From: Maribacter huludaoensis
Lineage (GTDB): Bacteria > Bacteroidota > Bacteroidia > Flavobacteriales > Flavobacteriaceae
Length of the DNA stretch: 64,000 nt
Reading direction: 5' to 3'
Assembly: GCF_029350945.1 (NCBI RefSeq)
Contig: NZ_JARKMS010000002.1
Location: forward strand, 825,376 to 889,375
Every line of letters begins with the position of its first letter. Within the stretch, counting starts at the first letter, position 1. Positions 1 through 64,000 of the stretch are shown piece by piece. The translations under genes and the position numbers were made by a program. The notes beneath the pieces are model-generated. The model did no database searches. It saw nothing but the letters and a program-made list of their open reading frames with translations, and had not been told where the DNA came from.

Positions 1-407
1 TACTTTTGTTTGATTGTTTTTGAAAGATATCATTGTAGTCGTGTTCTGACAAATGAAATCTGTTAAAATAATGCATTTGACTGCTAATGTGTAAGTGTTT
101 CAATGCTATGTGTTATAATTGATAATCCTTTGTCTATAAATTTGTTTGATTATGTAAGTTTGTATGGTGTTTTAGATAGTGGTATGTTATTAATGAAGGC
201 TGTTTTTGAACATAATATGAAAACTGTAGACTAAAAAAATAAAGAAATAGAAGGAAAATTAGCATTCCGTTCTACTTTAAAAAAAATATTCACTTTTTTA
301 AGGAATCTAGAATCAATGTATGGTTAGTGATAATTTATGATTGCATATGATATCAATTGTCATATGTTGTCACATATGTTCTGTATATATTTGCCAAAAT
401 TCATTTC
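1..407. other. Non-coding stretch at window start
   Basis: I find no convincing gene here; every frame is broken by stops within a few dozen codons. A promoter-like pair, TTTG at 129-132 and TAAGTTTG at 155-162 with a 22-nt spacer, matches the Bacteroidetes pattern, but no reading frame follows for about 245 nt. It could belong to a long leader or an unannotated RNA, or be chance in AT-rich sequence. Confidence 0.4.
386..393 (+). promoter_or_regulatory. Candidate -7 element for the Ca2+/Na+ antiporter gene
   Basis: TATATTTG matches the Bacteroidetes -7 consensus TAnnTTTG and ends 14 nt before the ATG at 408. It lies downstream of an alternative TTG start at 357, which argues for the ATG at 408 as the true start. 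No well-placed -33 TTG is visible. Confidence 0.4.
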
Positions 408-1346
408 ATGCAAGATTTCTTATTTATTGTTGGAGGGTTAGTATTGCTCATAGCAGGTGGTAACTGGCTGTTAAAAGCTGCGGTCGATTTATCATTAAAA
501 CTTAAAATTCCCAAAATAGTTATAGGAATGACGGTGGTGTCCTTTGCTACATCTGCCCCGGAGTTAATTGTAAGTATCAATGCCGCTTTAGATGGTTTTC
601 CTGATTTAGCTCTTGGTAATGTAGTTGGCTCAAATATCGCCAATCTAGGTCTGGTGTTGGCTATTACTATTTTGCTAAGTCCTATAGATGTTAGTAAGAG
701 TTTTTACACTACAGATTGGCCTGTAATGATGATAGCTTCTTTATTGTTCTTCTTCTTTATTTATTTTGATGGAGAAATTCAGCAGTATGAAGGTATTGTT
801 ATGGTGGTGTTTCTGTTTTTGTTCTTAGTATATCTATTGCGTTTTCAAAAGCCAGCTGTAATAGATGAAGAGGATGAGCCAGATGTTATTTTGCCAACCT
901 ATAAGACCGCATTGTTTTTAGGATTGGGGGGCGGAGCGCTATGGGGTGGTTCTGAGTTGTTAATTAATGGGGCTGTTGGTTTGGCTACCTTATTTGGTGT
1001 TAGTGAGCGTGTAATAGCAATTACGATAGTTTCCGTAGGTACCAGTATTCCTGAACTGGCGGCATCTATAATTGCGGTAATAAAAAAGGAAAAAGCTATT
1101 TCATTGGGAAACCTTATAGGTTCTAATATTTTCAATATTCTTGCGGTATTAGGTATAACCTCTATTATTACCCCAATATCCGTAATGGACGAAGGTCTTT
1201 TAACAAATGATATTTTTTGGATGTTAGGCATATCTTTCCTTATTCTTCCGTTGGTCTTTATTCCAAAGGGATTGCGATTGGGTTGGAGGGATGGCCTAAT
1301 CTTGGTAAGTGTTTATTTAGCCTTTATATATGTGACTATTGGATAG
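408..1346 (+). CDS. Calcium/sodium antiporter (CaCA superfamily, YrbG-like)
   Basis: Inner-membrane cation/Ca2+ exchanger, predicted to extrude Ca2+ in exchange for Na+ or H+. The 312-residue protein is almost entirely hydrophobic and has the two inverted alpha-repeats of the family: GMTVVSFATSAPELIVS at about residues 40-56 followed by GNVVGSNIANLG, and IVSVGTSIPELAAS at about 207 followed by GNLIGSNIFNILAVLG. The acidic residues in both PEL motifs are the expected ion ligands. An acidic cytoplasmic loop (EEDEPD) separates the halves. I start at 408 because a 17-residue extension from TTG 357 would span a promoter-like box. It is convergent with glnII and shares a terminator. Substrate ion is inferred from family only. 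Confidence 0.9.
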   Translation: MQDFLFIVGGLVLLIAGGNWLLKAAVDLSLKLKIPKIVIGMTVVSFATSAPELIVSINAALDGFPDLALGNVVGSNIANLGLVLAITILLSPIDVSKSFYTTDWPVMMIASLLFFFFIYFDGEIQQYEGIVMVVFLFLFLVYLLRFQKPAVIDEEDEPDVILPTYKTALFLGLGGGALWGGSELLINGAVGLATLFGVSERVIAITIVSVGTSIPELAASIIAVIKKEKAISLGNLIGSNIFNILAVLGITSIITPISVMDEGLLTNDIFWMLGISFLILPLVFIPKGLRLGWRDGLILVSVYLAFIYVTIG

Positions 1347-1373
1347 GCATGGTAATTTAAAATTTATAAATAA

Positions 1374-1404
1374 AAAACGCCTTGAATATATTTCAAGGCG
1401 TTTT
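1374..1404. terminator. Bidirectional intrinsic terminator, antiporter/glnII
   Basis: A perfect 13-bp stem (AAAACGCCTTGAA / TTCAAGGCGTTTT) with a 5-nt TATAT loop lies between the convergent antiporter and glnII genes. A/T tracts on both sides allow termination in either direction. Confidence 0.9.
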
Positions 1405-1430
1405 AGTATAATCAACAATTAATTTGGTAC

Positions 1431-2453
1431 TTAGATTTTTGCAGACTTAACTGTCTTGATAATTCTAGCTGCAATTTTGTATGGATCACCGTTAGAAGCT
1501 GGTCTTCTATCTTCTAGCCATCCTTTATATCCTTTTTCAACAGCAATCAATGGAATACGGATAGATGCACCTCTATCTGAGATACCCCATGAGAAATCAT
1601 TAATTGAAGCTGTTTCATGTAAGCCTGTTAAACGTTGGTCGTTAAATTCACCATAAACAGCAATATGTTCTTTTACGTATGGTCTAAAAGACTCACAGAT
1701 TGCAGCATAAACTTCTTTACTACCACTAGTTCTTAATGCAGTGTTAGAGAAGTTGGCGTGCATACCTGATCCATTCCAATCCATATCTTTTCCTAATGGC
1801 TTTGGGTGGTAATCTATGTAGTAACCATATTTTTCAGTTAATCTGTCAAGTAAATATCTAGCGATCCAGATTTCATCACCTGCTTTCTTAGCCCCTTTTG
1901 CAAACAATTGAAACTCCCATTGTCCAGAAGCAACTTCTTGGTTAATACCTTCAAAGTTTAGACCGGCGTCTATACATAGATCGGCGTGCTCTTCAACTAA
2001 ACCTCTACCGTGTGTATTTTTACCACCAACAGAGCAGTAATACATACCTTGTGGAGCAGGGTAACCACCAATAGGGAAACCTAATGGTAATTGTGTTTTG
2101 GTATCCATAATGAAATATTCTTGCTCAAAACCGAACCAGAAATCTTCATCTTCGTCATCAATAGTAGATCTACCGTTAGAAACATGAGGTGTTCCATCGG
2201 CATTCATTACTTCGGTCATTACTAAATAACCATTAATTCTAGCAGGGTCTGGGTAAATTGCTACAGGTACTAACAAACAATCTGAAGACCCACCTTCGGC
2301 TTGTCTTGTAGAAGATCCGTCAAAAGACCAGTTGCCTAATTCTTCAAGAGTTCCTTTAAAATCTTCATGCTCTTCAACCTTGGTTTTGCTTCGCATGTTT
2401 TGAGTTGGAAAGTATCCATCTAACCAGATGTATTCTAATTTAATTTTGGCCAT
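1431..2453 (-). CDS. glnII: Glutamine synthetase, type II (beta-grasp)
   Basis: Makes glutamine from glutamate, ammonia and ATP. At 340 residues it has the short eukaryote-like GSII length rather than about 470 (GSI) or 730 (GSIII). The N-terminal beta-grasp segment contains NWSFDGSSTRQAEGGSSD (about 42-59). The catalytic part shows GFEQEYFI (about 108), NGSGMHANFS (about 228) and RGASIRIP near 297. It is transcribed divergently from a type III synthetase, with 174 nt between the starts. A -7 box at 2486-2493 and a TACCCCTA...GGGTA palindrome at 2560-2581 lie upstream, the latter shared with the glnK operon, so nitrogen-responsive control is likely (inference). Family assignment is firm. Confidence 0.96.
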   Translation of the reverse strand: MAKIKLEYIWLDGYFPTQNMRSKTKVEEHEDFKGTLEELGNWSFDGSSTRQAEGGSSDCLLVPVAIYPDPARINGYLVMTEVMNADGTPHVSNGRSTIDDEDEDFWFGFEQEYFIMDTKTQLPLGFPIGGYPAPQGMYYCSVGGKNTHGRGLVEEHADLCIDAGLNFEGINQEVASGQWEFQLFAKGAKKAGDEIWIARYLLDRLTEKYGYYIDYHPKPLGKDMDWNGSGMHANFSNTALRTSGSKEVYAAICESFRPYVKEHIAVYGEFNDQRLTGLHETASINDFSWGISDRGASIRIPLIAVEKGYKGWLEDRRPASNGDPYKIAARIIKTVKSAKI

Positions 2454-2485
2454 AATATGTTCGTTATTTTTTAATAAAAGACAAA

Positions 2486-2493
2486 CAAAAATA
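2486..2493 (-). promoter_or_regulatory. Candidate -7 element of glnII
   Basis: On the minus strand this reads TATTTTTG (TAnnTTTG), 33 nt before the glnII ATG. No TTG is placed for a -33 element. Instead TGAGGGT (plus strand 2521-2527) lies 35 nt upstream of its centre, as it does at the glnK promoter, which suggests activator dependence (inference). Confidence 0.5.
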
Positions 2494-2520
2494 TGTTTTT
2501 TATCAATCTGTATGAATTTT

Positions 2521-2527
2521 TGAGGGT
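2521..2527. promoter_or_regulatory. Putative nitrogen-regulator half-site
   Basis: TGAGGGT here is identical to the right arm of the glnK-proximal palindrome at 26170-26176. It lies at nearly the same distance from the -7 centre of its gene (35 nt for glnII, about 36 nt for glnK). The left arm is not conserved here. Confidence 0.35.
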
Positions 2528-2559
2528 GTTAATGTGTAAAAATTAAATTTTTTGTTATC

Positions 2560-2581
2560 TACCCCTATTTTTTATCGGGTA
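2560..2581. promoter_or_regulatory. Palindromic operator candidate between glnII and glnN
   Basis: The 22-nt site starts TACCCCTA and ends CGGGTA, giving TACCC/GGGTA arms around an AT-rich centre. Nearly the same site occurs upstream of glnK at 26210-26230. Its centre is about 81 nt from the glnII -7 box and 42 nt from the glnN -7 box, so one site could serve both divergent promoters. Binding by a regulator is inference. Confidence 0.55.
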
Positions 2582-2582
2582 T

Positions 2583-2616
2583 TTTGTCATATTTATATTT
2601 ATTGATCGTAATTTTG
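2583..2616 (+). promoter_or_regulatory. Candidate promoter of glnN
   Basis: TTTG at 2583-2586, a 22-nt spacer and TAATTTTG at 2609-2616 match the Bacteroidetes -33/-7 arrangement. The -7 box ends 11 nt before the ATG at 2628, and the palindrome at 2560-2581 abuts the -33 element. Confidence 0.55.
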
Positions 2617-2627
2617 TCAAATTAACA

Positions 2628-4826
2628 ATGTATTTATATATGAAGTCATCACGTTTTGCTGCTATTAATGCAAGTCAGAAAAGAAATAGTATTGCTGTTG
2701 AAGAGAAGGGAAGACGTTCCGATTTGTTCGGTATCAATGTGTTCAATGAAAAAAAAATGTTGCAATACTTAACGAAGGACGCTCTTGAAAGTTTAAAGGG
2801 TGCTATGGTGTCGGGATCTAAGATCGATCGTAAAATTGCAGATCAGGTAGCAGAGGCCATTAAAGGCTGGGCCATTACAATGGGCGCTACACACTATACA
2901 CATTGGTTTCAGCCATTAACAGGGTCTACTGCGGAGAAACACGATGCATTTTTTGACCTTTTACCAGATGGTACTGCATTGGAAAAATTTGGTGGCGGAC
3001 AATTAGTGCAGCAAGAACCGGATGCTTCTAGTTTTCCGAGCGGTGGAATTAGAAATACGTTTGAAGCTAGGGGATATACTGCATGGGATCCTTCTTCACC
3101 TGCTTTTATTTATGGCACTACTTTATGTATACCTACCATTTTTGTATCCTATACAGGTGAAGCCTTGGACAATAAAGCTCCATTGTTAAGAGCTTTGGGG
3201 GCTGTTGATGAGGCTGCTACCGCCGTTGCCAAGTATTTTGATAAAACGGTAAGTAAGGTCAATGCAACTTTAGGTTGGGAGCAAGAATATTTTTTGATAG
3301 ACAAAGCTCTTGCCCATTCTAGACCGGATATTATGATGACTGGCCGTACCCTGGTGGGTGAGACTCCTGCAAAAGGCCAGCAACTTGATGATCATTATTT
3401 TGGCGTAATACCAAGTCGTGTTTTAAGTTTTATGAGCGATTTGGAGCAGGAATGTACCAGATTGGGAATTCCTGTCAAGACCAGGCATAATGAGGTAGCT
3501 CCCAATCAGTTTGAGCTGGCTCCTGTTTTTGAGGAGGCCAATCTTGCTATTGACCATAACTTGTTGTTAATGGATGTTATGGATAAGATTGCTGATAAGC
3601 ATCATTTTAAAGTGCTTTTTCATGAAAAACCATTTGCAGGTATTAATGGTTCCGGTAAACATAACAATTGGTCTTTGGCCACAGATACGGGTGTAAACTT
3701 GTTGAGTCCGGGTTCTACGCCAATGAAAAACCTTCAGTTTTTAACCTTTTTTATTAATACGATCAAAGCCGTAGATACTTATGAGGAATTATTGCGATCC
3801 TCAATAGCATCTGCCGGTAATGATCATCGCTTGGGTGCAAATGAGGCTCCACCTGCTATTTTTTCAATTTTTGTCGGTTCGCAATTAAGTAATGTTCTAG
3901 ATGAATTAGAAGGGGTTTCTAAAGGGAAATTATCTCCCGAAGAAAAAACGGAACTAAAACTGAACGTGGTAGGTAAAATTCCAGAGATTTTAATGGATAA
4001 TACCGATCGTAACAGAACATCGCCTTTTGCCTTTACAGGAAATAAATTTGAAATGCGCGGTGTTGGTGCAAAAATGAACTGTGCCAAACCAATGACTGTT
4101 TTAAATACCATAGTAGCAAAGCAGTTAAGGGATTTTAAAAAAGAAGTGGATGTTTTGATCGATAAAAAAAATCTGAAAAAAGATGAGGCCGTTTTTAATG
4201 TACTTCGTGAATATATAAAAACATCAAAACGTATTAGGTTTGATGGTGATGGTTACAGTACTGATTGGGAAAATGAAGCTAAAAGAAGAAAACTAAGTAA
4301 TAATAAAAATACGCCTGATGCTCTTGAGGTCTTGACATCAAAAGATAGTATAGCATTGTTTGAATCTATGGGCGTAATGAGTGCTGTTGAGGTAAATGCC
4401 CGCCATGAAGTCGATTTGGAAAATTATATCATGCATTTACAGATAGAGGGTAGGGTGTACAATGAACTGGTATACGGTTACATTGTGCCGGCAGCTTTGG
4501 AGTATCAAAATAATTTGATTAAAAATGTAGCCGGTTTAAAGGAAATATACGGTGCTGCACATAAAAAATTCTCTGAAGGGCAATTGACAATGATAGAAGA
4601 TATAGCCGAGCATGTTGTAGGTATTAAAAAAATGGTAGATGCCATGGCCGATGCGCGTAAAAAAGCAAATGCCTTAAAGGATACCAAAAAGAAGGCCATT
4701 GCATATTGCCAAAATGTAAAGCCATATTTTCTGGAAATTAGAACACATAGCGATAAGCTAGAAAAATTAATGGACAACAAATTGTGGCCGTTGACAAAGT
4801 ATAGAGAATTGTTATTTATAGAATAA
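2628..4826 (+). CDS. glnN: Glutamine synthetase, type III
   Basis: Large dodecameric-type glutamine synthetase common in Bacteroidetes and cyanobacteria. The 732-residue length is typical of GSIII. Family motifs include GWEQEYFLID (about 217), RHNEVAPNQFELAPVFEEAN (about 285), GINGSGKHNNW (about 338), GNDHRLGANEAPP (about 397) and DRNRTSPFAFTGNKFEMRG (about 459), followed by a long helical C-terminal region. Start choice: ATG 2628 or the in-frame ATG at 2640; the first fits the promoter box. It is divergent from glnII, so this organism carries two unrelated GS types side by side, and the shared palindrome suggests joint control (inference). The 3' end is followed by a long inverted repeat that overlaps the next promoter. 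Confidence 0.96.
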   Translation: MYLYMKSSRFAAINASQKRNSIAVEEKGRRSDLFGINVFNEKKMLQYLTKDALESLKGAMVSGSKIDRKIADQVAEAIKGWAITMGATHYTHWFQPLTGSTAEKHDAFFDLLPDGTALEKFGGGQLVQQEPDASSFPSGGIRNTFEARGYTAWDPSSPAFIYGTTLCIPTIFVSYTGEALDNKAPLLRALGAVDEAATAVAKYFDKTVSKVNATLGWEQEYFLIDKALAHSRPDIMMTGRTLVGETPAKGQQLDDHYFGVIPSRVLSFMSDLEQECTRLGIPVKTRHNEVAPNQFELAPVFEEANLAIDHNLLLMDVMDKIADKHHFKVLFHEKPFAGINGSGKHNNWSLATDTGVNLLSPGSTPMKNLQFLTFFINTIKAVDTYEELLRSSIASAGNDHRLGANEAPPAIFSIFVGSQLSNVLDELEGVSKGKLSPEEKTELKLNVVGKIPEILMDNTDRNRTSPFAFTGNKFEMRGVGAKMNCAKPMTVLNTIVAKQLRDFKKEVDVLIDKKNLKKDEAVFNVLREYIKTSKRIRFDGDGYSTDWENEAKRRKLSNNKNTPDALEVLTSKDSIALFESMGVMSAVEVNARHEVDLENYIMHLQIEGRVYNELVYGYIVPAALEYQNNLIKNVAGLKEIYGAAHKKFSEGQLTMIEDIAEHVVGIKKMVDAMADARKKANALKDTKKKAIAYCQNVKPYFLEIRTHSDKLEKLMDNKLWPLTKYRELLFIE

Positions 4827-4843
4827 TCTTTTAATTAATTTTA

Positions 4844-4901
4844 AAAATAAGGGAATATTAAGCTGTTCAACGATTGCAGTTTTAATGATTCCCTTATTTT
4901 T
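4844..4901 (+). terminator. 14-bp inverted repeat: glnN terminator overlapping the next promoter
   Basis: AAAAATAAGGGAAT at 4844-4857 is perfectly complementary to ATTCCCTTATTTTT at 4888-4901, with a 30-nt loop, 17 nt after the glnN stop. The right arm ends in a T-run and contains most of the TATTTTTG box (4895-4902) of the next gene. A terminator that also carries a promoter element is the simplest reading. Confidence 0.55.
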
Positions 4902-4902
4902 G
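4874..4902 (+). promoter_or_regulatory. Candidate promoter of the purM-like gene
   Basis: TTG at 4874-4876, an 18-nt spacer and TATTTTTG at 4895-4902 precede the ATG at 4918. The -7 box is formed by the right arm of the inverted repeat at 4844-4901. Confidence 0.5.
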
Positions 4903-4917
4903 CGACAAATTTAAATT

Positions 4918-6096
4918 ATGTCCACATCAAGCAGTGAAAGGTATCAGCAACGCGGCGTTTCAGCCTCTAAAGAGGATGTACACAACGCAATTAAAAATAT
5001 TGACAAAGGTCTTTTTCCAAAGGCATTTTGTAAAATAGTTCCTGATTATTTGACCGGAGATAAAGATTATTGCTTGGTAATGCATGCTGATGGCGCCGGC
5101 ACAAAATCTTCCTTGGCTTATATGTACTGGAAAGAAACAGGAGATATTTCTGTTTGGAAAGGTATTGCACAAGATGCTTTGATCATGAATATTGATGATT
5201 TGATCTGTGTTGGTGCTACAGATAATATTATGCTTTCTTCTACCATTGGAAGAAATAAAAATAAAATACCTGGCGAAGTGCTTTCTGCCATTATCAACGG
5301 TACGGAAGAATTGATCAATGACTTAGGTGAATTCGGTATTACTATTCACTCTACGGGTGGTGAGACCGCAGATGTTGGAGATTTGGTCAGAACTATAATA
5401 GTAGATTCTACGGTTACGGCAAGATTGAAAAGGAGTGATGTTATCGATAATGCCAATATTAAGGCCGGTGATGTTATCGTTGGCCTAGAATCATTTGGTC
5501 AGGCCAATTATGAAAAGGAATATAATGGGGGAATGGGAAGTAACGGATTAACCTCTGCCCGTCATGATGTCTTCTCTAACTATTTAGCCGAAAAATTTCC
5601 AGAAAGTTTTGATGCCGAAGTACCTGATGATCTTGTTTACTCCGGTAATGTGAAGCTTACAGATGCTGTCAAGAACTCACCTTTAGATGCAGGTAAATTG
5701 GTGTTGTCACCAACAAGAACTTATGCACCGATCGTCAAAAAAATTCTTTCTAAATATAGCTCAAATGAAATTCACGGAATGATTCATTGTAGTGGAGGGG
5801 CGCAGACCAAAATTCTTCATTTTATAGATGAGCTGCATGTAGTTAAGGATAATTTATTTGATGTGCCGCCATTATTTCAATTAATTCAAGAACAATCTGG
5901 TACAGATTGGAAAGAGATGTATAAGGTGTTCAACTGTGGGCACAGACTAGAGTTTTATCTTCCGGAAAACGTAGCTGATGATATTATTGAAATTTCTAAA
6001 AGTTTTGGGGTAAATGCCCAAATAATTGGAAGGGTAGAAGCTTCTGATTCAAAAAAACTTACAATTTCAAGCAAGTACGGCACCTTTGTGTATTAG
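4918..6096 (+). CDS. purM: AIR synthase (phosphoribosylformylglycinamidine cyclo-ligase) family protein
   Basis: Predicted fifth step of purine synthesis: ATP-dependent closure of FGAM to aminoimidazole ribotide in the cytoplasm. The 392-residue protein has the PurM fold signatures: RYQQRGVSASKEDV at the N-terminus, HADGAGTKSSLAY (about 56-68), GGETADVGDLVRT (about 141) and IHCSGGAQTKI near 290. It is longer than enterobacterial PurM (about 345), as is usual for the Bacteroidetes form, which databases sometimes call only AIR synthase-related; that leaves some doubt about exact substrate. The gene stands alone between glnN and a Rieske lipoprotein rather than in a pur operon. Confidence 0.85.
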   Translation: MSTSSSERYQQRGVSASKEDVHNAIKNIDKGLFPKAFCKIVPDYLTGDKDYCLVMHADGAGTKSSLAYMYWKETGDISVWKGIAQDALIMNIDDLICVGATDNIMLSSTIGRNKNKIPGEVLSAIINGTEELINDLGEFGITIHSTGGETADVGDLVRTIIVDSTVTARLKRSDVIDNANIKAGDVIVGLESFGQANYEKEYNGGMGSNGLTSARHDVFSNYLAEKFPESFDAEVPDDLVYSGNVKLTDAVKNSPLDAGKLVLSPTRTYAPIVKKILSKYSSNEIHGMIHCSGGAQTKILHFIDELHVVKDNLFDVPPLFQLIQEQSGTDWKEMYKVFNCGHRLEFYLPENVADDIIEISKSFGVNAQIIGRVEASDSKKLTISSKYGTFVY

Positions 6097-6148
6097 TACA
6101 TACGATTAACGTAAATAAATCGTTCTTTTTGTATAAACCTATCTTGCT

Positions 6149-6592
6149 ATGGAAAGAAAAGAATTTTTACGAACATTAGGTGCCGGTGCTGCCTTTGCCA
6201 TAACTTTTCCCTGTCTTGGAAGTTGTTCAAAAGACAGTGATGTAGAAGGGGATATTGTAACTGCACCAACAGATGTAGATTTTACAATTGACCTAGAATC
6301 TTCAGAAGCTGCAAAACTTGCTAATAATGGCGGCTTCATACTAAAGAACCTAGTTGTAGTAGTTAGAAATTTAGAAGGAGAATTTGTTGCGGCTACACAG
6401 ATTTGTAGTCATGAGCAATATGATCAAGTACGTTTTGTAGATCAAGATGGCGGTATATTTTATTGTGATGTTCATGGGTCTAAATTTTCGCAGACCGGAG
6501 CACCGTTAAATGAGATTCCCAATAGCACTTCTAAAGTATTGAAAATTTATAACACATCTTTAGAGGGTTCCATATTACGTGTTTATGAATAA
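6149..6592 (+). CDS. Rieske [2Fe-2S] lipoprotein
   Basis: A 147-residue protein whose C-terminal half is a small Rieske domain: CSH at about residue 88 and CDVH at about 106 supply the Cys/His ligand pairs (C-x-H...C-x-x-H). The N-terminus RKEFLRTLGAGAAFAITF resembles a Tat signal with RK in place of RR and ends in a lipobox-like LGSC, so it is probably exported as a lipoprotein. It is far shorter than a bc1-complex Rieske subunit and no cytochrome b gene is near, so a respiratory complex subunit is unlikely. The next gene is apbE, encoding the periplasmic flavin-attaching enzyme, which suggests a shared extracytoplasmic redox role (inference). Confidence 0.8.
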   Translation: MERKEFLRTLGAGAAFAITFPCLGSCSKDSDVEGDIVTAPTDVDFTIDLESSEAAKLANNGGFILKNLVVVVRNLEGEFVAATQICSHEQYDQVRFVDQDGGIFYCDVHGSKFSQTGAPLNEIPNSTSKVLKIYNTSLEGSILRVYE

Positions 6593-6677
6593 GTAAAATA
6601 AAACTATTCAAGCATAAACTACACCAACCTAACTTATTATTCTTTATGACCATATTTACCCCCAATTAGAGAAGTAA

Positions 6678-7664
6678 GTGAAAAAGATTTTTGCCTTATT
6701 ATTATGTTTTATGACCTGCTATATGTATGGTCAAGAGCAGAGGTACGTAACGGTTAAAAAGTCTTACGATGTAATGGGCGGTGAATTTGATATTACCGTA
6801 ATCTCCGAAGATGAAGAGTTAGGATACATTTATATTCAAGAGGCCTTGGCAGAAGTACTAAGAATAGAAAAACTTATATCTTCTTGGGATGCTGATTCTG
6901 AAACCAGTCTGATCAATAAAAACGCCGGTATAAAACCCGTAACGGTTAGTTGGGAGCTTTATAAATTAATAGAGCGTTCTATATTGCTGTCAGAAATAAC
7001 CAATGGTGCTTTTGATATTACTTTTACTCCCTTAAATCATATTTGGAAGCTTGATGGTACTTTGCAAACCATGCCGTCTTCAGCAGCTGTAAAAGAGACA
7101 AAAAGCAAGGTCGGTTACAAAAATATAATACTAAATAGCAAGGATCAGTCTGTATTTTTGAATAAGAAAGGTATGCGAATTTCATTTGGTGGTATCGGTA
7201 AAGGTTTTGCCGCGGACAAGGCAAAGGCATTATTGGTCTCTAATGATGTAAAGGCAGGTATTATTAATATAGATGGTGATATTACCACTTGGGGTACAAA
7301 AGCTACGGGAGAAAAATGGTTGATAGGTGTGGTGAACCCTGATCAAAAGGGCGGCATAGCATCTTGGATACCTATTTTGGAGTCGTCTGTGGCAACTACT
7401 GGTGGCGATGGCAATTATATAATGTCTGGAAACAAAAAGTATACCCACATCATAGATCCTAGGTCTGGATATCCATCTACGGGTATAAACAGTGTATCCG
7501 TCTTTGCTAAAAGTGCGGAAACCTCAGATGCATTGGCTACTTCAGTATTTGTAATGGGACTTGATGCGGGACTTGCCTTAATTAATCAATTAGGAGATAC
7601 AGAGGTTATCATTGTTGATAGTGCAAATAAAATGTACAAGAGCAACGGGGTCTTACTTGATTAG
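6678..7664 (+). CDS. apbE: FAD:protein FMN transferase (ApbE family)
   Basis: ApbE enzymes use FAD to attach FMN covalently to threonine residues of exported redox proteins. The 328-residue protein starts with GTG at 6678 and a signal peptide ending near YMYGQ. Family motifs: SFGGIGKGFAADKA (about 174), INIDGDITTWG (about 197; the more usual form is a glycine pair before the Asp), TTGGDGNYIMSGNKKYTHIIDP (about 239-260) and ETSDALATSVFVMG (about 284), which contains the metal-binding Asp. It follows the Rieske lipoprotein by 85 nt in the same direction. No obvious flavinylated partner such as an Nqr subunit lies in the window. Confidence 0.9.
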   Translation: MKKIFALLLCFMTCYMYGQEQRYVTVKKSYDVMGGEFDITVISEDEELGYIYIQEALAEVLRIEKLISSWDADSETSLINKNAGIKPVTVSWELYKLIERSILLSEITNGAFDITFTPLNHIWKLDGTLQTMPSSAAVKETKSKVGYKNIILNSKDQSVFLNKKGMRISFGGIGKGFAADKAKALLVSNDVKAGIINIDGDITTWGTKATGEKWLIGVVNPDQKGGIASWIPILESSVATTGGDGNYIMSGNKKYTHIIDPRSGYPSTGINSVSVFAKSAETSDALATSVFVMGLDAGLALINQLGDTEVIIVDSANKMYKSNGVLLD

Positions 7665-7722
7665 ATTTCCATTTTTTAATCCTTACCGTAATAATCCCAC
7701 TAGGGTGTCTCTAATTTTATTG

Positions 7723-7730
7723 TAAATTTG
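7723..7730 (+). promoter_or_regulatory. Candidate -7 element of prfA
   Basis: TAAATTTG matches TAnnTTTG and lies 21 nt upstream of the prfA ATG at 7752. No clear -33 TTG is present. Confidence 0.4.
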
Positions 7731-7751
7731 CCGTACAAGTGAAGTAAGCAT

Positions 7752-8828
7752 ATGATAGACAAGTTAAACATCGTAAAACAACGTTTTGATGAGGTTTCAG
7801 ACCTTATAATTCAACCGGATATTATATCCGATCAAGAGAAATATGTAAAACTCACAAAAGAATATAAGGATCTTAAGGATTTGATGGATAAGCGAGAAGA
7901 ATACCTTGAGCTTACCAATAATATTGCCGAAGCAGAAGAGATTATTGCCGATGGTAGTGATGCCGAGATGCTAGAAATGGCAAAAATGCAAATGGAAGAG
8001 GCCAAGGCAGGATTGCCGAAGCTAGAAGAGGATATTAAATTGATGTTGATACCTAAAGACCCTGAAGATGCCAAGGATGTAGTTGTTGAAATTAGGGCCG
8101 GTACGGGTGGTGACGAAGCAAGTATTTTTGCAGGTGATCTTTTTAGAATGTATACCAAATATTGTGAAGGCAAAGGATGGAAAACTAATGTAATTGACCT
8201 CAGTGAAGGTACTAGTGGGGGTTACAAAGAAATACAGTTTGAGGTTACTGGTGCAAACGTTTATGGTACATTAAAGTTCGAGGCTGGTGTGCACCGTGTA
8301 CAACGTGTTCCCCAAACGGAAACCCAAGGAAGGGTGCATACTAGTGCAGCTACCGTTATGGTTCTGCCTGAAGCTGAAGATTTTGATGTACAGATAGATC
8401 CAAAAGATGTTAGAATAGATTTCTTCTGTTCTTCCGGTCCTGGTGGTCAGTCTGTAAACACAACATATTCCGCGGTTCGTCTAACCCACATTCCTACGGG
8501 ATTAATTGCCCAATGTCAAGATCAAAAATCGCAACATAAAAATAAGGACAAGGCGTTTAGGGTACTTCGTTCTAGATTGTATGATTTAGAATTGGCAAAG
8601 AAACAGGAAGAAGACGCTGCAAAAAGAAACTCTCAAGTAAGTAGTGGTGACCGTTCTGCAAAGATTAGAACATACAATTACCCACAAGGTAGGGTAACCG
8701 ATCACCGCATAGGTCTAACCTTATATGATTTGTCCAATATTATCGATGGTGATATTCAGAGAATAATAGACGAATTAAGTTTTGTTGAAAATACAGAGAA
8801 ATTGAGGGAAGCCTCTGAGATATTTTAA
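7752..8828 (+). CDS. prfA: Peptide chain release factor 1
   Basis: Recognises UAA and UAG stop codons and triggers peptide release on the ribosome. The 358-residue length is typical. The catalytic GGQ loop is present as [20 protein letters not shown] (about 233-252). The stop-codon recognition motif is PQT within [18 protein letters not shown] (about 188), that is P-x-T as in RF1 rather than the SPF of RF2. The [18 protein letters not shown] segment (about 118) matches RF1 domain 2. pyrF follows 3 nt after its stop, so the two are probably co-transcribed. Confidence 0.97.
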
Positions 8829-8831
8829 TTT

Positions 8832-9653
8832 ATGACCACTCAAGAGCTAGTTGCCCAAATACATAAAAAACAATCTTTTTTATGTATTGGTTTAGATACA
8901 GATCTAGAAAAGATTCCTTCATTTTTACTGGAAGACGAAGATCCTATTTTTGCATTCAACAAAGCCATTATAGATGCTACGCATGATTTGTGCGTGGCAT
9001 ACAAGCCAAATATTGCTTTTTATGAAGCATACGGTGTTCAGGGCTGGTCTGCATTGCGTAAGACCATTAAGTACCTGAATAAGAACTATCCTGATATTTT
9101 TACTATTGCAGATGCAAAAAGGGGAGATATAGGCAACACTTCTACAAGGTATGCAAAGGCATTTTTTGAAGATTTAAATTTTGATTCCATCACCATAGCT
9201 CCGTATATGGGAAGGGATTCTGTTGAGCCTTTTTTAGCGTTCAAGGATAAGCATACAATTTTACTTGCCTTAACCTCTAATCAGGGTGCTTTTGATCTGC
9301 AGACAAAAAAAATAGAAGGTAAAGAGCTCTATAAAGAAGTATTGTCTGTTTCTACGACGTACAAAGGTGCAGAGAACTTAATGTATGTGGTAGGTGCTAC
9401 CAAAGCTGAATACCTTAATGAAATTCGTGAGATTGTACCAAACAGCTTCTTGTTGGTCCCTGGAGTTGGAGCACAGGGCGGAAGTCTAGAAGAAGTTTGT
9501 AAATATGGAATGTCCAAAAACGTCGGTTTGCTAATAAACTCTTCGCGTGGAATAATTTATGCGTCCGATAATGAAAATTTTGCAGATGCCGCCAGATCTA
9601 AGGCAAAAGAGTTGCAGCAGTCTATGAAAATTGAGTTGGAAAAATTAGACTAA
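8832..9653 (+). CDS. pyrF: Orotidine 5'-phosphate decarboxylase (type 2)
   Basis: Last step of UMP synthesis: decarboxylation of OMP. The 273-residue protein shows the catalytic motif [16 protein letters not shown] (about 94-109) of the longer type 2 family, the N-terminal [12 protein letters not shown] and the phosphate-binding [11 protein letters not shown] (about 207). It begins 3 nt after prfA. Its last 9 nt overlap the end of the convergent 63-codon gene on the minus strand. The other de novo pyrimidine gene in the window, pyrD, lies 46 kb away. Confidence 0.96.
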
Positions 9654-9836
9654 ATCCTCTAAAGTTTTTTTAATTCTTTGAGCTTTTAATTCGAAAAATT
9701 CTCCTAATTGAGTGTTTGACTGAATGTTTGAAGCTTTTTCCATAAATGTCTGATATTGATACTCTAATAGACTGATGATATCATTATTCGCCTCCATTGG
9801 CGTTACCGATCCTACCTTACAATACTGCTTGCTCAT
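9645..9836 (-). CDS. Small conserved hypothetical protein
   Basis: A 63-residue, probably cytoplasmic and helical protein ([17 protein letters not shown]...). I do not recognise a domain. It looks real because it starts with ATG and has a TATATTTG -7 box on its own strand at 9858-9865. It is also convergent with pyrF, overlapping its end by 9 nt, instead of lying inside another gene. The sequence has a single Cys and a leucine-rich C-terminal helix. No function is suggested. Confidence 0.6.
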
Positions 9837-9857
9837 TATACTATGTTTTTGTTCTTA

Positions 9858-9865
9858 CAAATATA
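9858..9865 (-). promoter_or_regulatory. Candidate -7 element of the 63-aa gene
   Basis: The minus strand reads TATATTTG, 21 nt upstream of the ATG at 9836. Confidence 0.4.
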
Positions 9866-10060
9866 CGTTCAGATCAAAGTTTTAGACGTGGGTATAGGTA
9901 GCTGTACATCTAATTAATAGGTAATATGTCTTTTTTTTAACATTTGTGCAGATGAAAGCTTAAAAACATGTTCATTTTGTGTGAAATTTGATTATCCTAA
10001 ATGTTATATCAAAAAGAATTGATACATTGTGGGTTAACCGCGTTCTAAAAGAAAATCAAT

Positions 10061-10843
10061 TTGCTCCATTATATAACGTATCAACATAAAACATCTACTA
10101 CGTGGGTTACATTTGTACATGGGGCAGGGGGCAGTTCTTCTATTTGGTATAAACAAATACGTGAGTTTAAGAAGCATTTTAATGTCTTATTGTTAGACTT
10201 AAGAGGCCATGGTAACTCAAAGCCTGGCCTTAAGAATGTTTTTGATGAGAAATATACTTTTGACGTGATTACCAATGATATAGTTGAGGTCATTGATCAT
10301 GAAAAAATTAAGAAATCACATTTTGTGGGTATTTCCCTTGGTACCATACTAATTAGGAATTTAGCGGAAAACCATCCGGAAAGAGTAGAAAGTATGGTTA
10401 TGGGCGGTGCAATAATGAAACTAAACTTACGCTCACAAATTCTTATAAAGCTTGGTGTTGTTTTTAAAACGGTTATACCTTATTTATGGCTTTATAAGTT
10501 TTTTGCTTTTATAATTATGCCGAATAAGAACCATAGAGAGTCCAGGTCGCTTTTTGTTCGTGAGGCAAAGAAATTATATCAGAAGGAATTTATTCGTTGG
10601 TTTAAGCTTACTTCAGAGATTAATCCGTTATTACGTTTTTTTAGATCTGCCGACATTAACATACCTACTTTATATGTAATGGGCGAAGAAGATTATTTGT
10701 TTTTACCGAGTATTCGTAAAATAGCAAAATCACATCAAAATTCTAGATTGATAGTGATTGAAAATTGTGGACATGTGGTAAATGTAGAACAACCCAATTT
10801 TTTTAATGAAAAGGTGGTAGATTACCTAGTAGGTCAGAAGTAA
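10061..10843 (+). CDS. Alpha/beta hydrolase
   Basis: A 260-residue cytoplasmic alpha/beta hydrolase. The oxyanion segment is FVHGAGGSSSIW (about 18), the nucleophile elbow is VGISLGT (Ser at about 93), the acid is in MGEEDYLFLP (about 207) and the catalytic His is in NCGHVVNVEQP (about 234), so the triad appears complete. RGHGNS follows strand 4 as in esterases and epoxide-hydrolase-type enzymes. The start is TTG at 10061, since only four non-start codons separate it from an upstream stop. The substrate cannot be predicted, and the gene stands alone. Confidence 0.82.
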   Translation: MLHYITYQHKTSTTWVTFVHGAGGSSSIWYKQIREFKKHFNVLLLDLRGHGNSKPGLKNVFDEKYTFDVITNDIVEVIDHEKIKKSHFVGISLGTILIRNLAENHPERVESMVMGGAIMKLNLRSQILIKLGVVFKTVIPYLWLYKFFAFIIMPNKNHRESRSLFVREAKKLYQKEFIRWFKLTSEINPLLRFFRSADINIPTLYVMGEEDYLFLPSIRKIAKSHQNSRLIVIENCGHVVNVEQPNFFNEKVVDYLVGQK

Positions 10844-10895
10844 TTTACAGACTTCCCTATTTAAAAACTAAATCACGGTTTTTATGATATACCGA

Positions 10896-10930
10896 TAAAA
10901 AAGAAAAAGACCGATGTTTTAACATCGGTC
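10896..10930 (-). terminator. Intrinsic terminator after the susC-susD operon
   Basis: A 10-bp stem (GACCGATGTT / AACATCGGTC, 10909-10918 and 10921-10930) is followed on the minus strand by a T-rich run (complement of 10896-10908). It lies 33 nt after the susD stop. Confidence 0.85.
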
Positions 10931-10962
10931 CTTAACCATCAAACTAAACTATAACTCAACAT

Positions 10963-12393
10963 TTAATTTACGTCCCAAAATAAAGGCGTAGTTAAATTGT
11001 CTCCTCCTATAGCACTAGAAGCTGCATCATAGTTGGCACCATTTACTGCAGATTCTTTTACAGGATATATCATTCTCAAAGGAACTTCTTGTTGTGTTTG
11101 AGTAGAAAGTGCCAATTGCGGCCAGTCTAATCTTCTGTACTCGGTCCATGCTTCAAAACCTCTATTGAATAAAGAAATCCATTTTTGAGTACCTATTTTT
11201 TGCTTGTAATCTCCGGTAGCGGTAGAATATGCAACAGATGGTTGTGCTAAATATGCATCTACTTCATCTTGTGTACCACCGTAATAAAGAATTGAAGCGG
11301 TAATTCCAGCGTTGTAAAACTCTTCTGCATCACCGGCTATAAAACCTCTTTCTACAGCTTCTGCCAGAAAGAAAGCCACTTCAACATAATCCATAATTGA
11401 TCCTGGGTAAGTTGGATCACCAACAATGTCTAAATTAAGATGCGTGAAATTTGCATAGGAGTTGTTGCCACCGATCGGGCCACCAATATAAGGGTCTTTA
11501 TTATCCGCAAAATAATCATCTAGACGGGGATCGTTCAATTCTACCAACTTGTTCAATGAAGTTTCACCCGCAATATAATCCTCACTTCTATTTTCAACTT
11601 CGAATAAATTGTAAATAGGGTTAATGTTCGTAGTTGGTGAAGATTCATAGTAAATGATGGTATTATCATCATTAGATGTAAAGACACCGGCATTTACCGC
11701 TTCGGAAACAGTTGTGCTAGCTAATGCCGAATTGAAGTCTGCCAAACGCATACCTAATCTTAATTTTATAGAGTTGGCTAGTTTTCTCCATTTAACAACA
11801 TCGCCGCCATAAAAAATATCATTTGAGCCAAATGATTCCCCGCCACCGGCCAATGCAGCTTGGGCTGAAGAAATTCGGTCAATTAGATCTTCATATATAG
11901 TTTCTGCATCATCGTAAACTGGAAAAAGGTTATTGATGTCGGCAGATTCGCTATAAGGTATATTACCGTTCAAATCTACTAAATGTTGATAGGTATATAC
12001 TTTAATGGTCTCTATAATGGCCAATTGATTACCTCTTGTTGTGGCGTCTAAAATTTCATCTGCCTCTATCAATGCAACGGCAGAATTTAGGTCGTTGATT
12101 ACATTGTTGTAATATGTGGTCCAGTAGGCTTGTGACGGATCTCTACCTATAATTAGATAGTTAGATTCATCTACGTAAGTTGCCTGTGACCAGTGTTGTG
12201 ACCAAAGGCGAAATACGTTAGTACCGCTAATAGTCGTTATTCTATCCGCTAAGTTCTTTTCGGCATTGGCAACAAGTGTCTCTGGCGGAACTGCAGTTGG
12301 TAATTTTGGATCATTGTTATAATCCGTTATATCTTCCGTGCAGCTAGACAGTAGCATACCTGCCGAAGCTAATATTATATATATTTTCCTCAT
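10963..12393 (-). CDS. SusD/RagB-like nutrient-binding lipoprotein (SusD-like_2 type)
   Basis: Outer-membrane surface lipoprotein that caps its SusC partner and captures substrate. I start at 12393, where MRKIYIILASAGMLLSSC gives a signal peptide with lipobox; the longer frame from 12489 would run into susC. The mature N-terminus is acidic (CTEDITDYNND), as in surface-exported flavobacterial lipoproteins. FRLWSQHWSQATYVDESNY (about 75-93) is characteristic of the SusD-like_2 branch, which often sits with SusC proteins that take up non-glycan or unknown substrates. It lies 10 nt downstream of susC. No glycoside hydrolase, protease or sulfatase is adjacent, so the ligand is unknown. Confidence 0.93.
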   Translation of the reverse strand: MRKIYIILASAGMLLSSCTEDITDYNNDPKLPTAVPPETLVANAEKNLADRITTISGTNVFRLWSQHWSQATYVDESNYLIIGRDPSQAYWTTYYNNVINDLNSAVALIEADEILDATTRGNQLAIIETIKVYTYQHLVDLNGNIPYSESADINNLFPVYDDAETIYEDLIDRISSAQAALAGGGESFGSNDIFYGGDVVKWRKLANSIKLRLGMRLADFNSALASTTVSEAVNAGVFTSNDDNTIIYYESSPTTNINPIYNLFEVENRSEDYIAGETSLNKLVELNDPRLDDYFADNKDPYIGGPIGGNNSYANFTHLNLDIVGDPTYPGSIMDYVEVAFFLAEAVERGFIAGDAEEFYNAGITASILYYGGTQDEVDAYLAQPSVAYSTATGDYKQKIGTQKWISLFNRGFEAWTEYRRLDWPQLALSTQTQQEVPLRMIYPVKESAVNGANYDAASSAIGGDNLTTPLFWDVN

Positions 12394-12403
12394 TGTTATA
12401 TTT

Positions 12404-15400
12404 TTAGAATTGTAGTTTAATGTTAAAGCCATATTCCTTAACAGATGGATATGCACCAATCTGGAAACCTTGTAAATTACCAGCTCCAAAACTCTGTTCT
12501 GGATCAGCGTATGGTAAATCTTTACTAATTATCCATAAGTTTCTACCTACTGCTGTAAATGAAACGGCATTGAACGGTAATTTATCTATGAATTTTTTAG
12601 GTAAAGAGTAACCTAACGTTACCTCTCTTAATTTTACGTAAGATGCATCATATACAAACTGTGCATCTGGCGCGTTACCATAACGGCCATAAGGGTTTTC
12701 ATACGTTGTAAAGTCTGCTCTTACCGTATTTGCAGAGCCATCTTCTTGTACACCTGGTAAAATTACACCACCAGATGTGTTGTCGTTGGTAACGGGATCC
12801 CTTAAAGGATTACCTAAGTCGTTTACACCTGCCGTAACGTCATAAATACCTGTAGCCATACCAAAGTATGTATCTCCACTGAATACGCTACCACCTTCTT
12901 GTATATCTATTAAAAAGCTTAAGCTGATGTCTTTGTATTTGAATGTATTTGAAAGACCCATTTTCCAATCAGGATTAATGTCTCCAAGCACTTCTTGTGA
13001 AGACTCTGTTTTAAGATAAAGTCCGTCGGCACCAACTACTCTCTCGCCATCTATGTAAACGTAATCTGTACCTTTTAAAGTACCATAAGCTTCACCTTTG
13101 GCGGCATTTAAACTAACGCCAAAAAAGCTATTTACAAGAATGTTCTGTGAATCTTGAAAAAGATCTAATACCTCACTTTTGTAAGCTGAAAAGTTTACAT
13201 CTGTTCTCCATGAAAAATCTGGAGTTTTTATAGTAGTAAAATATAACTGTGCTTCCACACCTTTATTCGATACTTCCGCAGAATTTACAACTGTATTGGT
13301 AAAACCTGTTGAAGGTGTTATCTCTACAGGAATAATTGCATCACTGGTAATTTGTTCGTAAAGAGAAACATCAAAACCTATTCTTCTGTTCCAGAAATTC
13401 ATTTCTAGACCCAATTCCTTACTTTCAGTTCTTTCTTCCTTAAGATTTGGGTTGTTAGAAGTTCCTGGGTTAGAATATAATGTAGCCCCGCCAAAACCTG
13501 CAATTGGGTTAAAAGTGTTCAATAACTGATAAGATGTGGCACCGTTACCAACTTCTGCATAACCTGCTCTGAACTTACCAAAAGAAACAATGTTACTTTC
13601 AAATAAATTAGAAAATACAAAACTGGCAGATATTGCAGGGTAGTAGAAGGAATTCTGACCATCAGGTAATGTTGAGAAAGTATCGTTTCTAATAGAGCCT
13701 TCTAAAAATAGCATGTTGTCATAATCTATACTTGCATTGGCAAATGCACCGAATACACGTACGTCTGCATCATATTCAGAATTTGCATCAAAAACGATCG
13801 GGTTAACCGAGTTTGAAAGAGCATAGATACCTTCAAGTTTTAACCCGCCATCTGTAGTTGCGGTAACGTAATTGTTTTTTGTTTGCCTGTACGTGGTACC
13901 TAATACACCTGAAATACCGAATTTATCAGAGATATCTCCATTAAAATTTAAAAAGAAATCATAGTTGTATTCAGAAAAATTAATATTTTTTCTAGAGTAC
14001 TCAGGAGTATCGATACTGCCAATGTTATTTCTTTCTTCTCTTAGTTCTGCATAGGTATCAACCGTTGCTCTACCAAAAATTTCTAACCATGGTAGAACAT
14101 CATATGAAATACTACCGTACCCAAATAGTCTGTTTCTTTCGTCGGTATTGAAGTTTTCAAATCTGGTAAAATATGGGTTGTCCCAGTATTTTGGACCTAA
14201 ACTAGATGGTCCTGATGGGTTCCAGGAGATATTTTGTCCGGTAGAAAAGTAAGCATCACGCTGATCTTTAAGATCGGTACTGGTTGCCCACCATTGTCTA
14301 AAATTGGTCATAATGTTTTCGGCATCATACCCTGTACCATATCTACCTAATCCAGAACTTTTGGTATACGTGGCTTTACCTGTTACCGTTATTTTATCGT
14401 TCAGGTCCATAACACCTACTAAGTCAACATTATGTCTTCCTATTTCGCTATTTGGTAATATACCTGTTTGATCTAATTTGGTATAGCTCATTCTTAAGCT
14501 ACCTGTTTCAAAACCTTGGCTAATGGCAATGTTCTGTGAGCTGGTTACACTATTTTGGAAGATGTATTCAGGGCCGTTTTCCGGTGCTACCCAAGGACTT
14601 TGCTGTAAATATGTGTCAAGTTGTGGAAAGTAAGAATCCCATTGGTAAAGCAATAAATTTGGGTCGTATCGTTGACCAAAAGATCCATCTTCACCTGTTG
14701 CCGGTGTAAGATCTGCAATACCGTCACCATCAACATCTATTGAATCTAAGTAACCTGCTCCATAAAATGGACCGTAACCTTGACCGTATTCCTGTTGAAA
14801 GATCGGGAAGGTGTCTTTATCATATTTACCAATATTTACGGAACTAGTGATAGATACGCCTAAGCCTTCTCCTTTTTTACCTTTTTTTGTGTTGATAATG
14901 ATTACACCGTTCGCAGCACGTGATCCATATAATGCCGTTGCTGCCGATCCTTTTAAAACGTTGATGCTTTCAATATCATCTGGGTTGATATCACTTGCGG
15001 CGTTACCGTAATCATACCCATCACCACCTTCTGTCTGTGAGGTAGAGTTATTGGTGTCATTGTTAAGTGGTACACCATCTACAACAAAAAGGGCTTGGTT
15101 GTTTCCTGTAATTGAAGAATACCCTCTAATTACTACGTTGGCAGACCCCCCTAATGTTGAACTCTTTTTAATGTCAAGACCGGCAACTTTACCAGATAAG
15201 GAGTTTACAAAGTTTTGGTCTTTTGCTGTATTTACCTGGTCTCCCTGCACTTCTTGTGTAGCATACCCAAGTGATTTCTTTTCTCTTGAAATACCAAGTG
15301 CGGTAACAACTACTTCGTCTAATGCCTGAGCATCTTCTTGCATTTGTACGTTGATCGTATTGGTGCTACCTACTGTTTTAGAGGCCTCTTTTAAACCTAT

Positions 15401-15625
15401 GTAGGTAAAAACCAAAACGTCACCTGTACTTGTTTTTATCGAATAATTTCCGTCAAAATCAGTTTGTGTTCCATTTGTAGTTCCTTTGATAAGAATATTT
15501 ACACCCGGAAGGGGTAAACCAGTTTGATCTGTTACTGTACCCGTTATACTTTTGTCTTGGGCGAAACTGACGTACGCCACAAAAGAAAGTAACAGAGTAA
15601 GAAAATTTCTCGCGTTTGTTCTCAT
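12404..15625 (-). CDS. SusC/RagA-family TonB-linked outer membrane protein
   Basis: TonB-dependent importer barrel of 1073 residues. In order: signal peptide (cleavage after FAQ, about 22), carboxypeptidase-regulatory-like domain starting SITGTVTDQTGLPLPGVN (about 25-105), the DEVVVTALGI segment (about 103-112) that precedes the plug, plug domain with VVIRGYSSITGNNQALFVVDG and SINVLKGSAATALYGSRAAN, then a large beta-barrel ending in the aromatic terminus NIKLQF. It is followed 10 nt later by its SusD partner. The 315-nt region upstream has an imperfect inverted repeat and a TATTTTCG element. With no enzymes beside it, the pair is best called an orphan SusCD uptake unit. Confidence 0.95.
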   Translation of the reverse strand: MRTNARNFLTLLLSFVAYVSFAQDKSITGTVTDQTGLPLPGVNILIKGTTNGTQTDFDGNYSIKTSTGDVLVFTYIGLKEASKTVGSTNTINVQMQEDAQALDEVVVTALGISREKKSLGYATQEVQGDQVNTAKDQNFVNSLSGKVAGLDIKKSSTLGGSANVVIRGYSSITGNNQALFVVDGVPLNNDTNNSTSQTEGGDGYDYGNAASDINPDDIESINVLKGSAATALYGSRAANGVIIINTKKGKKGEGLGVSITSSVNIGKYDKDTFPIFQQEYGQGYGPFYGAGYLDSIDVDGDGIADLTPATGEDGSFGQRYDPNLLLYQWDSYFPQLDTYLQQSPWVAPENGPEYIFQNSVTSSQNIAISQGFETGSLRMSYTKLDQTGILPNSEIGRHNVDLVGVMDLNDKITVTGKATYTKSSGLGRYGTGYDAENIMTNFRQWWATSTDLKDQRDAYFSTGQNISWNPSGPSSLGPKYWDNPYFTRFENFNTDERNRLFGYGSISYDVLPWLEIFGRATVDTYAELREERNNIGSIDTPEYSRKNINFSEYNYDFFLNFNGDISDKFGISGVLGTTYRQTKNNYVTATTDGGLKLEGIYALSNSVNPIVFDANSEYDADVRVFGAFANASIDYDNMLFLEGSIRNDTFSTLPDGQNSFYYPAISASFVFSNLFESNIVSFGKFRAGYAEVGNGATSYQLLNTFNPIAGFGGATLYSNPGTSNNPNLKEERTESKELGLEMNFWNRRIGFDVSLYEQITSDAIIPVEITPSTGFTNTVVNSAEVSNKGVEAQLYFTTIKTPDFSWRTDVNFSAYKSEVLDLFQDSQNILVNSFFGVSLNAAKGEAYGTLKGTDYVYIDGERVVGADGLYLKTESSQEVLGDINPDWKMGLSNTFKYKDISLSFLIDIQEGGSVFSGDTYFGMATGIYDVTAGVNDLGNPLRDPVTNDNTSGGVILPGVQEDGSANTVRADFTTYENPYGRYGNAPDAQFVYDASYVKLREVTLGYSLPKKFIDKLPFNAVSFTAVGRNLWIISKDLPYADPEQSFGAGNLQGFQIGAYPSVKEYGFNIKLQF

Positions 15626-15940
15626 AAATTTAATTTGAGTGTTAGTTAGAAAAAGGTTAGTAAATATGGTGTAGAAGAGTCGGTCGATTTTTTAGATAGC
15701 TAATTCTTAAAAATGAGACCAAAAAACAATAATTTTTTTGATGCGAACCGACTCCTTATACCGGTAGCGAAAATAGAAGGAGTTGGCTGATCAATAGGTA
15801 GATTCCGACCTAAGTTAATGCAGATCTGACTTAAATTAACCTTTACTAAAACGGTAATTAATTGTTAACTAAGGTGTTGTAATATGTTAGGTGTAATTGT
15901 GAAAATTTTAGTAGAATTAAGTAAATATTACGATTACTTT
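15626..15940 (-). promoter_or_regulatory. Leader/promoter region of the susC-susD operon
   Basis: This 315-nt gap has no gene. It contains a 10-bp imperfect inverted repeat (CCGACTCCTT 15748-15757 / AAGGAGTTGG 15777-15786, one G-T pair) enclosing a palindromic TACCGGTA. On the minus strand TATTTTCG, a variant of the -7 box, lies in the loop. A leader of more than 100 nt before susC would follow. Its role is inference. Confidence 0.35.
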
Positions 15941-17401
15941 TTATTTCTTCCTATTTTCTATAAAGTCTTTTGGGGTCATGTGCATTCTTTGTTTAAATGC
16001 CTTGTAGAATGAAACTTTATTATTGAAACCACATTCGTAAATTAAATCTATAACCTGTTTGTTGTTATCTGTTTCAATTATTTTAACGGCTTCCGCTATT
16101 CTAAAATCATTAATTAATTCGTAGAAATTTTTATTTAATTCTTGATTTATTACCTGTGATAGGCTGTAACGGTCTACATTGATTTTTTTGGCAAGTTTGG
16201 ACAGTGTTAAAGTGTTATCCAAATATACTTTGTCAATATTCAGTGAATCTAATAACTGGTCTTTAACACGCAGACTCATATTCTCTGTCAAACTTGAGTT
16301 CTTGTACTTATTGTTTAATTTGTTCTTCTCTTCAAGGTTTATAGTACCTAAAATAATATTTGGTTGAATAATCAATAAAACTTCCAGCACAGAGATGAAC
16401 AGTATAAGATATACTGCTATAAAATACTTTGAAATATAGTCAAATACGTAAATGTGTTCAAAAGCGGCTCTTGCAATAATAAATAGTATCAATATAATAA
16501 TGAAGCCAATTAGTGTTAGCATCCATTTTTTAAACCCTTGGTCTAACTCTTTTCTTTTTAATTCAAAGTCTAAAATAATCAACATTAAATAGGCGGATAA
16601 GTGAATGGTTTTGATCCAATTATCGTTCATGACAAAATCTAACGCGTTCAAAAAAATATTATTTTCAGCATTTATGGTGTCATAAAAATTTCCAAAAATC
16701 AGTAAAGAAACCAAAACAAGAAAAAATGGTAGGTAGTGTAGCACAATTTCTTTTCTGCTAATATGTGTATCTGAATATTTGGTTTTTACATATAAATACA
16801 AAGAAGGGGCCCATAAGAAAAATAAGATCCTGTAAATTGAAACAGTAGGGGAGTAAGAGAAAAAATCTTGCCAATATAGTACCAGCTCTATCAATGCCAA
16901 GGATATGGCAAAAAGAAAAATGCCTAAATATATATTGTTGACTACATTTCTGTATTTATAGATTAAGGTAAAAGCTGTAATGAGTCCTATGAACGCTATT
17001 AGAACGAATATTATGTTTAATAGATAAACTTGTACTTTATGTTTGTAGTTATTGATGGCAACTTCATCTTCTTTCTCTAAATTTAATTCATCTTTCACTT
17101 CTAATTTAGTCAACTCGTTTCTAGAATCGTTTAGATAGTTTTGTAGGGTTTGCTCATCTGCAAAACCTAGAGATTTTGCCGAAATAAAATAATTGTACGC
17201 TTTGTTAAAGTTGTGGTTTTCGTATTCACATACCCCTAAAATGTAAAAATCTTCGGCGCTATATTCATCGATCTGTTTGGTAGAAATAGTAACAGATGCA
17301 CGTTCACAATCTATCAAATTTCCTGCAACCGGTTGTGGAATTAGATAGTTGAAAAACGATAATAATAATACAAGTGTTAAGGAAAAGTAGTTTGAAAGCA
17401 C
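15941..17401 (-). CDS. Membrane-embedded AraC-family transcriptional regulator
   Basis: A 486-residue protein with three parts: an N-terminal exported segment with a helix-turn-helix repeat resembling one TPR/Sel1 unit (ILGVCEYENHNFNKAYNYFI, about 54-73), a block of about seven or eight transmembrane helices (about 125-345), and a C-terminal AraC DNA-binding domain (about 385-486) containing LSKLAKKINVDRYSLSQVIN and IDLIYECGFNNKVSFYKAFK. The arrangement suggests direct membrane-to-DNA signalling without a kinase. It lies upstream of susC in the same direction, 315 nt away, and may regulate that operon (inference from position). The family is typical of Flavobacteriia and mostly uncharacterised. 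Confidence 0.85.
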   Translation of the reverse strand: MLSNYFSLTLVLLLSFFNYLIPQPVAGNLIDCERASVTISTKQIDEYSAEDFYILGVCEYENHNFNKAYNYFISAKSLGFADEQTLQNYLNDSRNELTKLEVKDELNLEKEDEVAINNYKHKVQVYLLNIIFVLIAFIGLITAFTLIYKYRNVVNNIYLGIFLFAISLALIELVLYWQDFFSYSPTVSIYRILFFLWAPSLYLYVKTKYSDTHISRKEIVLHYLPFFLVLVSLLIFGNFYDTINAENNIFLNALDFVMNDNWIKTIHLSAYLMLIILDFELKRKELDQGFKKWMLTLIGFIIILILFIIARAAFEHIYVFDYISKYFIAVYLILFISVLEVLLIIQPNIILGTINLEEKNKLNNKYKNSSLTENMSLRVKDQLLDSLNIDKVYLDNTLTLSKLAKKINVDRYSLSQVINQELNKNFYELINDFRIAEAVKIIETDNNKQVIDLIYECGFNNKVSFYKAFKQRMHMTPKDFIENRKK

Positions 17402-17521
17402 AAAAGTATTTTAAGGATATAAATAACTCTTAATAATTAAGACAATCTCAAATTTAAAAGGTTTAACCGTAACCTCTAAAAAGTTATATTAAATGTAAAA
17501 TTATTGATTTTTTGTGAGAAT

Positions 17522-17555
17522 ATAACAAAAAAAAACCGGTGCTCCCACCGGTTTT
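17522..17555 (-). terminator. Intrinsic terminator after the DUF4197 gene
   Basis: A 10-bp stem AAAACCGGTG / CACCGGTTTT (17532-17541, 17546-17555) with a CTCC loop is followed on the minus strand by a run of T (complement of 17527-17535). Confidence 0.85.
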
Positions 17556-17563
17556 AACTAACT

Positions 17564-17595
17564 AACTAACTCAAAAAATAACTAACTCAAAAAAT
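17564..17595. repeat. Tandem duplication of a 16-bp unit
   Basis: AACTAACTCAAAAAAT occurs twice in direct succession (17564-17579 and 17580-17595), preceded by further ACTA repeats. It lies just beyond the terminator at 17522-17555, about 165 nt upstream of the AraC-type gene. No function is evident; a slippage-prone leader element is possible. Confidence 0.7.
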
Positions 17596-17673
17596 TGAAA
17601 ATGAATACTTTAATACTGTTCTCTATTTTTTAACGTATAACTTTTTAAGTTATTGTAAGAACATTTTAAAATT

Positions 17674-18390
17674 CTACTTTTTATCTTGAAGAGCAAATAC
17701 TTTTTTTAGGACATCTGTAGTTCTTGAGGAATATTTTGTTCTAATTTCTTCTTCCTCTATGGCTATCATTTTATAAACCCCGGATAATGCTTCTTCCGTA
17801 ACATAGTCTGTTAAATCTGGATTAACGTTACTAGTAAGTGGTATAGAATTATACTTTGTTATGATAGAGCTCCAGATTTTATCGGCGCCTACTTTTTTGA
17901 ACGACTCATTAATAACCGGATTGAATTTTGCGTACAATTCAGAATTTGTTTTAGTTTCTAAATATGTAGTAGCTGCATTATTGCTTCCTAATAATATATT
18001 CTTTGCATCTGCAAATGACATTTGTTTAACTGCATTCACAAAAATTGGTGTTGCCTCTGACACGGCATCTTCCGCTGCACGATTTAAAACTTTTAGGCCT
18101 TCGTCCGCTAAATTGCCCAGACCTATATCACGTAAAGTTTTATCTACTTTTTGTAAATCTTCTGGCAAAAGAATTTTTACCAAATCATTTTTATAAAAAC
18201 CGTCCGTAGCCGTTAACTTGCTAACCTGTTTTTCAATACCAAGGTCTAGGGCCTCTTTTAAACCGTTTGCAATGGTTTCGTTACTTAAAGCGCCTTCTGT
18301 TGAAGTGGGTAGTTGATTTACAACTTGTTGTAATTCTGCACATGAAACCGCTAGTAACATGCATATGGCTAAGCTTACTTTTTTAATCAT
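17674..18390 (-). CDS. DUF4197 lipoprotein
   Basis: A 238-residue predicted lipoprotein: signal peptide MIKKVSLAICMLLAVSC with the Cys at residue 17. The rest is mostly helical and matches the DUF4197 pattern, including IANGLKEALDLGIEKQVSKL (about 41-60), YKNDLVKILLPEDLQKV (about 67), ADAKNILLGSNNAATTYLE (about 130) and a C-terminal YKMIAIEEEEIR. The family's function is unknown; the repeated amphipathic helices suggest a periplasmic helical bundle. It follows purU by 31 nt on the same strand and has its own terminator. Confidence 0.85.
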   Translation of the reverse strand: MIKKVSLAICMLLAVSCAELQQVVNQLPTSTEGALSNETIANGLKEALDLGIEKQVSKLTATDGFYKNDLVKILLPEDLQKVDKTLRDIGLGNLADEGLKVLNRAAEDAVSEATPIFVNAVKQMSFADAKNILLGSNNAATTYLETKTNSELYAKFNPVINESFKKVGADKIWSSIITKYNSIPLTSNVNPDLTDYVTEEALSGVYKMIAIEEEEIRTKYSSRTTDVLKKVFALQDKK

Positions 18391-18421
18391 TTGTATAAAA
18401 TTTATTTAGGGTCTACTGTAC

Positions 18422-19273
18422 TTACGAGAATATTACAGTTTTATTGTTGTATACCATTGTTTTCCGTGCAATATGGAGTTTTACGCCCCTGGCGAGCACT
18501 ATTTTTTCCAAATCCCTTCCTTTCCCAATAAAATCTTTGATGGAATGGGAATGGGTAACGGTGGTTACGTCTTGCTCAATAATAGGGCCGGCATCCAATT
18601 CTTCCGTTACATAATGACTTGTTGCCCCTATAATTTTCACTCCTCTTTTAAAAGCTGCATGATAGGGTTTTGCCCCGGCAAATGCAGGAAGAAAGGAATG
18701 ATGTATGTTAATGATCCTATTGGGAAATTTATTGATAAGTGTACCGCTAACTATTTGCATGTATCTGGCCAGTACAATGAAATCAACATTGTATTTTTCT
18801 AGCAATGTCAATTGTTCTTTTTCTGCTTCAATTCTATTCTCTTTATTGAACGGAACATGGTAGAATGGAATATTAAATTGATTGGCTATGTCTTTAAGAT
18901 CATTGTGGTTGCTTAAGATAAAAGGTATCTCAACAGCCAATTCTCCAGAACGGTATCTACTTAACAAGTCATATAAGCAATGTTTGTACTTAGAAACAAA
19001 AATGGCCATTTTAGGCAATTTATCATCAGTGTGTATGCTCCATTGCATATTGTACGTGGCAACCAGTTCTTTTTCAAAAAGAGATTTAAAATGATCCAGA
19101 TCTTTGAAGTCATCTTCAAATTCAACCACGGTTCGCATAAAAAATACATTGGCAGGTTTATCTACATGCTGATCTAAATAAACGATATTGCCTTTGTTTT
19201 TACTGATAAATCCGGTTATGGTGCATATGATACCTGCTTGATCCGGACAATGGACTAGAATTGTTGTTTTCAA
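18422..19273 (-). CDS. purU: Formyltetrahydrofolate deformylase
   Basis: Hydrolyses 10-formyl-THF to THF and formate, balancing one-carbon pools and supplying formate for purine synthesis. The 283-residue protein has an N-terminal ACT domain (ILVHCPDQAGIICTITGFIS, about 5-24) and a C-terminal formyltransferase domain with NIHHSFLPAFAGAKPYHAAF (about 193-212) and ATSHYVTEELDAGPIIEQDV. The His and Asp of HHSFLP and the LDAGPI loop are the expected catalytic residues. ACT domains in this family bind regulatory amino acids (glycine and methionine in E. coli). Confidence 0.95.
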   Translation of the reverse strand: MKTTILVHCPDQAGIICTITGFISKNKGNIVYLDQHVDKPANVFFMRTVVEFEDDFKDLDHFKSLFEKELVATYNMQWSIHTDDKLPKMAIFVSKYKHCLYDLLSRYRSGELAVEIPFILSNHNDLKDIANQFNIPFYHVPFNKENRIEAEKEQLTLLEKYNVDFIVLARYMQIVSGTLINKFPNRIINIHHSFLPAFAGAKPYHAAFKRGVKIIGATSHYVTEELDAGPIIEQDVTTVTHSHSIKDFIGKGRDLEKIVLARGVKLHIARKTMVYNNKTVIFS

Positions 19274-19357
19274 TGGTAAATAATTATGGCTTCAAAAATA
19301 GCTCATAATTCTTTAAGTGCCCGCTATATCTTTTAATTTGAGAAGATTTGAAAAAGA

Positions 19358-19747
19358 TTAAGAGTGTTCTGATTTCCAAGCTTTGTAAGATTTTCTAAAA
19401 CTCTTTATCTCTTTTCTAAGAAGATTAATGTACTCGGTTTCTTTTACACCATGCTTCTCAAGACCCATGCAATAAGAATTAATGTTTCTTATAATAATAT
19501 TAATATAAGAAATAGTCTCTAGCCGCTCATTGCTACAGTTGGAATATTCTACCTGTGCAATTTTCTGAGGTATCAAGATAGAATCCGTTAAAATAGAATT
19601 GGCCATTATATCCCTAAGACTGGTAGATTCGCAAAGGCGCATCAGATCTTTATTAAATGATACATATGAAGCGATCTCTCTGCTCATTGTGCAGAGTTCC
19701 AATGCTTTTCTGTAAATAGGTAAATGTTTTAAACTTCGGTATGCCAT
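19358..19747 (-). CDS. Four-helix bundle protein, distantly like the S23 (23S rRNA intervening-sequence) family
   Basis: A 129-residue cytoplasmic helical protein. LPIYRKALELCTMSREIASY (about 9-28) and SILIPQKIAQ (about 56-65), followed by two long helices, resemble the pattern of S23/TIGR02436 four-helix proteins (x-V-Y-x-K-A-L..., S-I-P-x-N-I-A-E). The usual basic and RxSG-type residues are not conserved, so the match is only at the level of pattern. It is divergent from the Lrp-type regulator, whose ATG-equivalent lies 118 nt away, and downstream genes on its strand include purU. Function unknown; it could be a ribosome- or RNA-associated adaptor (weak inference). Confidence 0.5.
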   Translation of the reverse strand: MAYRSLKHLPIYRKALELCTMSREIASYVSFNKDLMRLCESTSLRDIMANSILTDSILIPQKIAQVEYSNCSNERLETISYINIIIRNINSYCMGLEKHGVKETEYINLLRKEIKSFRKSYKAWKSEHS

Positions 19748-19804
19748 TATGTGGGATGTAATTAGCGTATTATAAAATTACGTTAGTTATTTGTAAATTT
19801 TCTA

Positions 19805-19838
19805 TTGAATAGAAACGTAATTTGTATTTTTACCTTTG
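19805..19838 (+). promoter_or_regulatory. Candidate promoter of the Lrp-type regulator
   Basis: TTG at 19805-19807 and TACCTTTG at 19831-19838 (23-nt spacer) precede the TTG start codon at 19866. Confidence 0.4.
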
Positions 19839-19865
19839 ATAATAAATATTTAAATAGAAATACTT

Positions 19866-20315
19866 TTGAATCCAAAGATTGATGAGCTTAATTGGAAAAT
19901 ACTGAAACAATTGCAGGATAATGCGAGAGAATCATTTGCAAATATTGGACGTGTTGTGGGGTTGACGGCACCTGCGGTTGCTGAACGTGTTAAGAAAATG
20001 GAAGACCTTGGTATTATACAAGGTTACAAGGCTACCGTGTCTCATGCATTAACCGGACACCAATTAAAGGCAATAATAACATTAAGGGCCTTTATGGGAA
20101 AATTAAAGCCTTTTTTAGCAGTGGTGCCGTCATTACAAGAAGTCATAAATTGTTATAGAATTACCGGAAACGAAAATATTGTAATGGAGGTAGTTTTAAA
20201 GGATCAATTCCATTTAGAAAAGTTTATTGATCAACTTATTCAATATGGTGAGACAAGAACACATATTGTGTTGTCTCAAGTAATTTCAAATGCGCCTATG
20301 CATAAGATTAAATAG
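19866..20315 (+). CDS. Lrp/AsnC-family transcriptional regulator
   Basis: A 149-residue feast/famine regulator. The N-terminal winged helix (about 1-60) contains LNWKILKQLQDNARESFANI and VVGLTAPAVAERVKKMEDLG; the C-terminal RAM/ligand domain includes CYRITGNENIVMEVVLKD (about 97-114), where the G-x-x-D-type effector motif reads GNEN. The start codon is TTG at 19866, supported by the promoter upstream and the canonical beginning of the HTH. It is divergent from the four-helix gene. Ligand and targets cannot be deduced; amino-acid sensing is the family norm. Confidence 0.9.
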   Translation: MNPKIDELNWKILKQLQDNARESFANIGRVVGLTAPAVAERVKKMEDLGIIQGYKATVSHALTGHQLKAIITLRAFMGKLKPFLAVVPSLQEVINCYRITGNENIVMEVVLKDQFHLEKFIDQLIQYGETRTHIVLSQVISNAPMHKIK

Positions 20316-20417
20316 AAATTTATATAATTGTTTTACTTAGTTTTAAATCTTGTATATAAAGTACAATTAATAACTATTGTTGAAAATTATTTTGGCTAGA
20401 TTTTTGATGTGAAATAA

Positions 20418-21833
20418 ATGATGAAAAAAATACTACTTCTTACGTTCGTTTTAATTTCTTCTATAGTTTATTCTCAAGAGCTTAGACTTCTTAAAGGTGC
20501 TATTACAGAAAATTTAATAGTAAACGATTCTGTCAACGAAACCTTTTCTCTTTATTTACCTACTAATTTTGATGTTAATAGGCCATGGCCGGTTACTTTT
20601 GTTATGGACTTGGAAGGAAAGGGCAGAGCATCTCTTTCTGTGTTGAGTAGTGCTGCAGAACAAGAAGGTTATGTATTGGCCAGCTCTAATAACTTGAGCG
20701 ATTCTCTTCCAATTTCCCAAAATGTTCTTATTGCAAATAGGATGTTAAATTCTGTATTTAAGTCTATACCTACTGCAAAATATAGAGTGTATACCGCGGG
20801 TTTTGAAAATGGGGCTATGTTCGCTTCCCTTTTACCTGCTTTTATAAGTGAACTGAAAGGAGTTATTTCTATAGGTGCTGCTATTGGTAGTTTTGAAGTT
20901 CTAAATCCCAAAAAACCTTATCAATTTATTGGCGTGGTCAACAGGGCGGATTTTAATTTTGCATCTATGTACCAGTCCAGATCGGAACTTAATAAATTGA
21001 AATTTCCTAATGAATTGTTGGTATTTGATGGTGAGCGAAATTTACCGGAAAAAAATATTATTGCAAAAGCATTTAGAATGTTGACATTGAGCAGTATGGC
21101 CAAAGGTCATTTACAACGAAACGATAGTTTGATCAATAGTTCTTACAATGAATTTTTGGTAGATGTAAATGCAAATGTGTCAAACCAAAAACCACTATTG
21201 GCTACCTATCAAATGTTGGATATGGAGAAAATATTCTATCCGTTAATGGAATTGGATTCATTAAAGGCTTCACAAAAAATATTAAGAAGAAGTACTTCGT
21301 ATAAGCAGGCCAATAGAAGCCAGAACAGTTATTTTTTAAAGGAGTCGTTTACCAAGGAGGATTATAGCTACTATTTAGAAGAGGATATCATTTCTTATAA
21401 CTATGCCAATTTAGGTTGGTGGAAATATCAAATGGAAGAACTGAATAAGTTGGATAAAAGTAGTAATCTGTTTGAGCGTCAAATGTCCTCTAGGTTAAGA
21501 GGTTACATCAATGCTTTGGTCTCCGATAATATAGATTTTATAGCTGCCGATGAAATAATAGATTGGGAAGCCTTGAATTTACTATATATGATAAAGACCA
21601 TTACCGCTCCAACTGAAAGCGAGGGGTATTTAAATGTAATGTCTGCCAGTTCAAAAATGGAGGATTATGGTACGGCTTTATTTTATTTGGAAGAGCTATT
21701 AAAAATGGGGTATTCAGATAAACAAAAGCTATATTCAATAGAACATACTTCGTTATTAAGAATTATGCCAGAGTTTAACGAGCTGATCGAAAAGTACTTA
21801 AAAGGCGCAAGATATGATGTTATTGAGCGGTAA
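20418..21833 (+). CDS. Secreted alpha/beta-hydrolase-like protein lacking the catalytic serine, with a C-terminal helical extension
   Basis: A 471-residue exported protein (signal peptide ending VYSQ, about 20). Residues 30-230 follow the plan of PHB-depolymerase/feruloyl-esterase-like hydrolases: FSLYLPTNFDVNRPWPVTFV (about 42-61) and VYTAGFENGAMFASLLPAFI (about 127-146). The latter should carry the G-x-S-x-G elbow, but it reads GFENG, with Glu in place of Ser. The usual HG..D motif after it reads VVNRADFNF. The remainder (about 230-471) is helical and may hold tetratricopeptide-like repeats near the C-terminus (YGTALFYLEELLKMG). It is probably a non-catalytic binding protein. Its last 14 nt overlap the convergent DJ-1 gene. 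Confidence 0.65.
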   Translation: MMKKILLLTFVLISSIVYSQELRLLKGAITENLIVNDSVNETFSLYLPTNFDVNRPWPVTFVMDLEGKGRASLSVLSSAAEQEGYVLASSNNLSDSLPISQNVLIANRMLNSVFKSIPTAKYRVYTAGFENGAMFASLLPAFISELKGVISIGAAIGSFEVLNPKKPYQFIGVVNRADFNFASMYQSRSELNKLKFPNELLVFDGERNLPEKNIIAKAFRMLTLSSMAKGHLQRNDSLINSSYNEFLVDVNANVSNQKPLLATYQMLDMEKIFYPLMELDSLKASQKILRRSTSYKQANRSQNSYFLKESFTKEDYSYYLEEDIISYNYANLGWWKYQMEELNKLDKSSNLFERQMSSRLRGYINALVSDNIDFIAADEIIDWEALNLLYMIKTITAPTESEGYLNVMSASSKMEDYGTALFYLEELLKMGYSDKQKLYSIEHTSLLRIMPEFNELIEKYLKGARYDVIER

Positions 21834-22563
21834 GGTGTGGCACCTTGGCCAAATCCCAATCTATGACGAGACCTTTTGCCAAAGATTTGGTAATTTCCTT
21901 TCCATATAGCACTTCGCAAAGATATAATGCTGCTTCAAAACTTTTTGCACCACCTGCCGAAGTAATGTATTTTCCATCGTGAACAAAAAGTACATTGTCC
22001 TTTATGTTTAAATTGGGGAACATGTTTCTGTAATTTTCAACATCACTTGGAAAAGTGGTTGAAGCAACTGAATCTAGAATACCAGCTTTTGCCAAGAGGA
22101 AGGCTCCGTCGCAATGACTGGTCATGTACAGTGCGGTTTTGTCAATTTTTTTAATAAAATCCAGCATTAATGTGTCTTTCAAATCAGAGTCCATTGAATG
22201 CTCCGCGCTAGGTACTACCAAAATATCTATTTTGGGTAAATCATCTTTGGTATAATCATAGTCTGGCAGTATACGAACGCCTTCAAAAGTAGTGATAGGT
22301 TCTAGTGTGTTGGCAACTGAAAAAGTGTTCATTGCCTTAATATTCTCTCTATATTTTGTATGCTGAAAAATATCAAACGGTGCCGTAAACTCTGTGTTGA
22401 AAGTGCCTTGCATAATTAGAAAGGCAACATTATAGTTTTTAGGATTTAGTTCTGGTAGTACTCTAGCTTTTTCTGTTATGACCTCTTTTTTTACAGCTGT
22501 ATTGTTTTCTTGACAACTGCATAAGGTGATTAGTAAAATGGGTAAAATATATATAAACTTCAT
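21820..22563 (-). CDS. DJ-1/PfpI-family lipoprotein
   Basis: A 247-residue protein with a lipoprotein signal (MKFIYILPILLITLCSC; an ATG two codons earlier at 22569 is possible). The mature part is a class I glutamine-amidotransferase-like domain of the DJ-1/PfpI kind: NYNVAFLIMQGTFNTEFTAP (about 44), IDILVVPSAEHSMDSDL (about 112) and the nucleophile elbow MTSHCDGAFLLAKAG, where Cys lies in H-C-D-G (about 151). TFEGVRILPDYDY and VHDGKYITSAGGAKS match the AraC-associated branch (GATase1 of FtrA-like regulators), but here no HTH follows and the protein is exported. Substrate unknown; periplasmic placement is unusual for the family. Confidence 0.8.
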   Translation of the reverse strand: MKFIYILPILLITLCSCQENNTAVKKEVITEKARVLPELNPKNYNVAFLIMQGTFNTEFTAPFDIFQHTKYRENIKAMNTFSVANTLEPITTFEGVRILPDYDYTKDDLPKIDILVVPSAEHSMDSDLKDTLMLDFIKKIDKTALYMTSHCDGAFLLAKAGILDSVASTTFPSDVENYRNMFPNLNIKDNVLFVHDGKYITSAGGAKSFEAALYLCEVLYGKEITKSLAKGLVIDWDLAKVPHLTAQ

Positions 22564-22654
22564 GATCATAAATGTATAGGGTTCTAAAGTACGATTATAT
22601 GTTAAAATAACTTAAGGTGAATAAATTGTATTTTTGAAATATAAAGAATGAACT

Positions 22655-23299
22655 ATGAGATTATGTATTGCCGTTTTGGTTTTGGGTATGTTCGTTTCAT
22701 GCGGACAAGAAAAGAAATATCACGATGTAAAAGATCAGGTCAAGTTAGCGGTAACATCAGATAAGATAGCGGATATTCTAAAATTTCAGGAAGAATTGAA
22801 CGCTGAGTTTAAAGATCCGGAAACTTCTCCATTGGCAGATCGCTTTCGTATTAATTTTGAGTCGTTAGATTTCTTTGAGCCGGATACCAGCTACGTTGTT
22901 CAGGCAGAATTTATAAGAACGCCTGAAGCTTTACCTTTTGCAATGCCTACTACAACAGATAGAGAATCAACAGAGGTGGTCTACGGTATAGCTAAATTTA
23001 CCTTAAATGGAAAGGAGCATGAATTAGAAATTTATCAATCTCCAGAACTAATTAAGCAAGCAGAATATGAAGATTATTTGTTTTTGCCTTTTACGGATAA
23101 AACAAATGGAGAAGAGACCTATGGTGGAGGTAGGTATTTAGATTTAACAATACCCAAGGGAAATAAGATAATTTTGAATTTCAATAAAGCCTATAATCCT
23201 TATTGCGCTTATAATAAGAAGTTTAGTTGTCCAATTGTTCCTAAGGTCAATAATTTGGATACAGAAATTAAAGTAGGGGTGAAAGCCTTTGAACATTAA
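22655..23299 (+). CDS. DUF1684 lipoprotein
   Basis: A 214-residue predicted lipoprotein (lipobox MFVSC, Cys at about 16). The body matches DUF1684: LKFQEELNAEFKDPETSPL (about 43-61), YGIAKFTLNGKEHELEIYQS (about 109), YGGGRYLDLTIPKGNKIILN and NKAYNPYCAYNKKFSCPIVP (about 184-203), which holds conserved Cys residues. The family has no established biochemical role; the sequence suggests a beta-rich extracytoplasmic domain. It is convergent with the porin gene and shares a bidirectional terminator. Confidence 0.85.
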   Translation: MRLCIAVLVLGMFVSCGQEKKYHDVKDQVKLAVTSDKIADILKFQEELNAEFKDPETSPLADRFRINFESLDFFEPDTSYVVQAEFIRTPEALPFAMPTTTDRESTEVVYGIAKFTLNGKEHELEIYQSPELIKQAEYEDYLFLPFTDKTNGEETYGGGRYLDLTIPKGNKIILNFNKAYNPYCAYNKKFSCPIVPKVNNLDTEIKVGVKAFEH

Positions 23300-23311
23300 T
23301 GGGGAAAATAA

Positions 23312-23340
23312 AAAACCTCGGCAGGTATTGCCGAGGTTTT
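23312..23340. terminator. Bidirectional terminator, DUF1684/porin
   Basis: A perfect 12-bp stem, AAAACCTCGGCA / TGCCGAGGTTTT with a GGTAT loop, flanked by A and T tracts, lies between convergent genes. Confidence 0.9.
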
Positions 23341-23382
23341 AAAACTTAAACTATAAAATCAACCATTAATTTTGTAAACAAC

Positions 23383-24399
23383 TTAGAAAGAGTAAACAGC
23401 TGCTACTAAGAAAGAAGATAAGCTTTTAGAAGCTGCACCGTCTGCATCAAAGTAAGGCTCTACATCATTACCCCAAGAATCTAATCTGATCTCAGGCTTA
23501 ATTGTTAAGTTTTCTACCGAGTAACTTCCTGTTAGAGTCAATCCTAATACACTTGGGTTGTCAATACCAGGTGTATCTAAATCAACAGCAAAGTATTCAC
23601 CTCTTAAACCTATTGAGAAGTCATCTGAAGTAGCGTATTGAGGGTAAAGCGCTACACCTGAAAATCCTGCACCGTCGTTATCTGCATAAGCTGCATTTAT
23701 TCCTAAGAAGAAATCTTCAGAAAGATCAAAACCACCTGTGTAATCAATTTCGAAACCTAATGCTTCACCACCATCGTAGTAGAAGTTAAGGTACTGACCT
23801 GAATACCCTAATTGAGCACCTGCAGAGTAAGCCCCGGTTAAGTTATTGTTCGTATCAGTTACGTTCATAATAGCTAACATTAAACTGAAATCATCAGAAA
23901 GTGCAAAATCAGCCTTTAAACCTACGTGAGAGAAAGGTCCATTAGAAAATAAGTAAGATGTGCTGTAGTTAAAATTGCCTACAGGAGAAATTACTTCGTA
24001 TCCTAAATAGGTATTAAACCTACCCATTGTTAAAGTAGTACCTTCGGATACATTCCAGTAAGCATAAAGTTGGTTTAAGTTATACCCGCCAACAGCTTCA
24101 TCTCCTCTTGGTCCAAAAACTACATCTGCAACTACACCTGTTTTTTCGCCTTCGTAGGCAGCAATTATATTTGCCATACCTAGAGCAAAACCTAATTCAT
24201 TGGCAAATGAACTGCCGAATGATTGTGCTGTTGCGTCTGATGCACTTAAGTTAGTTTGATAGTAAGCATCAACAGAACCACTAATACTTATTTTTTTCTC
24301 TTCTTCCTCTTCTTGAGCTACTACACCAGCCGCTGCAAAAAGCATAAGCCCTGTTGCGAAAATATTTTTTACGTACTTTGTATTTATAATCGTTTTCAT
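23383..24399 (-). CDS. Outer-membrane beta-barrel porin associated with ammonium uptake
   Basis: A 338-residue exported protein (signal peptide to about VVAQ, residue 29, then an acidic EEEEEKK stretch). The rest alternates hydrophobic and polar residues and ends in AAVYSF, a terminal aromatic as expected for an outer-membrane barrel. The pattern GSVDAYYQTNLS...LGMANIIAAYEGEKTGVVADVVFGPRG resembles the BBP2 putative beta-barrel porin family. It is the third gene of glnK-amt-porin, 100 nt after amt, with a hairpin in between. A role in letting ammonium or another small nitrogen compound through the outer membrane is inference from position. Confidence 0.8.
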   Translation of the reverse strand: MKTIINTKYVKNIFATGLMLFAAAGVVAQEEEEEKKISISGSVDAYYQTNLSASDATAQSFGSSFANELGFALGMANIIAAYEGEKTGVVADVVFGPRGDEAVGGYNLNQLYAYWNVSEGTTLTMGRFNTYLGYEVISPVGNFNYSTSYLFSNGPFSHVGLKADFALSDDFSLMLAIMNVTDTNNNLTGAYSAGAQLGYSGQYLNFYYDGGEALGFEIDYTGGFDLSEDFFLGINAAYADNDGAGFSGVALYPQYATSDDFSIGLRGEYFAVDLDTPGIDNPSVLGLTLTGSYSVENLTIKPEIRLDSWGNDVEPYFDADGAASKSLSSFLVAAVYSF

Positions 24400-24467
24400 A
24401 AGTTTTGATTTAATCCCTAATGGGATGAATTAATTTTGAGAAATTTATTTATTGAAAAGGTTATGTA

Positions 24468-24493
24468 ACGGAGCGTTCTGCAAAACGCTCCGT
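24468..24493 (-). terminator. Intercistronic hairpin between amt and the porin gene
   Basis: ACGGAGCGTT / AACGCTCCGT (24468-24477 and 24484-24493) forms a perfect 10-bp stem 6 nt after the amt stop. In the amt direction no T-run follows (the T-run is on the other side), so it is more likely a partial terminator, RNA-processing or stabilising element than a full terminator. Confidence 0.6.
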
Positions 24494-24499
24494 ATTTTT

Positions 24500-25738
24500 T
24501 TAGTGTTGGTTCATTCTAAAATCAGCATAAGCATCCATACCGTGCTCATGAATATCTAGACCTTCAACTTCTTCTTCTTTAGAAACTCTAAGTCCAATAG
24601 TAGCTTTAAGTACTCCTAAGATAATACCAGAGGTAACTATACAGAACCCGCCTACAATCAATACACCGTATAATTGTGTCATGAACTGAGCTCCACTGGC
24701 CATGCTACCAAAGATACCTACAACCAATGTTCCCCAAATACCACAGATCAAGTGAACCGCTACGGCACCTACAGGGTCATCTAATTTTAATTTGTCTACC
24801 AAGGCAACACCACCTACAATGATAATACCGGCAATGAATCCAATGATTACAGCTTCGTTTGGTGACATTAAATCCGCTCCTGCGGTAATACCTACCAATC
24901 CACCAAGAATACCGTTCAAGAACATAGTTAAATCTAGGTTCTTATAAAGAATAGTAGAGGTAATCATTGCTCCAAATCCACCAGCGGCTGCAGCCAAACT
25001 TGTAGTCACCAATACTAAAGATGTCAATTCTGGATCTGCGGATAATACTGATCCACCGTTAAACCCGAACCATCCTAACCATAATATCAATACACCAGCC
25101 GTAGCCATTGGTATACTATGGCCCGGTATAGCTTTTGGTTTACCATCTTTACCGAATTTTCCAATTCTAGAACCTAAAAGATAAATTGCAACTAAAGCTG
25201 CCCACCCACCAACTGAGTGTACTAATGTAGAACCTGCAAAATCATAGAATCCCCATGAATCCAAGAATCCGCCTCCCCATTTCCAAGCACCTACTATAGG
25301 GTATACCAAACCAACATAGATTACGGTAAATATCATGAAAGCTCCAATTTTCATACGTTCTGCTACTGCACCAGATACAATAGTAGCCGCTGTAGCCGCG
25401 AACATTCCTTGGAAAAGAAAGTCTGTCCACCATGTGTAGCCACCATCTGCATAGTCTGGTGTCATACCACCTTCAGGGGCACCTATACCAAAACCTGCAA
25501 ATTTTAAAAGACCCATATCTCCTTCTTCAAAACCTGGGTACATTAAATTGAATCCCCATGCATAGTAAAGAAGTAATCCACCTGTTATAATGAAGATATT
25601 CTTGAACAATATGTTGATCGTGTTCTTTTGTCTTGTTAAGCCAATCTCTAAAAAGGCAAAACCAGTATGCATGAAGAATACCAATGCGGTAGCCACCATC
25701 ATCCATACGTTATTTGCTGTAAATAATCCTGCGTCCAT
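24500..25738 (-). CDS. amt: Ammonium transporter
   Basis: Inner-membrane Amt/Mep/Rh channel conducting ammonium. The 412-residue protein begins without a long signal and shows eleven predicted helices. Signature features: FFMHTGFAFLEIGLTRQKNT (about 21-40), FAGSTLVHSVGGWAALVAIY (about 170, first pore His) and HLICGIWGTLVVGIFG (about 330, second pore His). The GWFGFNGGS motif near 225 is also present. The C-terminal tail YADFRMNQH is the cytosolic segment that interacts with PII. It is 34 nt after glnK, the classic genetic pairing. Expression is probably linked to nitrogen limitation through the upstream palindromes (inference). Confidence 0.96.
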   Translation of the reverse strand: MDAGLFTANNVWMMVATALVFFMHTGFAFLEIGLTRQKNTINILFKNIFIITGGLLLYYAWGFNLMYPGFEEGDMGLLKFAGFGIGAPEGGMTPDYADGGYTWWTDFLFQGMFAATAATIVSGAVAERMKIGAFMIFTVIYVGLVYPIVGAWKWGGGFLDSWGFYDFAGSTLVHSVGGWAALVAIYLLGSRIGKFGKDGKPKAIPGHSIPMATAGVLILWLGWFGFNGGSVLSADPELTSLVLVTTSLAAAAGGFGAMITSTILYKNLDLTMFLNGILGGLVGITAGADLMSPNEAVIIGFIAGIIIVGGVALVDKLKLDDPVGAVAVHLICGIWGTLVVGIFGSMASGAQFMTQLYGVLIVGGFCIVTSGIILGVLKATIGLRVSKEEEVEGLDIHEHGMDAYADFRMNQH

Positions 25739-25772
25739 TTCGTTTAGTTTTTTAGTTAGTTAGTTATTTTAT

Positions 25773-26111
25773 TTAGTTAATACCGGCCAAACCGTCTTCT
25801 TTAGTTCTTATTCTATATGCTTGAAGAACTTCGGATACAAATATTTTACCGTCACCTACATTGCCAGAGTAAGCTGCCTCTAGTATTTTATTAACTGTTT
25901 TTTCAAGAAAGTCATCTGATACTACAATGGTTAGGTACCTACGTTGAATATCTGTAGTACTGTAAGAGATACCACGGTACACGTGACCTTCTTTTTCATT
26001 ACCTACACCTGTTACATCCCAGTAACTGAAGAAATTTACTTCAATACTGTGCAACGCTTCTTTGACATCGTCAAACTTTGATTTTCTAATAATTGCCTCG
26101 ATTTTTTTCAT
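25773..26111 (-). CDS. glnK: PII nitrogen regulatory protein, divergent T-loop
   Basis: Trimeric signalling protein that binds ATP/ADP and 2-oxoglutarate and gates Amt. Start at 26111 gives the canonical MKKIEAIIRKSKFDDVKEAL and a 112-residue product; the longer frame to 26159 runs through the promoter region. GDGKIFV (about 86) and the C-terminal YRIRTKEDG fit PII. The T-loop keeps YRGISY, with the tyrosine equivalent to Tyr51, but lacks the glutamine equivalent to Gln39 (GNEK here) and the segment after Tyr51 is STTDIQRRY rather than VDFLPK. The loop is one residue shorter. It leads the glnK-amt-porin operon. Confidence 0.92.
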   Translation of the reverse strand: MKKIEAIIRKSKFDDVKEALHSIEVNFFSYWDVTGVGNEKEGHVYRGISYSTTDIQRRYLTIVVSDDFLEKTVNKILEAAYSGNVGDGKIFVSEVLQAYRIRTKEDGLAGIN

Positions 26112-26133
26112 TTGAATAAGTTTTTGATATTGC

Positions 26134-26141
26134 CAAATATA
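26134..26141 (-). promoter_or_regulatory. Candidate -7 element of the glnK operon
   Basis: The minus strand reads TATATTTG, 22 nt upstream of the ATG at 26111. There is no TTG at the -33 position; that place is taken by the proximal palindrome at 26157-26177, which suggests activation. Confidence 0.5.
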
Positions 26142-26156
26142 TGTTAAAAACATTGG

Positions 26157-26177
26157 CACCCTAAAAATATGAGGGTA
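26157..26177. promoter_or_regulatory. Proximal nitrogen-operator candidate upstream of glnK
   Basis: The site has arms CACCCTA and TGAGGGTA around an AT-rich centre (21 nt). Its centre is about 30 nt upstream of the -7 box centre. It resembles the second site at 26210-26230, 53 nt away (about five helical turns), and the glnII/glnN site. Confidence 0.5.
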
Positions 26178-26209
26178 TCTGTGTATATTTTTATGAGTAT
26201 GACAATATA

Positions 26210-26230
26210 TACCCCTAAAATTTTAGGGTA
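26210..26230. promoter_or_regulatory. Distal nitrogen-operator candidate upstream of glnK
   Basis: This 21-nt site contains a perfect 16-bp palindrome, CCCTAAAATTTTAGGG (26213-26228). Its TACCCCTA...GGGTA outline matches 2560-2581. The centre is about 82 nt from the glnK -7 box, compared with about 81 nt for the matching site at glnII. Confidence 0.6.
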
Positions 26231-26301
26231 TTGTTATTTATAGATAAAATTATTGACGATATGAAGAAGTGGGATAGGTTGATTATCTTAAATCATAGAA
26301 T

Positions 26302-26335
26302 AATCGTTAGAAAAAAGAGTGATTATCTAACGATT
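26302..26335 (-). terminator. Hairpin downstream of crcB
   Basis: AATCGTTAGA / TCTAACGATT is a perfect 10-bp inverted repeat with a 14-nt loop, 67 nt after the crcB stop. No T-run follows the stem in the crcB direction, so terminator activity is uncertain. Confidence 0.4.
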
Positions 26336-26402
26336 GTTTAATAAAACGGCAAATACCTAAAAAAATGTATAAAAATAAAATAGTACCTAATGAATGTTAG
26401 TT

Positions 26403-26774
26403 CTATAACATTTTACAGATCCACAACCCAAATGATATGGCCAATATACCTACGGCGACACTTGATCCCATGTAAAATGATGTTTGTAGCAAAGAAGATT
26501 CTTTAAATAGTATATTACTTTCTAGTGCGAATGTAGAGAAAGTGGTAAAGCCTCCGCAGAAACCGGTGGCTAATAATAAAGTTTGATTTTCTGAAATGTA
26601 ATTGTTCTTGAGGGAGAGTCCTATTAGTATACCTATTAGTAAGCAGCCAATTATATTGACCAAAAATGTACCTAAGTAGAAATTTGAATAGTAGGCGTTT
26701 AGGTTCTTGGATATATAGTATCTTAAAATACTACCAAAACCGCCGCCTAAAAAAACCAGTATTAATTGTTTCAT
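26403..26774 (-). CDS. crcB: Fluoride-specific ion channel (CrcB/Fluc)
   Basis: Dual-topology fluoride exporter of four helices. The 123-residue length is typical. Family motifs: FLGGGFGSILRYYIS (about 8-22), FLVNIIGCLLIG (about 37-48, with the conserved Asn) and GFCGGFTTFSTFALE (about 71-85), which contains the Phe and Ser/Thr that line the pore and the central Na+ site. It lies 18 nt downstream of a 59-codon membrane-protein gene on the same strand. I found no fluoride riboswitch in the right orientation. Confidence 0.93.
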   Translation of the reverse strand: MKQLILVFLGGGFGSILRYYISKNLNAYYSNFYLGTFLVNIIGCLLIGILIGLSLKNNYISENQTLLLATGFCGGFTTFSTFALESNILFKESSLLQTSFYMGSSVAVGILAISFGLWICKML

Positions 26775-26792
26775 ACCTTATAAAGGTATAAA

Positions 26793-26972
26793 CTAAACTG
26801 CTTTCTTGTAACTTGTGGTAAGTAAATCTAACGGGTAGATTACAGATGTTGGTTGTTTGGCTGATTTCTGGGAAGGTGTTTTGGCCTTTTGAGAAACACT
26901 GATCAAACTTACTACCACCAAGGCGATGTTAATGCCTACTAATACTGAAAAAATTGTAAGAAATGTCATCAT
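26793..26972 (-). CDS. 59-aa single-pass membrane protein
   Basis: This short gene, starting ATGATG at 26972 and ending TAG at 26793, encodes a 59-residue protein. Its N-terminus, MMTFLTIFSVLVGINIALVV, is one transmembrane helix; a basic, polar tail follows (SQKAKTPSQKSAKQP). Support: a TAATTTTG -7 box at 27002-27009 on the same strand, position just upstream of crcB, and clear similarity of the N-terminus to a second microprotein at 42780-42866 (MTTFLTVFLILMAVNVILLL). The shared pattern is M-T-x-F-L-T-[IV]-F-x-x-L-[VM]-[GA]-[IV]-N-[IV]. Function unknown. Confidence 0.6.
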   Translation of the reverse strand: MMTFLTIFSVLVGINIALVVVSLISVSQKAKTPSQKSAKQPTSVIYPLDLLTTSYKKAV

Positions 26973-27001
26973 AATTTATTACATCTTATAGATGAATAAC
27001 G

Positions 27002-27009
27002 CAAAATTA
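27002..27009 (-). promoter_or_regulatory. Candidate -7 element for the 59-aa gene and crcB
   Basis: The minus strand reads TAATTTTG, 29 nt upstream of the ATG at 26972. Confidence 0.4.
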
Positions 27010-27089
27010 CGGTATTTGGTATATATAACGGCGTTTATTACCGTTTTGTTGTGAAAACGATAATTTTTGTGGTGTAGGAAAAAATTTAA

Positions 27090-27278
27090 CTATTCTTTTA
27101 GGAAAAACTTGATAAATAATAGTAGAATTAAGAATAGTGTAAAGAAAACACCTATCCATTTTACACCTTTAAAATTCTTTTGATGTAATTTAAGGTCCTT
27201 TTTATATGAAATAACAATTATTATGGCAAAAACTACAGCAAATGCTATTGCAAAAATGATTTGTCCGGTGCTGAACAT
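27090..27278 (-). CDS. Small two-helix membrane protein
   Basis: A 62-residue protein with two hydrophobic helices (about 6-24 and 42-59) joined by a basic loop, KKDLKLHQKNFKGVKW. I do not recognise a named family. It looks genuine from its ATG, membrane topology with positive-inside loop and location between genes on its own strand. It starts 45 nt from the divergent MazG-like gene. No function is indicated. Confidence 0.65.
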   Translation of the reverse strand: MFSTGQIIFAIAFAVVFAIIIVISYKKDLKLHQKNFKGVKWIGVFFTLFLILLLFIKFFLKE

Positions 27279-27323
27279 ATTTTATATTTTTACGCAAAGC
27301 TAACCGAAAACAATATAATAAGG

Positions 27324-27710
27324 ATGAAAAATAAAATCAAAGCGGTAGAACAGTTTCATAATTCTTTTGGTCTTGGCGTTTCAGAGCAAATGATCGCAGA
27401 TTTAGGAGAGGCAAAGAATACTTTACGTTTTAATTTGATGGATGAAGAAAACCAAGAGTATTTGGAGGCTGCTATGAATAATGATATGGTGGAAGTGGCA
27501 GATGCTTTGGGTGATATGTTATACATATTATGTGGAACTATATTAGAACACGGTATGCAGCATAAAATTGAAGAGGTGTTCAATGAAATTCAAAGAAGTA
27601 ATATGAGCAAACTTGGTGGTGACGGTAAACCAATTTATAGAGAAGATGGAAAGGTGCTTAAAGGACCCAATTACTCCAAGCCAAATATTGCGGCTATTTT
27701 AGATAAATAA
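27324..27710 (+). CDS. MazG-like nucleotide pyrophosphohydrolase
   Basis: A 128-residue all-alpha NTP-pyrophosphatase-like protein. I start at ATG 27324 (MKNKIKAVEQFHNSFGLGVS); the longer frame from 27261 would overlap the divergent small gene. The metal-binding helices show NQEYLEAAMNNDMVEVADAL (about 41-60; E-x-x-E and E-x-x-D pattern) followed by GDMLYILCGTILEHG. The C-terminal SKLGGDGKPIYREDGKVLKG is typical of phosphoribosyl-ATP-pyrophosphohydrolase-like members such as phage and Bacteroidetes PRA-PH-like proteins. It probably cleans up non-canonical nucleotides; the exact substrate is unknown. Confidence 0.82.
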   Translation: MKNKIKAVEQFHNSFGLGVSEQMIADLGEAKNTLRFNLMDEENQEYLEAAMNNDMVEVADALGDMLYILCGTILEHGMQHKIEEVFNEIQRSNMSKLGGDGKPIYREDGKVLKGPNYSKPNIAAILDK

Positions 27711-27790
27711 AACACCTTGTGGCAAGCCCATAAGGAAATAAGTTTTTAAATAGGCAAGCCTCGGGGGAATTATACCCTTTTGCCGTGCCA

Positions 27791-27818
27791 ATAAAAAAAA
27801 AGGGGCTATATGCCCCCT
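27791..27818 (-). terminator. Intrinsic terminator of ilvE
   Basis: A GC-rich stem GGGGC / GCCCC extended by A-T pairs (27798-27806 and 27812-27820, with one bulged C) lies directly after the ilvE stop. A T-run follows on the minus strand (complement of 27792-27801). Confidence 0.8.
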
Positions 27819-27821
27819 TTT

Positions 27822-28892
27822 TTATGCTTTTACCTTATATCTCCATCCAAACTTATCTTCAGATTTGTTGTACTGAATATCGGTAATGATTTTCTTTAAT
27901 TGTTGTCCAAAACTATTTTCTAATTCTGGTAGGTCATAATCTGTGTCTCTATAGCCAAAACCGGCTATAGGAGAAATTACGGCTGCGGTACCGGCACCGA
28001 ACATTTCTTTTAATGAACCGTCTTTTGCGGCTTCAACAACTTCTTTTACCGTAATTTTTCTAACCTCCGTTTTAATACCTTGGTCTTTGGCGATATCTAA
28101 AATACTTTTTCTGGTAATACCATCCAGGATACGGTCACTGGTAGGTCCTGTTAATAGGGTGTCGTTTATTCTTATGAATATGTTCATGGCACCGGCCTCT
28201 TCAATAAACTCGTGGTTGGTGTCATCTGTCCATATTACTTGATTATATCCTTTTTCAACGGCTAGTTGCGTGGGGTAGAACTGACCGGCATAATTTCCAC
28301 CGGCTTTAGCATAACCAACACCACCATTGGCAGATCTAGAATATTTCTCTTCTATAAGTACTTTTACTTTGCCAGAAAAATAGGAGCCGGAAGGTGCACA
28401 AGCTATTATAAATGTGTACTCATTTGCTGGCGATGCATGAAATCCATTGCCAGAGGCGAACATAAATGGTCTAATATATAGAGAACTACCATCTTTGGTA
28501 GGTATAAAATCTTTGTCCAAATTTAAAAGTGTGATCAAACCTTCCATAAAGTAATCTTCAGGAATTTCTGGAATACACATTCTTTTGGCAGAAATATTAA
28601 AACGCTTATGATTTTCTAACGGCCTAAATAAATAGACATCGTCATTTTTATCCTTATAAGCTTTCATACCTTCAAAAATAGACTGTCCGTAATGAAAAAT
28701 CTTTGATGAAGGGTCTAATGTAATTGGTTGGTATGGTGTTATTTTAGGGGTTTCCCATGCACCGTTCTTATACTTGCATACCAACATATGGTCCGTAAAT
28801 ACTGAACCAAAGGCAAGATTATCGAAATCTACTTGGTCAATTTTTGACTTTTTTACCTTCTCTACTATAATATCTTTCGTTGCAATACTCAT
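27822..28892 (-). CDS. ilvE: Branched-chain amino acid aminotransferase
   Basis: PLP-dependent class IV transaminase, interconverting leucine, isoleucine and valine with their 2-oxo acids. The 356-residue length matches the longer BCAT type II form. PLP lysine lies in GVGYAKAGGNYAGQFYPTQL (about 194-213). FIEEAGAMNIFIRIN (about 232) and the C-terminal FGAGTAAVISPIAGFGY match the active-site loops. YFSGKVKVLIEEKYSRSANG precedes the lysine region. It is transcribed alone with its own terminator; no other ilv/leu gene is present. Confidence 0.96.
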   Translation of the reverse strand: MSIATKDIIVEKVKKSKIDQVDFDNLAFGSVFTDHMLVCKYKNGAWETPKITPYQPITLDPSSKIFHYGQSIFEGMKAYKDKNDDVYLFRPLENHKRFNISAKRMCIPEIPEDYFMEGLITLLNLDKDFIPTKDGSSLYIRPFMFASGNGFHASPANEYTFIIACAPSGSYFSGKVKVLIEEKYSRSANGGVGYAKAGGNYAGQFYPTQLAVEKGYNQVIWTDDTNHEFIEEAGAMNIFIRINDTLLTGPTSDRILDGITRKSILDIAKDQGIKTEVRKITVKEVVEAAKDGSLKEMFGAGTAAVISPIAGFGYRDTDYDLPELENSFGQQLKKIITDIQYNKSEDKFGWRYKVKA

Positions 28893-29000
28893 GAAATATG
28901 TAACTTTAGTTGATTAAAATTAAACAAATATCCATACTAGCACTTCTTTTTTAGTTTTAAATTGATGAGTTTTGCAGGTATATCAACATTTTTAGGATTT

Positions 29001-29480
29001 ATGAAAGGATTTAACATATTACTTGCTTTTTTATTTGGGTTTTTTACGTGCCTCGCCCAACAAGAAGCTGAATTGGATGCAACTGAATTTTATGGAGAAA
29101 AGTTTAAAATCACTTCTTTAAGCGATAAAAGTGAAGTAATGTCACAATTTGCATCCCTACCGGTGTCAGATTCTTTAAAACTTCAATTTAAGACCAAGGT
29201 TAAAGAAGTTTGTAAGGTAAAGGGGTGTTGGATGATCGTTGAGTTGCCTGAAGGTGAACAGGCAATGGTTCGTTTTAAGGATTACGGTTTCTTTATGCCT
29301 GCCGATATTCTTGAAAAAGAAGTCGTTTTGAACGGAATGGCATTTGTTGAGGAAATGAGTGTTGGTGATCAACAACATTACGCCAAGGACGGTGGTAAAA
29401 CAGCAGAAGAAATAGCAAAAATAACAGCTCCTAAAAGAACTTATAGTTTTGAGGCAAGTGGAGTAATAGTTCCTAATTAA
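29001..29480 (+). CDS. DUF4920 exported protein
   Basis: A 159-residue exported protein. I start at ATG 29001 (MKGFNILLAFLFGFFTCLAQ), which gives a clean signal peptide; an in-frame ATG at 28962 adds 13 residues. The body shows the DUF4920 pattern: VKEVCKVKGCWMIVELPEGE (about 68-87) with a pair of cysteines, MVRFKDYGFFMPAD (about 90) and an ending GVIVPN. The CxxxGCW arrangement could bind metal, but the role is unknown. Its stop codon abuts the TTG start of mnmD, so the two are translationally linked. Confidence 0.8.
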   Translation: MKGFNILLAFLFGFFTCLAQQEAELDATEFYGEKFKITSLSDKSEVMSQFASLPVSDSLKLQFKTKVKEVCKVKGCWMIVELPEGEQAMVRFKDYGFFMPADILEKEVVLNGMAFVEEMSVGDQQHYAKDGGKTAEEIAKITAPKRTYSFEASGVIVPN

Positions 29481-30143
29481 TTGAAAAGAGAAATTATTAC
29501 CACGGGCGATGGTTCCAAGACCATTCAAATCATGGATTGGCAAGAGCAATACCATTCCAAACACGGCGCTATTCAAGAAGCTTACCACGTCTTTATTAAA
29601 TCTGGCTTGGATTTATTCAATGATCAAGAGTTGAATATTCTTGAAATAGGTTTTGGTACTGGTTTAAATGCTTTCATTACATTAATTGAATATGAAAAGC
29701 GAAACCTTCAAATTAAATACACTGGTGTAGAGGCATATCCTGTTTCTCCAGAAGAGCTTGAACAATTAAATTATCTAGAGGAATTAGAGTCCCTTTCAAG
29801 AAAAGATAATTTTGATCTAATGCACGCTTCGGCATGGGGTAAAGAAATAGAAATCACTTCAAATTTTCACCTTACAAAGCAGCAAAAGTTTTTTAAGGAT
29901 ATTGATGAAACTGACAGGTTTGATCTAATTTATTTTGATGCCTTCGGTGCACGTGTTCAGCCGGAATTATGGACCGTCAAAATTTTTCAAATTATGTTCA
30001 ATGCTATGAAAAGAGGAGGTGTTTTGGTTACTTATGCCGCTAAAGGTAGTGTTAGGCGTGCTATGCTAGAGGTTGGCTTTCTTGTGGAAAGATTACCTGG
30101 CCCGCCGGGCAAAAGAGAGATGTTGCGCGCCAAAAAACAATAG
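29481..30143 (+). CDS. mnmD: tRNA U34 methyltransferase (MnmD/MnmC methyltransferase domain only)
   Basis: SAM-dependent methyltransferase for the last step of mnm5(s2)U34 synthesis in tRNA. The 220-residue protein corresponds to the methyltransferase half of bifunctional MnmC, without the FAD oxidoreductase domain, as in other stand-alone MnmD proteins. SAM-binding motif ILEIGFGTGLNAFIT (about 53-67), DLIYFDAFGARVQPELW (about 148) and GGVLVTYAAKGSVRRAML (about 175) match the family. RLPGPPGKREMLRA at the C-terminus is a strong signature. The start is TTG 29481 directly after the preceding stop. Confidence 0.9.
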   Translation: MKREIITTGDGSKTIQIMDWQEQYHSKHGAIQEAYHVFIKSGLDLFNDQELNILEIGFGTGLNAFITLIEYEKRNLQIKYTGVEAYPVSPEELEQLNYLEELESLSRKDNFDLMHASAWGKEIEITSNFHLTKQQKFFKDIDETDRFDLIYFDAFGARVQPELWTVKIFQIMFNAMKRGGVLVTYAAKGSVRRAMLEVGFLVERLPGPPGKREMLRAKKQ

Positions 30144-30257
30144 TCTTTTTTTGTTTTAGAGAAACTTTAACAGGTTGTAGGTCAATAGCTTTGGCAACTA
30201 TGTTAAATCGGAATTAAATAGTATATGCAGAAGTATCAAAAAGTATACCTTTAGTCC

Positions 30258-31220
30258 ATGAAAGTATTGATAACAGGTGCAACAGGTTTAGTAGGTAGCG
30301 AGTTGGTGTCTCAATGCCATGATATAGGTTATACGGTAAACTACCTTACAACCCGTAAAAATAAAATTGTTTCAAAAGTTAATTACCAAGGCTTTTTTTG
30401 GGATCCAAGCAAAGGAGAGATAGATGCTAAATGTTTAGATGGTGTCTCTGTAATTATAAATTTAGCTGGGTCCAGTATTTCTAAGAGGTGGACAAGCAGT
30501 TATAAAAAAGAAATTGTTGATAGTAGGGTCAATTCTTTGGATTTATTGAAGAAAGCCTTACTTGAAAAAGAAAATCATTCCGTTACTTCTTTGGTTTCCG
30601 CTTCGGCAATAGGTATCTATCCAGATTCTTTTAGTAATTATTATACAGAAAATGAAGAGAAGGTAGATGATAGCTTTTTAGGGGAAGTAGTTAAAATATG
30701 GGAAAAGAAAATCAATGAATTTAAGGCGTTGGGTCTGTCTGTCGCAAAAGTCCGTATTGGTCTGGTTATGTCAAAAAACGGGGGTGCGTTGCCAGAAATG
30801 GCAAAACCCGTTAACTATTATGTAGGTGCCGCTTTTGGTTCCGGAGAGCAGTGGCAATCTTGGATTCATGTTGCTGATTTGGCAGCCATTTTTCTTCATA
30901 TAACTAAATACAGGTTAAAAGGTATATTTAATGGTGTTGCGCCTAACCCGGTTACCAATGTAAAATTGATTAAAGAAATAGCCAAAGTTTTGGATCGGCC
31001 ATTATTTCTGCCCAATGTTCCAAAATTTGTAATGTATACGGTACTTGGTAAAATGGCATATATATTATTTGCCAGTCAGCGTGTCAGCAGTAAGAAAATA
31101 GAAGAAGAAGGTTTTGTATTTCAATATGCCAATATTTGTCAAGCCCTTAGCGCTATTTATGATACGGATTCTGACTGTGTAGATACTAATAATAAGGTGA
31201 CAAAACAGTTTGTTTCGTGA
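30258..31220 (+). CDS. TIGR01777 family epimerase (YfcH-like)
   Basis: A 320-residue short-chain dehydrogenase/epimerase-like protein. The Rossmann start is MKVLITGATGLVGSELVSQC (1-20). VIINLAGSSISKRWTSSYKK (about 74-93) and VSASAIGIYP (about 114), followed by Y-x-x-x, are typical of the TIGR01777 family, as is LSVAKVRIGLVMSKNGGALPEM (about 160). SWIHVADLAAIFLH (about 199) and FNGVAPNPVTN also match. The family lacks a confirmed substrate; relatives influence cell division or act as sugar-nucleotide-like epimerases. It stands alone and ends at an intrinsic terminator. Confidence 0.87.
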   Translation: MKVLITGATGLVGSELVSQCHDIGYTVNYLTTRKNKIVSKVNYQGFFWDPSKGEIDAKCLDGVSVIINLAGSSISKRWTSSYKKEIVDSRVNSLDLLKKALLEKENHSVTSLVSASAIGIYPDSFSNYYTENEEKVDDSFLGEVVKIWEKKINEFKALGLSVAKVRIGLVMSKNGGALPEMAKPVNYYVGAAFGSGEQWQSWIHVADLAAIFLHITKYRLKGIFNGVAPNPVTNVKLIKEIAKVLDRPLFLPNVPKFVMYTVLGKMAYILFASQRVSSKKIEEEGFVFQYANICQALSAIYDTDSDCVDTNNKVTKQFVS

Positions 31221-31247
31221 AAACCGGTCAAAATATGAGATATGATT

Positions 31248-31273
31248 AATCCGCTATTTGGCGGATTTTTTTT
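31248..31273 (+). terminator. Intrinsic terminator of the TIGR01777 gene
   Basis: AATCCGC / GCGGATT (31248-31254, 31261-31267) is followed by a run of eight T. Confidence 0.85.
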
Positions 31274-31288
31274 AAACTTTTGTGACAT

Positions 31289-31321
31289 TTTGACATTTTT
31301 AAAGAATTGGCAGTACTTTTG
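31289..31321 (+). promoter_or_regulatory. Candidate promoter of grpE-dnaJ
   Basis: TTTG at 31289-31292, a 21-nt spacer and TACTTTTG at 31314-31321 match the Bacteroidetes housekeeping promoter; the grpE ATG lies 36 nt downstream of the -7 box. No CIRCE-like repeat is seen. Confidence 0.6.
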
Positions 31322-31357
31322 CCTGCTTTTAACCAGCGATTTAAATTACGATAAGTT

Positions 31358-31915
31358 ATGAGTGATAAAGAAAACACTTTGGATGATGAATTCTTGGATG
31401 ATGCGCTATTGGAAGGCGAAGAGCAAGAACAAAAGCTAGAGAATGAAGAGGGGGAAGAAGAAAAGTCAGTAGAAGAGACACTTAGTGAAGAGTTAGCAAA
31501 AGAAAAAGATAAGTTTTTAAGATTGTTTGCAGAATTTGAGAATTATAAAAGACGTACTTCTAAAGAACGTATGGAATTGTTCAAGACTGCAGGACAAGAG
31601 GTAATAGTTTCATTATTGCCTGTATTGGATGATTTTGACAGGGCAATGAAAGAACTGGCAAAGTCAGAGGATACAGAAGTATTTAAGGGAGTAGAGCTAA
31701 TTAATGTAAAGCTTAGGGAGACCCTTAAAGGCAAAGGTCTGGAATTGGTAGAGGCAAATGCCGGTGATGTATTCGATGCTGAAATACACGAGGCAATAAC
31801 TCAAATACCGGCTCCTGATAAAAAGATGAAAGGTAAAATTATCGATGTCATCGAAAAAGGATTTAAGTTGGGAGACCGTATTATCAGGCATCCAAAAGTA
31901 GTAGTAGGAAATTAA
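31358..31915 (+). CDS. grpE: GrpE nucleotide exchange factor
   Basis: Dimeric exchange factor that releases ADP from DnaK. The 185-residue protein has a very acidic N-terminal tail (about 1-45), a long coiled-coil and the family core FLRLFAEFENYKRRTSKERM (about 52-71), followed by the four-helix and beta-domain segments AGDVFDAEIHEAITQIPAPD (about 133) and GFKLGDRIIRHPKVVVGN at the end. dnaJ starts 9 nt later. dnaK is not in the window. Confidence 0.97.
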   Translation: MSDKENTLDDEFLDDALLEGEEQEQKLENEEGEEEKSVEETLSEELAKEKDKFLRLFAEFENYKRRTSKERMELFKTAGQEVIVSLLPVLDDFDRAMKELAKSEDTEVFKGVELINVKLRETLKGKGLELVEANAGDVFDAEIHEAITQIPAPDKKMKGKIIDVIEKGFKLGDRIIRHPKVVVGN

Positions 31916-31924
31916 AAGATTGGA

Positions 31925-33043
31925 ATGAAGGAAGATTATTATGAAGTATTGGGCATCAGTAAGAATGCAACTGCTGCAGAAATAAAGAAAGCATACCGTA
32001 AAAAAGCTTTGCAATATCACCCGGATAAAAATCCAGGAGATAGTTCTGCCGAAGAGAAATTTAAAAAATCTGCTGAAGCTTATGAAATCTTAAGCGATCC
32101 AGATAAGAAAGCTCGTTACGATCAGTTTGGTCATTCTGCCTTTGAAGGCGGCGGTGGCGGCGGTTTTGGCGGCGGTATGAATATGGATGATATCTTCAGT
32201 CAGTTCGGTGATATTTTCGGCGGCGGCTTTGGCGGCGGCGGCTTTGGTGGTTTTGGCGGTGGCGGTGGCCAGCGTAGGGTTAAGGGAAGCAATCTTCGTA
32301 TTAGGGTTTCTTTGACCTTGGAAGAAATTGCCAATGGCGTTGAGAAAAAGGTTAAGGTTAAAAGAAAAGTTCAGGCAGAAGGTGTAACCTACAAAACATG
32401 TTCTACTTGTAATGGTAGAGGTCAGGTAACAAAAGTTCAGAATACCATACTTGGTAGAATGCAAACTGCTGCGGTATGTAGTACTTGCGGTGGTAGTGGC
32501 CAGATTTTGGACCGTAAGCCTAACGATGCTGATGCGCAAGGTCTTAAAATTGCAGAAGAGACCGTTTCTATTAATATACCTGCCGGTGTAGAGGAAGGTA
32601 TGCAGTTAAAAGTATCGAACAAAGGTAACGATGCTCCAGGAAACGGAGTACCGGGAGATTTGCTGGTAGCCATAGAGGCACAAGAGCATAGTACTCTAAA
32701 AAGAGAGGGAGATAACCTTCACTATGATCTTTATATAAGTATTTCTGATGCTGTTTTGGGTACTTCTAAAGAAATAGACGCCGTTGGTGGTAAAGTTCGT
32801 ATTAAGTTAGAAGCTGGTATACAGTCCGGTAAAATATTAAGGCTTAGAGGTAAAGGTATTACCAGTTTAAATGGTTACGGTGCCGGTGATATATTGGTAC
32901 ATGTAAATGTTTGGACGCCCAAGGAGTTGAATAAAGAACAACGGGAGTTCTTTGAGAAAATGCAGGGCAATGATAACTTTGAGCCAAGACCGGAGAAATC
33001 GGACAAGTCATTTTTTGAGAAAGTAAAAGATATGTTCTCTTAA
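31925..33043 (+). CDS. dnaJ: Chaperone DnaJ with only two zinc-finger motifs
   Basis: Hsp40 co-chaperone that delivers clients to DnaK. The 372-residue protein has a J domain (1-70, with HPD in YHPDKNPGD), a glycine/phenylalanine-rich linker (about 75-115), a zinc region, two C-terminal beta domains and a dimerisation tail. Canonical DnaJ has four C-x-x-C-x-G-x-G motifs; here only CSTCNGRG (about 159) and CSTCGGSG (about 184) remain, which correspond to the second and third, so one zinc centre is predicted. The replacement spacer is [11 protein letters not shown]. This reduced form appears to be usual in Flavobacteriia. It is co-transcribed with grpE. Confidence 0.95.
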
Positions 33044-33050
33044 ATTCTAA

Positions 33051-33083
33051 TTGATTAGTTTTTAAATAAAAAACGTATATTTG
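33051..33083 (+). promoter_or_regulatory. Candidate promoter of a small RNA
   Basis: TTG at 33051-33053, a 22-nt spacer and TATATTTG at 33076-33083 form a good Bacteroidetes promoter just after the dnaJ stop, while the next gene starts about 200 nt away and has its own -7 box. Confidence 0.4.
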
Positions 33084-33086
33084 AGA

Positions 33087-33165
33087 TAATATTGGGCAAC
33101 CAATATTAATTTTCTTTTTCATAGCAATTTTTTTCCCATCCTTGATTTATCAAGGGTGGGTTTTG
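33087..33165 (+). ncRNA. Possible small RNA between dnaJ and the ABC operon
   Basis: Downstream of the promoter-like pair lies a perfect 9-bp hairpin, TAATATTGG / CCAATATTA, closed by a GCAA (GNRA) tetraloop (33087-33108). A pyrimidine-rich stretch follows, then a second hairpin with a T-run at 33135-33165. The whole would be an RNA of about 75-80 nt with no open reading frame. Alternatively it is only the 3' UTR of dnaJ with two hairpins. I see no similarity to a known RNA family. Confidence 0.3.
33135..33165 (+). terminator. Intrinsic terminator downstream of dnaJ
   Basis: CCCATCCTTG / CAAGGGTGGG (33135-33144, 33151-33160; one G-U pair) is followed by TTTTGCTTTTT. Confidence 0.85.
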
Positions 33166-33258
33166 CTTTTTATAACTTATTTGATTGATGGAATAGCGCT
33201 TTTAAAGTCCTGTTCTATAAAGGAATCATAAAGAGTGTAGCTAGTCGAAACATTTCAA

Positions 33259-33266
33259 TATCTTTG
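33259..33266 (+). promoter_or_regulatory. Candidate -7 element of the ABC-MscS operon
   Basis: TATCTTTG matches TAnnTTTG and ends 14 nt before the ATG at 33281. No matching -33 TTG is evident. Confidence 0.4.
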
Positions 33267-33280
33267 TAGAAATTGAGTAC

Positions 33281-34219
33281 ATGAGTCACATTTTGGTAGC
33301 TAGTGATGTCACCAAACAGTTTGGAAGCCATACGGCGTTGAAGAACGTTTCCCTTGAAATACCTAAGAATAGTATTTATGGATTGCTAGGTCCTAACGGG
33401 GCAGGTAAAACCACATTGATACGTATCATAAATCAAATTACTTTTCCCGATCAGGGAGCTGTCTATTTTGACGGTGAGCTGCTTAAATCAGAGCATATAG
33501 CGCAGATAGGTTACTTGCCAGAAGAACGTGGTCTGTACAAAAGCATGAAGGTAGGTGAGCAAGCTCTTTATCTTGCACAGTTAAAAGGCCTGTCCAAGGC
33601 AGAGGCAAGAAAGAGATTGAAATATTGGTTCGAAAGATTGGAGATCGGTGATTGGTGGAACAAGAAAATACAAGAGCTTTCTAAAGGAATGGCACAAAAA
33701 ATACAATTTGTGGTCACTGTACTTCACGAGCCTAAGTTGCTTATTTTTGATGAACCGTTTAGTGGTTTTGACCCAATAAATGCCAATATCATAAAGGAGC
33801 AGATTTTAAGTTTAAAGGAAAATGGAACTTCTATTATTTTTTCTACACATAGAATGGAGTCTGTTGAAGAATTGTGCGAATATATTGCATTGATTCATAA
33901 ATCTGAGAAGATATTGGACGGCAAATTATCGGATATTAAGAGAGCCTACAAGAATAATATTTTTGAAATTGGTTTAGAAACCGATAATCAACAAGGGCTA
34001 ATACATGAAATGGAAGATAAATTTCACATTATTTCGCAAGATTACGATAGTATTGAAAATCAGCTAAACCTTAGGGTACAACTACCTTCTAATCAATCTG
34101 GTGAAATTTTATCCTTTTTGGGTTCTAGGGCAAACGTAAATGGCTTCGTTGAAACTATACCGTCTGCCAACGATATATTTATTAGAACCATCCAAAATAA
34201 AAATATCGATAATGAATAA
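33281..34219 (+). CDS. ABC transporter ATP-binding protein (NatA-like)
   Basis: Cytoplasmic ATPase of an ABC-2 type exporter, 312 residues. Walker A GPNGAGKTTLIRI (about 37-49), signature LSKGMAQKIQF (about 135; K-G-M in place of G-G-Q, as in NatA relatives), Walker B KLLIFDEPFSGFDP (about 151-164) and the switch His in FSTHRMES. The last 80 residues form a DUF4162-like C-terminal domain. It overlaps the permease gene by 8 nt. The family exports Na+, lipids, antibiotics or other substrates; which applies here cannot be told. First gene of a five-gene operon. Confidence 0.93.
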   Translation: MSHILVASDVTKQFGSHTALKNVSLEIPKNSIYGLLGPNGAGKTTLIRIINQITFPDQGAVYFDGELLKSEHIAQIGYLPEERGLYKSMKVGEQALYLAQLKGLSKAEARKRLKYWFERLEIGDWWNKKIQELSKGMAQKIQFVVTVLHEPKLLIFDEPFSGFDPINANIIKEQILSLKENGTSIIFSTHRMESVEELCEYIALIHKSEKILDGKLSDIKRAYKNNIFEIGLETDNQQGLIHEMEDKFHIISQDYDSIENQLNLRVQLPSNQSGEILSFLGSRANVNGFVETIPSANDIFIRTIQNKNIDNE

Positions 34220-35558
34220 GTTACCGTTAATAATTAAAAGAGAATACATAGCCAAGGTAAGAAACAAGTCTTTTGTGGTTATGACTTTTTTGAGTCCTAT
34301 TTTAATGGTGGGTATGGTATTGTTGATTGCTTATTTGACCCAATTAAACGATACTGAAAAGAAGGTAATAGGGGTTTTGAACGAAAGTGGCTATTTTGCA
34401 AATGAGTTTGTAACCACAGAAGCCACCTCGTATATTAATTTTCAAGATATAACGCTGGCACAGGCAAAGGATTCTACTATGGGGTTGGGCTTTTATGGTC
34501 TTATATATTTGCCAGACGAACCTAACCTTGAACAAGTTGCCCAACGTGCCTTTTTTTATAGTAAAGATGCGCCAAGTGCCACGGTCCTAAATAAGTTGGA
34601 AAAATCAATCACCGGTAGACTGCGTCAAGAGCGGTTACGTGAACTTGGGGTATCGCCTAAGGAGTATGCGGAAATGGACCGCGATTATACCATTAATATT
34701 GAAACGTTCGATGGCCTCCAGAACGTTAAAGGGATTAACGAAATTAAAGCTATTATTGGGGGCGCATTCGGTTATCTGATAATGATGTTCATCATTATAT
34801 ATGGCGGTTTTGTAATGCGCAGCGTCATAGAAGAGAAGACAAGCCGAATTATTGAAGTCATTATATCATCCGTAAAACCTTTTCATTTGATGATGGGCAA
34901 GATTATAGGTACTTCATTGGCGGGTATTACGCAATTTGGAATTTGGATCATCTCTGGAGCAATTTTGCTATTTATAGGTCTGGCTATTTTTGATATAGAC
35001 CCGGCAAGTCTTACTAAAGGTAGTGGTATGGCGCCGGGTATGGGCAATACTACGAATGTAGATGTAGATGCGCTTACCCAAAACATTCAATTATATACCC
35101 AAGAAATCTTTGAGTTGCCCATTTTTGCAATGCTTTTCTTTTTTATTGTGTATTTCATGTTAGGGTATTTAATTTATAGTTCTATTTACGCAGCTATTGG
35201 TGCGGCAGTTGATAATGAGACAGATACCCAACAGTTTATATTTCCTGTAATATTACCTTTAATGTTGGCTATCTATGTTGGGTTCTTTTCAGTATTTAGT
35301 AACCCTAACGGACCAATAGCTGTTGGGTTCTCACTTTTTCCGTTGACGTCTCCTATAGTTATGTTAATGCGTTTACCTTGGGGCATAGGTGAAGGTGGTG
35401 TGCCGGTTTGGCAATTGATTGCGTCAATTCTAATATTAATAGGTACTTTTATTGGTATAGTATGGGTAGCCGCAAAAATTTATAGAGTAGGCATTTTAAT
35501 GTACGGTAAAAAACCAAGTTATAAAGAACTGTATAAGTGGCTTAAATATTCGTCATGA
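34212..35558 (+). CDS. ABC-2 type permease (NatB-like)
   Basis: Membrane partner of the preceding ATPase, 448 residues. Start at ATG 34212 (MNKLPLIIKREYIAKVRNKS), which overlaps the upstream stop by 8 nt. A first transmembrane helix (about 22-42), then a large extracytoplasmic domain (about 45-185), then five further helices: typical ABC2_membrane_3 architecture. The motif VIEEKTSRIIEVIISSVKPF (about 207) is the conserved coupling region of NatB-type permeases. A glycine/methionine-rich periplasmic loop (SLTKGSGMAPGMGN) lies near 275. The stop overlaps the mscS start (ATGA). Confidence 0.92.
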   Translation: MNKLPLIIKREYIAKVRNKSFVVMTFLSPILMVGMVLLIAYLTQLNDTEKKVIGVLNESGYFANEFVTTEATSYINFQDITLAQAKDSTMGLGFYGLIYLPDEPNLEQVAQRAFFYSKDAPSATVLNKLEKSITGRLRQERLRELGVSPKEYAEMDRDYTINIETFDGLQNVKGINEIKAIIGGAFGYLIMMFIIIYGGFVMRSVIEEKTSRIIEVIISSVKPFHLMMGKIIGTSLAGITQFGIWIISGAILLFIGLAIFDIDPASLTKGSGMAPGMGNTTNVDVDALTQNIQLYTQEIFELPIFAMLFFFIVYFMLGYLIYSSIYAAIGAAVDNETDTQQFIFPVILPLMLAIYVGFFSVFSNPNGPIAVGFSLFPLTSPIVMLMRLPWGIGEGGVPVWQLIASILILIGTFIGIVWVAAKIYRVGILMYGKKPSYKELYKWLKYSS

Positions 35559-36490
35559 TTCAAGAAGGCACAGAAACGATAAAAGAGATAATTGAAGATG
35601 ATATTTGGGGTACTATAAAAAAGTTTTTAGACCTAGGTTATCATTTTGGGGAAGGTGACAAATCTATTCACATAACCATAGGATTGCTATTGTTATTAAC
35701 AGTGGCATTTTTACTTACCAGTACGGTTTTACAGGCTATCCGTAGATTCTTTACTAGAAAAATGGAGGTCGATGATAAACTTAAGTTCATCAGCATTTTC
35801 AAATTTATAAAGTATCTGGTCTATGTTGTAGTCATTCTCTTTACCATGAGTGCCGCCGGTATTGATATTACAATTTTAATAACGGCATCCGCAGCACTTT
35901 TTGTAGGGCTTGGTTTGGCTTTACAAGAAATTTTCCAAGATATCATTGGGGGTATATTCATTATAGTGGATAAATCTTTAAGAGTTGGTGATATTATTGA
36001 AATAGACAATAAGGTAGGTAAGGTATTTGAAATTAAATTACGTACCACAAGAGCCATTACAAGGGATGATAAGGTTATTATAATACCAAATCATAAGTTT
36101 ATTAGTGATATAGTTTACAACTATACCCAAAACCATAAGACTACTAGGGAATTGGTGCGTGTGGGCGTTGCATATGGTAGTGATGTTGAATTGGTAACGA
36201 ACATTCTTATAGATGTGGTAAAATCGCAACGAACTATTTTAAAGAGCCCTAAACCTTTTGTAATTTTTGAAGACTTCGGTGATTCGGCACTCATTTTTGC
36301 CGTTAATTTTTACATTACAGATAGTTTTACCGATCCCCGTGTTAAAAGTGCGATAAGATATAGAATAGATGCTGAATTTAGAAAGCATAAAATTTCTATC
36401 CCTTTTCCTCAAAGAGATGTACATTTGTTTCAACAGGGTACAATTCAAAACAACAACGTCTCAAATGCAGAGGGTGATGAAAAAGCATAG
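35555..36490 (+). CDS. Small-conductance mechanosensitive channel (MscS family)
   Basis: Inner-membrane MscS-type channel of 311 residues with three predicted helices (about 25-50, 83-105, 108-130). The pore helix region LITASAALFVGLGLALQEIF (about 107-126) has the Ala/Gly packing pattern of TM3, and the beta-domain follows with GGIFIIVDKSLRVGDIIEID (about 131-150) and VIIPNHKFISDIVYNYT. It overlaps the ABC permease by 4 nt and the next gene by 14 nt, so it is co-translated with an exporter and an outer-membrane protein. Such coupling suggests a role in envelope or osmotic stress (inference). Confidence 0.92.
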   Translation: MIQEGTETIKEIIEDDIWGTIKKFLDLGYHFGEGDKSIHITIGLLLLLTVAFLLTSTVLQAIRRFFTRKMEVDDKLKFISIFKFIKYLVYVVVILFTMSAAGIDITILITASAALFVGLGLALQEIFQDIIGGIFIIVDKSLRVGDIIEIDNKVGKVFEIKLRTTRAITRDDKVIIIPNHKFISDIVYNYTQNHKTTRELVRVGVAYGSDVELVTNILIDVVKSQRTILKSPKPFVIFEDFGDSALIFAVNFYITDSFTDPRVKSAIRYRIDAEFRKHKISIPFPQRDVHLFQQGTIQNNNVSNAEGDEKA

Positions 36491-37358
36491 ATTACTTGTT
36501 CTGTTTTTATGCTTTATTTTCTTCACTTTGTCCAAAACTACAGGGCAAACACCAGATGTATTTAGACTGGAATATATGTTAATGCCAGAAAATAGCGGAG
36601 ATGTTGAAACATCACGTATTAAACTGGTTTTAAATGTACCCGTTGCAGTTCGTGATAAAAAAGATTTTCTGGTTCTTGGTGCAGAGTACAATCGATATAA
36701 TTTTGAAGTTCCTGATGATCTTTTCCCTAATTCAGGTGATTTGAGCAAGTTTCATGTGTTGGATGTGAATTTGGCATATATGTACAAATTGACGGAAAAT
36801 TGGAGGCTAATAGGTGTTGTTACCCCTAGATGGTCTACCAATTTTGTACAAGAATTGGAGAATGACGATTTTAATATGAACTATACCTTGGGTGCCTATA
36901 AGAATGTCAAAGATGTAGATAAGCCTTTTATATTGGTTTTGGGTATTTCATATAATGGTACATCGCCCATAGATGTTCCTTTGCCTTTTGTATATTATGA
37001 GAAAAGATTTCATCCCAACTGGGCATATACCTTGGGCGCACCAAAATCAGGTATGAAATATTTTACCAAAAAGGGTCATTTCTTTCAAACGGAAATTTTC
37101 TTGGATGGGTATTATGTCAATATTCAGAACGATATTTTATTACCAGGTAATAATTTATCTACCGATGTTTCTTCTACGGCATTATTATTGACTTTAGGTT
37201 ATCAGTATAAAATAACTAAGGATATGTCCGTTTATTTAATAGGTGGTCGTTCCATTTATCAAAATAGTGCGTTACGTAATGCACAAAGAGATGATATATT
37301 TACGTTGAACGATGCATCTGGTCTATATTTTAGAACAGGAATAAGAATAGGAATTTAA
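36477..37358 (+). CDS. Outer-membrane beta-barrel protein (DUF6268-like)
   Basis: A 293-residue exported protein. ATG 36477 gives a signal peptide MKKHRLLVLFLCFIFFTLSK ending near TTGQ; longer frames from 36369 lie wholly inside mscS. The mature part consists of alternating beta-strands (TSRIKLVLNVPVAVRDKKDF, LDVNLAYMYKLTENWRLIGV, STALLLTLGYQYKITKDMSV), ending in YFRTGIRIGI, and resembles DUF6268 barrel proteins, though I cannot confirm the family. It overlaps mscS by 14 nt and the regulator starts 9 nt later. Being in an ABC-MscS operon, it could be the outer-membrane exit or a sensor (inference). Confidence 0.7.
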   Translation: MKKHRLLVLFLCFIFFTLSKTTGQTPDVFRLEYMLMPENSGDVETSRIKLVLNVPVAVRDKKDFLVLGAEYNRYNFEVPDDLFPNSGDLSKFHVLDVNLAYMYKLTENWRLIGVVTPRWSTNFVQELENDDFNMNYTLGAYKNVKDVDKPFILVLGISYNGTSPIDVPLPFVYYEKRFHPNWAYTLGAPKSGMKYFTKKGHFFQTEIFLDGYYVNIQNDILLPGNNLSTDVSSTALLLTLGYQYKITKDMSVYLIGGRSIYQNSALRNAQRDDIFTLNDASGLYFRTGIRIGI

Positions 37359-37367
37359 AAAGCAGTT

Positions 37368-38531
37368 ATGTCAAAGATATTAGTAATAGAAGATGAGGCG
37401 GCAATTAGAAGGGTATTGGTAAAAATTCTATCCGAAGAAAATGATACCTACTCCGTAGATGAAGCAGAAGATGGATTGAAAGGGATTGAAATTATAAAGA
37501 ACAATGATTATGACTTGGTATTATGTGATATAAAAATGCCAAAAATGGATGGGGTAGAGGTTCTTGAGGCTGCTAGAAAAATTAAACCGGAAATTCCGTT
37601 TATCATGATTTCCGGACACGGAGATTTAGATACTGCGGTAAATACTATGCGCTTAGGGGCATTTGATTATATTTCCAAACCGCCAGATTTAAATAGGTTG
37701 CTTACCACGGTAAGAAATGCTTTAGATAGAAAGGTTCTGGTAGTGGAGAATAAAAACTTAAAGAAAAAAGTTAGTAAGAATTACGAGATGATCGGTGAGA
37801 GTAGCGAAATTGGTACGATCAAGGAAATGATCGAAAAGGTTGCGCCTACTGATGCCCGTGTTTTAATAACCGGTTCTAACGGTACGGGTAAAGAATTAGT
37901 TGCACATTGGTTGCATGAAAAAAGTGCAAGAAGTTCCGGTGCTTTTATAGAGGTCAACTGTGCCGCAATACCGTCAGAATTAATTGAAAGTGAACTGTTC
38001 GGTCATGTAAAAGGTGCTTTTACATCTGCTGTCAAAGATAGGGCAGGAAAGTTTGAGGCTGCCAATAAAGGTACCATATTCCTAGATGAAATAGGTGATA
38101 TGAGCCTTTCTGCACAGGCAAAAGTATTAAGAGCGCTACAAGAAAGCAAAATTTCGCGTGTAGGTACGGATAAGGATATAAAAGTTGACGTTCGTGTGCT
38201 TGCCGCTACCAATAAAGATTTAAAGAAGGAAATTGAAAAAGGTAACTTTAGAGAAGATTTATACCACAGACTTGCGGTTATACTTATTCAAGTTCCTAGC
38301 TTGAACGATAGAAGAGATGATATACCCTTGTTAATAGAACATTTTTCCAAAAAGATTGCAGCGGAACAAGGTATGGCCGGTAAAACGTTTTCAGATAAAG
38401 CCATTAAGTTGTTAAAGGCATATGATTGGACGGGGAATATTCGTGAACTAAGAAATGTTGTTGAAAGACTTATTATTCTTGGAGGTCAAGAAGTGTCAGA
38501 AGATGATGTAAAATTGTTTGCAAGTAAATAA
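37368..38531 (+). CDS. NtrC-family response regulator lacking a DNA-binding domain
   Basis: A 387-residue protein: receiver domain (1-120; phospho-acceptor Asp at about 54 in LVLCDIKMPKMDG, Lys in YISKPPD), then a sigma-54-interaction AAA+ domain (about 145-375). Walker A is GSNGTGKE (about 169), Walker B is GTIFLDEIGDM and the arginine region is FREDLYHRLAV. The loop that normally reads GAFTGA and contacts sigma-54 reads GAFTSA (about 215). The protein ends at VSEDDVKLFASK, where NtrC would continue with a Fis-type HTH, so it cannot bind DNA in the usual way. It ends the ABC-MscS-barrel operon, with no histidine kinase beside it. Confidence 0.9.
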   Translation: MSKILVIEDEAAIRRVLVKILSEENDTYSVDEAEDGLKGIEIIKNNDYDLVLCDIKMPKMDGVEVLEAARKIKPEIPFIMISGHGDLDTAVNTMRLGAFDYISKPPDLNRLLTTVRNALDRKVLVVENKNLKKKVSKNYEMIGESSEIGTIKEMIEKVAPTDARVLITGSNGTGKELVAHWLHEKSARSSGAFIEVNCAAIPSELIESELFGHVKGAFTSAVKDRAGKFEAANKGTIFLDEIGDMSLSAQAKVLRALQESKISRVGTDKDIKVDVRVLAATNKDLKKEIEKGNFREDLYHRLAVILIQVPSLNDRRDDIPLLIEHFSKKIAAEQGMAGKTFSDKAIKLLKAYDWTGNIRELRNVVERLIILGGQEVSEDDVKLFASK

Positions 38532-38540
38532 GTATTGTAA

Positions 38541-39236
38541 TTACTTTTTGCTGTTGCAATTGCCAATTTTATTTAATGCTTCTTGGGTAATCTCTTTGGT
38601 ACGTAAGTTATAGTATTTACTACCTTCAGAGATATTGGGTTTTAATAATTGCGCTTCGCATTCATCAAAAATTCGGGTAGCAAAAGCTGTTGCGTCCTTA
38701 CAATTAACACTTTCAACCACCTTGTTCAATGAAATACGATACTTTTCCAAGGAAGTGTCTATAGTTTTAAACAGGTCTTTTTTCTTTGTTATTTTTTTTG
38801 ATGAAGAATTATTGGCAGAAGCATTCGTATTAATAGAGAGTGATTCGTTATCGTATGCACTTTCATGAGTTTCGTGAGACTCTAATACCAATATGGTGTT
38901 GTTGGTTAATTCTATAGATTTGTTCAAATAGCTTAAAGTACCTTCCAAAGTTGTAGATTTTGTGGCAAGTGACAATACTTCCATATTTTCTAACATACTT
39001 TCCTTTGCTAATTTACAACCACAAATATTTAATTGGTTCTTAGACTTTTCTAGGGCTCCTAATGCTCTGTAGGCGTAAAAACGTGCTTGGTTTATATCTT
39101 GGGTAAGTAATGCGGCATCTATCTGAGACTTGGCATAACCCATATTAGAATTGGCATATTCACACTCAACATTTTTACCGAAAGAGGATAGGGACAGTAG
39201 TGCGATGGCACAGAAAAAAAAGAAATTTTTCTTCAT
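38541..39236 (-). CDS. Exported hypothetical protein, helical
   Basis: A 231-residue exported protein, signal peptide ending near SSFGK (about 21). The body is helical, with NSNMGYAKSQIDAALLTQDI (about 29-48) and QARFYAYRALGALEKSKNQL resembling paired helices of a TPR-like fold. It has several cysteines (CEY, NICGCK, NCKDA, DECEAQ), which suggests disulfides in the periplasm. A low-complexity stretch (NTNASANNSSSKKITKKK) separates N- and C-terminal halves. I do not recognise a family. It is convergent with the NtrC-like gene, 9 nt apart. Confidence 0.6.
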   Translation of the reverse strand: MKKNFFFFCAIALLSLSSFGKNVECEYANSNMGYAKSQIDAALLTQDINQARFYAYRALGALEKSKNQLNICGCKLAKESMLENMEVLSLATKSTTLEGTLSYLNKSIELTNNTILVLESHETHESAYDNESLSINTNASANNSSSKKITKKKDLFKTIDTSLEKYRISLNKVVESVNCKDATAFATRIFDECEAQLLKPNISEGSKYYNLRTKEITQEALNKIGNCNSKK

Positions 39237-39420
39237 AAGTAGGTTATTTAGGTGTAAGATTTGGGACCTTACACGGGTAAATTTAGATGCTTTACCTTGT
39301 CGATAATATTATTTTCGATACAATACACATCAATCACGATAAACGGAATTTGTGAGAAATGTATTACTTATATTTTACTCCCCAATTAGTAAACATTAAT
39401 ATTAAATTTTATATTTCAGT

Positions 39421-40302
39421 ATGGATAAAATAAAAATAGACAATTATAGAACCAATAAAAATTTTAAAATAGCTGATTATGAGACTTTTGAAGATTTTGG
39501 TAAATCTGAGAAAGAGCTCAAAAAAGAGTTATCGAAAATTAGAAGGGACCTAGGTGAATTTCAAGACACTATTTACGCCCACGGAAAATATAGCATTTTG
39601 GTCTGCTTACAAGGAATGGATACTGCAGGCAAAGATAGTTTAATACGTGAGGTATTTAAAGATTTCAATGTTAGCGGTGTTGAGGTGCATAGTTTTAAAG
39701 TTCCTACAGAATTAGAGCTTAGTCATAATTACTTGTGGCGACACTATTTGGTGCTGCCCGCCAAAGGAAAATTTGGGGTTTTCAATAGAACGCATTATGA
39801 AAATGTTTTAGTGACAAGAGTACACCCGGAGTATATTCTAAATGAACATATACCGGGTATACATACGGTTGATGATATTGATCAAAAATTTTGGGACAAA
39901 AGATTTGAACAGATCAATGATTTTGAAAAGCACCTTGCCGAGAACGGTACTTTAATCTTTAAGTTCTTTTTAAACTTGTCTAAAGAGGAACAAAGGCAAA
40001 GGTTATTAAGACGACTAGCTATTAAAGAAAAACATTGGAAATTTTCACCAGGAGATTTAAAAGAACGTAAGTTATGGGACAAATATCAAGATTGTTATGA
40101 AGAAGCAATATCTAGAACTACGCATGATCATGCACCATGGTTTGCGGTACCTGCGGATAACAAAAAGGCAACGCGCATTATAGTGGCATCCATTCTACTG
40201 GAATCGTTAAAAAAATACAAAGATATTAAGGAGCCTATGTTGAGCGAAAAAATAATGGCTAATTTAGACAGCTATGAAGAACAATTACAAAGTGAAAAGT
40301 AA
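39421..40302 (+). CDS. ppk2: Polyphosphate kinase 2 family protein
   Basis: Transfers phosphate between polyphosphate and nucleoside mono- or diphosphates. The 293-residue single-domain protein has Walker A GMDTAGKDSLIREV (about 65-78), the lid-adjacent VHSFKVPTELELSHNYLWRH (about 92-111), Walker B-like FNRTHYENVLVTRVHP (about 120) and FFLNLSKEEQRQRLLRR (about 182). The sequence GKFGVFNRTHYE is closer to the nucleotide-kinase-like PPK2 classes than to class II double-domain proteins. The direction (ATP-making or poly-P-making) cannot be read from sequence. It overlaps the next gene by 29 nt. Confidence 0.9.
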   Translation: MDKIKIDNYRTNKNFKIADYETFEDFGKSEKELKKELSKIRRDLGEFQDTIYAHGKYSILVCLQGMDTAGKDSLIREVFKDFNVSGVEVHSFKVPTELELSHNYLWRHYLVLPAKGKFGVFNRTHYENVLVTRVHPEYILNEHIPGIHTVDDIDQKFWDKRFEQINDFEKHLAENGTLIFKFFLNLSKEEQRQRLLRRLAIKEKHWKFSPGDLKERKLWDKYQDCYEEAISRTTHDHAPWFAVPADNKKATRIIVASILLESLKKYKDIKEPMLSEKIMANLDSYEEQLQSEK

Positions 40303-41668
40303 GCTTGTTTTATGTTTTGTCATCGCTTTCACATATGTGGGGCTTTCTCAGAATACGGATCAAGATCAAATAAAGAAGCTTTATAATACGGCTCTTACTG
40401 AAGGGGACGGTTACAATTGGTTAAATTATCTATCTAATCAAATAGGAGGGCGACTTTCAGGATCTATACAGGCTCAACAAGCTGTAGACTATACAAAGGC
40501 GCAATTGGATTCTTTGGGCCTGGACAAGGTTTGGCTTCAACCGGTTATGGTACCTAAATGGGTAAGGGGTACGCCAGAGTTTGCCTATTTTGAGACTTCG
40601 CCCGGTACTACTACTAATGTGCCTATATGTGCTATAGGTGGCTCTGTAGCAACTCCGTCCAATGGTGTAAAGGCAAATATAATTGAGGTGCAAGGTATTG
40701 AGCAGCTGGCGGATATTGGGAAAGATAAGATCCAGGGTAAAATAGTTTTCTTTAATAAACCGATGGATGCTACCCAAATTAGCACCTTTACGGCTTATTC
40801 TAATTGTGTAGACCAACGTTATGCAGGCGCATTGGAGGCTTCAGCATATGGGGCGGTTGGTGTTATTGTGCGCTCCATGAACCTTCGTTTAGACGATTAT
40901 CCACATACCGGGTCAATGAATTATGGGGAGCAACCACTATCAGAAAGAATTCCTGCGGCGTCAATCAGTACCAATGCCGCAGAATTATTGAGTACTTCGT
41001 TAAAATTAAATCCTGCGATCAATTTTTATTTTAAACAGAATTGTAAGCAATTCAATGATGTGGAATCATATAATGTTATTGGTGAAATTACGGGGGCAAC
41101 AAATCCGGAAGAAATTATCGTTGTTGGCGGCCATTTAGATTCTTGGGATCTAGGCGATGGTTCCCACGATGACGGGGCAGGTTGTGTTCAAAGTATGGAG
41201 GTTTTAAATCTTTTTAAGAAAACCGGTTACAAGCCAAATCGTACGGTTAGGGTGGTCCTTTTTATGAATGAGGAAAATGGTTTAAGAGGCGGTAAAAAAT
41301 ATGCTGAAATAGCAAGCACCAAAAATGAAAAGCACATTTTTGCTTTAGAAAGTGATTCTGGCGGCTTTTCTCCTCGTGGGTTTTCATTTGAAAGTTCTGA
41401 TGAAGATTTTGAAAAGGTATTGACCTGGAAAAGTCTGTTTAAACCATATTTAGTGCATTATTTTGAAAAAGGGTTCAGTGGAGCCGATATTGGTCCGTTG
41501 AAAAAAGATGGGTTGGTTTTGGCAGGTTTAAGACCGGATTCTCAACGTTATTTTGATCATCATCATGCAGAGAACGATACGTTTGAACATGTTAACAAAA
41601 GAGAGCTTCAGTTAGGTGCCGCTTCTATGGCCAGTTTAATATACTTGGTAGATAAATACGGATTTTAA
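40274..41668 (+). CDS. Exported M28-family metallopeptidase
   Basis: A 464-residue exported zinc peptidase. Signal peptide ends near YVGLSQ. A protease-associated (PA) domain lies within about 130-260, then the M28 catalytic core: GGHLDSWDLGDGSHDDGAGC (His and bridging Asp, about 284-303), MNEENGLRGG (general-base Glu, about 333), ALESDSGGF (about 356) and DHHHAENDTFEHV (last His, about 437). Start at ATG 40274 overlaps ppk2 by 29 nt; a GTG at 40292 would also give a good signal peptide. Carboxypeptidase Q-like by overall plan; likely degrades peptides in the periplasm. Confidence 0.9.
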   Translation: MKNNYKVKSKLVLCFVIAFTYVGLSQNTDQDQIKKLYNTALTEGDGYNWLNYLSNQIGGRLSGSIQAQQAVDYTKAQLDSLGLDKVWLQPVMVPKWVRGTPEFAYFETSPGTTTNVPICAIGGSVATPSNGVKANIIEVQGIEQLADIGKDKIQGKIVFFNKPMDATQISTFTAYSNCVDQRYAGALEASAYGAVGVIVRSMNLRLDDYPHTGSMNYGEQPLSERIPAASISTNAAELLSTSLKLNPAINFYFKQNCKQFNDVESYNVIGEITGATNPEEIIVVGGHLDSWDLGDGSHDDGAGCVQSMEVLNLFKKTGYKPNRTVRVVLFMNEENGLRGGKKYAEIASTKNEKHIFALESDSGGFSPRGFSFESSDEDFEKVLTWKSLFKPYLVHYFEKGFSGADIGPLKKDGLVLAGLRPDSQRYFDHHHAENDTFEHVNKRELQLGAASMASLIYLVDKYGF

Positions 41669-41750
41669 TATCTTTTATAATTACGATAGTGGTCAAGTTT
41701 TCTACTTGGGCTTTTAAAGATGATGAAATGTACAAATGGTTAAATTTATT

Positions 41751-41758
41751 TACCTTTG
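41751..41758 (+). promoter_or_regulatory. Candidate -7 element of the cyclophilin-FKBP gene
   Basis: TACCTTTG matches TAnnTTTG. It overlaps a possible TTG start at 41756, which therefore is not the true start; the ATG at 41780 is preferred. Confidence 0.5.
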
Positions 41759-41779
41759 CCGGATACTAAAAAAATAAAA

Positions 41780-42712
41780 ATGGAAGACGGAATTTACGCC
41801 AAGTTCAATACAAGTAAAGGCGAAATACTAGTAAAATTAACTCACGATAAAACGCCAGGTACGGTAGGTAACTTTGTAGCTCTTGCTGAGGGCGATAAGG
41901 AAAATAGTGCCAAGGGTAAAGGAGAACCTTATTACAATGGTCTAAAATTTCATAGGGTTATTCCAGATTTTATGATTCAAGGTGGTTGTCCTCAAGGTAG
42001 AGGAACTGGTGACGCCGGTTATAAATTTGATGATGAATTTCACCCAGAATTAAAACATGATGCACCTGGTGTACTTTCAATGGCAAATTCTGGCCCCGGT
42101 ACCAACGGTAGTCAATTTTTTATAACTCATGTACCTACACCTTGGTTAGATAACAAACATACCGTTTTTGGTCATGTTGAAGCTGGCCAAGAAGTAGTTG
42201 ATGCCATCGCACAAGATGATGTAATAGATTCTTTAGAAATAGTTAGGGTCGGTGATGCTGCACAGCAGTGGAATGCATTAAAAGCTTTTGAAGATTTCAA
42301 CGCTTCTGGTGAGGCAAGGTTGGCGGCAGAAAAAGCAAAGCAGGAAGCTGAACTTGATAAAGTAGCTGCCGGTTTTGATTCTACACCATCTGGTCTTCGT
42401 TATAAAATGATTCAGAAAGGTGATGGCGCCAAAGCTGTTAAAGGTGATAAAGTTTCTGTACATTATGAGGGGTCTCTTTTAAACGGACAGGTTTTTGATT
42501 CATCTTACAAACGTAATTCTCCTATAGATTTTCAATTGGGCATAGGTCAAGTAATACCAGGTTGGGATGAAGGTATTGCTCTCTTACAAGTAGGTGATAA
42601 GGCACGTTTTGTAATCCCTTCAGATTTGGCTTACGGATCAGCTGGTGCTGGTGGGGTAATACCGCCAAATGCCACACTAATTTTTGATGTAGAGTTAATG
42701 AAAGTAGGTTAA
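41780..42712 (+). CDS. Dual peptidyl-prolyl isomerase: cyclophilin-FKBP fusion
   Basis: Two unrelated prolyl isomerases in one chain of 310 residues. The N-terminal cyclophilin domain (about 1-160) shows [20 protein letters not shown] (about 55-74), [20 protein letters not shown] (about 103-122) and [15 protein letters not shown] charged linker rich in Ala/Glu/Lys (about 172-195) leads to an FKBP domain (about 200-310) with [40 protein letters not shown] and [20 protein letters not shown]. No signal peptide, so cytoplasmic. The start is ATG 41780, since a TTG at 41756 lies in the -7 box. Cyclophilin-first order matches the CFBP class of dual immunophilins. Confidence 0.94.
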
Positions 42713-42739
42713 TACCTAATTTCTTTATATAAAATAGAG

Positions 42740-42774
42740 CACCTATATCTCTTCTGATATAGGTGTTTTTTTTT
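42740..42774 (+). terminator. Intrinsic terminator of the cyclophilin-FKBP gene
   Basis: CACCTATATC / GATATAGGTG (42740-42749, 42756-42765) is followed by nine T. Confidence 0.9.
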
Positions 42775-42779
42775 GATGC

Positions 42780-42866
42780 TTATTTTTTTCGGGTTACGAA
42801 GCTGCCTAAAAGCAAAATTACGTTCACTGCCATCAAAATTAAAAATACGGTCAAAAATGTGGTCAT
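42780..42866 (-). CDS. 28-aa membrane microprotein
   Basis: ATG at 42866 to TAA at 42780 encodes a 28-residue peptide whose first 22 residues (starting MTTFLTVFLILMAVNVILLL) form one hydrophobic helix, ending in a basic TRKK tail. It resembles the N-terminus of the 59-residue protein at 26793-26972 (M-x-T-F-L-T-[IV]-F...N-[IV]). It lies in the 316-nt gap between two terminated genes, so it would be its own transcript. I found no clear -7 box for it. The similarity to the other protein is the main support. Confidence 0.5.
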   Translation of the reverse strand: MTTFLTVFLILMAVNVILLLGSFVTRKK

Positions 42867-42969
42867 AAATACATAGTATTAGGTCGGGGAACCGTTCTTG
42901 TTTAATCAATAGATATGTATTTATATAAAAGGTTGCGTTTAGGTTCAACATTTTTTTTGAAAAATTGGG

Positions 42970-43000
42970 CAAAAAAAAACCCGAACCAATGGTTCGGGTT
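42970..43000 (-). terminator. Intrinsic terminator of the cold-shock gene
   Basis: AACCCGAACC / GGTTCGGGTT (42978-42987, 42991-43000) with an AAT loop is followed on the minus strand by a T-run (complement of 42971-42979). Confidence 0.9.
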
Positions 43001-43028
43001 TTTAACTATAAAAAAGTTAAATCTTTAC

Positions 43029-43223
43029 CTAGTCAATTACTTTCACATTAACGGCGTTTAATCCTTTTTTACCTTGTTGTAGTTCAAATTCTACAACATC
43101 ACCTTCACGAACTTCATCGATTAAGCCAGAAATGTGTACAAAATGATCTTCGTTTGAACCATCTTCAGTGATAAATCCGTAACCTTTAGAATCATTGAAG
43201 AATTTTACTGTTCCTTTACTCAT
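43029..43223 (-). CDS. Cold-shock protein (CspA family)
   Basis: A 64-residue single OB-fold protein that binds single-stranded RNA/DNA. RNP1 is KGYGFI (about 13-18) and RNP2 is DHFVHIS (about 26-32; more often DVFVH). The start MSKGTVKFFNDSKGYGFITE is canonical. It has its own terminator. On the minus strand a TATCTTCG element (complement of about 43251-43258) resembles a -7 box with one mismatch, leaving a short A-rich leader. RNA chaperone role is by family. Confidence 0.95.
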   Translation of the reverse strand: MSKGTVKFFNDSKGYGFITEDGSNEDHFVHISGLIDEVREGDVVEFELQQGKKGLNAVNVKVID

Positions 43224-43352
43224 AATAGAAAAATTAAATATTAATTAAAGAGCGAAGATAGTTTTTTTTTGTTTAAAAACTTAAAATCTTGTACGTTATC
43301 TTATGGTTAACAAATATCTTCTAAAGTATTGAGAATGAACTTGTTTTTATTG

Positions 43353-43991
43353 CTATGCACTAGGGTCTGGTGTCATTCTTAAATACGGTTTTACCTCGGT
43401 AATTCCTTTTGAAAAAATGCCCTTTGCATCTTCGGTAGATATTGCCGGACTCACCACCACATCCTTGCCATGCTCCCAATTTGCTGGTGTGGCAACCTTA
43501 TGATTTGCGGTAAGTTGTAAGGAATCTACTACTCTTAATAGCTCATAAAAGTTTCTTCCTGTAGATGCCGGGTAGGTCAAAGTAAGTTTTACGGTTTTAT
43601 CTGGTGCAATAATAAATACAGAACGAACGGTTAAGTTATTGTCTGCATTTGGGTGGATCATATCATATAGGTCAGAAACTTTTTTATCCTCATCTGCAAT
43701 GATAGGAAAATTTACTACCGTGTTTTGAACTTCGTTAATGTCTTTGATCCATTCTGCGTGAGAAGCGGCACCATCAACACTTAATGCGATCATTTTTACG
43801 TTACGCTTGTCAAATTCATCTTTAAATTTAGCTGCCGTACCCAATTCTGTAGTACAAACTGGAGTAAAATCTGCCGGGTGTGAAAACAAAATTCCCCAAC
43901 TATCGCCTAAGTAATCGTAAAAGTTAATAGTTCCCATTGAACTGTCTGCCGTAAAATTAGGTGCTTTGTCACCTAAGCGTAATGTTGCCAT
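43353..43991 (-). CDS. 1-Cys peroxiredoxin (Prx6-like)
   Basis: Thiol peroxidase reducing hydrogen and organic peroxides. The 212-residue protein has the peroxidatic motif SHPADFTPVCTTELG (about 37-51; Cys at about 46) preceded by the T-x-x-C environment and a C-terminal extension typical of the Prx6 group (EHGKDVVVSPAISTEDAKG). No second conserved cysteine is seen, so it is a 1-Cys type that needs an external reductant. RSVFIIAPDKTVKLTLTYPA (about 123-142) includes the conserved Arg. The gene is monocistronic as far as visible. Confidence 0.93.
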   Translation of the reverse strand: MATLRLGDKAPNFTADSSMGTINFYDYLGDSWGILFSHPADFTPVCTTELGTAAKFKDEFDKRNVKMIALSVDGAASHAEWIKDINEVQNTVVNFPIIADEDKKVSDLYDMIHPNADNNLTVRSVFIIAPDKTVKLTLTYPASTGRNFYELLRVVDSLQLTANHKVATPANWEHGKDVVVSPAISTEDAKGIFSKGITEVKPYLRMTPDPSA

Positions 43992-44102
43992 ATTTATATT
44001 TTTTAATGTGTTTTATTTTATATCCTATAAAATTAGTAGATTATTTAGCGAAGCCTAAAGTTTTAGGGTTAAAAGTCTATTAAAATTTTCTACTTTTAGT
44101 TT

Positions 44103-44639
44103 ATGGAAGATTTAGAAAAATTAAAGTACCCAATAGGGCATTTTGAGTGTCCTGAGGATATAACTAATGCGCATATTGAGCAGTGGATTTTAGATTTGGA
44201 AACATTGCCTAACAGATTGACCAGCTTGGTAAATGATTTTTCTGAAACGCAACTGGATACTCCTTATAGAGAGGGTGGCTGGACGGTTAGGCAGGTAATT
44301 CATCATATGGCGGATAGTCACCACCATAGTTATACCAGATTTAAATGGGCATTGACAGAAAATAGACCTCTTATTAAGGTCTATGAAGAAAAGTTGTGGA
44401 GTGAGCTTATAGATGCTAAAACGGCACCGATTTCTCTTTCGCTTTCATATTTGACGGCTTTGCATGCTAAATTGGTCTATATGTGTAAAAGGCTAACGCC
44501 TGAGGATTTGAAGAAAAGTTACATTCATCCGGAAGGCAATGTCAATGTTTCTGTAGCGGAAAATATTGGCAAATACGCTTGGCATAGCAATCATCATTTT
44601 GCACATATTAAAACTTTGGCCCAGCGAAAAGCCTGGTAG
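44103..44639 (+). CDS. DinB/YfiT-like putative metal-dependent hydrolase or thiol transferase
   Basis: A 178-residue four-helix DinB-superfamily protein of the YfiT branch. The N-terminus KYPIGHFECPEDITNAHIEQ (about 9-28) is characteristic, and metal ligands appear as His in WTVRQVIHHMADSHHHSYTR (about 61-80) and in YAWHSNHHFAHI (about 158-169). Databases often call this bacillithiol transferase; whether this organism uses bacillithiol is not shown here. It is convergent with the GNAT gene with 5 nt between stops. Confidence 0.88.
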   Translation: MEDLEKLKYPIGHFECPEDITNAHIEQWILDLETLPNRLTSLVNDFSETQLDTPYREGGWTVRQVIHHMADSHHHSYTRFKWALTENRPLIKVYEEKLWSELIDAKTAPISLSLSYLTALHAKLVYMCKRLTPEDLKKSYIHPEGNVNVSVAENIGKYAWHSNHHFAHIKTLAQRKAW

Positions 44640-44644
44640 GCATA

Positions 44645-45172
44645 TTATAAATCTTTCTTTAACAGGTACATTGGTTTTTCGTTTTCAATAACGTTGCTGA
44701 ACGGTACTTGGGTACTAGCTACTATCCCAAATGAATTGGATTGGTAAAAATGTAGTGCGGAACCCTTCTGCATAGCTTCTAAAAATATTGCTTTTTTAGA
44801 ATTTGCCCTGGCTATTTTTTCAACAAATTCTAAGCTTTTGGTTCCTATACCTTTGCCGGAGAATTCATTTAAAATATAAATTTTGTCAAGATATAGGGCT
44901 TCGGTCTTGTCATAGCCCTGTATTTTTTTGTGTAACGTAATTTTTAATATACCTATGTATTTCGTATCTGTTTTTATGATATATAACAAGGTGTTTTTGT
45001 CCTTTTCTTCATGCAATAAAACCTCTTTGGTAAAACTATTTTCTATATAGGTACTTGTGTCCCCATAAGGCCAAAGATGTGTATAATGTTGATTATAAGC
45101 TTTGGTGCCTATTTCAATATAGGTGTCGTAAAGTTCCGGTTTCAGTAGTATAAACTGAATTTTATACTGCAT
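44645..45172 (-). CDS. GNAT-family N-acetyltransferase
   Basis: A 175-residue acetyltransferase. The acetyl-CoA-binding motif A reads LDKIYILNEFSGKGIGTKSL (about 96-115), with the Q/R-x-x-G-x-G/A pattern given as FSGKGIG. The C-terminal part SALHFYQSNSFGIV (about 142) is typical of GNAT motif B. The target is unknown. It follows the thioredoxin-like gene by 24 nt on the same strand and is probably co-transcribed with it. Confidence 0.88.
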   Translation of the reverse strand: MQYKIQFILLKPELYDTYIEIGTKAYNQHYTHLWPYGDTSTYIENSFTKEVLLHEEKDKNTLLYIIKTDTKYIGILKITLHKKIQGYDKTEALYLDKIYILNEFSGKGIGTKSLEFVEKIARANSKKAIFLEAMQKGSALHFYQSNSFGIVASTQVPFSNVIENEKPMYLLKKDL

Positions 45173-45196
45173 TTTAAAAAGTTGATTTCAATGAGG

Positions 45197-45760
45197 TCAA
45201 TTGTTAGATTTCCATTTAATATTGCAGCCAATACTAGGCTTTTGGTCAGGGTCAATTAGATTTCCTTTTAAAAGATTGTCCATTGCATTTCTTAAATCTT
45301 TACCTGTCAATGGCAATCCATTTCCAGGTCTGGAATCATCCAATTGGCCACGATATACTAATTTTAAATCTTCATCAAATAGATAAAAATCTGGTGTGCA
45401 GGCGGCATCGTATTTTTTTGCAACAGATTGGTCTTCATCATATAAATATGGAAAAGTGTAGTTTTCAGCTTTTGCCTTTATTCGCATATATTGTGGAGAA
45501 TCTTCAGGGTAATTTTCTATATCGTTACTTGAAATGGCTATAAAGTGAATTCCTTGCTTTTGATATTCCATAGCCAACTTGGTAATTTCCGGATTAACAT
45601 GAATTACAAATGGGCAATGGTTACAGATAAACATAATCACTGTTCCCTTGTCACCGTTTAAGGAATGAAGGTTCATCGTTTTTTTACTGACAGTGTCCAA
45701 CAGACTAAATTCTGGAGCAACAGTACCCAATGCTAACATTTTACTTTCTGTTCTTGCCAT
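45197..45760 (-). CDS. Thioredoxin-fold (AhpC/TSA-type) protein
   Basis: A 187-residue cytoplasmic redoxin. The active-site motif is MFICNHCPFVIHV (about 44-56), C-x-x-C as C-N-H-C. EFSLLDTVSKKTMNLHSLNG (about 17-36) and the segment YDAACTPDFYLFDEDLKLVY (about 121, cis-Pro in CTPDFYLF) match thioredoxin-family proteins of the TlpA/AhpC-TSA superfamily, with C-terminal PSIGCNIKWK typical of the subfamily. No signal peptide. Probably a thiol oxidoreductase; partner unknown. Confidence 0.88.
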   Translation of the reverse strand: MARTESKMLALGTVAPEFSLLDTVSKKTMNLHSLNGDKGTVIMFICNHCPFVIHVNPEITKLAMEYQKQGIHFIAISSNDIENYPEDSPQYMRIKAKAENYTFPYLYDEDQSVAKKYDAACTPDFYLFDEDLKLVYRGQLDDSRPGNGLPLTGKDLRNAMDNLLKGNLIDPDQKPSIGCNIKWKSNN

Positions 45761-45849
45761 ATCGACTAATAATTTATGGTACTAAGTTAAGGAATATATT
45801 AAGCCTGTCTTTTCTTTATACTACAGATGAACCTATAAAAATAGTAAAA

Positions 45850-46152
45850 ATGGAAAATTCATATATTTCTTTATCTCATGCAATAAAAGCGTTACAGGAA
45901 GAGGGGTACACGGAGGATTACAATTTGTGTGATGCCGGTGTAGAAAATAAAGGCAAAAAGAATATACACATTGCAACAGAATTAGAGGTGGTAAAGTTTT
46001 ATCGTTTTGAAGGAATGAGCAACCCAGATGATAATACCATTTTATATGTTATAGAAACAAATACAGGTGAAAAGGGGCTATTGGTAGATGCGTATGGAAT
46101 GTATGCGGGCAATGTACCAAAAGATATGATAGAAAAGCTTAAATTGAGCTAA
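45850..46152 (+). CDS. Conserved 100-aa protein (often labelled phosphoribosylpyrophosphate synthetase, probably in error)
   Basis: ATG 45850 gives MENSYISLSHAIKALQEEGY and a 100-residue soluble protein; the longer frame to 45730 would run through the divergent thioredoxin-like gene. Features: KFYRFEGMSNPDDNTILYVI (about 56-75), TNTGEKGLLVDAYGMYAG. Similar small flavobacterial proteins carry the label phosphoribosylpyrophosphate synthetase, but this one lacks the PRPP-loop and has one-third of the length, so I do not accept that function. It overlaps csaA by one base, so it belongs to the csaA-BASS-acyltransferase operon. Confidence 0.75.
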   Translation: MENSYISLSHAIKALQEEGYTEDYNLCDAGVENKGKKNIHIATELEVVKFYRFEGMSNPDDNTILYVIETNTGEKGLLVDAYGMYAGNVPKDMIEKLKLS

Positions 46153-46490
46153 TGAAAGATACGATTACTTGGCAAGACTTTAGTAAAATCGATATGAGAG
46201 TGGGTACAATCATAGATGTGCTAGATTTTCCAGAGGCTAGAAATCCGTCATATAAGTTGCATGTTGATTTTGGTGATGAAATTGGAATAAAAAAAACATC
46301 TGCTCAACTAACGGAAAAGTATAAAAAAGAAGAGTTAATTGGACTTCAAGTAACGGCTGTCGTCAATTTCCCTAAAAAACAAATTGCCAATTTTATGAGT
46401 GAATGTCTTATCTTGGGAGCTGTAGAAAACAGTTCAGTGCTACTACTTCAACCACATATGAAAGTGCCTAACGGATTAAAAATTTCTTAA
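46152..46490 (+). CDS. csaA: tRNA-binding-domain protein CsaA
   Basis: A 112-residue OB-fold protein of the EMAP II-like tRNA-binding family; CsaA acts as a dimeric chaperone with export-related activity in Bacillus. FSKIDMRVGTIIDVLDFPEA (about 8-27), YKLHVDFGDEIGIKKTSAQL (about 32-51), VVNFPKKQIANFMSECLILG (about 73-92) match well. It starts on the last base of the previous stop and ends 4 nt before the symporter gene. Confidence 0.9.
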   Translation: MKDTITWQDFSKIDMRVGTIIDVLDFPEARNPSYKLHVDFGDEIGIKKTSAQLTEKYKKEELIGLQVTAVVNFPKKQIANFMSECLILGAVENSSVLLLQPHMKVPNGLKIS

Positions 46491-46494
46491 ATTT

Positions 46495-47415
46495 TTGACT
46501 GATAATATTTTAGATACTATTCATATTAATTTTGATTCGGGTTCACTTTGGATTATGAACCTTGTTTTAAGTTTGGTCATGTTTGGGGTAGCTTTAGAGA
46601 TTTCAGTTGCGGATTTTAAGCCCTTATGGAAAAAGCCCAAAGCATTATTGTTGGGGTTGATCAGTCAGTTTATTTTACTACCTGCTTTTACATTTATTTT
46701 GGTTCTTTTCTTAGAACCTTTGCCAAGTTTAGCCTTAGGCATGTTCATGGTAGCAGCTTGCCCAGGTGGTAATATTTCTAACTTTATATCTTACTTGTCC
46801 AAAGCAAATACTGCGCTGTCTGTAAGCCTTACCGCCATTGCTACTATGTTAGCGGTGGTTATGACTCCCTTGAATTTTCATTTTTGGTCAGTGTTATATG
46901 AGCCTAGTGCTGGTCTAATTCAAGATATTTCAATATCACCCTTAGAGATGATCAAACTGGTCTTTTTATTATTGGGTCTGCCTATAATATTAGGTATGTA
47001 CGTAAATTATAAAAAGCCGAAATTGGCATTAAAAATTGCCAAGAAACTAAAAGTGGTTTCCTTAGTGTTTTTCATCTCGTTAGTTGTTATAGCATTGTAC
47101 AATAACCGTGTCATTTTTATGGACTATGTATTATATGTTTTTTGGATTGTATTACTTCATAACATAATAGCATTTGCTACAGGATATAGTCTTGGGAAAT
47201 TGTTTAATGTACCAGAAGATAATCTGCGCTCCATAACCATTGAAACTGGAATTCAGAATTCCGGATTAGGTTTGTTATTGATTTTTACCTTTTTTGACGG
47301 ATTAGGGGGAATGGCACTACTTGCTGCATTTTGGGGTATATGGCATATTGTGTCAGGCTTAATTTTGGCTGCTTTTTGGAATAAAAAGACGATTACAAAA
47401 AAGACCGTAGTATGA
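46495..47415 (+). CDS. Bile acid:sodium symporter family transporter
   Basis: A 306-residue inner-membrane carrier of the BASS/SBF family with nine or ten helices. AACPGGNISNFISYLSKANT (about 89-108), followed by ALSVSLTAIATMLAVVMTP, is the conserved Na+-binding crossing region, and IETGIQNSGLGLLLIFTFF (about 250) is the second. The start is TTG at 46495 (MTDNILDTI), 4 nt after csaA. Substrate unknown; bacterial members carry steroid acids, pantoate-like acids or other organic anions. It overlaps the acyltransferase gene by 4 nt. Confidence 0.9.
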   Translation: MTDNILDTIHINFDSGSLWIMNLVLSLVMFGVALEISVADFKPLWKKPKALLLGLISQFILLPAFTFILVLFLEPLPSLALGMFMVAACPGGNISNFISYLSKANTALSVSLTAIATMLAVVMTPLNFHFWSVLYEPSAGLIQDISISPLEMIKLVFLLLGLPIILGMYVNYKKPKLALKIAKKLKVVSLVFFISLVVIALYNNRVIFMDYVLYVFWIVLLHNIIAFATGYSLGKLFNVPEDNLRSITIETGIQNSGLGLLLIFTFFDGLGGMALLAAFWGIWHIVSGLILAAFWNKKTITKKTVV

Positions 47416-48467
47416 GTGGTATTTTCTACTCCTTAGTTAAGATAGTGGTGAAAGCCGGATTGTATGGCTATCACAGGAAAATAAAAATCACAGGACTTGA
47501 AAATATTCCAAAAGACGTACCTGTCATGTTTCTGCCAAATCATCAAAGTGCTTTGATTGATGTATTGTTGATAGCTACAGATTGTAATAGAAAACCTTAC
47601 TTTCTAACTCGTTCAGATGTTTTTAAAGGTAAGTTTTTAAAACGAGTGTTTTCTTATTTTCAAATGCTGCCCATTTATAGAATGCGTGATGGTAGGAATA
47701 CACTGGCCAACAACGACGCTATATTTAACTCATGTGCACAAATTCTAAGTAGGGGAGATGCTTTGCTATTGTTTCCAGAGGCAAACCATAGTCTTAAAAG
47801 ATCGGTTCGTCCATTAAGTAAAGGTTTTACCAGAATTTTAATAAGAACTTTTGAGATGTACCCAGAGCTTGATGTTCAACTTATACCGGTAGGGTTAAAT
47901 TACAAGCATGCAGCTCATTTTCCTGATGAGGTTGCAATACATTATGGCGCACCAATATCAGCTAAACAGTTTTATGATTCAAAAGACTTAAGCAAAACAA
48001 GTCTTGATATTAAGGGAAAAGTTTCTGAACGATTGAAGAAATTGACCGTTCATATCTCTAATGAGCAGCAGTACGACATGATTTTGAATCGATTGAATGT
48101 AAAGAACGTAGACTTTCTTAATCCTACTTCAATTAATGAAAAAATTAAATCGTATACTCATGAAAAGGCAATATTATCCGACAATTCAATATCTAGTGAA
48201 CAACATTTAAATACCATCAATTGGTTATTTACTGTGTTAAATTTTCCAATTGTTTTTTCTTGGAGAACATGGTTAAAACCAAAAGTTCCTGAAGATGAGT
48301 TTATGGGTACTTTTAGATTTGCATTTGCGATAGTCACTTATCCTATTTACTTGACTTTTCTTTTACTTATATTGTCATTGAGCTTTTCTGTGTACATCGC
48401 ATTTATTGTAATAAGTGCGTTGACATTGGTAAATGTTGGGTTGGTAAAGTATGGCTTTAGTAGGTAA
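47412..48467 (+). CDS. 1-acyl-sn-glycerol-3-phosphate acyltransferase-like protein
   Basis: A 351-residue PlsC-family protein. The acyltransferase domain (about 1-220) has FLPNHQSALIDVLLIATD (about 38-55), YFQMLPIYRMRDG (about 82) and LFPEANHS (about 119). The catalytic H...D motif is spaced H-x5-D rather than the usual H-x4-D, a variant seen in Bacteroidetes glycerol acyltransferases. Two C-terminal helices (about 300-345) anchor it in the inner membrane. Likely role: second acylation in phospholipid synthesis or acyl transfer to another lipid (inference). Convergent with DUF3276, with a terminator between. Confidence 0.88.
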   Translation: MSGIFYSLVKIVVKAGLYGYHRKIKITGLENIPKDVPVMFLPNHQSALIDVLLIATDCNRKPYFLTRSDVFKGKFLKRVFSYFQMLPIYRMRDGRNTLANNDAIFNSCAQILSRGDALLLFPEANHSLKRSVRPLSKGFTRILIRTFEMYPELDVQLIPVGLNYKHAAHFPDEVAIHYGAPISAKQFYDSKDLSKTSLDIKGKVSERLKKLTVHISNEQQYDMILNRLNVKNVDFLNPTSINEKIKSYTHEKAILSDNSISSEQHLNTINWLFTVLNFPIVFSWRTWLKPKVPEDEFMGTFRFAFAIVTYPIYLTFLLLILSLSFSVYIAFIVISALTLVNVGLVKYGFSR

Positions 48468-48483
48468 TTGATCGCAAAATAAA

Positions 48484-48507
48484 AACGGCCCTTTAAAAAG
48501 GACCGTT
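48484..48507. terminator. Bidirectional hairpin, acyltransferase/DUF3276
   Basis: AACGGCCCTT / AAGGACCGTT (48484-48493, 48498-48507, one G-U or C-A position) lies between the convergent genes, with A and T runs at the sides. Confidence 0.75.
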
Positions 48508-48531
48508 AAATTTTTAAAGAAAGTTTAGCGC

Positions 48532-48915
48532 TTAGATATCTTCAAAACTAACATCTGTAAAGCTAGATGTACTTGTAGTTGTATTTTCTACTGGAAGTTC
48601 AGCAGCAACTTCTTCTTTCTTAAAATCTTTTTGATGTCTTTCAGAAATAACTTCTGAACCTTTTTCGTTGATGATGAAATCCATCATTTCTTCAACATTT
48701 TCTTTGAAGGCATCAAAGTCCTCTTTGTATAAATAGATTTTATGCTTTTTGTAATGGAAGGATCCATCGTCATGTGTAAATTTCTTACTTTCTGTAATCG
48801 TTAAATAATAGTCCCCAGCTTTTGTACTTCTTACATCGAAAAAATACGTTCTTCTACCTGCGCGTAAAACTTTGGAGTGAATTTCTTCCTGATCTGATAA
48901 ATCTCTTTCGCTCAT
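48532..48915 (-). CDS. PUR-domain nucleic-acid-binding protein (DUF3276)
   Basis: A 127-residue protein of the Bacteroidetes PUR family, related to eukaryotic Pur-alpha single-strand DNA/RNA-binding repeats. KVLRAGRRTYFFDVRSTKAG (about 15-34) and YYLTITESKKFTHDDGSFHY (about 36-55) are the diagnostic beta-sheet segments, followed by a helix DAFKENVEEMMDFIINEKG. The acidic/Thr-rich C-terminal tail is disordered. Probably a global RNA- or DNA-binding regulator, role unproven. Downstream of the exporter gene on the same strand (65 nt), but likely has its own transcript end. Confidence 0.93.
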   Translation of the reverse strand: MSERDLSDQEEIHSKVLRAGRRTYFFDVRSTKAGDYYLTITESKKFTHDDGSFHYKKHKIYLYKEDFDAFKENVEEMMDFIINEKGSEVISERHQKDFKKEEVAAELPVENTTTSTSSFTDVSFEDI

Positions 48916-48980
48916 TTCTAATGTTTAGTGTCGTTCTGCTATCAAAAATGAAAAAAAAAACACTATCCTACAACAATTTT

Positions 48981-50732
48981 CTAACTTTCTTTCTCTGAGA
49001 GCTGTTTGTGGTAGAGGTCTTTATAGTAGCCTTCACTTGTATTTAACTCATCGTGTGTACCTTGCTGAATAAGTTTTCCGTCGTCTAAAACTAGAATTTT
49101 ATCTGCGTTTTTAGCAGAAGAAACTCTGTGACTTACAATTAATGTAGTTTTATTCTTAGAGGCTTTCTTAAGATTGTTCAATATTTCTTCTTCCGTTTCA
49201 GTATCTACTGCAGATAGGCAATCATCAAATAAATAAATTTGGGGTTTCTTGATCAATGCTCGCGCAATAGAGACACGTTGCTTTTGTCCGCCACTCAATG
49301 TTATCCCTCTTTCACCTAAAACTGTATCATATTTTTTTGAGAAACCAATTATATTTTCATGAACAACGGCATCTTTGGCAATAGCTATGATTTCTTCATC
49401 GGTTGCATCTTCTTTACCAAATTTTATATTATTCTTAATGCTGTCCGAAAATAGAAAGGCATCTTGTGGTACTGCTCCAATAGATTCTCTAAGACTTGTA
49501 AGGTCTATGTGTTTAATAGGCTCGTCATCAATTAATATTTCACCAGATGTGGTATCGTATAATCGTGCCACCAAATCTAAAATGGTAGATTTACCTGACC
49601 CCGTTTTACCGATAATGGCAGTTGTCTCACCTTCGTTAATGGTAAAGGATAAGTTTTTTAAAGCGTTAATATTAGTATCTTGATATGTAAAGTCTACATC
49701 TTTAAATTCAATTTTGCCCTTAACCTTGTGCTCATGAGTAGGTAAGTTCATTAACTCTGACTCTTGCCTTAAAAATTCATTGATGCGTTGTTGACTGGCA
49801 GCAGCTCTTTGAACGATAGATGTAAGCCACCCAACTATGGCAACGGGCCATGTTAGCATGTTTACATATAATATAAACTCTGCAATAAGGCCAACTTCAA
49901 TTTCGCCTGCCAAATACTGTTTTCCTCCTATATATATGACCAATATATTACTGATACCTATTAGTAGTATCATTAATGGAAAAAACCAGGCATTCACCTT
50001 TGCCAGACTTACACTTTTTTCTTTGCCTTCATTGGCAAGTTTAACCAGGTCATCATTGGTCTGCGGTTCTAATGCATAGGCCTTGATTACAGAAACCCCA
50101 GAAAAAATCTCTTGGGTAAACGTAGAAAGTGTAGAAAGGTATTGTTGTACAATGGTACTTCTTTTGTGTATAACCTTACTAATTTGATAAATTAAAACAG
50201 ACAAAAAGGGTAAAGGTAATAGGGTATAAGCAGCTAAAGTTGGCGCTTTTATGAACATTAAAGGTATTAAACAGGCAAATAATGTCAATGTTTGCATACC
50301 GTACATAATGGCAGGACCGGCATACATGCGCACTTCATTTACATCTTCACTTATTCTGTTCATTAAATCTCCTGTTCTATTTTTCTTATAAAAATTGAGA
50401 CTTAATTTTTGATAATGGTCAAATATTTCATTTTTAAGGTCGTATTCTATGTACCTGGAAATATTAATGATCAGTTGGCGCATTAAAAAAGTAAAGAAGC
50501 CAGATAATATGGCAGCACCTACTATAATAAGTATATACTCCATCAATAGTTCTTGTGCCGTAGATTTTTCTAATTCCGCGTTTATATATTGCTCAACAAC
50601 GGTTATGGAGTTATTAACGTAAGACGGCATAATCAATTGAAATAACCTTGCAGCTATAGTTATAATAATGCCGAGAAAAAGCTTAAGCCAGTATTTTTTA
50701 AAGTATTTATTTAGATGCTTAAGTTCTTTCAT
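48981..50732 (-). CDS. ABC exporter, fused permease-ATPase (MsbA-type), with Asp at the catalytic-base position
   Basis: A 583-residue half-transporter that would dimerise: six helices in residues 1-320 and a C-terminal ATPase. Walker A is IIGKTGSGKSTILD (about 372), the Q-loop AVPQDAFLFS (about 418), signature LSGGQKQRVSIARA (about 478) and H-loop IVSHRVSSAKNAD (about 531). Walker B reads IYLFDDCLSAVDTE (about 500): the residue after the Walker B Asp, normally the catalytic Glu, is Asp, as in degenerate sites of heterodimeric exporters such as TM287/288. This suggests slow hydrolysis or a need for a partner half, not present nearby. Substrate is probably a lipid or drug. Confidence 0.92.
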   Translation of the reverse strand: MKELKHLNKYFKKYWLKLFLGIIITIAARLFQLIMPSYVNNSITVVEQYINAELEKSTAQELLMEYILIIVGAAILSGFFTFLMRQLIINISRYIEYDLKNEIFDHYQKLSLNFYKKNRTGDLMNRISEDVNEVRMYAGPAIMYGMQTLTLFACLIPLMFIKAPTLAAYTLLPLPFLSVLIYQISKVIHKRSTIVQQYLSTLSTFTQEIFSGVSVIKAYALEPQTNDDLVKLANEGKEKSVSLAKVNAWFFPLMILLIGISNILVIYIGGKQYLAGEIEVGLIAEFILYVNMLTWPVAIVGWLTSIVQRAAASQQRINEFLRQESELMNLPTHEHKVKGKIEFKDVDFTYQDTNINALKNLSFTINEGETTAIIGKTGSGKSTILDLVARLYDTTSGEILIDDEPIKHIDLTSLRESIGAVPQDAFLFSDSIKNNIKFGKEDATDEEIIAIAKDAVVHENIIGFSKKYDTVLGERGITLSGGQKQRVSIARALIKKPQIYLFDDCLSAVDTETEEEILNNLKKASKNKTTLIVSHRVSSAKNADKILVLDDGKLIQQGTHDELNTSEGYYKDLYHKQLSEKES

Positions 50733-50832
50733 AAGTTGTAGAAAAACTGATAGTTTAAATTTCTGTTGGCAAAGATAGTTTTTTGACCTAAAACGATATG
50801 TTATAAATAAGCTAAGATAAATACGATTGCTA

Positions 50833-50863
50833 TTGTGACCCTTTAAATAGATACTTACCTTTG
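50833..50863 (+). promoter_or_regulatory. Candidate promoter of nusB
   Basis: TTG at 50833-50835, a 20-nt spacer and TACCTTTG at 50856-50863 match the Bacteroidetes consensus; the nusB ATG is at 50902. Confidence 0.6.
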
Positions 50864-50901
50864 CGCCTTTATTTACTAATTTATTAAATAAGTTCTTTTA
50901 A

Positions 50902-51849
50902 ATGCTTACAAGAAGGCACATTAGGGTTAAGGTAATGCAGAGTATTTATGCTCTTATACAGTCTAAGGACGATTCATTACAGAAGCAAGAGAAGTTTTTA
51001 AAGGTAAGCATAGAGAATACCTACACGCTGTACCTGTTATGGCTTAGTCTTTTTGTGGAATTACATAAAAGGGCTGCCGATCAAATTTCCCTATCTGCAA
51101 ATAAATATATTACCGACAAAAAGACGGAGTTCCCTAATCCTAAAAAGTTTATCGAGAACAGATTGTTGTTGCAAATTGTAGAGAACAAGACTTTAGAAGA
51201 AGAGCTTACCCACAGAAAGTTAGATAATTGGTATTTGAACGAAGAGTATGTAAAGTTGATTTACAAAGAAATCTTAGACAGCGAAGCTTACCAAAAATAT
51301 ATGTCTACTGCAGAAAGTGACTACGCTGCAGATAAGGATTTGGTGATTACCTTGTTCAAGAACATTATTGCACCTAACGATAAAATCTACGACTACTTTG
51401 AAGATGATAAGTTAACGTGGGTAGACGATATACCTATTGTAAATACATTTGTTCTAAAACATTTTAAGAAAGCAAAGTTAACGCATACGGAATCTTACTT
51501 TTTACCTAGTTTGTTAAAGGATGATGAGGATATGACATATGCTATGCAATTGTTGACCAGAACCTTATTGAAGAACGATGCGTTAGAAAAAGAGATCGAG
51601 GGCAAGACACCAAATTGGGACAAAGATCGTATTGCCGGTATTGATAGCATTTTATTAAAAATGGCCATTTGCGAGCTGTTGCATTTCCCTTCTATACCGG
51701 AAAGGGTGACTATTAATGAATACTTGGAAATTGCCAAAGAATATTCTACGCCAAAAAGTAGTATTTTCATAAATGGTATTCTTGATAAGCTTACTAAAGA
51801 ATACAAGTCAGAAGGAAAGCTTAACAAAATGGGAAGAGGTCTATTATAA
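50902..51849 (+). CDS. nusB: Transcription antitermination factor NusB (long form)
   Basis: Component of rRNA antitermination complexes with NusE (S10), binding boxA RNA. The 315-residue protein is about twice the length of E. coli NusB; the canonical fold lies in the C-terminal part (about 210-300: GIDSILLKMAICELLHFPSI, INEYLEIAKEYSTPKSSIFI, NGILDKL). The N-terminus begins LTRRHIRVKVMQSIYALIQS (about 2-21), as in all NusB proteins, so the middle 100 or more residues are an insertion typical of Bacteroidetes. DUF1573 and yajC follow in the same direction, a conserved trio. Confidence 0.92.
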   Translation: MLTRRHIRVKVMQSIYALIQSKDDSLQKQEKFLKVSIENTYTLYLLWLSLFVELHKRAADQISLSANKYITDKKTEFPNPKKFIENRLLLQIVENKTLEEELTHRKLDNWYLNEEYVKLIYKEILDSEAYQKYMSTAESDYAADKDLVITLFKNIIAPNDKIYDYFEDDKLTWVDDIPIVNTFVLKHFKKAKLTHTESYFLPSLLKDDEDMTYAMQLLTRTLLKNDALEKEIEGKTPNWDKDRIAGIDSILLKMAICELLHFPSIPERVTINEYLEIAKEYSTPKSSIFINGILDKLTKEYKSEGKLNKMGRGLL

Positions 51850-51892
51850 AAATATTTTATAATTTTACAATTAATTGATAAATCTAAATAGT

Positions 51893-52363
51893 ATGAAAAA
51901 AATAGTTCTAATCGTTGGTCTTGTATCAATGGTAGCTTTTACTTCTTGTAAGGACAATGCATCAAGTAAAATCAAAACAGATAATGTAGCAGAAGCTGCT
52001 GTAAGAGATGAGGCCGCTAAAGCTGTGCCTGTTATGTCTTTTGATAAAGCAGAACATGATTTTGGTACAATTGAGCAGGGTACTCCACAAGAGACCGTAT
52101 TTACTTTTACCAATACAGGTAATGCTCCGTTAATTATTACCGATGCAAAAAGTAGCTGTGGTTGTACGGTTCCTAATCCTCCAAAGGATCCTATTGCACC
52201 AGGTGAAACGGGTGAGTTAAAAGTAAACTTTAACGGTTCTGGCCAAAACCAGGTTACTAAAACTATTACCGTTACGGCTAACACTGAAAAAGGTTCTGAG
52301 CTTTTGAGAATCAAAGCTTTCGTTAACCCAAAAGGAGCAGCTCCATTAGGACCTGTTAAATAA
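51893..52363 (+). CDS. DUF1573 lipoprotein
   Basis: A 156-residue predicted lipoprotein: MKKIVLIVGLVSMVAFTSC with the lipobox Cys at about 19. The start at ATG 51893 is preferred to an upstream TTG because it gives the standard signal. The body is an immunoglobulin-like DUF1573 domain: FDKAEHDFGTIEQGTPQETV (about 49-68), NTGNAPLIITDAKSSCGCTV (about 74-93), VNFNGSGQNQVTKTITVTAN. The SSCGCTVP motif is invariant in the family. Function unknown; possibly a periplasmic copper- or protein-binding module. In the nusB-DUF1573-yajC cluster. Confidence 0.9.
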   Translation: MKKIVLIVGLVSMVAFTSCKDNASSKIKTDNVAEAAVRDEAAKAVPVMSFDKAEHDFGTIEQGTPQETVFTFTNTGNAPLIITDAKSSCGCTVPNPPKDPIAPGETGELKVNFNGSGQNQVTKTITVTANTEKGSELLRIKAFVNPKGAAPLGPVK

Positions 52364-52387
52364 TTATAAATTACAGATATACCAAAA

Positions 52388-52675
52388 ATGGGTGATATAG
52401 GGCAGTTTCTTCCGATGATTTTGATTTTTGTGGTCGCATATTTTTTTATGATCAGACCTCAAATGAAAAGACAAAAGGAGGAAAAAAAGTTTTCGGCAGA
52501 ATTAAAACGTGGTGATCGTGTTATTACCAAAAGTGGTCTGCACGGAAAAGTAGTAGATTTGAATGATAAGGATTTCTCTTGCGTTTTGGAAACAATGGCA
52601 GGAAAATTAAAATTTGATAGATCTGCCATATCCATGGAAATGAGCGCTAAGTTAAACGCTCCGGAGAAAAAGTAG
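52388..52675 (+). CDS. yajC: Preprotein translocase subunit YajC
   Basis: A 95-residue single-pass inner-membrane protein of the SecDF-YajC accessory complex. The hydrophobic helix FLPMILIFVVAYFFMIRPQM (about 7-26) is followed by the strongly basic stretch KRQKEEKKF and the SH3-like segment LKRGDRVITKSGLHGKVVDL (about 39-58), all diagnostic of YajC. It begins 24 nt after the DUF1573 stop. Confidence 0.95.
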   Translation: MGDIGQFLPMILIFVVAYFFMIRPQMKRQKEEKKFSAELKRGDRVITKSGLHGKVVDLNDKDFSCVLETMAGKLKFDRSAISMEMSAKLNAPEKK

Positions 52676-52789
52676 CTAAACGTTGGGTAAGCACATGCGG
52701 TTTTATTAACGAACCGGTTAAAAGGTTTATCTTAAGCATTAGAATAATATAATCTCCGATTATTGAGTAACTTTTTCTTAATTCATAAA

Positions 52790-52819
52790 AAAAGCACCAA
52801 TGGTAACATTGGTGCTTTT
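52790..52819. terminator. Bidirectional terminator, yajC/ydeI-like
   Basis: A 13-bp perfect stem, AAAAGCACCAATG / CATTGGTGCTTTT, with a GTAA loop, lies between convergent genes. Confidence 0.9.
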
Positions 52820-52835
52820 TTGTGGTAATTAGCTA

Positions 52836-53435
52836 TTATCTTCTATACATATCAAGCAGGCCTTTACCTGCTAATATTAATGGTATGATCTTTTCCAATC
52901 TGGAGAGTTTGGTTTGTTCTTGTTTGGCAGTTGCAATATATTCAGCGTAATCTTTCTGTTTGGAATAGGTTAATTTTTGAAAAGCAACTTTGATATCTTT
53001 ATTGTTTTCAAGCGCTACGGATAAGTGGGGGGGAATGGTAATTTTGGTTTTGGGCTTTCTCTTTACTTTTACATGTAGCCCCTTTTTCTGATTTTCAATG
53101 GCTTCATTTATATATGATGTTACTAGAGCTGTATCTATATCTTCTTCCGAAGAATATTTTAAGTGGCGCATTGCCATAGTTTTACCCTCTTGTGCATTTT
53201 CAAGTACTTTTTTAGGGTCACTTAAAAATACACCGTTAAAGAACCAAATGCCAAAATGGTTTTTGAATTTGTTTATAGCAATAACATTTTTACCGTTGAT
53301 CATATAGGTGGGGAAACTCCATTTGTAGGTTTCCGTCATGCCATGGTCCAAAGCAAGGGCTCTTAATTTGGCCACACCATTTTTAAACAGATGCGCCTCA
53401 TTATAAAATATTTCTATTTTCTCTTGCTTTTCCAT
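52836..53435 (-). CDS. DUF1801/YdeI (OmdA)-family protein
   Basis: A 199-residue cytoplasmic protein with two parts: an N-terminal DUF1801 (YdhG-like, iron-chaperone-fold) domain, residues 15-115, containing TETYKWSFPTYMINGKNVIA and FKNHFGIWFFNGVFLSDPKK, and a C-terminal bacteriocin-resistance YdeI/OmdA segment (about 125-199) with IPPHLSVALENNKDIKVAFQ and LTYSKQKDYAEYIATAKQEQ, ending in GLLDMYRR. The combination is common in Bacteroidetes; no function is proven. It abuts pepT upstream (1 nt), so the two are co-transcribed. Confidence 0.87.
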   Translation of the reverse strand: MEKQEKIEIFYNEAHLFKNGVAKLRALALDHGMTETYKWSFPTYMINGKNVIAINKFKNHFGIWFFNGVFLSDPKKVLENAQEGKTMAMRHLKYSSEEDIDTALVTSYINEAIENQKKGLHVKVKRKPKTKITIPPHLSVALENNKDIKVAFQKLTYSKQKDYAEYIATAKQEQTKLSRLEKIIPLILAGKGLLDMYRR

Positions 53436-53436
53436 A

Positions 53437-54663
53437 CTAATGTTGATTTGCTGTCAACTCGCAAATACGTACAATTACTTCTACTGCCTTTTGCATACTC
53501 TCAACGGGCACATACTCGTATTTTCCATGGAAATTATGTCCGCCGGCAAAAATGTTAGGGCAGGGTAGGCCCATGTAGCTCAGTTGGGATCCATCGGTTC
53601 CTCCTCTAATGGGTTTAATGATCGGTTTTATTCCTATATCCTCCATAGCCTTTTTAGCAGTTTCTACAATATGAAAAACAGGTTCTACCTTTTCTTTCAT
53701 ATTAAAATATTGATCATTTAATTTTAGATTGATACAATTATCATATTCATTATTATACTTTTTGACAATATCTTGTATCAATTCTTTTCGTTTATTGAAA
53801 TGTTTTAAATCGTGATCTCTAATAATGAGTTCTACGGTTGCTTTTTCAATTTCTCCATCAAAATGATGCACGTGAAAAAAACCTTCTCGACCAGTGGTTT
53901 CTTCCGGCACTTCATGTTTTGGTAAATCGCTGATAATCTTATTGGCGATTAAAAGGGCATTTACCATTTTACCTTTTGCATAACCCGGGTGTACACTTTT
54001 ACCTTTAACGGTAATTTTTGCTCCCGCAGCATTGAAGTTTTCATATTCTAGCTCACCAATTTGGCTACCGTCCGTAGTATATGCCCAAGCAGCCCCAAAT
54101 TTTTCTACATCAAATTTATGGGCACCACGGCCAATCTCTTCATCAGGAGTAAAGCCTACTCTTATAGGTCCATGTTTTATTTTAGGATTGCCGATCAAAT
54201 ATTCCATTGCGGTTATTATCTCTGTAATACCGGCTTTGTCATCTGCGCCCAATAGGGTTGTGCCATCTGTGGTAATAATGGTCTGGCCAATGTATTGTAG
54301 TAAGTCGTCAAAATAGGAAGATGATAAAATAATGTCCTGTTCTTTGTTCAGTACAATATCTTTGCCATCATAATTTTTAATGATCTGTGGTTTTACATTG
54401 GTTCCACTAAAATCTGGGGAGGTATCAAAATGGGAAATAAAACCAATTGTAGGTACTTCATGATCAACATTAGAAGGCAAAGTTGCCATTATGTAGGCAT
54501 TGTGGTCTATAGTAACATCTGTCATGCCTATAGCACGTAATTCATCTACCAATTTATGGGCTAAGTTCCATTGCTTTTCAGTGCTTGGTGTAGTTTCTGA
54601 TGACGAATCGCTTTGCGTGTCAATAGTAACGTAACTAATGAAGCGGTCTATAATATGCTGCAT
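53437..54663 (-). CDS. pepT: Peptidase T (tripeptide aminopeptidase)
   Basis: Zinc aminopeptidase (M20B) cutting the N-terminal residue from tripeptides. The 408-residue protein has the metal-binding motifs ISHFDTSPD (about 75-83), LLGADDKAGITEII (about 137-150), FTPDEEIGRGAHKFD (about 170-184; catalytic Glu pair) and the C-terminal FAGGHNFHGKYEYVP (last His, about 379-393). RGGTDGSQLSYMGLPCP (about 362-378) is typical of PepT. No signal peptide, so cytoplasmic. The ydeI-like gene follows. Confidence 0.95.
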   Translation of the reverse strand: MQHIIDRFISYVTIDTQSDSSSETTPSTEKQWNLAHKLVDELRAIGMTDVTIDHNAYIMATLPSNVDHEVPTIGFISHFDTSPDFSGTNVKPQIIKNYDGKDIVLNKEQDIILSSSYFDDLLQYIGQTIITTDGTTLLGADDKAGITEIITAMEYLIGNPKIKHGPIRVGFTPDEEIGRGAHKFDVEKFGAAWAYTTDGSQIGELEYENFNAAGAKITVKGKSVHPGYAKGKMVNALLIANKIISDLPKHEVPEETTGREGFFHVHHFDGEIEKATVELIIRDHDLKHFNKRKELIQDIVKKYNNEYDNCINLKLNDQYFNMKEKVEPVFHIVETAKKAMEDIGIKPIIKPIRGGTDGSQLSYMGLPCPNIFAGGHNFHGKYEYVPVESMQKAVEVIVRICELTANQH

Positions 54664-54740
54664 GTTAAATGTGTTTTATCAAAAATAAGCTTATATATTG
54701 TAATTTAATAAACGTAAATTTTTTATAAATTCAAGTGATG

Positions 54741-55187
54741 ATGAAATTTAGATATGTAGTGGTGTTGGCTTCTGTTTTACTTTTTAAAAATGTAAATGCA
54801 CAGGCAGATTGTATTCTTGGAGTAGGTGTTACAAGTGATTCTATTATTTCTGACATTTTTCAGTTGAATGAAATGCAAAAACAACAGTTAGAGCTTTTAA
54901 GTACAGATGTTAAACTACTTAATGAAGCTTTGAACGATAATTTGGCGGAAGTTAAGAGCAAACATCCGCAAAGTAACGTTACCGAACTTCGTCAACTGGC
55001 AGATAAGTATAAGGTTGTTATGGATAGTATGGCAAATGTTCAAAAGGTCATGGATAAGAAAATGTTGGCCTTGTTCAATTTCAATCAATATGAATTGTAC
55101 TTGTCTTTATGCAAAGATGCTTTAAGGTCCGCTTATATTGTAACCCCGGCAGTCTATGCTGACAGTATATCCAATAAAAACAGATAA
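54741..55187 (+). CDS. Exported hypothetical helical protein
   Basis: A 148-residue exported protein, signal peptide MKFRYVVVLASVLLFKNVNA. The first two codons GTG ATG at 54735-54740 are alternative starts. The mature part is helical, likely a coiled coil: LNEMQKQQLELLSTDVKLLN (about 40-59) and LRQLADKYKVVMDSMANVQK (about 84). The phrase KMLALFNFNQYELYLSLCKD resembles periplasmic CpxP/Spy-like 'sensor' helices only loosely. I do not recognise a family. Confidence 0.6.
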   Translation: MKFRYVVVLASVLLFKNVNAQADCILGVGVTSDSIISDIFQLNEMQKQQLELLSTDVKLLNEALNDNLAEVKSKHPQSNVTELRQLADKYKVVMDSMANVQKVMDKKMLALFNFNQYELYLSLCKDALRSAYIVTPAVYADSISNKNR

Positions 55188-55218
55188 AATATTGCTTAAC
55201 TTTCTCATTTACAGTTTG

Positions 55219-55226
55219 TATTTTTG
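55219..55226 (+). promoter_or_regulatory. Candidate -7 element of pyrD
   Basis: TATTTTTG matches TAnnTTTG, 19 nt before the pyrD ATG. A TTG at 55192-55194 is 24 nt upstream, slightly long for a -33 element. Confidence 0.45.
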
Positions 55227-55245
55227 CGGCTTATAAAATAGATAC

Positions 55246-56292
55246 ATGTACAGGCTTTTTATTAGACCTCTTTTATTTCTTCTAGACCCGGAGAAAGTTC
55301 ATCATATTAGTTTTTCAAGCATTAAGTTTTTTTCAAAAATAGGACTGTCCGGTCTTATTAAATCAATGTTCATTGTTGAGGATAAGCGTTTAGAACGTGA
55401 GCTTTTTGGGCTAAAATTTAAAAATCCGGTAGGTTTAGCGGCAGGTTTTGATAAAAATGCCGTTTTGTACAATGAACTGTCAGATTTCGGGTTCGGGTTC
55501 GTAGAAATTGGGACATTGACGCCTAAACCCCAAGATGGAAACCCAAAGAAGAGACTGTTCCGTTTAAAAAAGGATAAGGCCATTATTAACCGTATGGGAT
55601 TTAATAACCATGGGGTTTTTGAAGCGGTGGAAAATTTAAAGAAAAAGCATAATGTACTTATAGGTGGTAATATTGGCAAGAATAAAGTTACACCTAACAA
55701 TGAAGCTATAAAGGACTACTTGATTTGTTTTGATGCACTGTTTGATCATGTAGATTATTTTGTGGTAAACGTTAGTTCTCCTAATACGCCAGGTTTGCGC
55801 GAATTACAAGATAAAGAGCCATTGACAGCTTTGTTAAATGAACTTCAATTAGAGAATTCCAAGTTAAGTAAGCGCAAAGAGACAATTCGTAAACCAATTT
55901 TATTAAAGATTGCGCCAGATCTTACAGATAGTCAGTTAATGGATATTATAGATATTGTAAGCGATACCAGTATTGATGGCGTTATTGCTACCAATACCAC
56001 CATTTCAAGGGAAAACTTAAAGTCTCATGCGTTAATTACGGAAGAGGCTGGCGGTCTAAGTGGTGCGCCATTAAAGAATAGAAGTACAGAGGTCATTCGT
56101 TTTTTGGCGGAAAAAAGCAACAAAGCATTCCCTATCATTGGTGTAGGGGGTATTAACTCTGCTGAAGATGCCATTGAAAAACTAGAAGCAGGCGCAGATT
56201 TAATTCAATTATGGACAGGTTTTGTATATGAAGGGCCGGCTTTGGTAAAGCAAATTAATAAGGCGTTGTTAGAAAGTAGCCCTGTTGTATAG
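55246..56292 (+). CDS. pyrD: Dihydroorotate dehydrogenase (quinone), class 2
   Basis: Membrane-associated FMN enzyme oxidising dihydroorotate to orotate with quinone as acceptor. The 348-residue length and N-terminal helix ([20 protein letters not shown], about 2-21) are of class 2. [15 protein letters not shown] (about 57-71), [21 protein letters not shown] (about 85), [10 protein letters not shown] (about 112), [15 protein letters not shown] (about 175-189, base Ser) and [20 protein letters not shown] (about 301) match. It is separate from the other pyrimidine gene in the window, pyrF. Confidence 0.96.
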
Positions 56293-56316
56293 AACAAACT
56301 AATTTTTATTTAAAAA

Positions 56317-56345
56317 GCCCTTGTAAATTCTGCAAGGGCCTTTTT
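56317..56345. terminator. Bidirectional terminator, pyrD/Dabb
   Basis: GCCCTTG / CAAGGGC (56317-56323, 56333-56339), with A-T extensions and a T-run on each side, lies between the convergent genes. Confidence 0.85.
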
Positions 56346-56357
56346 AATTAAATGCCT

Positions 56358-56768
56358 TTATTGTTTGGTCCAATAATCTACCACAAATACATCTTCTAAA
56401 ATCGGGGTCAATAAAGCTACAAAAGCTTTGTGGTCTGGGTGAGGTAAATATATGGCCCGGTCTTCTTCGCTTTTAAAAGTTAGAAAAAATGCGTGTGTAA
56501 ATCCTTTGTTCAAACCTTCCGGACTATTGTTCAATCCCCATTCATAAACTTTGATCTGTTCAATCTTTGAAGGTAAAGCGCTGAAAGCTTCTTCAATTTT
56601 TTTAATTTGGTCAGCTTTGGTACTTTCTTTGAATTTAAAAAATACGGTGTGCCTTAACAGGCTGTCGTTTTCAATCATAATAGTAGGGATTGTATGTTTG
56701 TCCGGATTGGCTAGAGCCTTTACGGTAAAAGATATGGTAATGAATAATAGAAGTGCTTTAATTTTCAT
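56358..56768 (-). CDS. Exported Dabb (stress-responsive A/B barrel) protein
   Basis: A 136-residue protein with a signal peptide ending near VKALA (about 20) and a Dabb domain (about 37-134): HTVFFKFKESTKADQIKKIE (about 40-59), IKVYEWGLNNSPEGLNKGFT, HAFFLTFKSEEDRAIYLPHP and HKAFVALLTPILEDVFVVDY. Dabb proteins are dimeric alpha-beta barrels with varied, mostly unknown roles. It is divergent from the LysE gene; an 8-bp inverted repeat lies between them. Confidence 0.88.
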   Translation of the reverse strand: MKIKALLLFITISFTVKALANPDKHTIPTIMIENDSLLRHTVFFKFKESTKADQIKKIEEAFSALPSKIEQIKVYEWGLNNSPEGLNKGFTHAFFLTFKSEEDRAIYLPHPDHKAFVALLTPILEDVFVVDYWTKQ

Positions 56769-56817
56769 AATGTATCAATTTTTAATTTAGATATTAAATG
56801 TAGGTGTAATTAACGGT

Positions 56818-56836
56818 AATTCGTAATTTACGAATT
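56818..56836. promoter_or_regulatory. Palindrome between the Dabb and LysE-family genes
   Basis: AATTCGTA-ATT-TACGAATT is a perfect 8-bp inverted repeat, 17 nt upstream of the LysE start, 50 nt from the Dabb start. It could be an operator for both divergent genes; that is inference. Confidence 0.35.
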
Positions 56837-56853
56837 AAACTACATCCCTTATA

Positions 56854-57474
56854 TTGAATTACGAGGTCTTACTAGCTTTTATTATGGCAACTTTTGTTCT
56901 GGCACTTTCACCGGGTCCGGATAATATTTTTGTACTTATTCAAAGTGTTGGCAATGGTAAAAAATACGGATTGGCAGTCGTTGCAGGTTTAATGACAGGT
57001 TGTTTGGTGCATACCACATTACTTGCTTTTGGGGTCTCGGCCCTTATTAAAAATAGTCCTGTCGTTTTTACGGCGATCAAAGTGTTTGGTGCTGCCTATT
57101 TGCTTTATCTGGCTATTATGGTATATAGGGCCGGAGATGCTATCGCATTAAACGGAAATGTTGAAAATACAAAAAGCTTACCCAGATTATTTCGGCAAGG
57201 GTTTATTATGAATGTACTTAACCCAAAAGTGACTATTTTTTTTCTTGCTTTTTTTCCGGGCTTTTTATTTTCGGATACTTTAAGCACTGTGATTCAATTT
57301 TATGTGCTGGGCTTTCTTTTTATTTTGGTTTCTTCTATTGTCTTTAGTGCTATAGCCGTATTGGCAGGTACCATATCTAGTTTTTTGTCTGCAAATAAAA
57401 GGACTGGTAGTATATTGAAGTGGGGGCAAATTATCGCCTTTATAGCTATTGCGATTTATTTATTAATTGGTTAG
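56854..57474 (+). CDS. LysE-family amino-acid exporter
   Basis: A 206-residue inner-membrane exporter of the LysE/RhtB family with six helices. FVLALSPGPDNIFVLIQSVG (about 14-33) is the family signature, with GLAVVAGLMTGCLVHTTLLA (about 38) and FRQGFIMNVLNPKVTIFFLA (about 110-129) matching RhtB-type proteins. The start is TTG at 56854. Exported substrate is probably an amino acid or derivative. It precedes the HMG-CoA lyase by 53 nt in the same direction and may be co-transcribed. Confidence 0.92.
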   Translation: MNYEVLLAFIMATFVLALSPGPDNIFVLIQSVGNGKKYGLAVVAGLMTGCLVHTTLLAFGVSALIKNSPVVFTAIKVFGAAYLLYLAIMVYRAGDAIALNGNVENTKSLPRLFRQGFIMNVLNPKVTIFFLAFFPGFLFSDTLSTVIQFYVLGFLFILVSSIVFSAIAVLAGTISSFLSANKRTGSILKWGQIIAFIAIAIYLLIG

Positions 57475-57527
57475 TTTATTTACGGTATTAATAGGAGATA
57501 CTTGTTCAGAGTTCGTATTTTTACGAA

Positions 57528-58397
57528 ATGTCTAATTCAGAGATTAAAATAGTAGAGTGTCCTAGAGATGCCATGCAAGGCATAAAGCAATTTATACCTA
57601 CAGATGAGAAGGTAAGGTACATTCAATCTTTATTAGGTTGTGGATTTGATACTATAGATTTTGGAAGTTTTGTATCGCCAAAAGCAATACCGCAGATGGT
57701 AGATACGGCCGAGGTTTTGTCAAAACTGGATTTATCGAAGTCTAACTCAAAGTTACTCGCTATAGTTGCAAATGTTCGTGGTGCGGAAGATGCCGTTATG
57801 CATCCTGAAATTGATTTTTTGGGCTTCCCTTTTTCCATTTCAGAGAATTTTCAAATGAGAAATACCCATAAGACCATTGCTCAATCCGTTGAAACGTTAC
57901 AAGAGATTTTTAACATAGCCGATGCCGCCAATAAAGAGGTGGTAACGTACATATCCATGGGTTTTGGAAATCCTTATGGTGATCCTTGGAATGTTGAAAT
58001 TGTTGGTGAATGGACAGAAAGACTGGCGAAAATGGGAGCCAAAATATTATCGTTGTCAGATACCGTGGGGTCATCTGATCCAGAAACTATTTCTTATTTG
58101 TTTTCTAACTTAATCCCTAAATACCCAAATATTGAATTTGGTGCGCATTTGCATACCATACCCACAAAATGGCATGAAAAGGTTGCTGCGGCATATGAAT
58201 CTGGCTGCAAACGTTTTGATGGTGCTGTTCAAGGTTTTGGTGGCTGCCCTATGGCCAAAGATGATTTAACCGGTAACATGCCAACAGAGAAAATGCTATC
58301 TTACTTTACTGCTCAAAAAGTTGTTACAGGGGTAAATGCAATGACATTTGAGGCTTCTTATAACAAGGCTACAGAGTTATTTTCCGCTTATCACTAA
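57528..58397 (+). CDS. Hydroxymethylglutaryl-CoA lyase
   Basis: Splits HMG-CoA into acetyl-CoA and acetoacetate, the last step of leucine breakdown. The 289-residue DRE-TIM metallolyase has VECPRDAMQGI (about 8-18; the usual DGLQ appears here as DAMQ), IDFGSFVSPKAIPQMVDTAE (about 43-62), MGFGNPYGDP (about 143) and the catalytic loop GAVQGFGGCPMAKDDLTGN (about 231-249, Cys in GGCP). GAHLHTIPTKWHEK contains the metal-binding His pair. No other leucine-degradation gene is in the window. Confidence 0.92.
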   Translation: MSNSEIKIVECPRDAMQGIKQFIPTDEKVRYIQSLLGCGFDTIDFGSFVSPKAIPQMVDTAEVLSKLDLSKSNSKLLAIVANVRGAEDAVMHPEIDFLGFPFSISENFQMRNTHKTIAQSVETLQEIFNIADAANKEVVTYISMGFGNPYGDPWNVEIVGEWTERLAKMGAKILSLSDTVGSSDPETISYLFSNLIPKYPNIEFGAHLHTIPTKWHEKVAAAYESGCKRFDGAVQGFGGCPMAKDDLTGNMPTEKMLSYFTAQKVVTGVNAMTFEASYNKATELFSAYH

Positions 58398-58440
58398 AGC
58401 AATCTTTTAAAAATCACACAGATAGTTCGTATTTTCTAAT

Positions 58441-58526
58441 TTTATTTAGATTTACTAAAGATAAGCTTGTTTTGTATGTAAACATGTTATACGTTTGCAT
58501 TGTTATTTGAAACAAGTCTAAATAAA
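58441..58526. repeat. Interrupted inverted repeat flanking the DUF4856 promoter
   Basis: TTTATTTAGA at 58441-58450 is perfectly complementary to TCTAAATAAA at 58517-58526. An inner pair, CTTGTTT (58466-58472) and AAACAAG (58510-58516), continues the pairing, so the right arm is continuous while the left has a 15-nt insertion. The promoter lies inside. It may be an operator or an RNA structure of the leader. Confidence 0.4.
58467..58497 (+). promoter_or_regulatory. Candidate promoter of the uptake island
   Basis: TTG at 58467-58469, a 20-nt spacer and TACGTTTG at 58490-58497 match the consensus closely. The ATG of the DUF4856 gene is at 58540. Confidence 0.55.
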
Positions 58527-58539
58527 AATTGATAGTAAA

Positions 58540-59775
58540 ATGAATAAATATTTTTTGGCAATTACCGCAGTTGTTGGTTTAACCTTTGCTTCTTGTAGTT
58601 CAGATGATGATGGTTTGGAGCTATCACCATGTGATAATTGTTTTGTTGAATTTGATGTGCCGGATTCTTATGAATTTACTAGAAACGGTGTTTCTACGGT
58701 TAATTTTGGTGGGCAAACAACCAGAATTAAAATGGGGCAGGAGCTTTTGTCCAACTTTAATATTCCAACCAATACGGTTGAAGATTTAAATGGAATGTTC
58801 GCTCATGTTGAGGGAGAAATTGATTTTGAGGAAGCGGCGCTAAACGAATCCGATAAAAACCTTCGTAGTAAAGTGGCAGCTTCCGCAGATTATTTTTCTA
58901 CAAATGCAACCGATCAAGCTTTAATTAGAAGTGATTTTGATGAATTTATTAGCGCACAGGTTACAGAGGTTTATCCAAATTTTGAGGTAGCTGCTGTTGC
59001 TGGTCAACCAGGGCAATTAGCTGATGGGGAAAGTACACGATATGTAAATGCCAATGGTTTGGAATATAACCAGCTATTTGCAAAATCATTGATAGGTGGA
59101 TTAATGACGGACCAAATACTGAACAATTATTTAAGTACTGCTGTTTTGGACGAGGCCGATAATGTTGAAAATAATGACGCCGATGTAGTGGAAGAGGGTA
59201 AAGACTATACTACAATGGAGCATAAATGGGATGAAGCTTATGGCTATGCCTATGGTTTAAATGCTGATCAAGCTAACCCTAACGCAGATTTGGGAGCAGA
59301 TAGTTTCTTGAACGAATATATGGAACGTGTCAATGCAGATGCTGATTTTGAAGGTATAGCAGAGGATATATTTGATGCATATAAATTAGGTCGTGCCGCA
59401 ATCGTTGCAAAAGATTACGCGGTTAGAAATCAACAAGCGGAAATCATCAAAGAGAATATTTCTAAGGTAATTGCGGTTAGAGGGGTTTATTATTTACAAA
59501 ATGGTAAAACTAAATTAGAAGGAGAATCACCGAACATAGGCGGTGCGTTCCATGCACTTTCAGAAGCTTATGGTTTTATTTATAGTTTACAGTTTACAAG
59601 AAAGCCTAATACTTCAGAGCCCTATTTTACAAAGGAAGAGGTAGATGCGTTACTTATAGATTTATTGGATGACGGAGAAAACGGACTTTGGGATGTGGAA
59701 GCAGCTACATTAGATGGTATTTCCGCTGACATTGCCGCAAGATTTGGTTTTACGGTAGAACAAGCTGCTGAATAA
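58540..59775 (+). CDS. DUF4856 lipoprotein
   Basis: A 411-residue predicted lipoprotein: MNKYFLAITAVVGLTFASC with Cys at residue 19, followed by SSDDDGLE, an acidic tag typical of lipoproteins displayed on the flavobacterial surface. Family-like segments include FTRNGVSTVNFGGQTTRIKM (about 47-66), RYVNANGLEYNQLFAKSLIG (about 167-186) and YTTMEHKWDEAYGYAYGL (about 224-241). Cysteines CDNC at about 31-34 could form a disulfide or bind metal. The family has no known function. It precedes the imelysin gene; a terminator lies between, so the upstream gene may be made in excess. Confidence 0.8.
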   Translation: MNKYFLAITAVVGLTFASCSSDDDGLELSPCDNCFVEFDVPDSYEFTRNGVSTVNFGGQTTRIKMGQELLSNFNIPTNTVEDLNGMFAHVEGEIDFEEAALNESDKNLRSKVAASADYFSTNATDQALIRSDFDEFISAQVTEVYPNFEVAAVAGQPGQLADGESTRYVNANGLEYNQLFAKSLIGGLMTDQILNNYLSTAVLDEADNVENNDADVVEEGKDYTTMEHKWDEAYGYAYGLNADQANPNADLGADSFLNEYMERVNADADFEGIAEDIFDAYKLGRAAIVAKDYAVRNQQAEIIKENISKVIAVRGVYYLQNGKTKLEGESPNIGGAFHALSEAYGFIYSLQFTRKPNTSEPYFTKEEVDALLIDLLDDGENGLWDVEAATLDGISADIAARFGFTVEQAAE

Positions 59776-59794
59776 GATGGTATAAATTCAATAA

Positions 59795-59834
59795 AAAAGC
59801 AATTCAATCTTATATAGAATGAATTGCTTTTTTT
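59795..59834 (+). terminator. Terminator between the DUF4856 and imelysin genes
   Basis: AAAAAGCAATTCA / TGAATTGCTTTTT arms enclose a 13-nt loop that can pair further; the stem is followed by more T. It lies 19 nt after the DUF4856 stop. Confidence 0.75.
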
Positions 59835-59841
59835 ATTTTTG
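59834..59841 (+). promoter_or_regulatory. Candidate -7 element of the imelysin operon
   Basis: TATTTTTG begins within the T-run of the preceding terminator and lies 29 nt before the imelysin ATG. No good -33 TTG is present. Confidence 0.35.
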
Positions 59842-59870
59842 CATTTAATTAGAATAAATAAAAATAATAA

Positions 59871-61004
59871 ATGAAAAAGGTTGTTGGAATTTTTTGTGTT
59901 CTAGCCCTGGCATGGGCATGTTCTAGTGATAGTACGGAGGATGAAGAGGTAATAATTCCAGGTGAGAAAGAAGAAGTTTCTTTTGAGCGTAGTGCAATGT
60001 TGATCAATTGGGCAGATAATATTATTATTCCTTCCTACGAAGCCTTTTCTGCTGATATGGAAGGTTTGTTGAGTGCATTCAATACGTTTAAAGCAGATGT
60101 CAATGAAGGTAATTTAATAGCTTTGCGTGCATCATGGTTGACCGCATACAAGTCTTGGCAACATGTTGAGATGTTTGAAATTGGTCCTGCGGAAACTGTA
60201 GGGTTTCAATTGAACATGAATATATATCCAACGGATAATGAGAAGATTGATGGGTTTATTGTGAATGGAAGTTATGACTTGACCTTATCCTCTAACAGAA
60301 GCGCAAAAGGATTTCCTGCTTTAGATTACTTATTGAACGGATTGGGTGATACCGATGCGGAAGTACTTGCATTCTATAATGGTGACAACGAAGAGGCTTA
60401 CCTACAATATACCGAAGATGTTTTAAAGAATATGCAGTCATTGACGGAAACTGTGGTATCTGATTGGACAAATGGTTATAGGGATACATTCATTGCCAAT
60501 GACGGAGCATCATCTACGGCATCTGTTGATCGTATGGTGAACGATTATATTTTTTATTACGAGAAGTATTTAAGAGCTGGTAAAATGGGAATTCCTTTAG
60601 GTGTTTTTTCCGGTAGTACCTTACCTAGAAATGTTGAGGCTTATTATGAAGCTACTATTTCTAACGATTTGTTCTTAGAAGGTTTATCTGCTGTTCAAGA
60701 CTTTTTTAACGGTAATCATTTTAATTCTAGTACCCAAGGTGAAAGTTTGGCATCATATCTGGATGCATTGAACACGCTAAAAAATGGAGAGGATTTGTCT
60801 ACTTTGATCAACGGTCAGTTTAATACGGCAAAAAGTATGGTGCTTGATCTTTCTGCGTTTAGAGCTGAAATTGAGAATAGCAATACTCCAACCTCCATGT
60901 TATTGGCGTATGATGAAGTGCAAAAAGCCGTACCAATGTTAAAGGTAGATATGGTTTCAGCAATGAGTATAAGTATTGATTTTGTTGATGCCGATGGTGA
61001 TTAA
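59871..61004 (+). CDS. Imelysin-like (M75-family) lipoprotein with altered metal motif
   Basis: A 377-residue lipoprotein (lipobox LAWAC, Cys at 17, followed by SSDSTEDEE). The body is a two-lobe helical imelysin fold: WLTAYKSWQHVEMFEIGPAE (about 89-108), NRSAKGFPALDYLLNGLGDT (about 143-162) and DWTNGYRDTFIANDGASSTA (about 197), AGKMGIPLGVFSGSTLPRNV (about 236). The usual G-x-H-x-x-E motif reads GFPALD, so the metal-binding His and Glu are missing, as in several flavobacterial imelysins. Imelysins are linked to iron uptake. It overlaps the HTTM gene by 1 nt and heads an operon with a TonB receptor. Confidence 0.88.
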   Translation: MKKVVGIFCVLALAWACSSDSTEDEEVIIPGEKEEVSFERSAMLINWADNIIIPSYEAFSADMEGLLSAFNTFKADVNEGNLIALRASWLTAYKSWQHVEMFEIGPAETVGFQLNMNIYPTDNEKIDGFIVNGSYDLTLSSNRSAKGFPALDYLLNGLGDTDAEVLAFYNGDNEEAYLQYTEDVLKNMQSLTETVVSDWTNGYRDTFIANDGASSTASVDRMVNDYIFYYEKYLRAGKMGIPLGVFSGSTLPRNVEAYYEATISNDLFLEGLSAVQDFFNGNHFNSSTQGESLASYLDALNTLKNGEDLSTLINGQFNTAKSMVLDLSAFRAEIENSNTPTSMLLAYDEVQKAVPMLKVDMVSAMSISIDFVDADGD

Positions 61005-62371
61005 TGGAATCGCTAATAGCTAAATATATAAAAGCTCCTATAGAGACCGCCCCTTTGGCGGTCTTTCGTATTTTATTTGGTCTAATGATGCTTTTTAGTA
61101 TTGTTAGGTTTTGGAGCTATGGCTGGATCGATAAACTTTATATTAAACCACAATTTTTCTTTTCTTATTACGGGTTTGAATGGGTAAAACCATTAGGTGT
61201 TTATACCTACCTTATTTTTCTGATTTGTGGCTTGGCGGCAGTTTTAGTAGCTCTTGGCTATCGCTATAAATTAAGTATAATCATTTTCTTTTTGAGCTTT
61301 ACCTATATAGAGCTCATGGATAAAACCACATACTTAAACCATTATTACTTTATTAGTATTCTAAGCTTCTTAATGATATTTTTGCCAGCTAACGCAAACT
61401 ATTCTCTAGATGCTTATTTAAACCCCAAAAAGTGCTTTCAATATGTTCCCAGCTGGACAGTCAATAGTATTAAGTTGCTTTTAGGTATTGTTTATTTCTA
61501 TGCCGGTCTGGCGAAATTGAATTCAGATTGGTTGTTGAAAGCTATGCCCTTAAAAATCTGGTTGCCCTCCAAGTTTGATATTCCTTTGATCGGGAGTTTT
61601 ATGGGACAAGAATGGGTACAGTATTTATTTAGCTGGTCTGGGGCAATTTACGATCTTTCCATACCTTTTTTATTACTATATAAAAAAACTAGGCCATTTG
61701 CGTTTGTTATGGTGGTGTTATTTCACGTGCTTACAAGGGTCTTGTTCCCTATTGGTATGTTCCCGTATGTTATGATCGTTTCTGCTTTAATATTTTTTGA
61801 TGCAAAAGTCCATCTTAAAATATTGATGTTTTTATTTAAAGTATTCAAAATAAACGGTGCTAGATTTAATAATCAAACAGTTTTTAATGAGCGGTCATCA
61901 TTTAAGCTTAGGTTTAAGCATATGGTAGTTGTTCTATTTTTTATGCTACAACTGACCGTCCCTTTTAGGTATTTGTTTTATCCGGGAGAATTATTTTGGA
62001 CAGAAGAAGGCTATCGTTTTTCATGGCGCGTAATGCTAATGGAAAAATCTGGCTACGCCCAATTTAAAATTGTGGACCAAGAATCTGGTCGGTGGTTTTA
62101 TGTGGATAATACTGATTTTATAACTCCGTTTCAAGAAAAACAAATGGCATTTCAGCCAGATTTTATATTGGAATACGCGCATTTTCTAAAAAATCATTTT
62201 GAAGAAAACGGTCACAAGAGCGTGCAGGTATTCGTAAATTGCCAAGTTAGTCTTAATGGGCGATTAAGTACAGAATTTATTGATCCCACCATTGATTTGG
62301 CAAAAGAAAAAGAATCTTTTTTACATAAAAATTGGATAACACCGTTTAGAGATGAAATTAAAGGAATTTAG
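61004..62371 (+). CDS. HTTM-domain membrane protein (vitamin K-dependent gamma-carboxylase-like)
   Basis: A 455-residue polytopic membrane protein. Residues 1-300 form the HTTM module: KAPIETAPLAVFRILFGLMM (about 10-29), FWSYGWIDKLYIKPQFFFSY (about 37-56), KTTYLNHYYFISILSFLMIF (about 107-126) and the YFYAGLAKLNSDWLLKAMPL segment (about 164-183) shared with gamma-glutamyl carboxylase. A C-terminal extracytoplasmic region with FSWRVMLMEKSGYAQFKIVD follows. Function in bacteria is unknown; it overlaps the imelysin gene by 1 nt and the TonB receptor gene by 20 nt, so all three are translationally coupled. Confidence 0.88.
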   Translation: MESLIAKYIKAPIETAPLAVFRILFGLMMLFSIVRFWSYGWIDKLYIKPQFFFSYYGFEWVKPLGVYTYLIFLICGLAAVLVALGYRYKLSIIIFFLSFTYIELMDKTTYLNHYYFISILSFLMIFLPANANYSLDAYLNPKKCFQYVPSWTVNSIKLLLGIVYFYAGLAKLNSDWLLKAMPLKIWLPSKFDIPLIGSFMGQEWVQYLFSWSGAIYDLSIPFLLLYKKTRPFAFVMVVLFHVLTRVLFPIGMFPYVMIVSALIFFDAKVHLKILMFLFKVFKINGARFNNQTVFNERSSFKLRFKHMVVVLFFMLQLTVPFRYLFYPGELFWTEEGYRFSWRVMLMEKSGYAQFKIVDQESGRWFYVDNTDFITPFQEKQMAFQPDFILEYAHFLKNHFEENGHKSVQVFVNCQVSLNGRLSTEFIDPTIDLAKEKESFLHKNWITPFRDEIKGI

Positions 62372-64000
62372 TTATTTGCTTTTATTATTTGTAGCATTTC
62401 CAGTATTTGGTCAGTTTAATATTTCTGGGCAAATAACCGATGAAGATGGTACGCCTGTTTCTGATGCAGAATTATATATTAAAGAGCTAGAGCGTTTAGA
62501 AACTACAAATTCAGAAGGTTACTACTCGGTAGAAAGTTTGTTGGCAGGTGCCTACACCATTGTTGTTTTTGCCTATGAGTTTGAAATTTTGGAGCAGGAT
62601 GTGGTCTTAAACGGTAATACTACTTTTAACGTAACATTGCAGCGGCTTAAAGTAAACAATCTGTCTGAAGTTGTCTTAACACAGAAGAGAGAGGAGGTCT
62701 TTACTTTAAAGCAGCTAAAAAAAGTAGAAGGTACTGCAATCTATGCCGGTAAAAAGAGCGAGGTGGTACTTTTAGAAGGTATTACCGGTAACTTAGCGGC
62801 CAATAATCCTAGACAGATATATAGCCAAGTAGTAGGTTTGAATATATATGATAATGGCGATGCCGGATTACAGTTAAATATTGGCGGTAGGGGTCTTGAT
62901 CCCAATAGAACTGCTAATTTTAATACAAGGCAGAACGGCTATGATATTAGTGCAGATGTTTTAGGGTATCCAGAAAGTTACTATACACCACCGGCAGAAG
63001 CTTTGGAGGAAATTCAGGTAGTGAGGGGGGCGGCTTCCTTGCAATACGGAACACAATTTGGTGGTCTTGTAAACTTTAAGTTCAAGAAGCCTAATCCTAA
63101 TAAAAAAATAGAATGGGTAAGCAGGCAAACGGTAGGGTCTTATGATTTAAAAACTTCGTTCAATAGCCTTAGTGGTACGGTAGGTAAAATAAGTTACTAC
63201 ACTTATTTTAATTATAAAGAGGGCAGTGGTTTTAAACCAAATTCTAATTATAATAGTAGAAATTATTTTGCTCACGTAGGGTATCAGGTTTCTGATAATA
63301 CAAAACTTACCCTTGAGACCACATTTCTTAATTATTTAGCGCAACAGCCAGGTGGTCTAACAGATGCCCAATTTATTGAAGACCCCACTTTTAGTAATAG
63401 GGAGCGAAATTGGTTTGATATTGATTGGAAATTGTACTCCTTACGTCTAGATCATAAAATTTCATCCAAAATGGATTTTAGTTTAAATGTCTTTGGATTA
63501 GATGCTTCTAGAAGCGCACTTGGTTTTCGTACCAATAGGGTATCGCAGCCAGATGATTTGGAAGAACCACGAGAATTGTTAATAGATAATTTTCAGAATT
63601 GGGGTGCAGAAGCTAGGTTGCTTACTAGGTATAAGCTTGGTGATACAGAATCTGCGCTATTGGTTGGTTCTAAAATTTATAGAACAGATAATGATCAAAG
63701 GCAAGGGCCGGGTACAACGGCTGCAAATGCAGACTTTAATTTTGCAGATGATGAATTTCCAAATTATGAAAGACAATCTCAATTTAATTTTCCCAACTCC
63801 AATCTGGCATTCTTTGGTGAAAATATATTCAACATAACTCCCAAATTAACACTAACACCTGGTTTTAGGTTAGAGCATATTAAAACGGAAAGTATTGGTA
63901 GTTATAAGAATATTGTGCTTGATTTGGCTGGTAATCCACTTTTAAATGAAGAAGTGGAAGATAATAGGGAATTTGATAGAAATTTCTTGTTATTAGGTTT
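62352..64000 (+). CDS. TonB-dependent receptor, FecA/FhuA-like, truncated by window end
   Basis: An outer-membrane receptor of which the first 549 codons are present; the frame stays open to 64000. In order: signal peptide MKLKEFSYLLLLFVAFPVFG, a carboxypeptidase-regulatory-like domain starting ISGQITDEDGTPVSDAELYI (about 24-43, to about 100), TonB-box-like LSEVVLT (about 108), plug with IGGRGLDPNRTANFNTRQNG (about 177) and EEIQVVRGAASLQYGTQFGG (about 217-236), then barrel strands. The RGLDPNRTxNFNxRQNG-like plug pattern is near that of ferric-citrate-type receptors. It overlaps the HTTM gene by 20 nt. Confidence 0.92.
   Translation, partial: MKLKEFSYLLLLFVAFPVFGQFNISGQITDEDGTPVSDAELYIKELERLETTNSEGYYSVESLLAGAYTIVVFAYEFEILEQDVVLNGNTTFNVTLQRLKVNNLSEVVLTQKREEVFTLKQLKKVEGTAIYAGKKSEVVLLEGITGNLAANNPRQIYSQVVGLNIYDNGDAGLQLNIGGRGLDPNRTANFNTRQNGYDISADVLGYPESYYTPPAEALEEIQVVRGAASLQYGTQFGGLVNFKFKKPNPNKKIEWVSRQTVGSYDLKTSFNSLSGTVGKISYYTYFNYKEGSGFKPNSNYNSRNYFAHVGYQVSDNTKLTLETTFLNYLAQQPGGLTDAQFIEDPTFSNRERNWFDIDWKLYSLRLDHKISSKMDFSLNVFGLDASRSALGFRTNRVSQPDDLEEPRELLIDNFQNWGAEARLLTRYKLGDTESALLVGSKIYRTDNDQRQGPGTTAANADFNFADDEFPNYERQSQFNFPNSNLAFFGENIFNITPKLTLTPGFRLEHIKTESIGSYKNIVLDLAGNPLLNEEVEDNREFDRNFLLLG

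Follow-up and report, generated by a model that had tools for sequence, protein, structure and literature searches.

Paired mirror-image sites before ammonium-assimilation genes of flavobacteria, a candidate nitrogen operator

Many marine flavobacteria and some of their relatives have a mirror-image pair of sites in front of their ammonium-assimilation genes. We think it probable that this pair acts as the operator for a regulon of nitrogen assimilation in the Flavobacteriaceae and some other Bacteroidia, at which two protein dimers would activate promoters of the primary sigma factor. The pair came to light in a 64,000-nucleotide stretch of the Maribacter huludaoensis genome (the window), where palindromes of the form ACCC..GGGT, or halves of them, stand in pairs with a spacing of about 53 bp upstream of glnK and of glnII/glnN. 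The first-pass annotation of the window had proposed a palindrome shared by these regions as a candidate nitrogen operator. Our sequence comparisons support a candidate operator, with the amendment that what recurs is two sites spaced 51-54 bp, not one palindrome. The glnK-amt region contains the following features.

26210-26230: distal palindrome of the glnK-amt promoter, reading TACCCTAAAATTTTAGGGGTA on the glnK strand, centre about -91
26187-26194, minus strand: mid-element ATAAAAAT, halfway between the two glnK palindromes, a conserved block in alignment A1
26157-26177: proximal palindrome of the glnK-amt promoter, TACCCTCATATTTTTAGGGTG, centre about -38
26134-26141, minus strand: -7 box of glnK, TATATTTG, fitting the consensus TAnnTTTG
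25773-26111, minus strand: glnK, PII protein (PF00543 over its cut-off; NCBIfam P-II models below their cut-offs)
24500-25738, minus strand: amt, ammonium transporter (TIGR00836 over its cut-off)

The consensus TAnnTTTG is that given for the -7 element of the flavobacterial primary sigma factor in PMC9723704. The proximal and distal G-runs of glnK end 17 and 70 nt before the -7 box, which places the two sites near -38 and -91, and the inner half of the proximal palindrome overlies the -33 region. The second region lies between the divergent genes glnII and glnN.

2560-2581: palindrome common to glnII and glnN, TACCCCTATTTTTTATCGGGTA, distal for glnII (about -90) and proximal for glnN
2521-2527: half-site TGAGGGT / ACCCTCA, proximal for glnII and distal for glnN
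2486-2493, minus strand: -7 box of glnII, TATTTTTG
2594-2601, plus strand: possible -7 box of glnN, TATATTTA, 14 nt from the G-run
2609-2616: alternative -7 box of glnN, TAATTTTG
1431-2453, minus strand: glnII, type II glutamine synthetase (NF041605, 364 bits, below the cut-off of 500)
2640-4826, plus strand: glnN, glutamine synthetase (weak glutamine synthetase profile matches only), which from its length and context we take to be of type III

All three palindromes and the half-site lie where the first-pass annotation had placed them, and its distances from the centre of the -7 box to the distal palindrome hold as well (82.5 nt for glnK and 81 nt for glnII). The shared orientation to which it drew attention says little, since the sites are near-palindromes. 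We infer that both glnII and glnN use the palindrome at 2560-2581.

A single palindrome is not distinctive. With up to two mismatches, TACCC-N11-GGGTA matches 14 times in the window against a shuffle mean of 15.4, and with up to one mismatch it matches 85 times in the whole genome against 88 for the reversed control; lacking enrichment, it was dropped as a genome-wide detector. The evidence consists of the paired arrangement, its phase relative to the promoter, and its conservation.

In Flavobacteriaceae relatives we searched 300 nt of upstream sequence for a palindrome accompanied by G-runs (or C-runs) spaced 51-54 bp. The glnK set comprised 71 regions, after one of the original 72 had been discarded as too short, and the glnN set 70, of which 30 were search loci and 40 were chosen places, mainly in genomes without a clear glnK. 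The tandem was present in 38 of the 71 glnK regions and 53 of the 70 glnN regions. Shuffled regions gave 0.42 and 0.38 on average, never more than 2 and 3, and of 227 control regions upstream of other genes 3 had it, one of them in front of a porin operon. The consensus palindrome is TACCCCT-N7-9-AGGGGTA, with one half often degenerate. The gap from C-run to G-run peaks at 9-11 and the spacing from G-run to G-run at 51-54, equal to five helical turns, so that both sites would lie on the same face of the DNA. A comparison of upstream regions found the distal glnK palindrome conserved in relatives. Relatives throughout the family keep the motif in front of glnK and glnN, where it is much more frequent than before other genes; neither the lack of conservation nor the background frequency that the first-pass annotation had named as grounds against its proposal was observed.

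Instead of an operator, the sites might be RNA elements, terminators belonging to the genes upstream, or AT-rich palindromes that arose by chance. Such an origin would suit the lack of enrichment of the single pattern, and some of the weak profile matches in the M. huludaoensis genome (profile R1, below) are indeed terminators or coding sequence. It is contradicted, however, by both the shuffled and the real upstream controls, and the phase relative to the -7 box, the location of the sites upstream of the inferred transcription start and the lack of any Rfam match in the window also argue against it. We consider this explanation extremely improbable.

In 30/71 glnK and 24/70 glnN regions, under half of each set, a -7 box follows the end of the proximal G-run at 16-18 nt, with a peak at exactly 17 nt (21/71 and 19/70). 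A distance of 69-70 nt occurs in 32 of 71 glnK and 17 of 70 glnN regions, and glnN has a lesser peak at 31 nt (9/70). In M. huludaoensis itself, neither candidate -7 box of glnN has the usual 17-nt spacing, and ald has no -7 box at 17 nt. A similar geometry is known from the tandem (class III) Crp promoters of E. coli: a spacing of about five turns between two sites that share a face of the DNA, the nearer of them overlapping the -35 region. The site sequence differs. As in class III promoters, the sites are separated by an integral number of turns and have a favoured phase relative to the core promoter.

In the mechanism that we propose, two dimers of one DNA-binding protein would occupy the pair under nitrogen shortage and bring in RNA polymerase. 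The dimer nearer the promoter would substitute for the missing -33 element, and the two dimers would frame the midway A-tract (often ATAAAAAT) for the C-terminal domain of the alpha subunit, for which the mid-element is a possible contact in this putative role. A single pair could serve two divergent promoters, as at glnII/glnN and gltB/porin-amt. Activation is suggested by the position of the sites, and the same operator could also bind a repressor that lies over the -33 region until nitrogen runs short. AmtR and NrpR are repressors of this kind, released under nitrogen scarcity. The overlap of the proximal half-site with the -33 region and the centres near -38 would suit a repressor too, and in many relatives of the window's clade the promoter-like TATTTTG directly follows the shared glnII/glnN palindrome. 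However, the favoured phase at glnK and glnN, the distal site about 53 bp away and the conserved A-tract between the sites are more typical of activators, and the M. huludaoensis glnK and glnII promoters lack a TTG at -33, as first reported in the initial annotation. We therefore regard repression as unlikely and retain activation by paired dimers as the preferred reading.

The distribution of the operator was examined with a profile, R1, made from 31 glnK sites with the window's genus left out; sites were chosen by a palindrome score of at least 18, and loci L002, L003, L028 and L071 were left out. In the M. huludaoensis genome R1 matched upstream of glnK (E=1e-15), ald (6e-4) and glnII/glnN (0.003), and a match inside an apparent cytochrome oxidase gene scored equal to that of glnII/glnN. 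At glnII-glnN the profile recognises a tandem on either strand, but only weakly on that of glnII (E=4.8). The scan suggested in the first-pass annotation thus adds ald to the list for this genome, and for relatives amt, gltB and ald. The match at the M. huludaoensis gltB is weak and uncertain (rank 13, E=0.13); it directly follows another gene, about 280 nt upstream, and may be a terminator.

At least 93 of 120 family genomes have R1 matches. Among the 150 matches listed in the family scan (E down to 1.3e-4), 125 adjoin glnK or glnN; the other 25 represent 19 places, one before a second glnK copy and 15 at amt, porin, gltB or ald genes. The arrangement occurs upstream of glnK-amt, porin-amt-glnK, amt, gltB, ald and glnII/glnN. 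GlnK matches were found in 81 genomes, of which we counted the 74 with an E of 5.9e-29 or better, the weaker ones looking like paralogues. Twelve of these 74 have no R1 match within 6 kb among the matches listed, and at least 32 of the 43 genomes whose glnK lay outside the profile have one within 6 kb upstream of glnK. The glnN query matched in 112 of the 120 genomes; no pair was seen by eye in the glnN regions of G022 and G023, and the genomes G023, G064 and G020 are apparently without the operator. In some other families of the class Bacteroidia the arrangement precedes glnN or glnK operons. The operator is also present in genomes where no GlnK was found (e.g., G009, G068 and G029), and there a regulator would have to respond to glutamine, 2-oxoglutarate or glutamine synthetase independently of PII.

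Literature searches at the title and abstract level found no description of the control of ammonium assimilation in the Bacteroidota, which are major polymer degraders of the sea and gut. With a defined operator and a set of target genes, that control becomes testable: the operator provides a bait fragment for the regulator, sites for reporter mutants, and genes predicted to respond together. It is conceivable, although we lean somewhat against it, that the Bacteroidia have a general nitrogen control apart from NtrC, NtcA, GlnR, AmtR and Lrp, with a regulator family new to nitrogen control and a bidirectional tandem operator.

Established nitrogen systems resemble this arrangement in part. NtcA, the Crp-family activator of cyanobacteria, works at primary-sigma promoters from sites centred near -41.5, upstream of the genes for glutamine synthetase, amt and PII. 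The genes and promoter type are alike here, but the operator is a paired ACCCC..GGGGT rather than GTA-N8-TAC; the latter occurred in 9/71 glnK regions (shuffles 4-11) and 2/70 glnN regions (below the 4-10 of shuffles), and in neither M. huludaoensis region. GlnR and TnrA, MerR-family regulators dedicated to glutamine synthetase, amt-glnK and gltB in the Bacilli, likewise act through palindromes before these genes, whereas the operator here is a 51-54 bp tandem with an A-tract between the sites. Their motif TGTNA-N7-TNACA, with one mismatch, was not enriched, occurring in 17/71 glnK and 14/70 glnN regions (shuffles 13-20), with one match in the M. huludaoensis glnK region. NtrC, acting with sigma-54, also has paired palindromes upstream of nitrogen genes, but many promoters here have a primary-sigma -7 box. 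The NtrC box was absent from all 71 glnK and 70 glnN regions, and the -24/-12 motif occurred in 6/71 glnK regions (1-5 in five shuffles) and 1/70 glnN regions (0-6); the M. huludaoensis regions have neither.

Three Lrp/AsnC groups are poor candidates for the bound protein, and the Crp family is a doubtful one. Lrp-type sites have a 3-9-3 layout, as does the operator core CCC-N9-GGG. An Lrp-type gene, Lrp-C, lies near glnK in the window (19866-20315) and is a conserved glnK neighbour in 16 of 43 flavobacterial loci; another, Lrp-A, is near ald in two relatives, and Lrp-B is near-universal in the family. Each of the three was rejected as the regulator because it has no close homologue in some operator-bearing genomes: Lrp-A in G118, G062, G063 and G113, Lrp-C in G014, G025, G043 and G113, and Lrp-B in G041 and, at E<=1e-8, in G323, G407, G278 and G261 of other families. 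The single Lrp seen in G035 is an Lrp-B, and no operator was seen upstream of Lrp-B except for two C-runs in G092. No one Lrp/AsnC orthologue was found across all operator-bearing genomes, and separate lineages may use separate Lrp paralogues. On balance, an Lrp/AsnC regulator appears quite improbable.

The Crp-type HTH (PF13545) had no match in the operator-bearing G035 and G052 (91 and 90% complete), and 9 of the 12 genomes searched have one. Neighbour families of glnK that recur in at least 4 of the 80 public loci were inspected by eye, and Lrp-C was the only regulator among them. No regulator gene suggestive of autoregulation was recognised directly downstream of the operator in 18 further places examined. 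The site resembles MerR-type operators; a MerR stretch had no match as a query in the fetched loci, which are parts of genomes. The NarL-type heptamer TACYYMT resembles the TACCCCT half of the palindrome.

The paired ACCC..GGGT sites before the nitrogen-assimilation genes are a genuine, conserved operator with a defined tandem layout and a putative protein-binding site. The three palindromes and the half-site that the first-pass annotation had placed before glnII, glnN and glnK-amt are all present in the window (G000:C8:825376-889375 of the 4.24-Mb genome).

Nitrogen genes of the window and their candidate operator sites
1431-2453, minus strand: glnII, divergent from glnN
2521-2527: half-site between glnII and glnN
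2560-2581: palindrome between glnII and glnN
2640 (start as taken), plus strand: glnN, divergent from glnII
24500-25738, minus strand: amt, following glnK
25773-26111, minus strand: glnK, with amt next downstream
26157-26177: palindrome upstream of glnK
26210-26230: palindrome upstream of glnK

Single palindromes are weak evidence by themselves, since TACCC-N11-GGGTA with at most one mismatch occurs 85 times in this genome versus 88 times for the reversed control. Among the public loci listed, which may omit very near records, the GlnK nearest to that of the window belongs to a Maribacter MAG (96% identity). A homology search matched GlnK in 81 of 120 genomes of the Flavobacteriaceae, and GlnN is present in 112 of 120. 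Many genomes with glnK as first gene have two upstream palindromes, their centres mostly 52-54 bp apart, with an A-tract midway, often ATAAAAAT; the second palindrome is followed by a TAnnTTT(G/A) box. Where glnK is internal to an operon, as in other genera, the pair mostly lies further upstream and, where read, precedes the operon's first gene.

For the 300 nt upstream of each gene we scored two features: a palindrome, defined by a C-run to G-run gap of 9-11, and a tandem of G-runs or of C-runs spaced 51-54 bp. Both features occurred in 53/70 glnN regions (tandem alone, 64/70) and in 38/71 glnK regions (tandem alone, 39/71), a set that takes in genomes with operon-internal glnK; the gap and the 51-54 spacing each gave a sharp peak. 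Dinucleotide shuffles had both features in a mean of 0.38 regions for glnN (maximum 3) and 0.42 for glnK (maximum 2), and regions before other genes in named flavobacterial loci in 3/227. Read from sequence, one of these three stands at the head of a porin operon, which is also a target; another resembles gltD (named by eye). Conservation among relatives, and an excess over the upstream regions of other genes, were thus both borne out. By eye, the glnN upstream regions of genomes G022 and G023 (loci L123 and L124) contain no ACCC/GGGT pair; G023, a single contig, would be a suitable negative in the search for the regulator.

The sites are also in phase with the promoter. A G-run ends exactly 17 nt before the TA of a TAnnTTT(G/A) box in 21/71 glnK and 19/70 glnN regions, 16-18 nt before it in 30/71 and 24/70, and 69-70 nt before it in 32/71 and 17/70; the runner-up distances below 60 nt are 46 nt (3/71 glnK) and 31 nt (9/70 glnN). 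With the -7 box set at -12 to -5, as in PMC9723704, the sites of this genome are centred near -38 and -91 for glnK; for glnII the centres are near -90 and, taken from the half-site, near -37. The proximal half-site thus overlies the -33 element. We infer that the operator activates its promoters. Directly after the shared glnII/glnN palindrome, TATTTTG (window 2577-2586) is found in the window's clade and retained in many relatives; it may be a second, overlapping glnN promoter.

None of the NtcA, GlnR/TnrA or NtrC boxes is commoner in the glnK and glnN regions than in shuffled sequence. Matches to -24/-12 promoters number 6/71 at glnK, one above the top of five shuffles, and 1/70 at glnN, inside the shuffle range. 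A full-text literature search, with subscription journals mostly outside its coverage, returned no title or abstract describing an operator for nitrogen control in the Bacteroidota.

R1, a sequence-only profile of 104 positions, was built from 31 glnK sites with the window's genus omitted. In this genome it matched glnK (59.9 bits), the region upstream of alanine dehydrogenase (ald; E=6e-4) and glnII/glnN (E=0.003 on the plus strand, 4.8 on the minus). A match within a gene reading as cytochrome oxidase (E=0.0025) and most lower matches are chance, terminators or coding sequence. Across the family, 93/120 genomes matched at E<=0.003. Among the 150 matches listed, 125 were close to one of these two genes, either in the 6 kb preceding glnK (62/74 genomes) or no more than 400 nt from glnN (33 genomes). 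For 32 of the 43 glnK-bearing genomes outside the profile set, the list includes a match in the 6 kb preceding glnK. The other 25 listed matches represent 19 places, one a second glnK copy; the remaining 18 were assigned by ORF reading, with examples of every gene name checked against Pfam. Among these, seven are upstream of amt or porin-amt (several divergent from gltB), seven are upstream of ald, and one each precedes a DUF6733 gene, has no recognised nitrogen gene nearby, or lies within an ORF. The eighteenth place falls about 240-320 nt before gltB, directly after another gene, as does the weak match about 280 nt upstream of gltB in this genome (rank 13, E=0.13). The suggested scan thus reached ald in this genome and amt, gltB and ald in relatives; the weak gltB match here is uncertain as an operator.

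At the sensitivity of R1, the operator was seen in a minority of the genomes beyond the family; six non-family genomes of the class and 2/37 of loci L230-L266 matched. In the class, 16/296 genomes matched at E<=2e-4, ten of them from the family, this genome included. In five of the other six (G355, G323, G407, G278, G261) the site is directly upstream of glnN (named by eye), and in G271 it lies within an ORF. Among 80 named GlnK loci, R1 at E<=0.01 matched 32/43 of L187-L229, and its two matches in L230-L266 were Tangfeifania L230 and Alistipes L247. In Prevotellaceae L242, a locus that R1 did not match, two GGGGGTA half-sites were seen only on inspection by eye. In the Alistipes MAG (L247, 9241-19851), a porin-like gene, glnK, amt, an asnA-like gene, glnN and gltB are consecutive on one strand, with a single operator-like match in front; glnK was named by homology, the rest by eye.

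A 3-9-3 layout is characteristic of Lrp/AsnC-type sites, and this family seemed likely because the site has that layout. Three groups were tried and rejected. Lrp-A, encoded beside ald, lacks a close homologue in operator-bearing G118, G062, G063 and G113, as does Lrp-C in G014, G025, G043 and G113. Lrp-B, near-universal in the family, was not found in G041, nor (E<=1e-8) in G323, G407, G278 and G261. The sole Lrp seen in G035, where the operator at glnN was judged by eye, is a Lrp-B. Different Lrp paralogues may serve different lineages. A Crp-family HTH was not found in G035 or G052 (assemblies 91 and 90% complete). The Lrp-C gene lies between glnII/glnN and glnK (window 19866-20315, plus strand) and is a conserved glnK neighbour in 16/43 flavobacterial loci; its distribution is out of step with that of the operator. 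Also encoded in the window (15941-17401, minus strand) is a 486-aa protein whose C-terminal part carries an AraC-type HTH.
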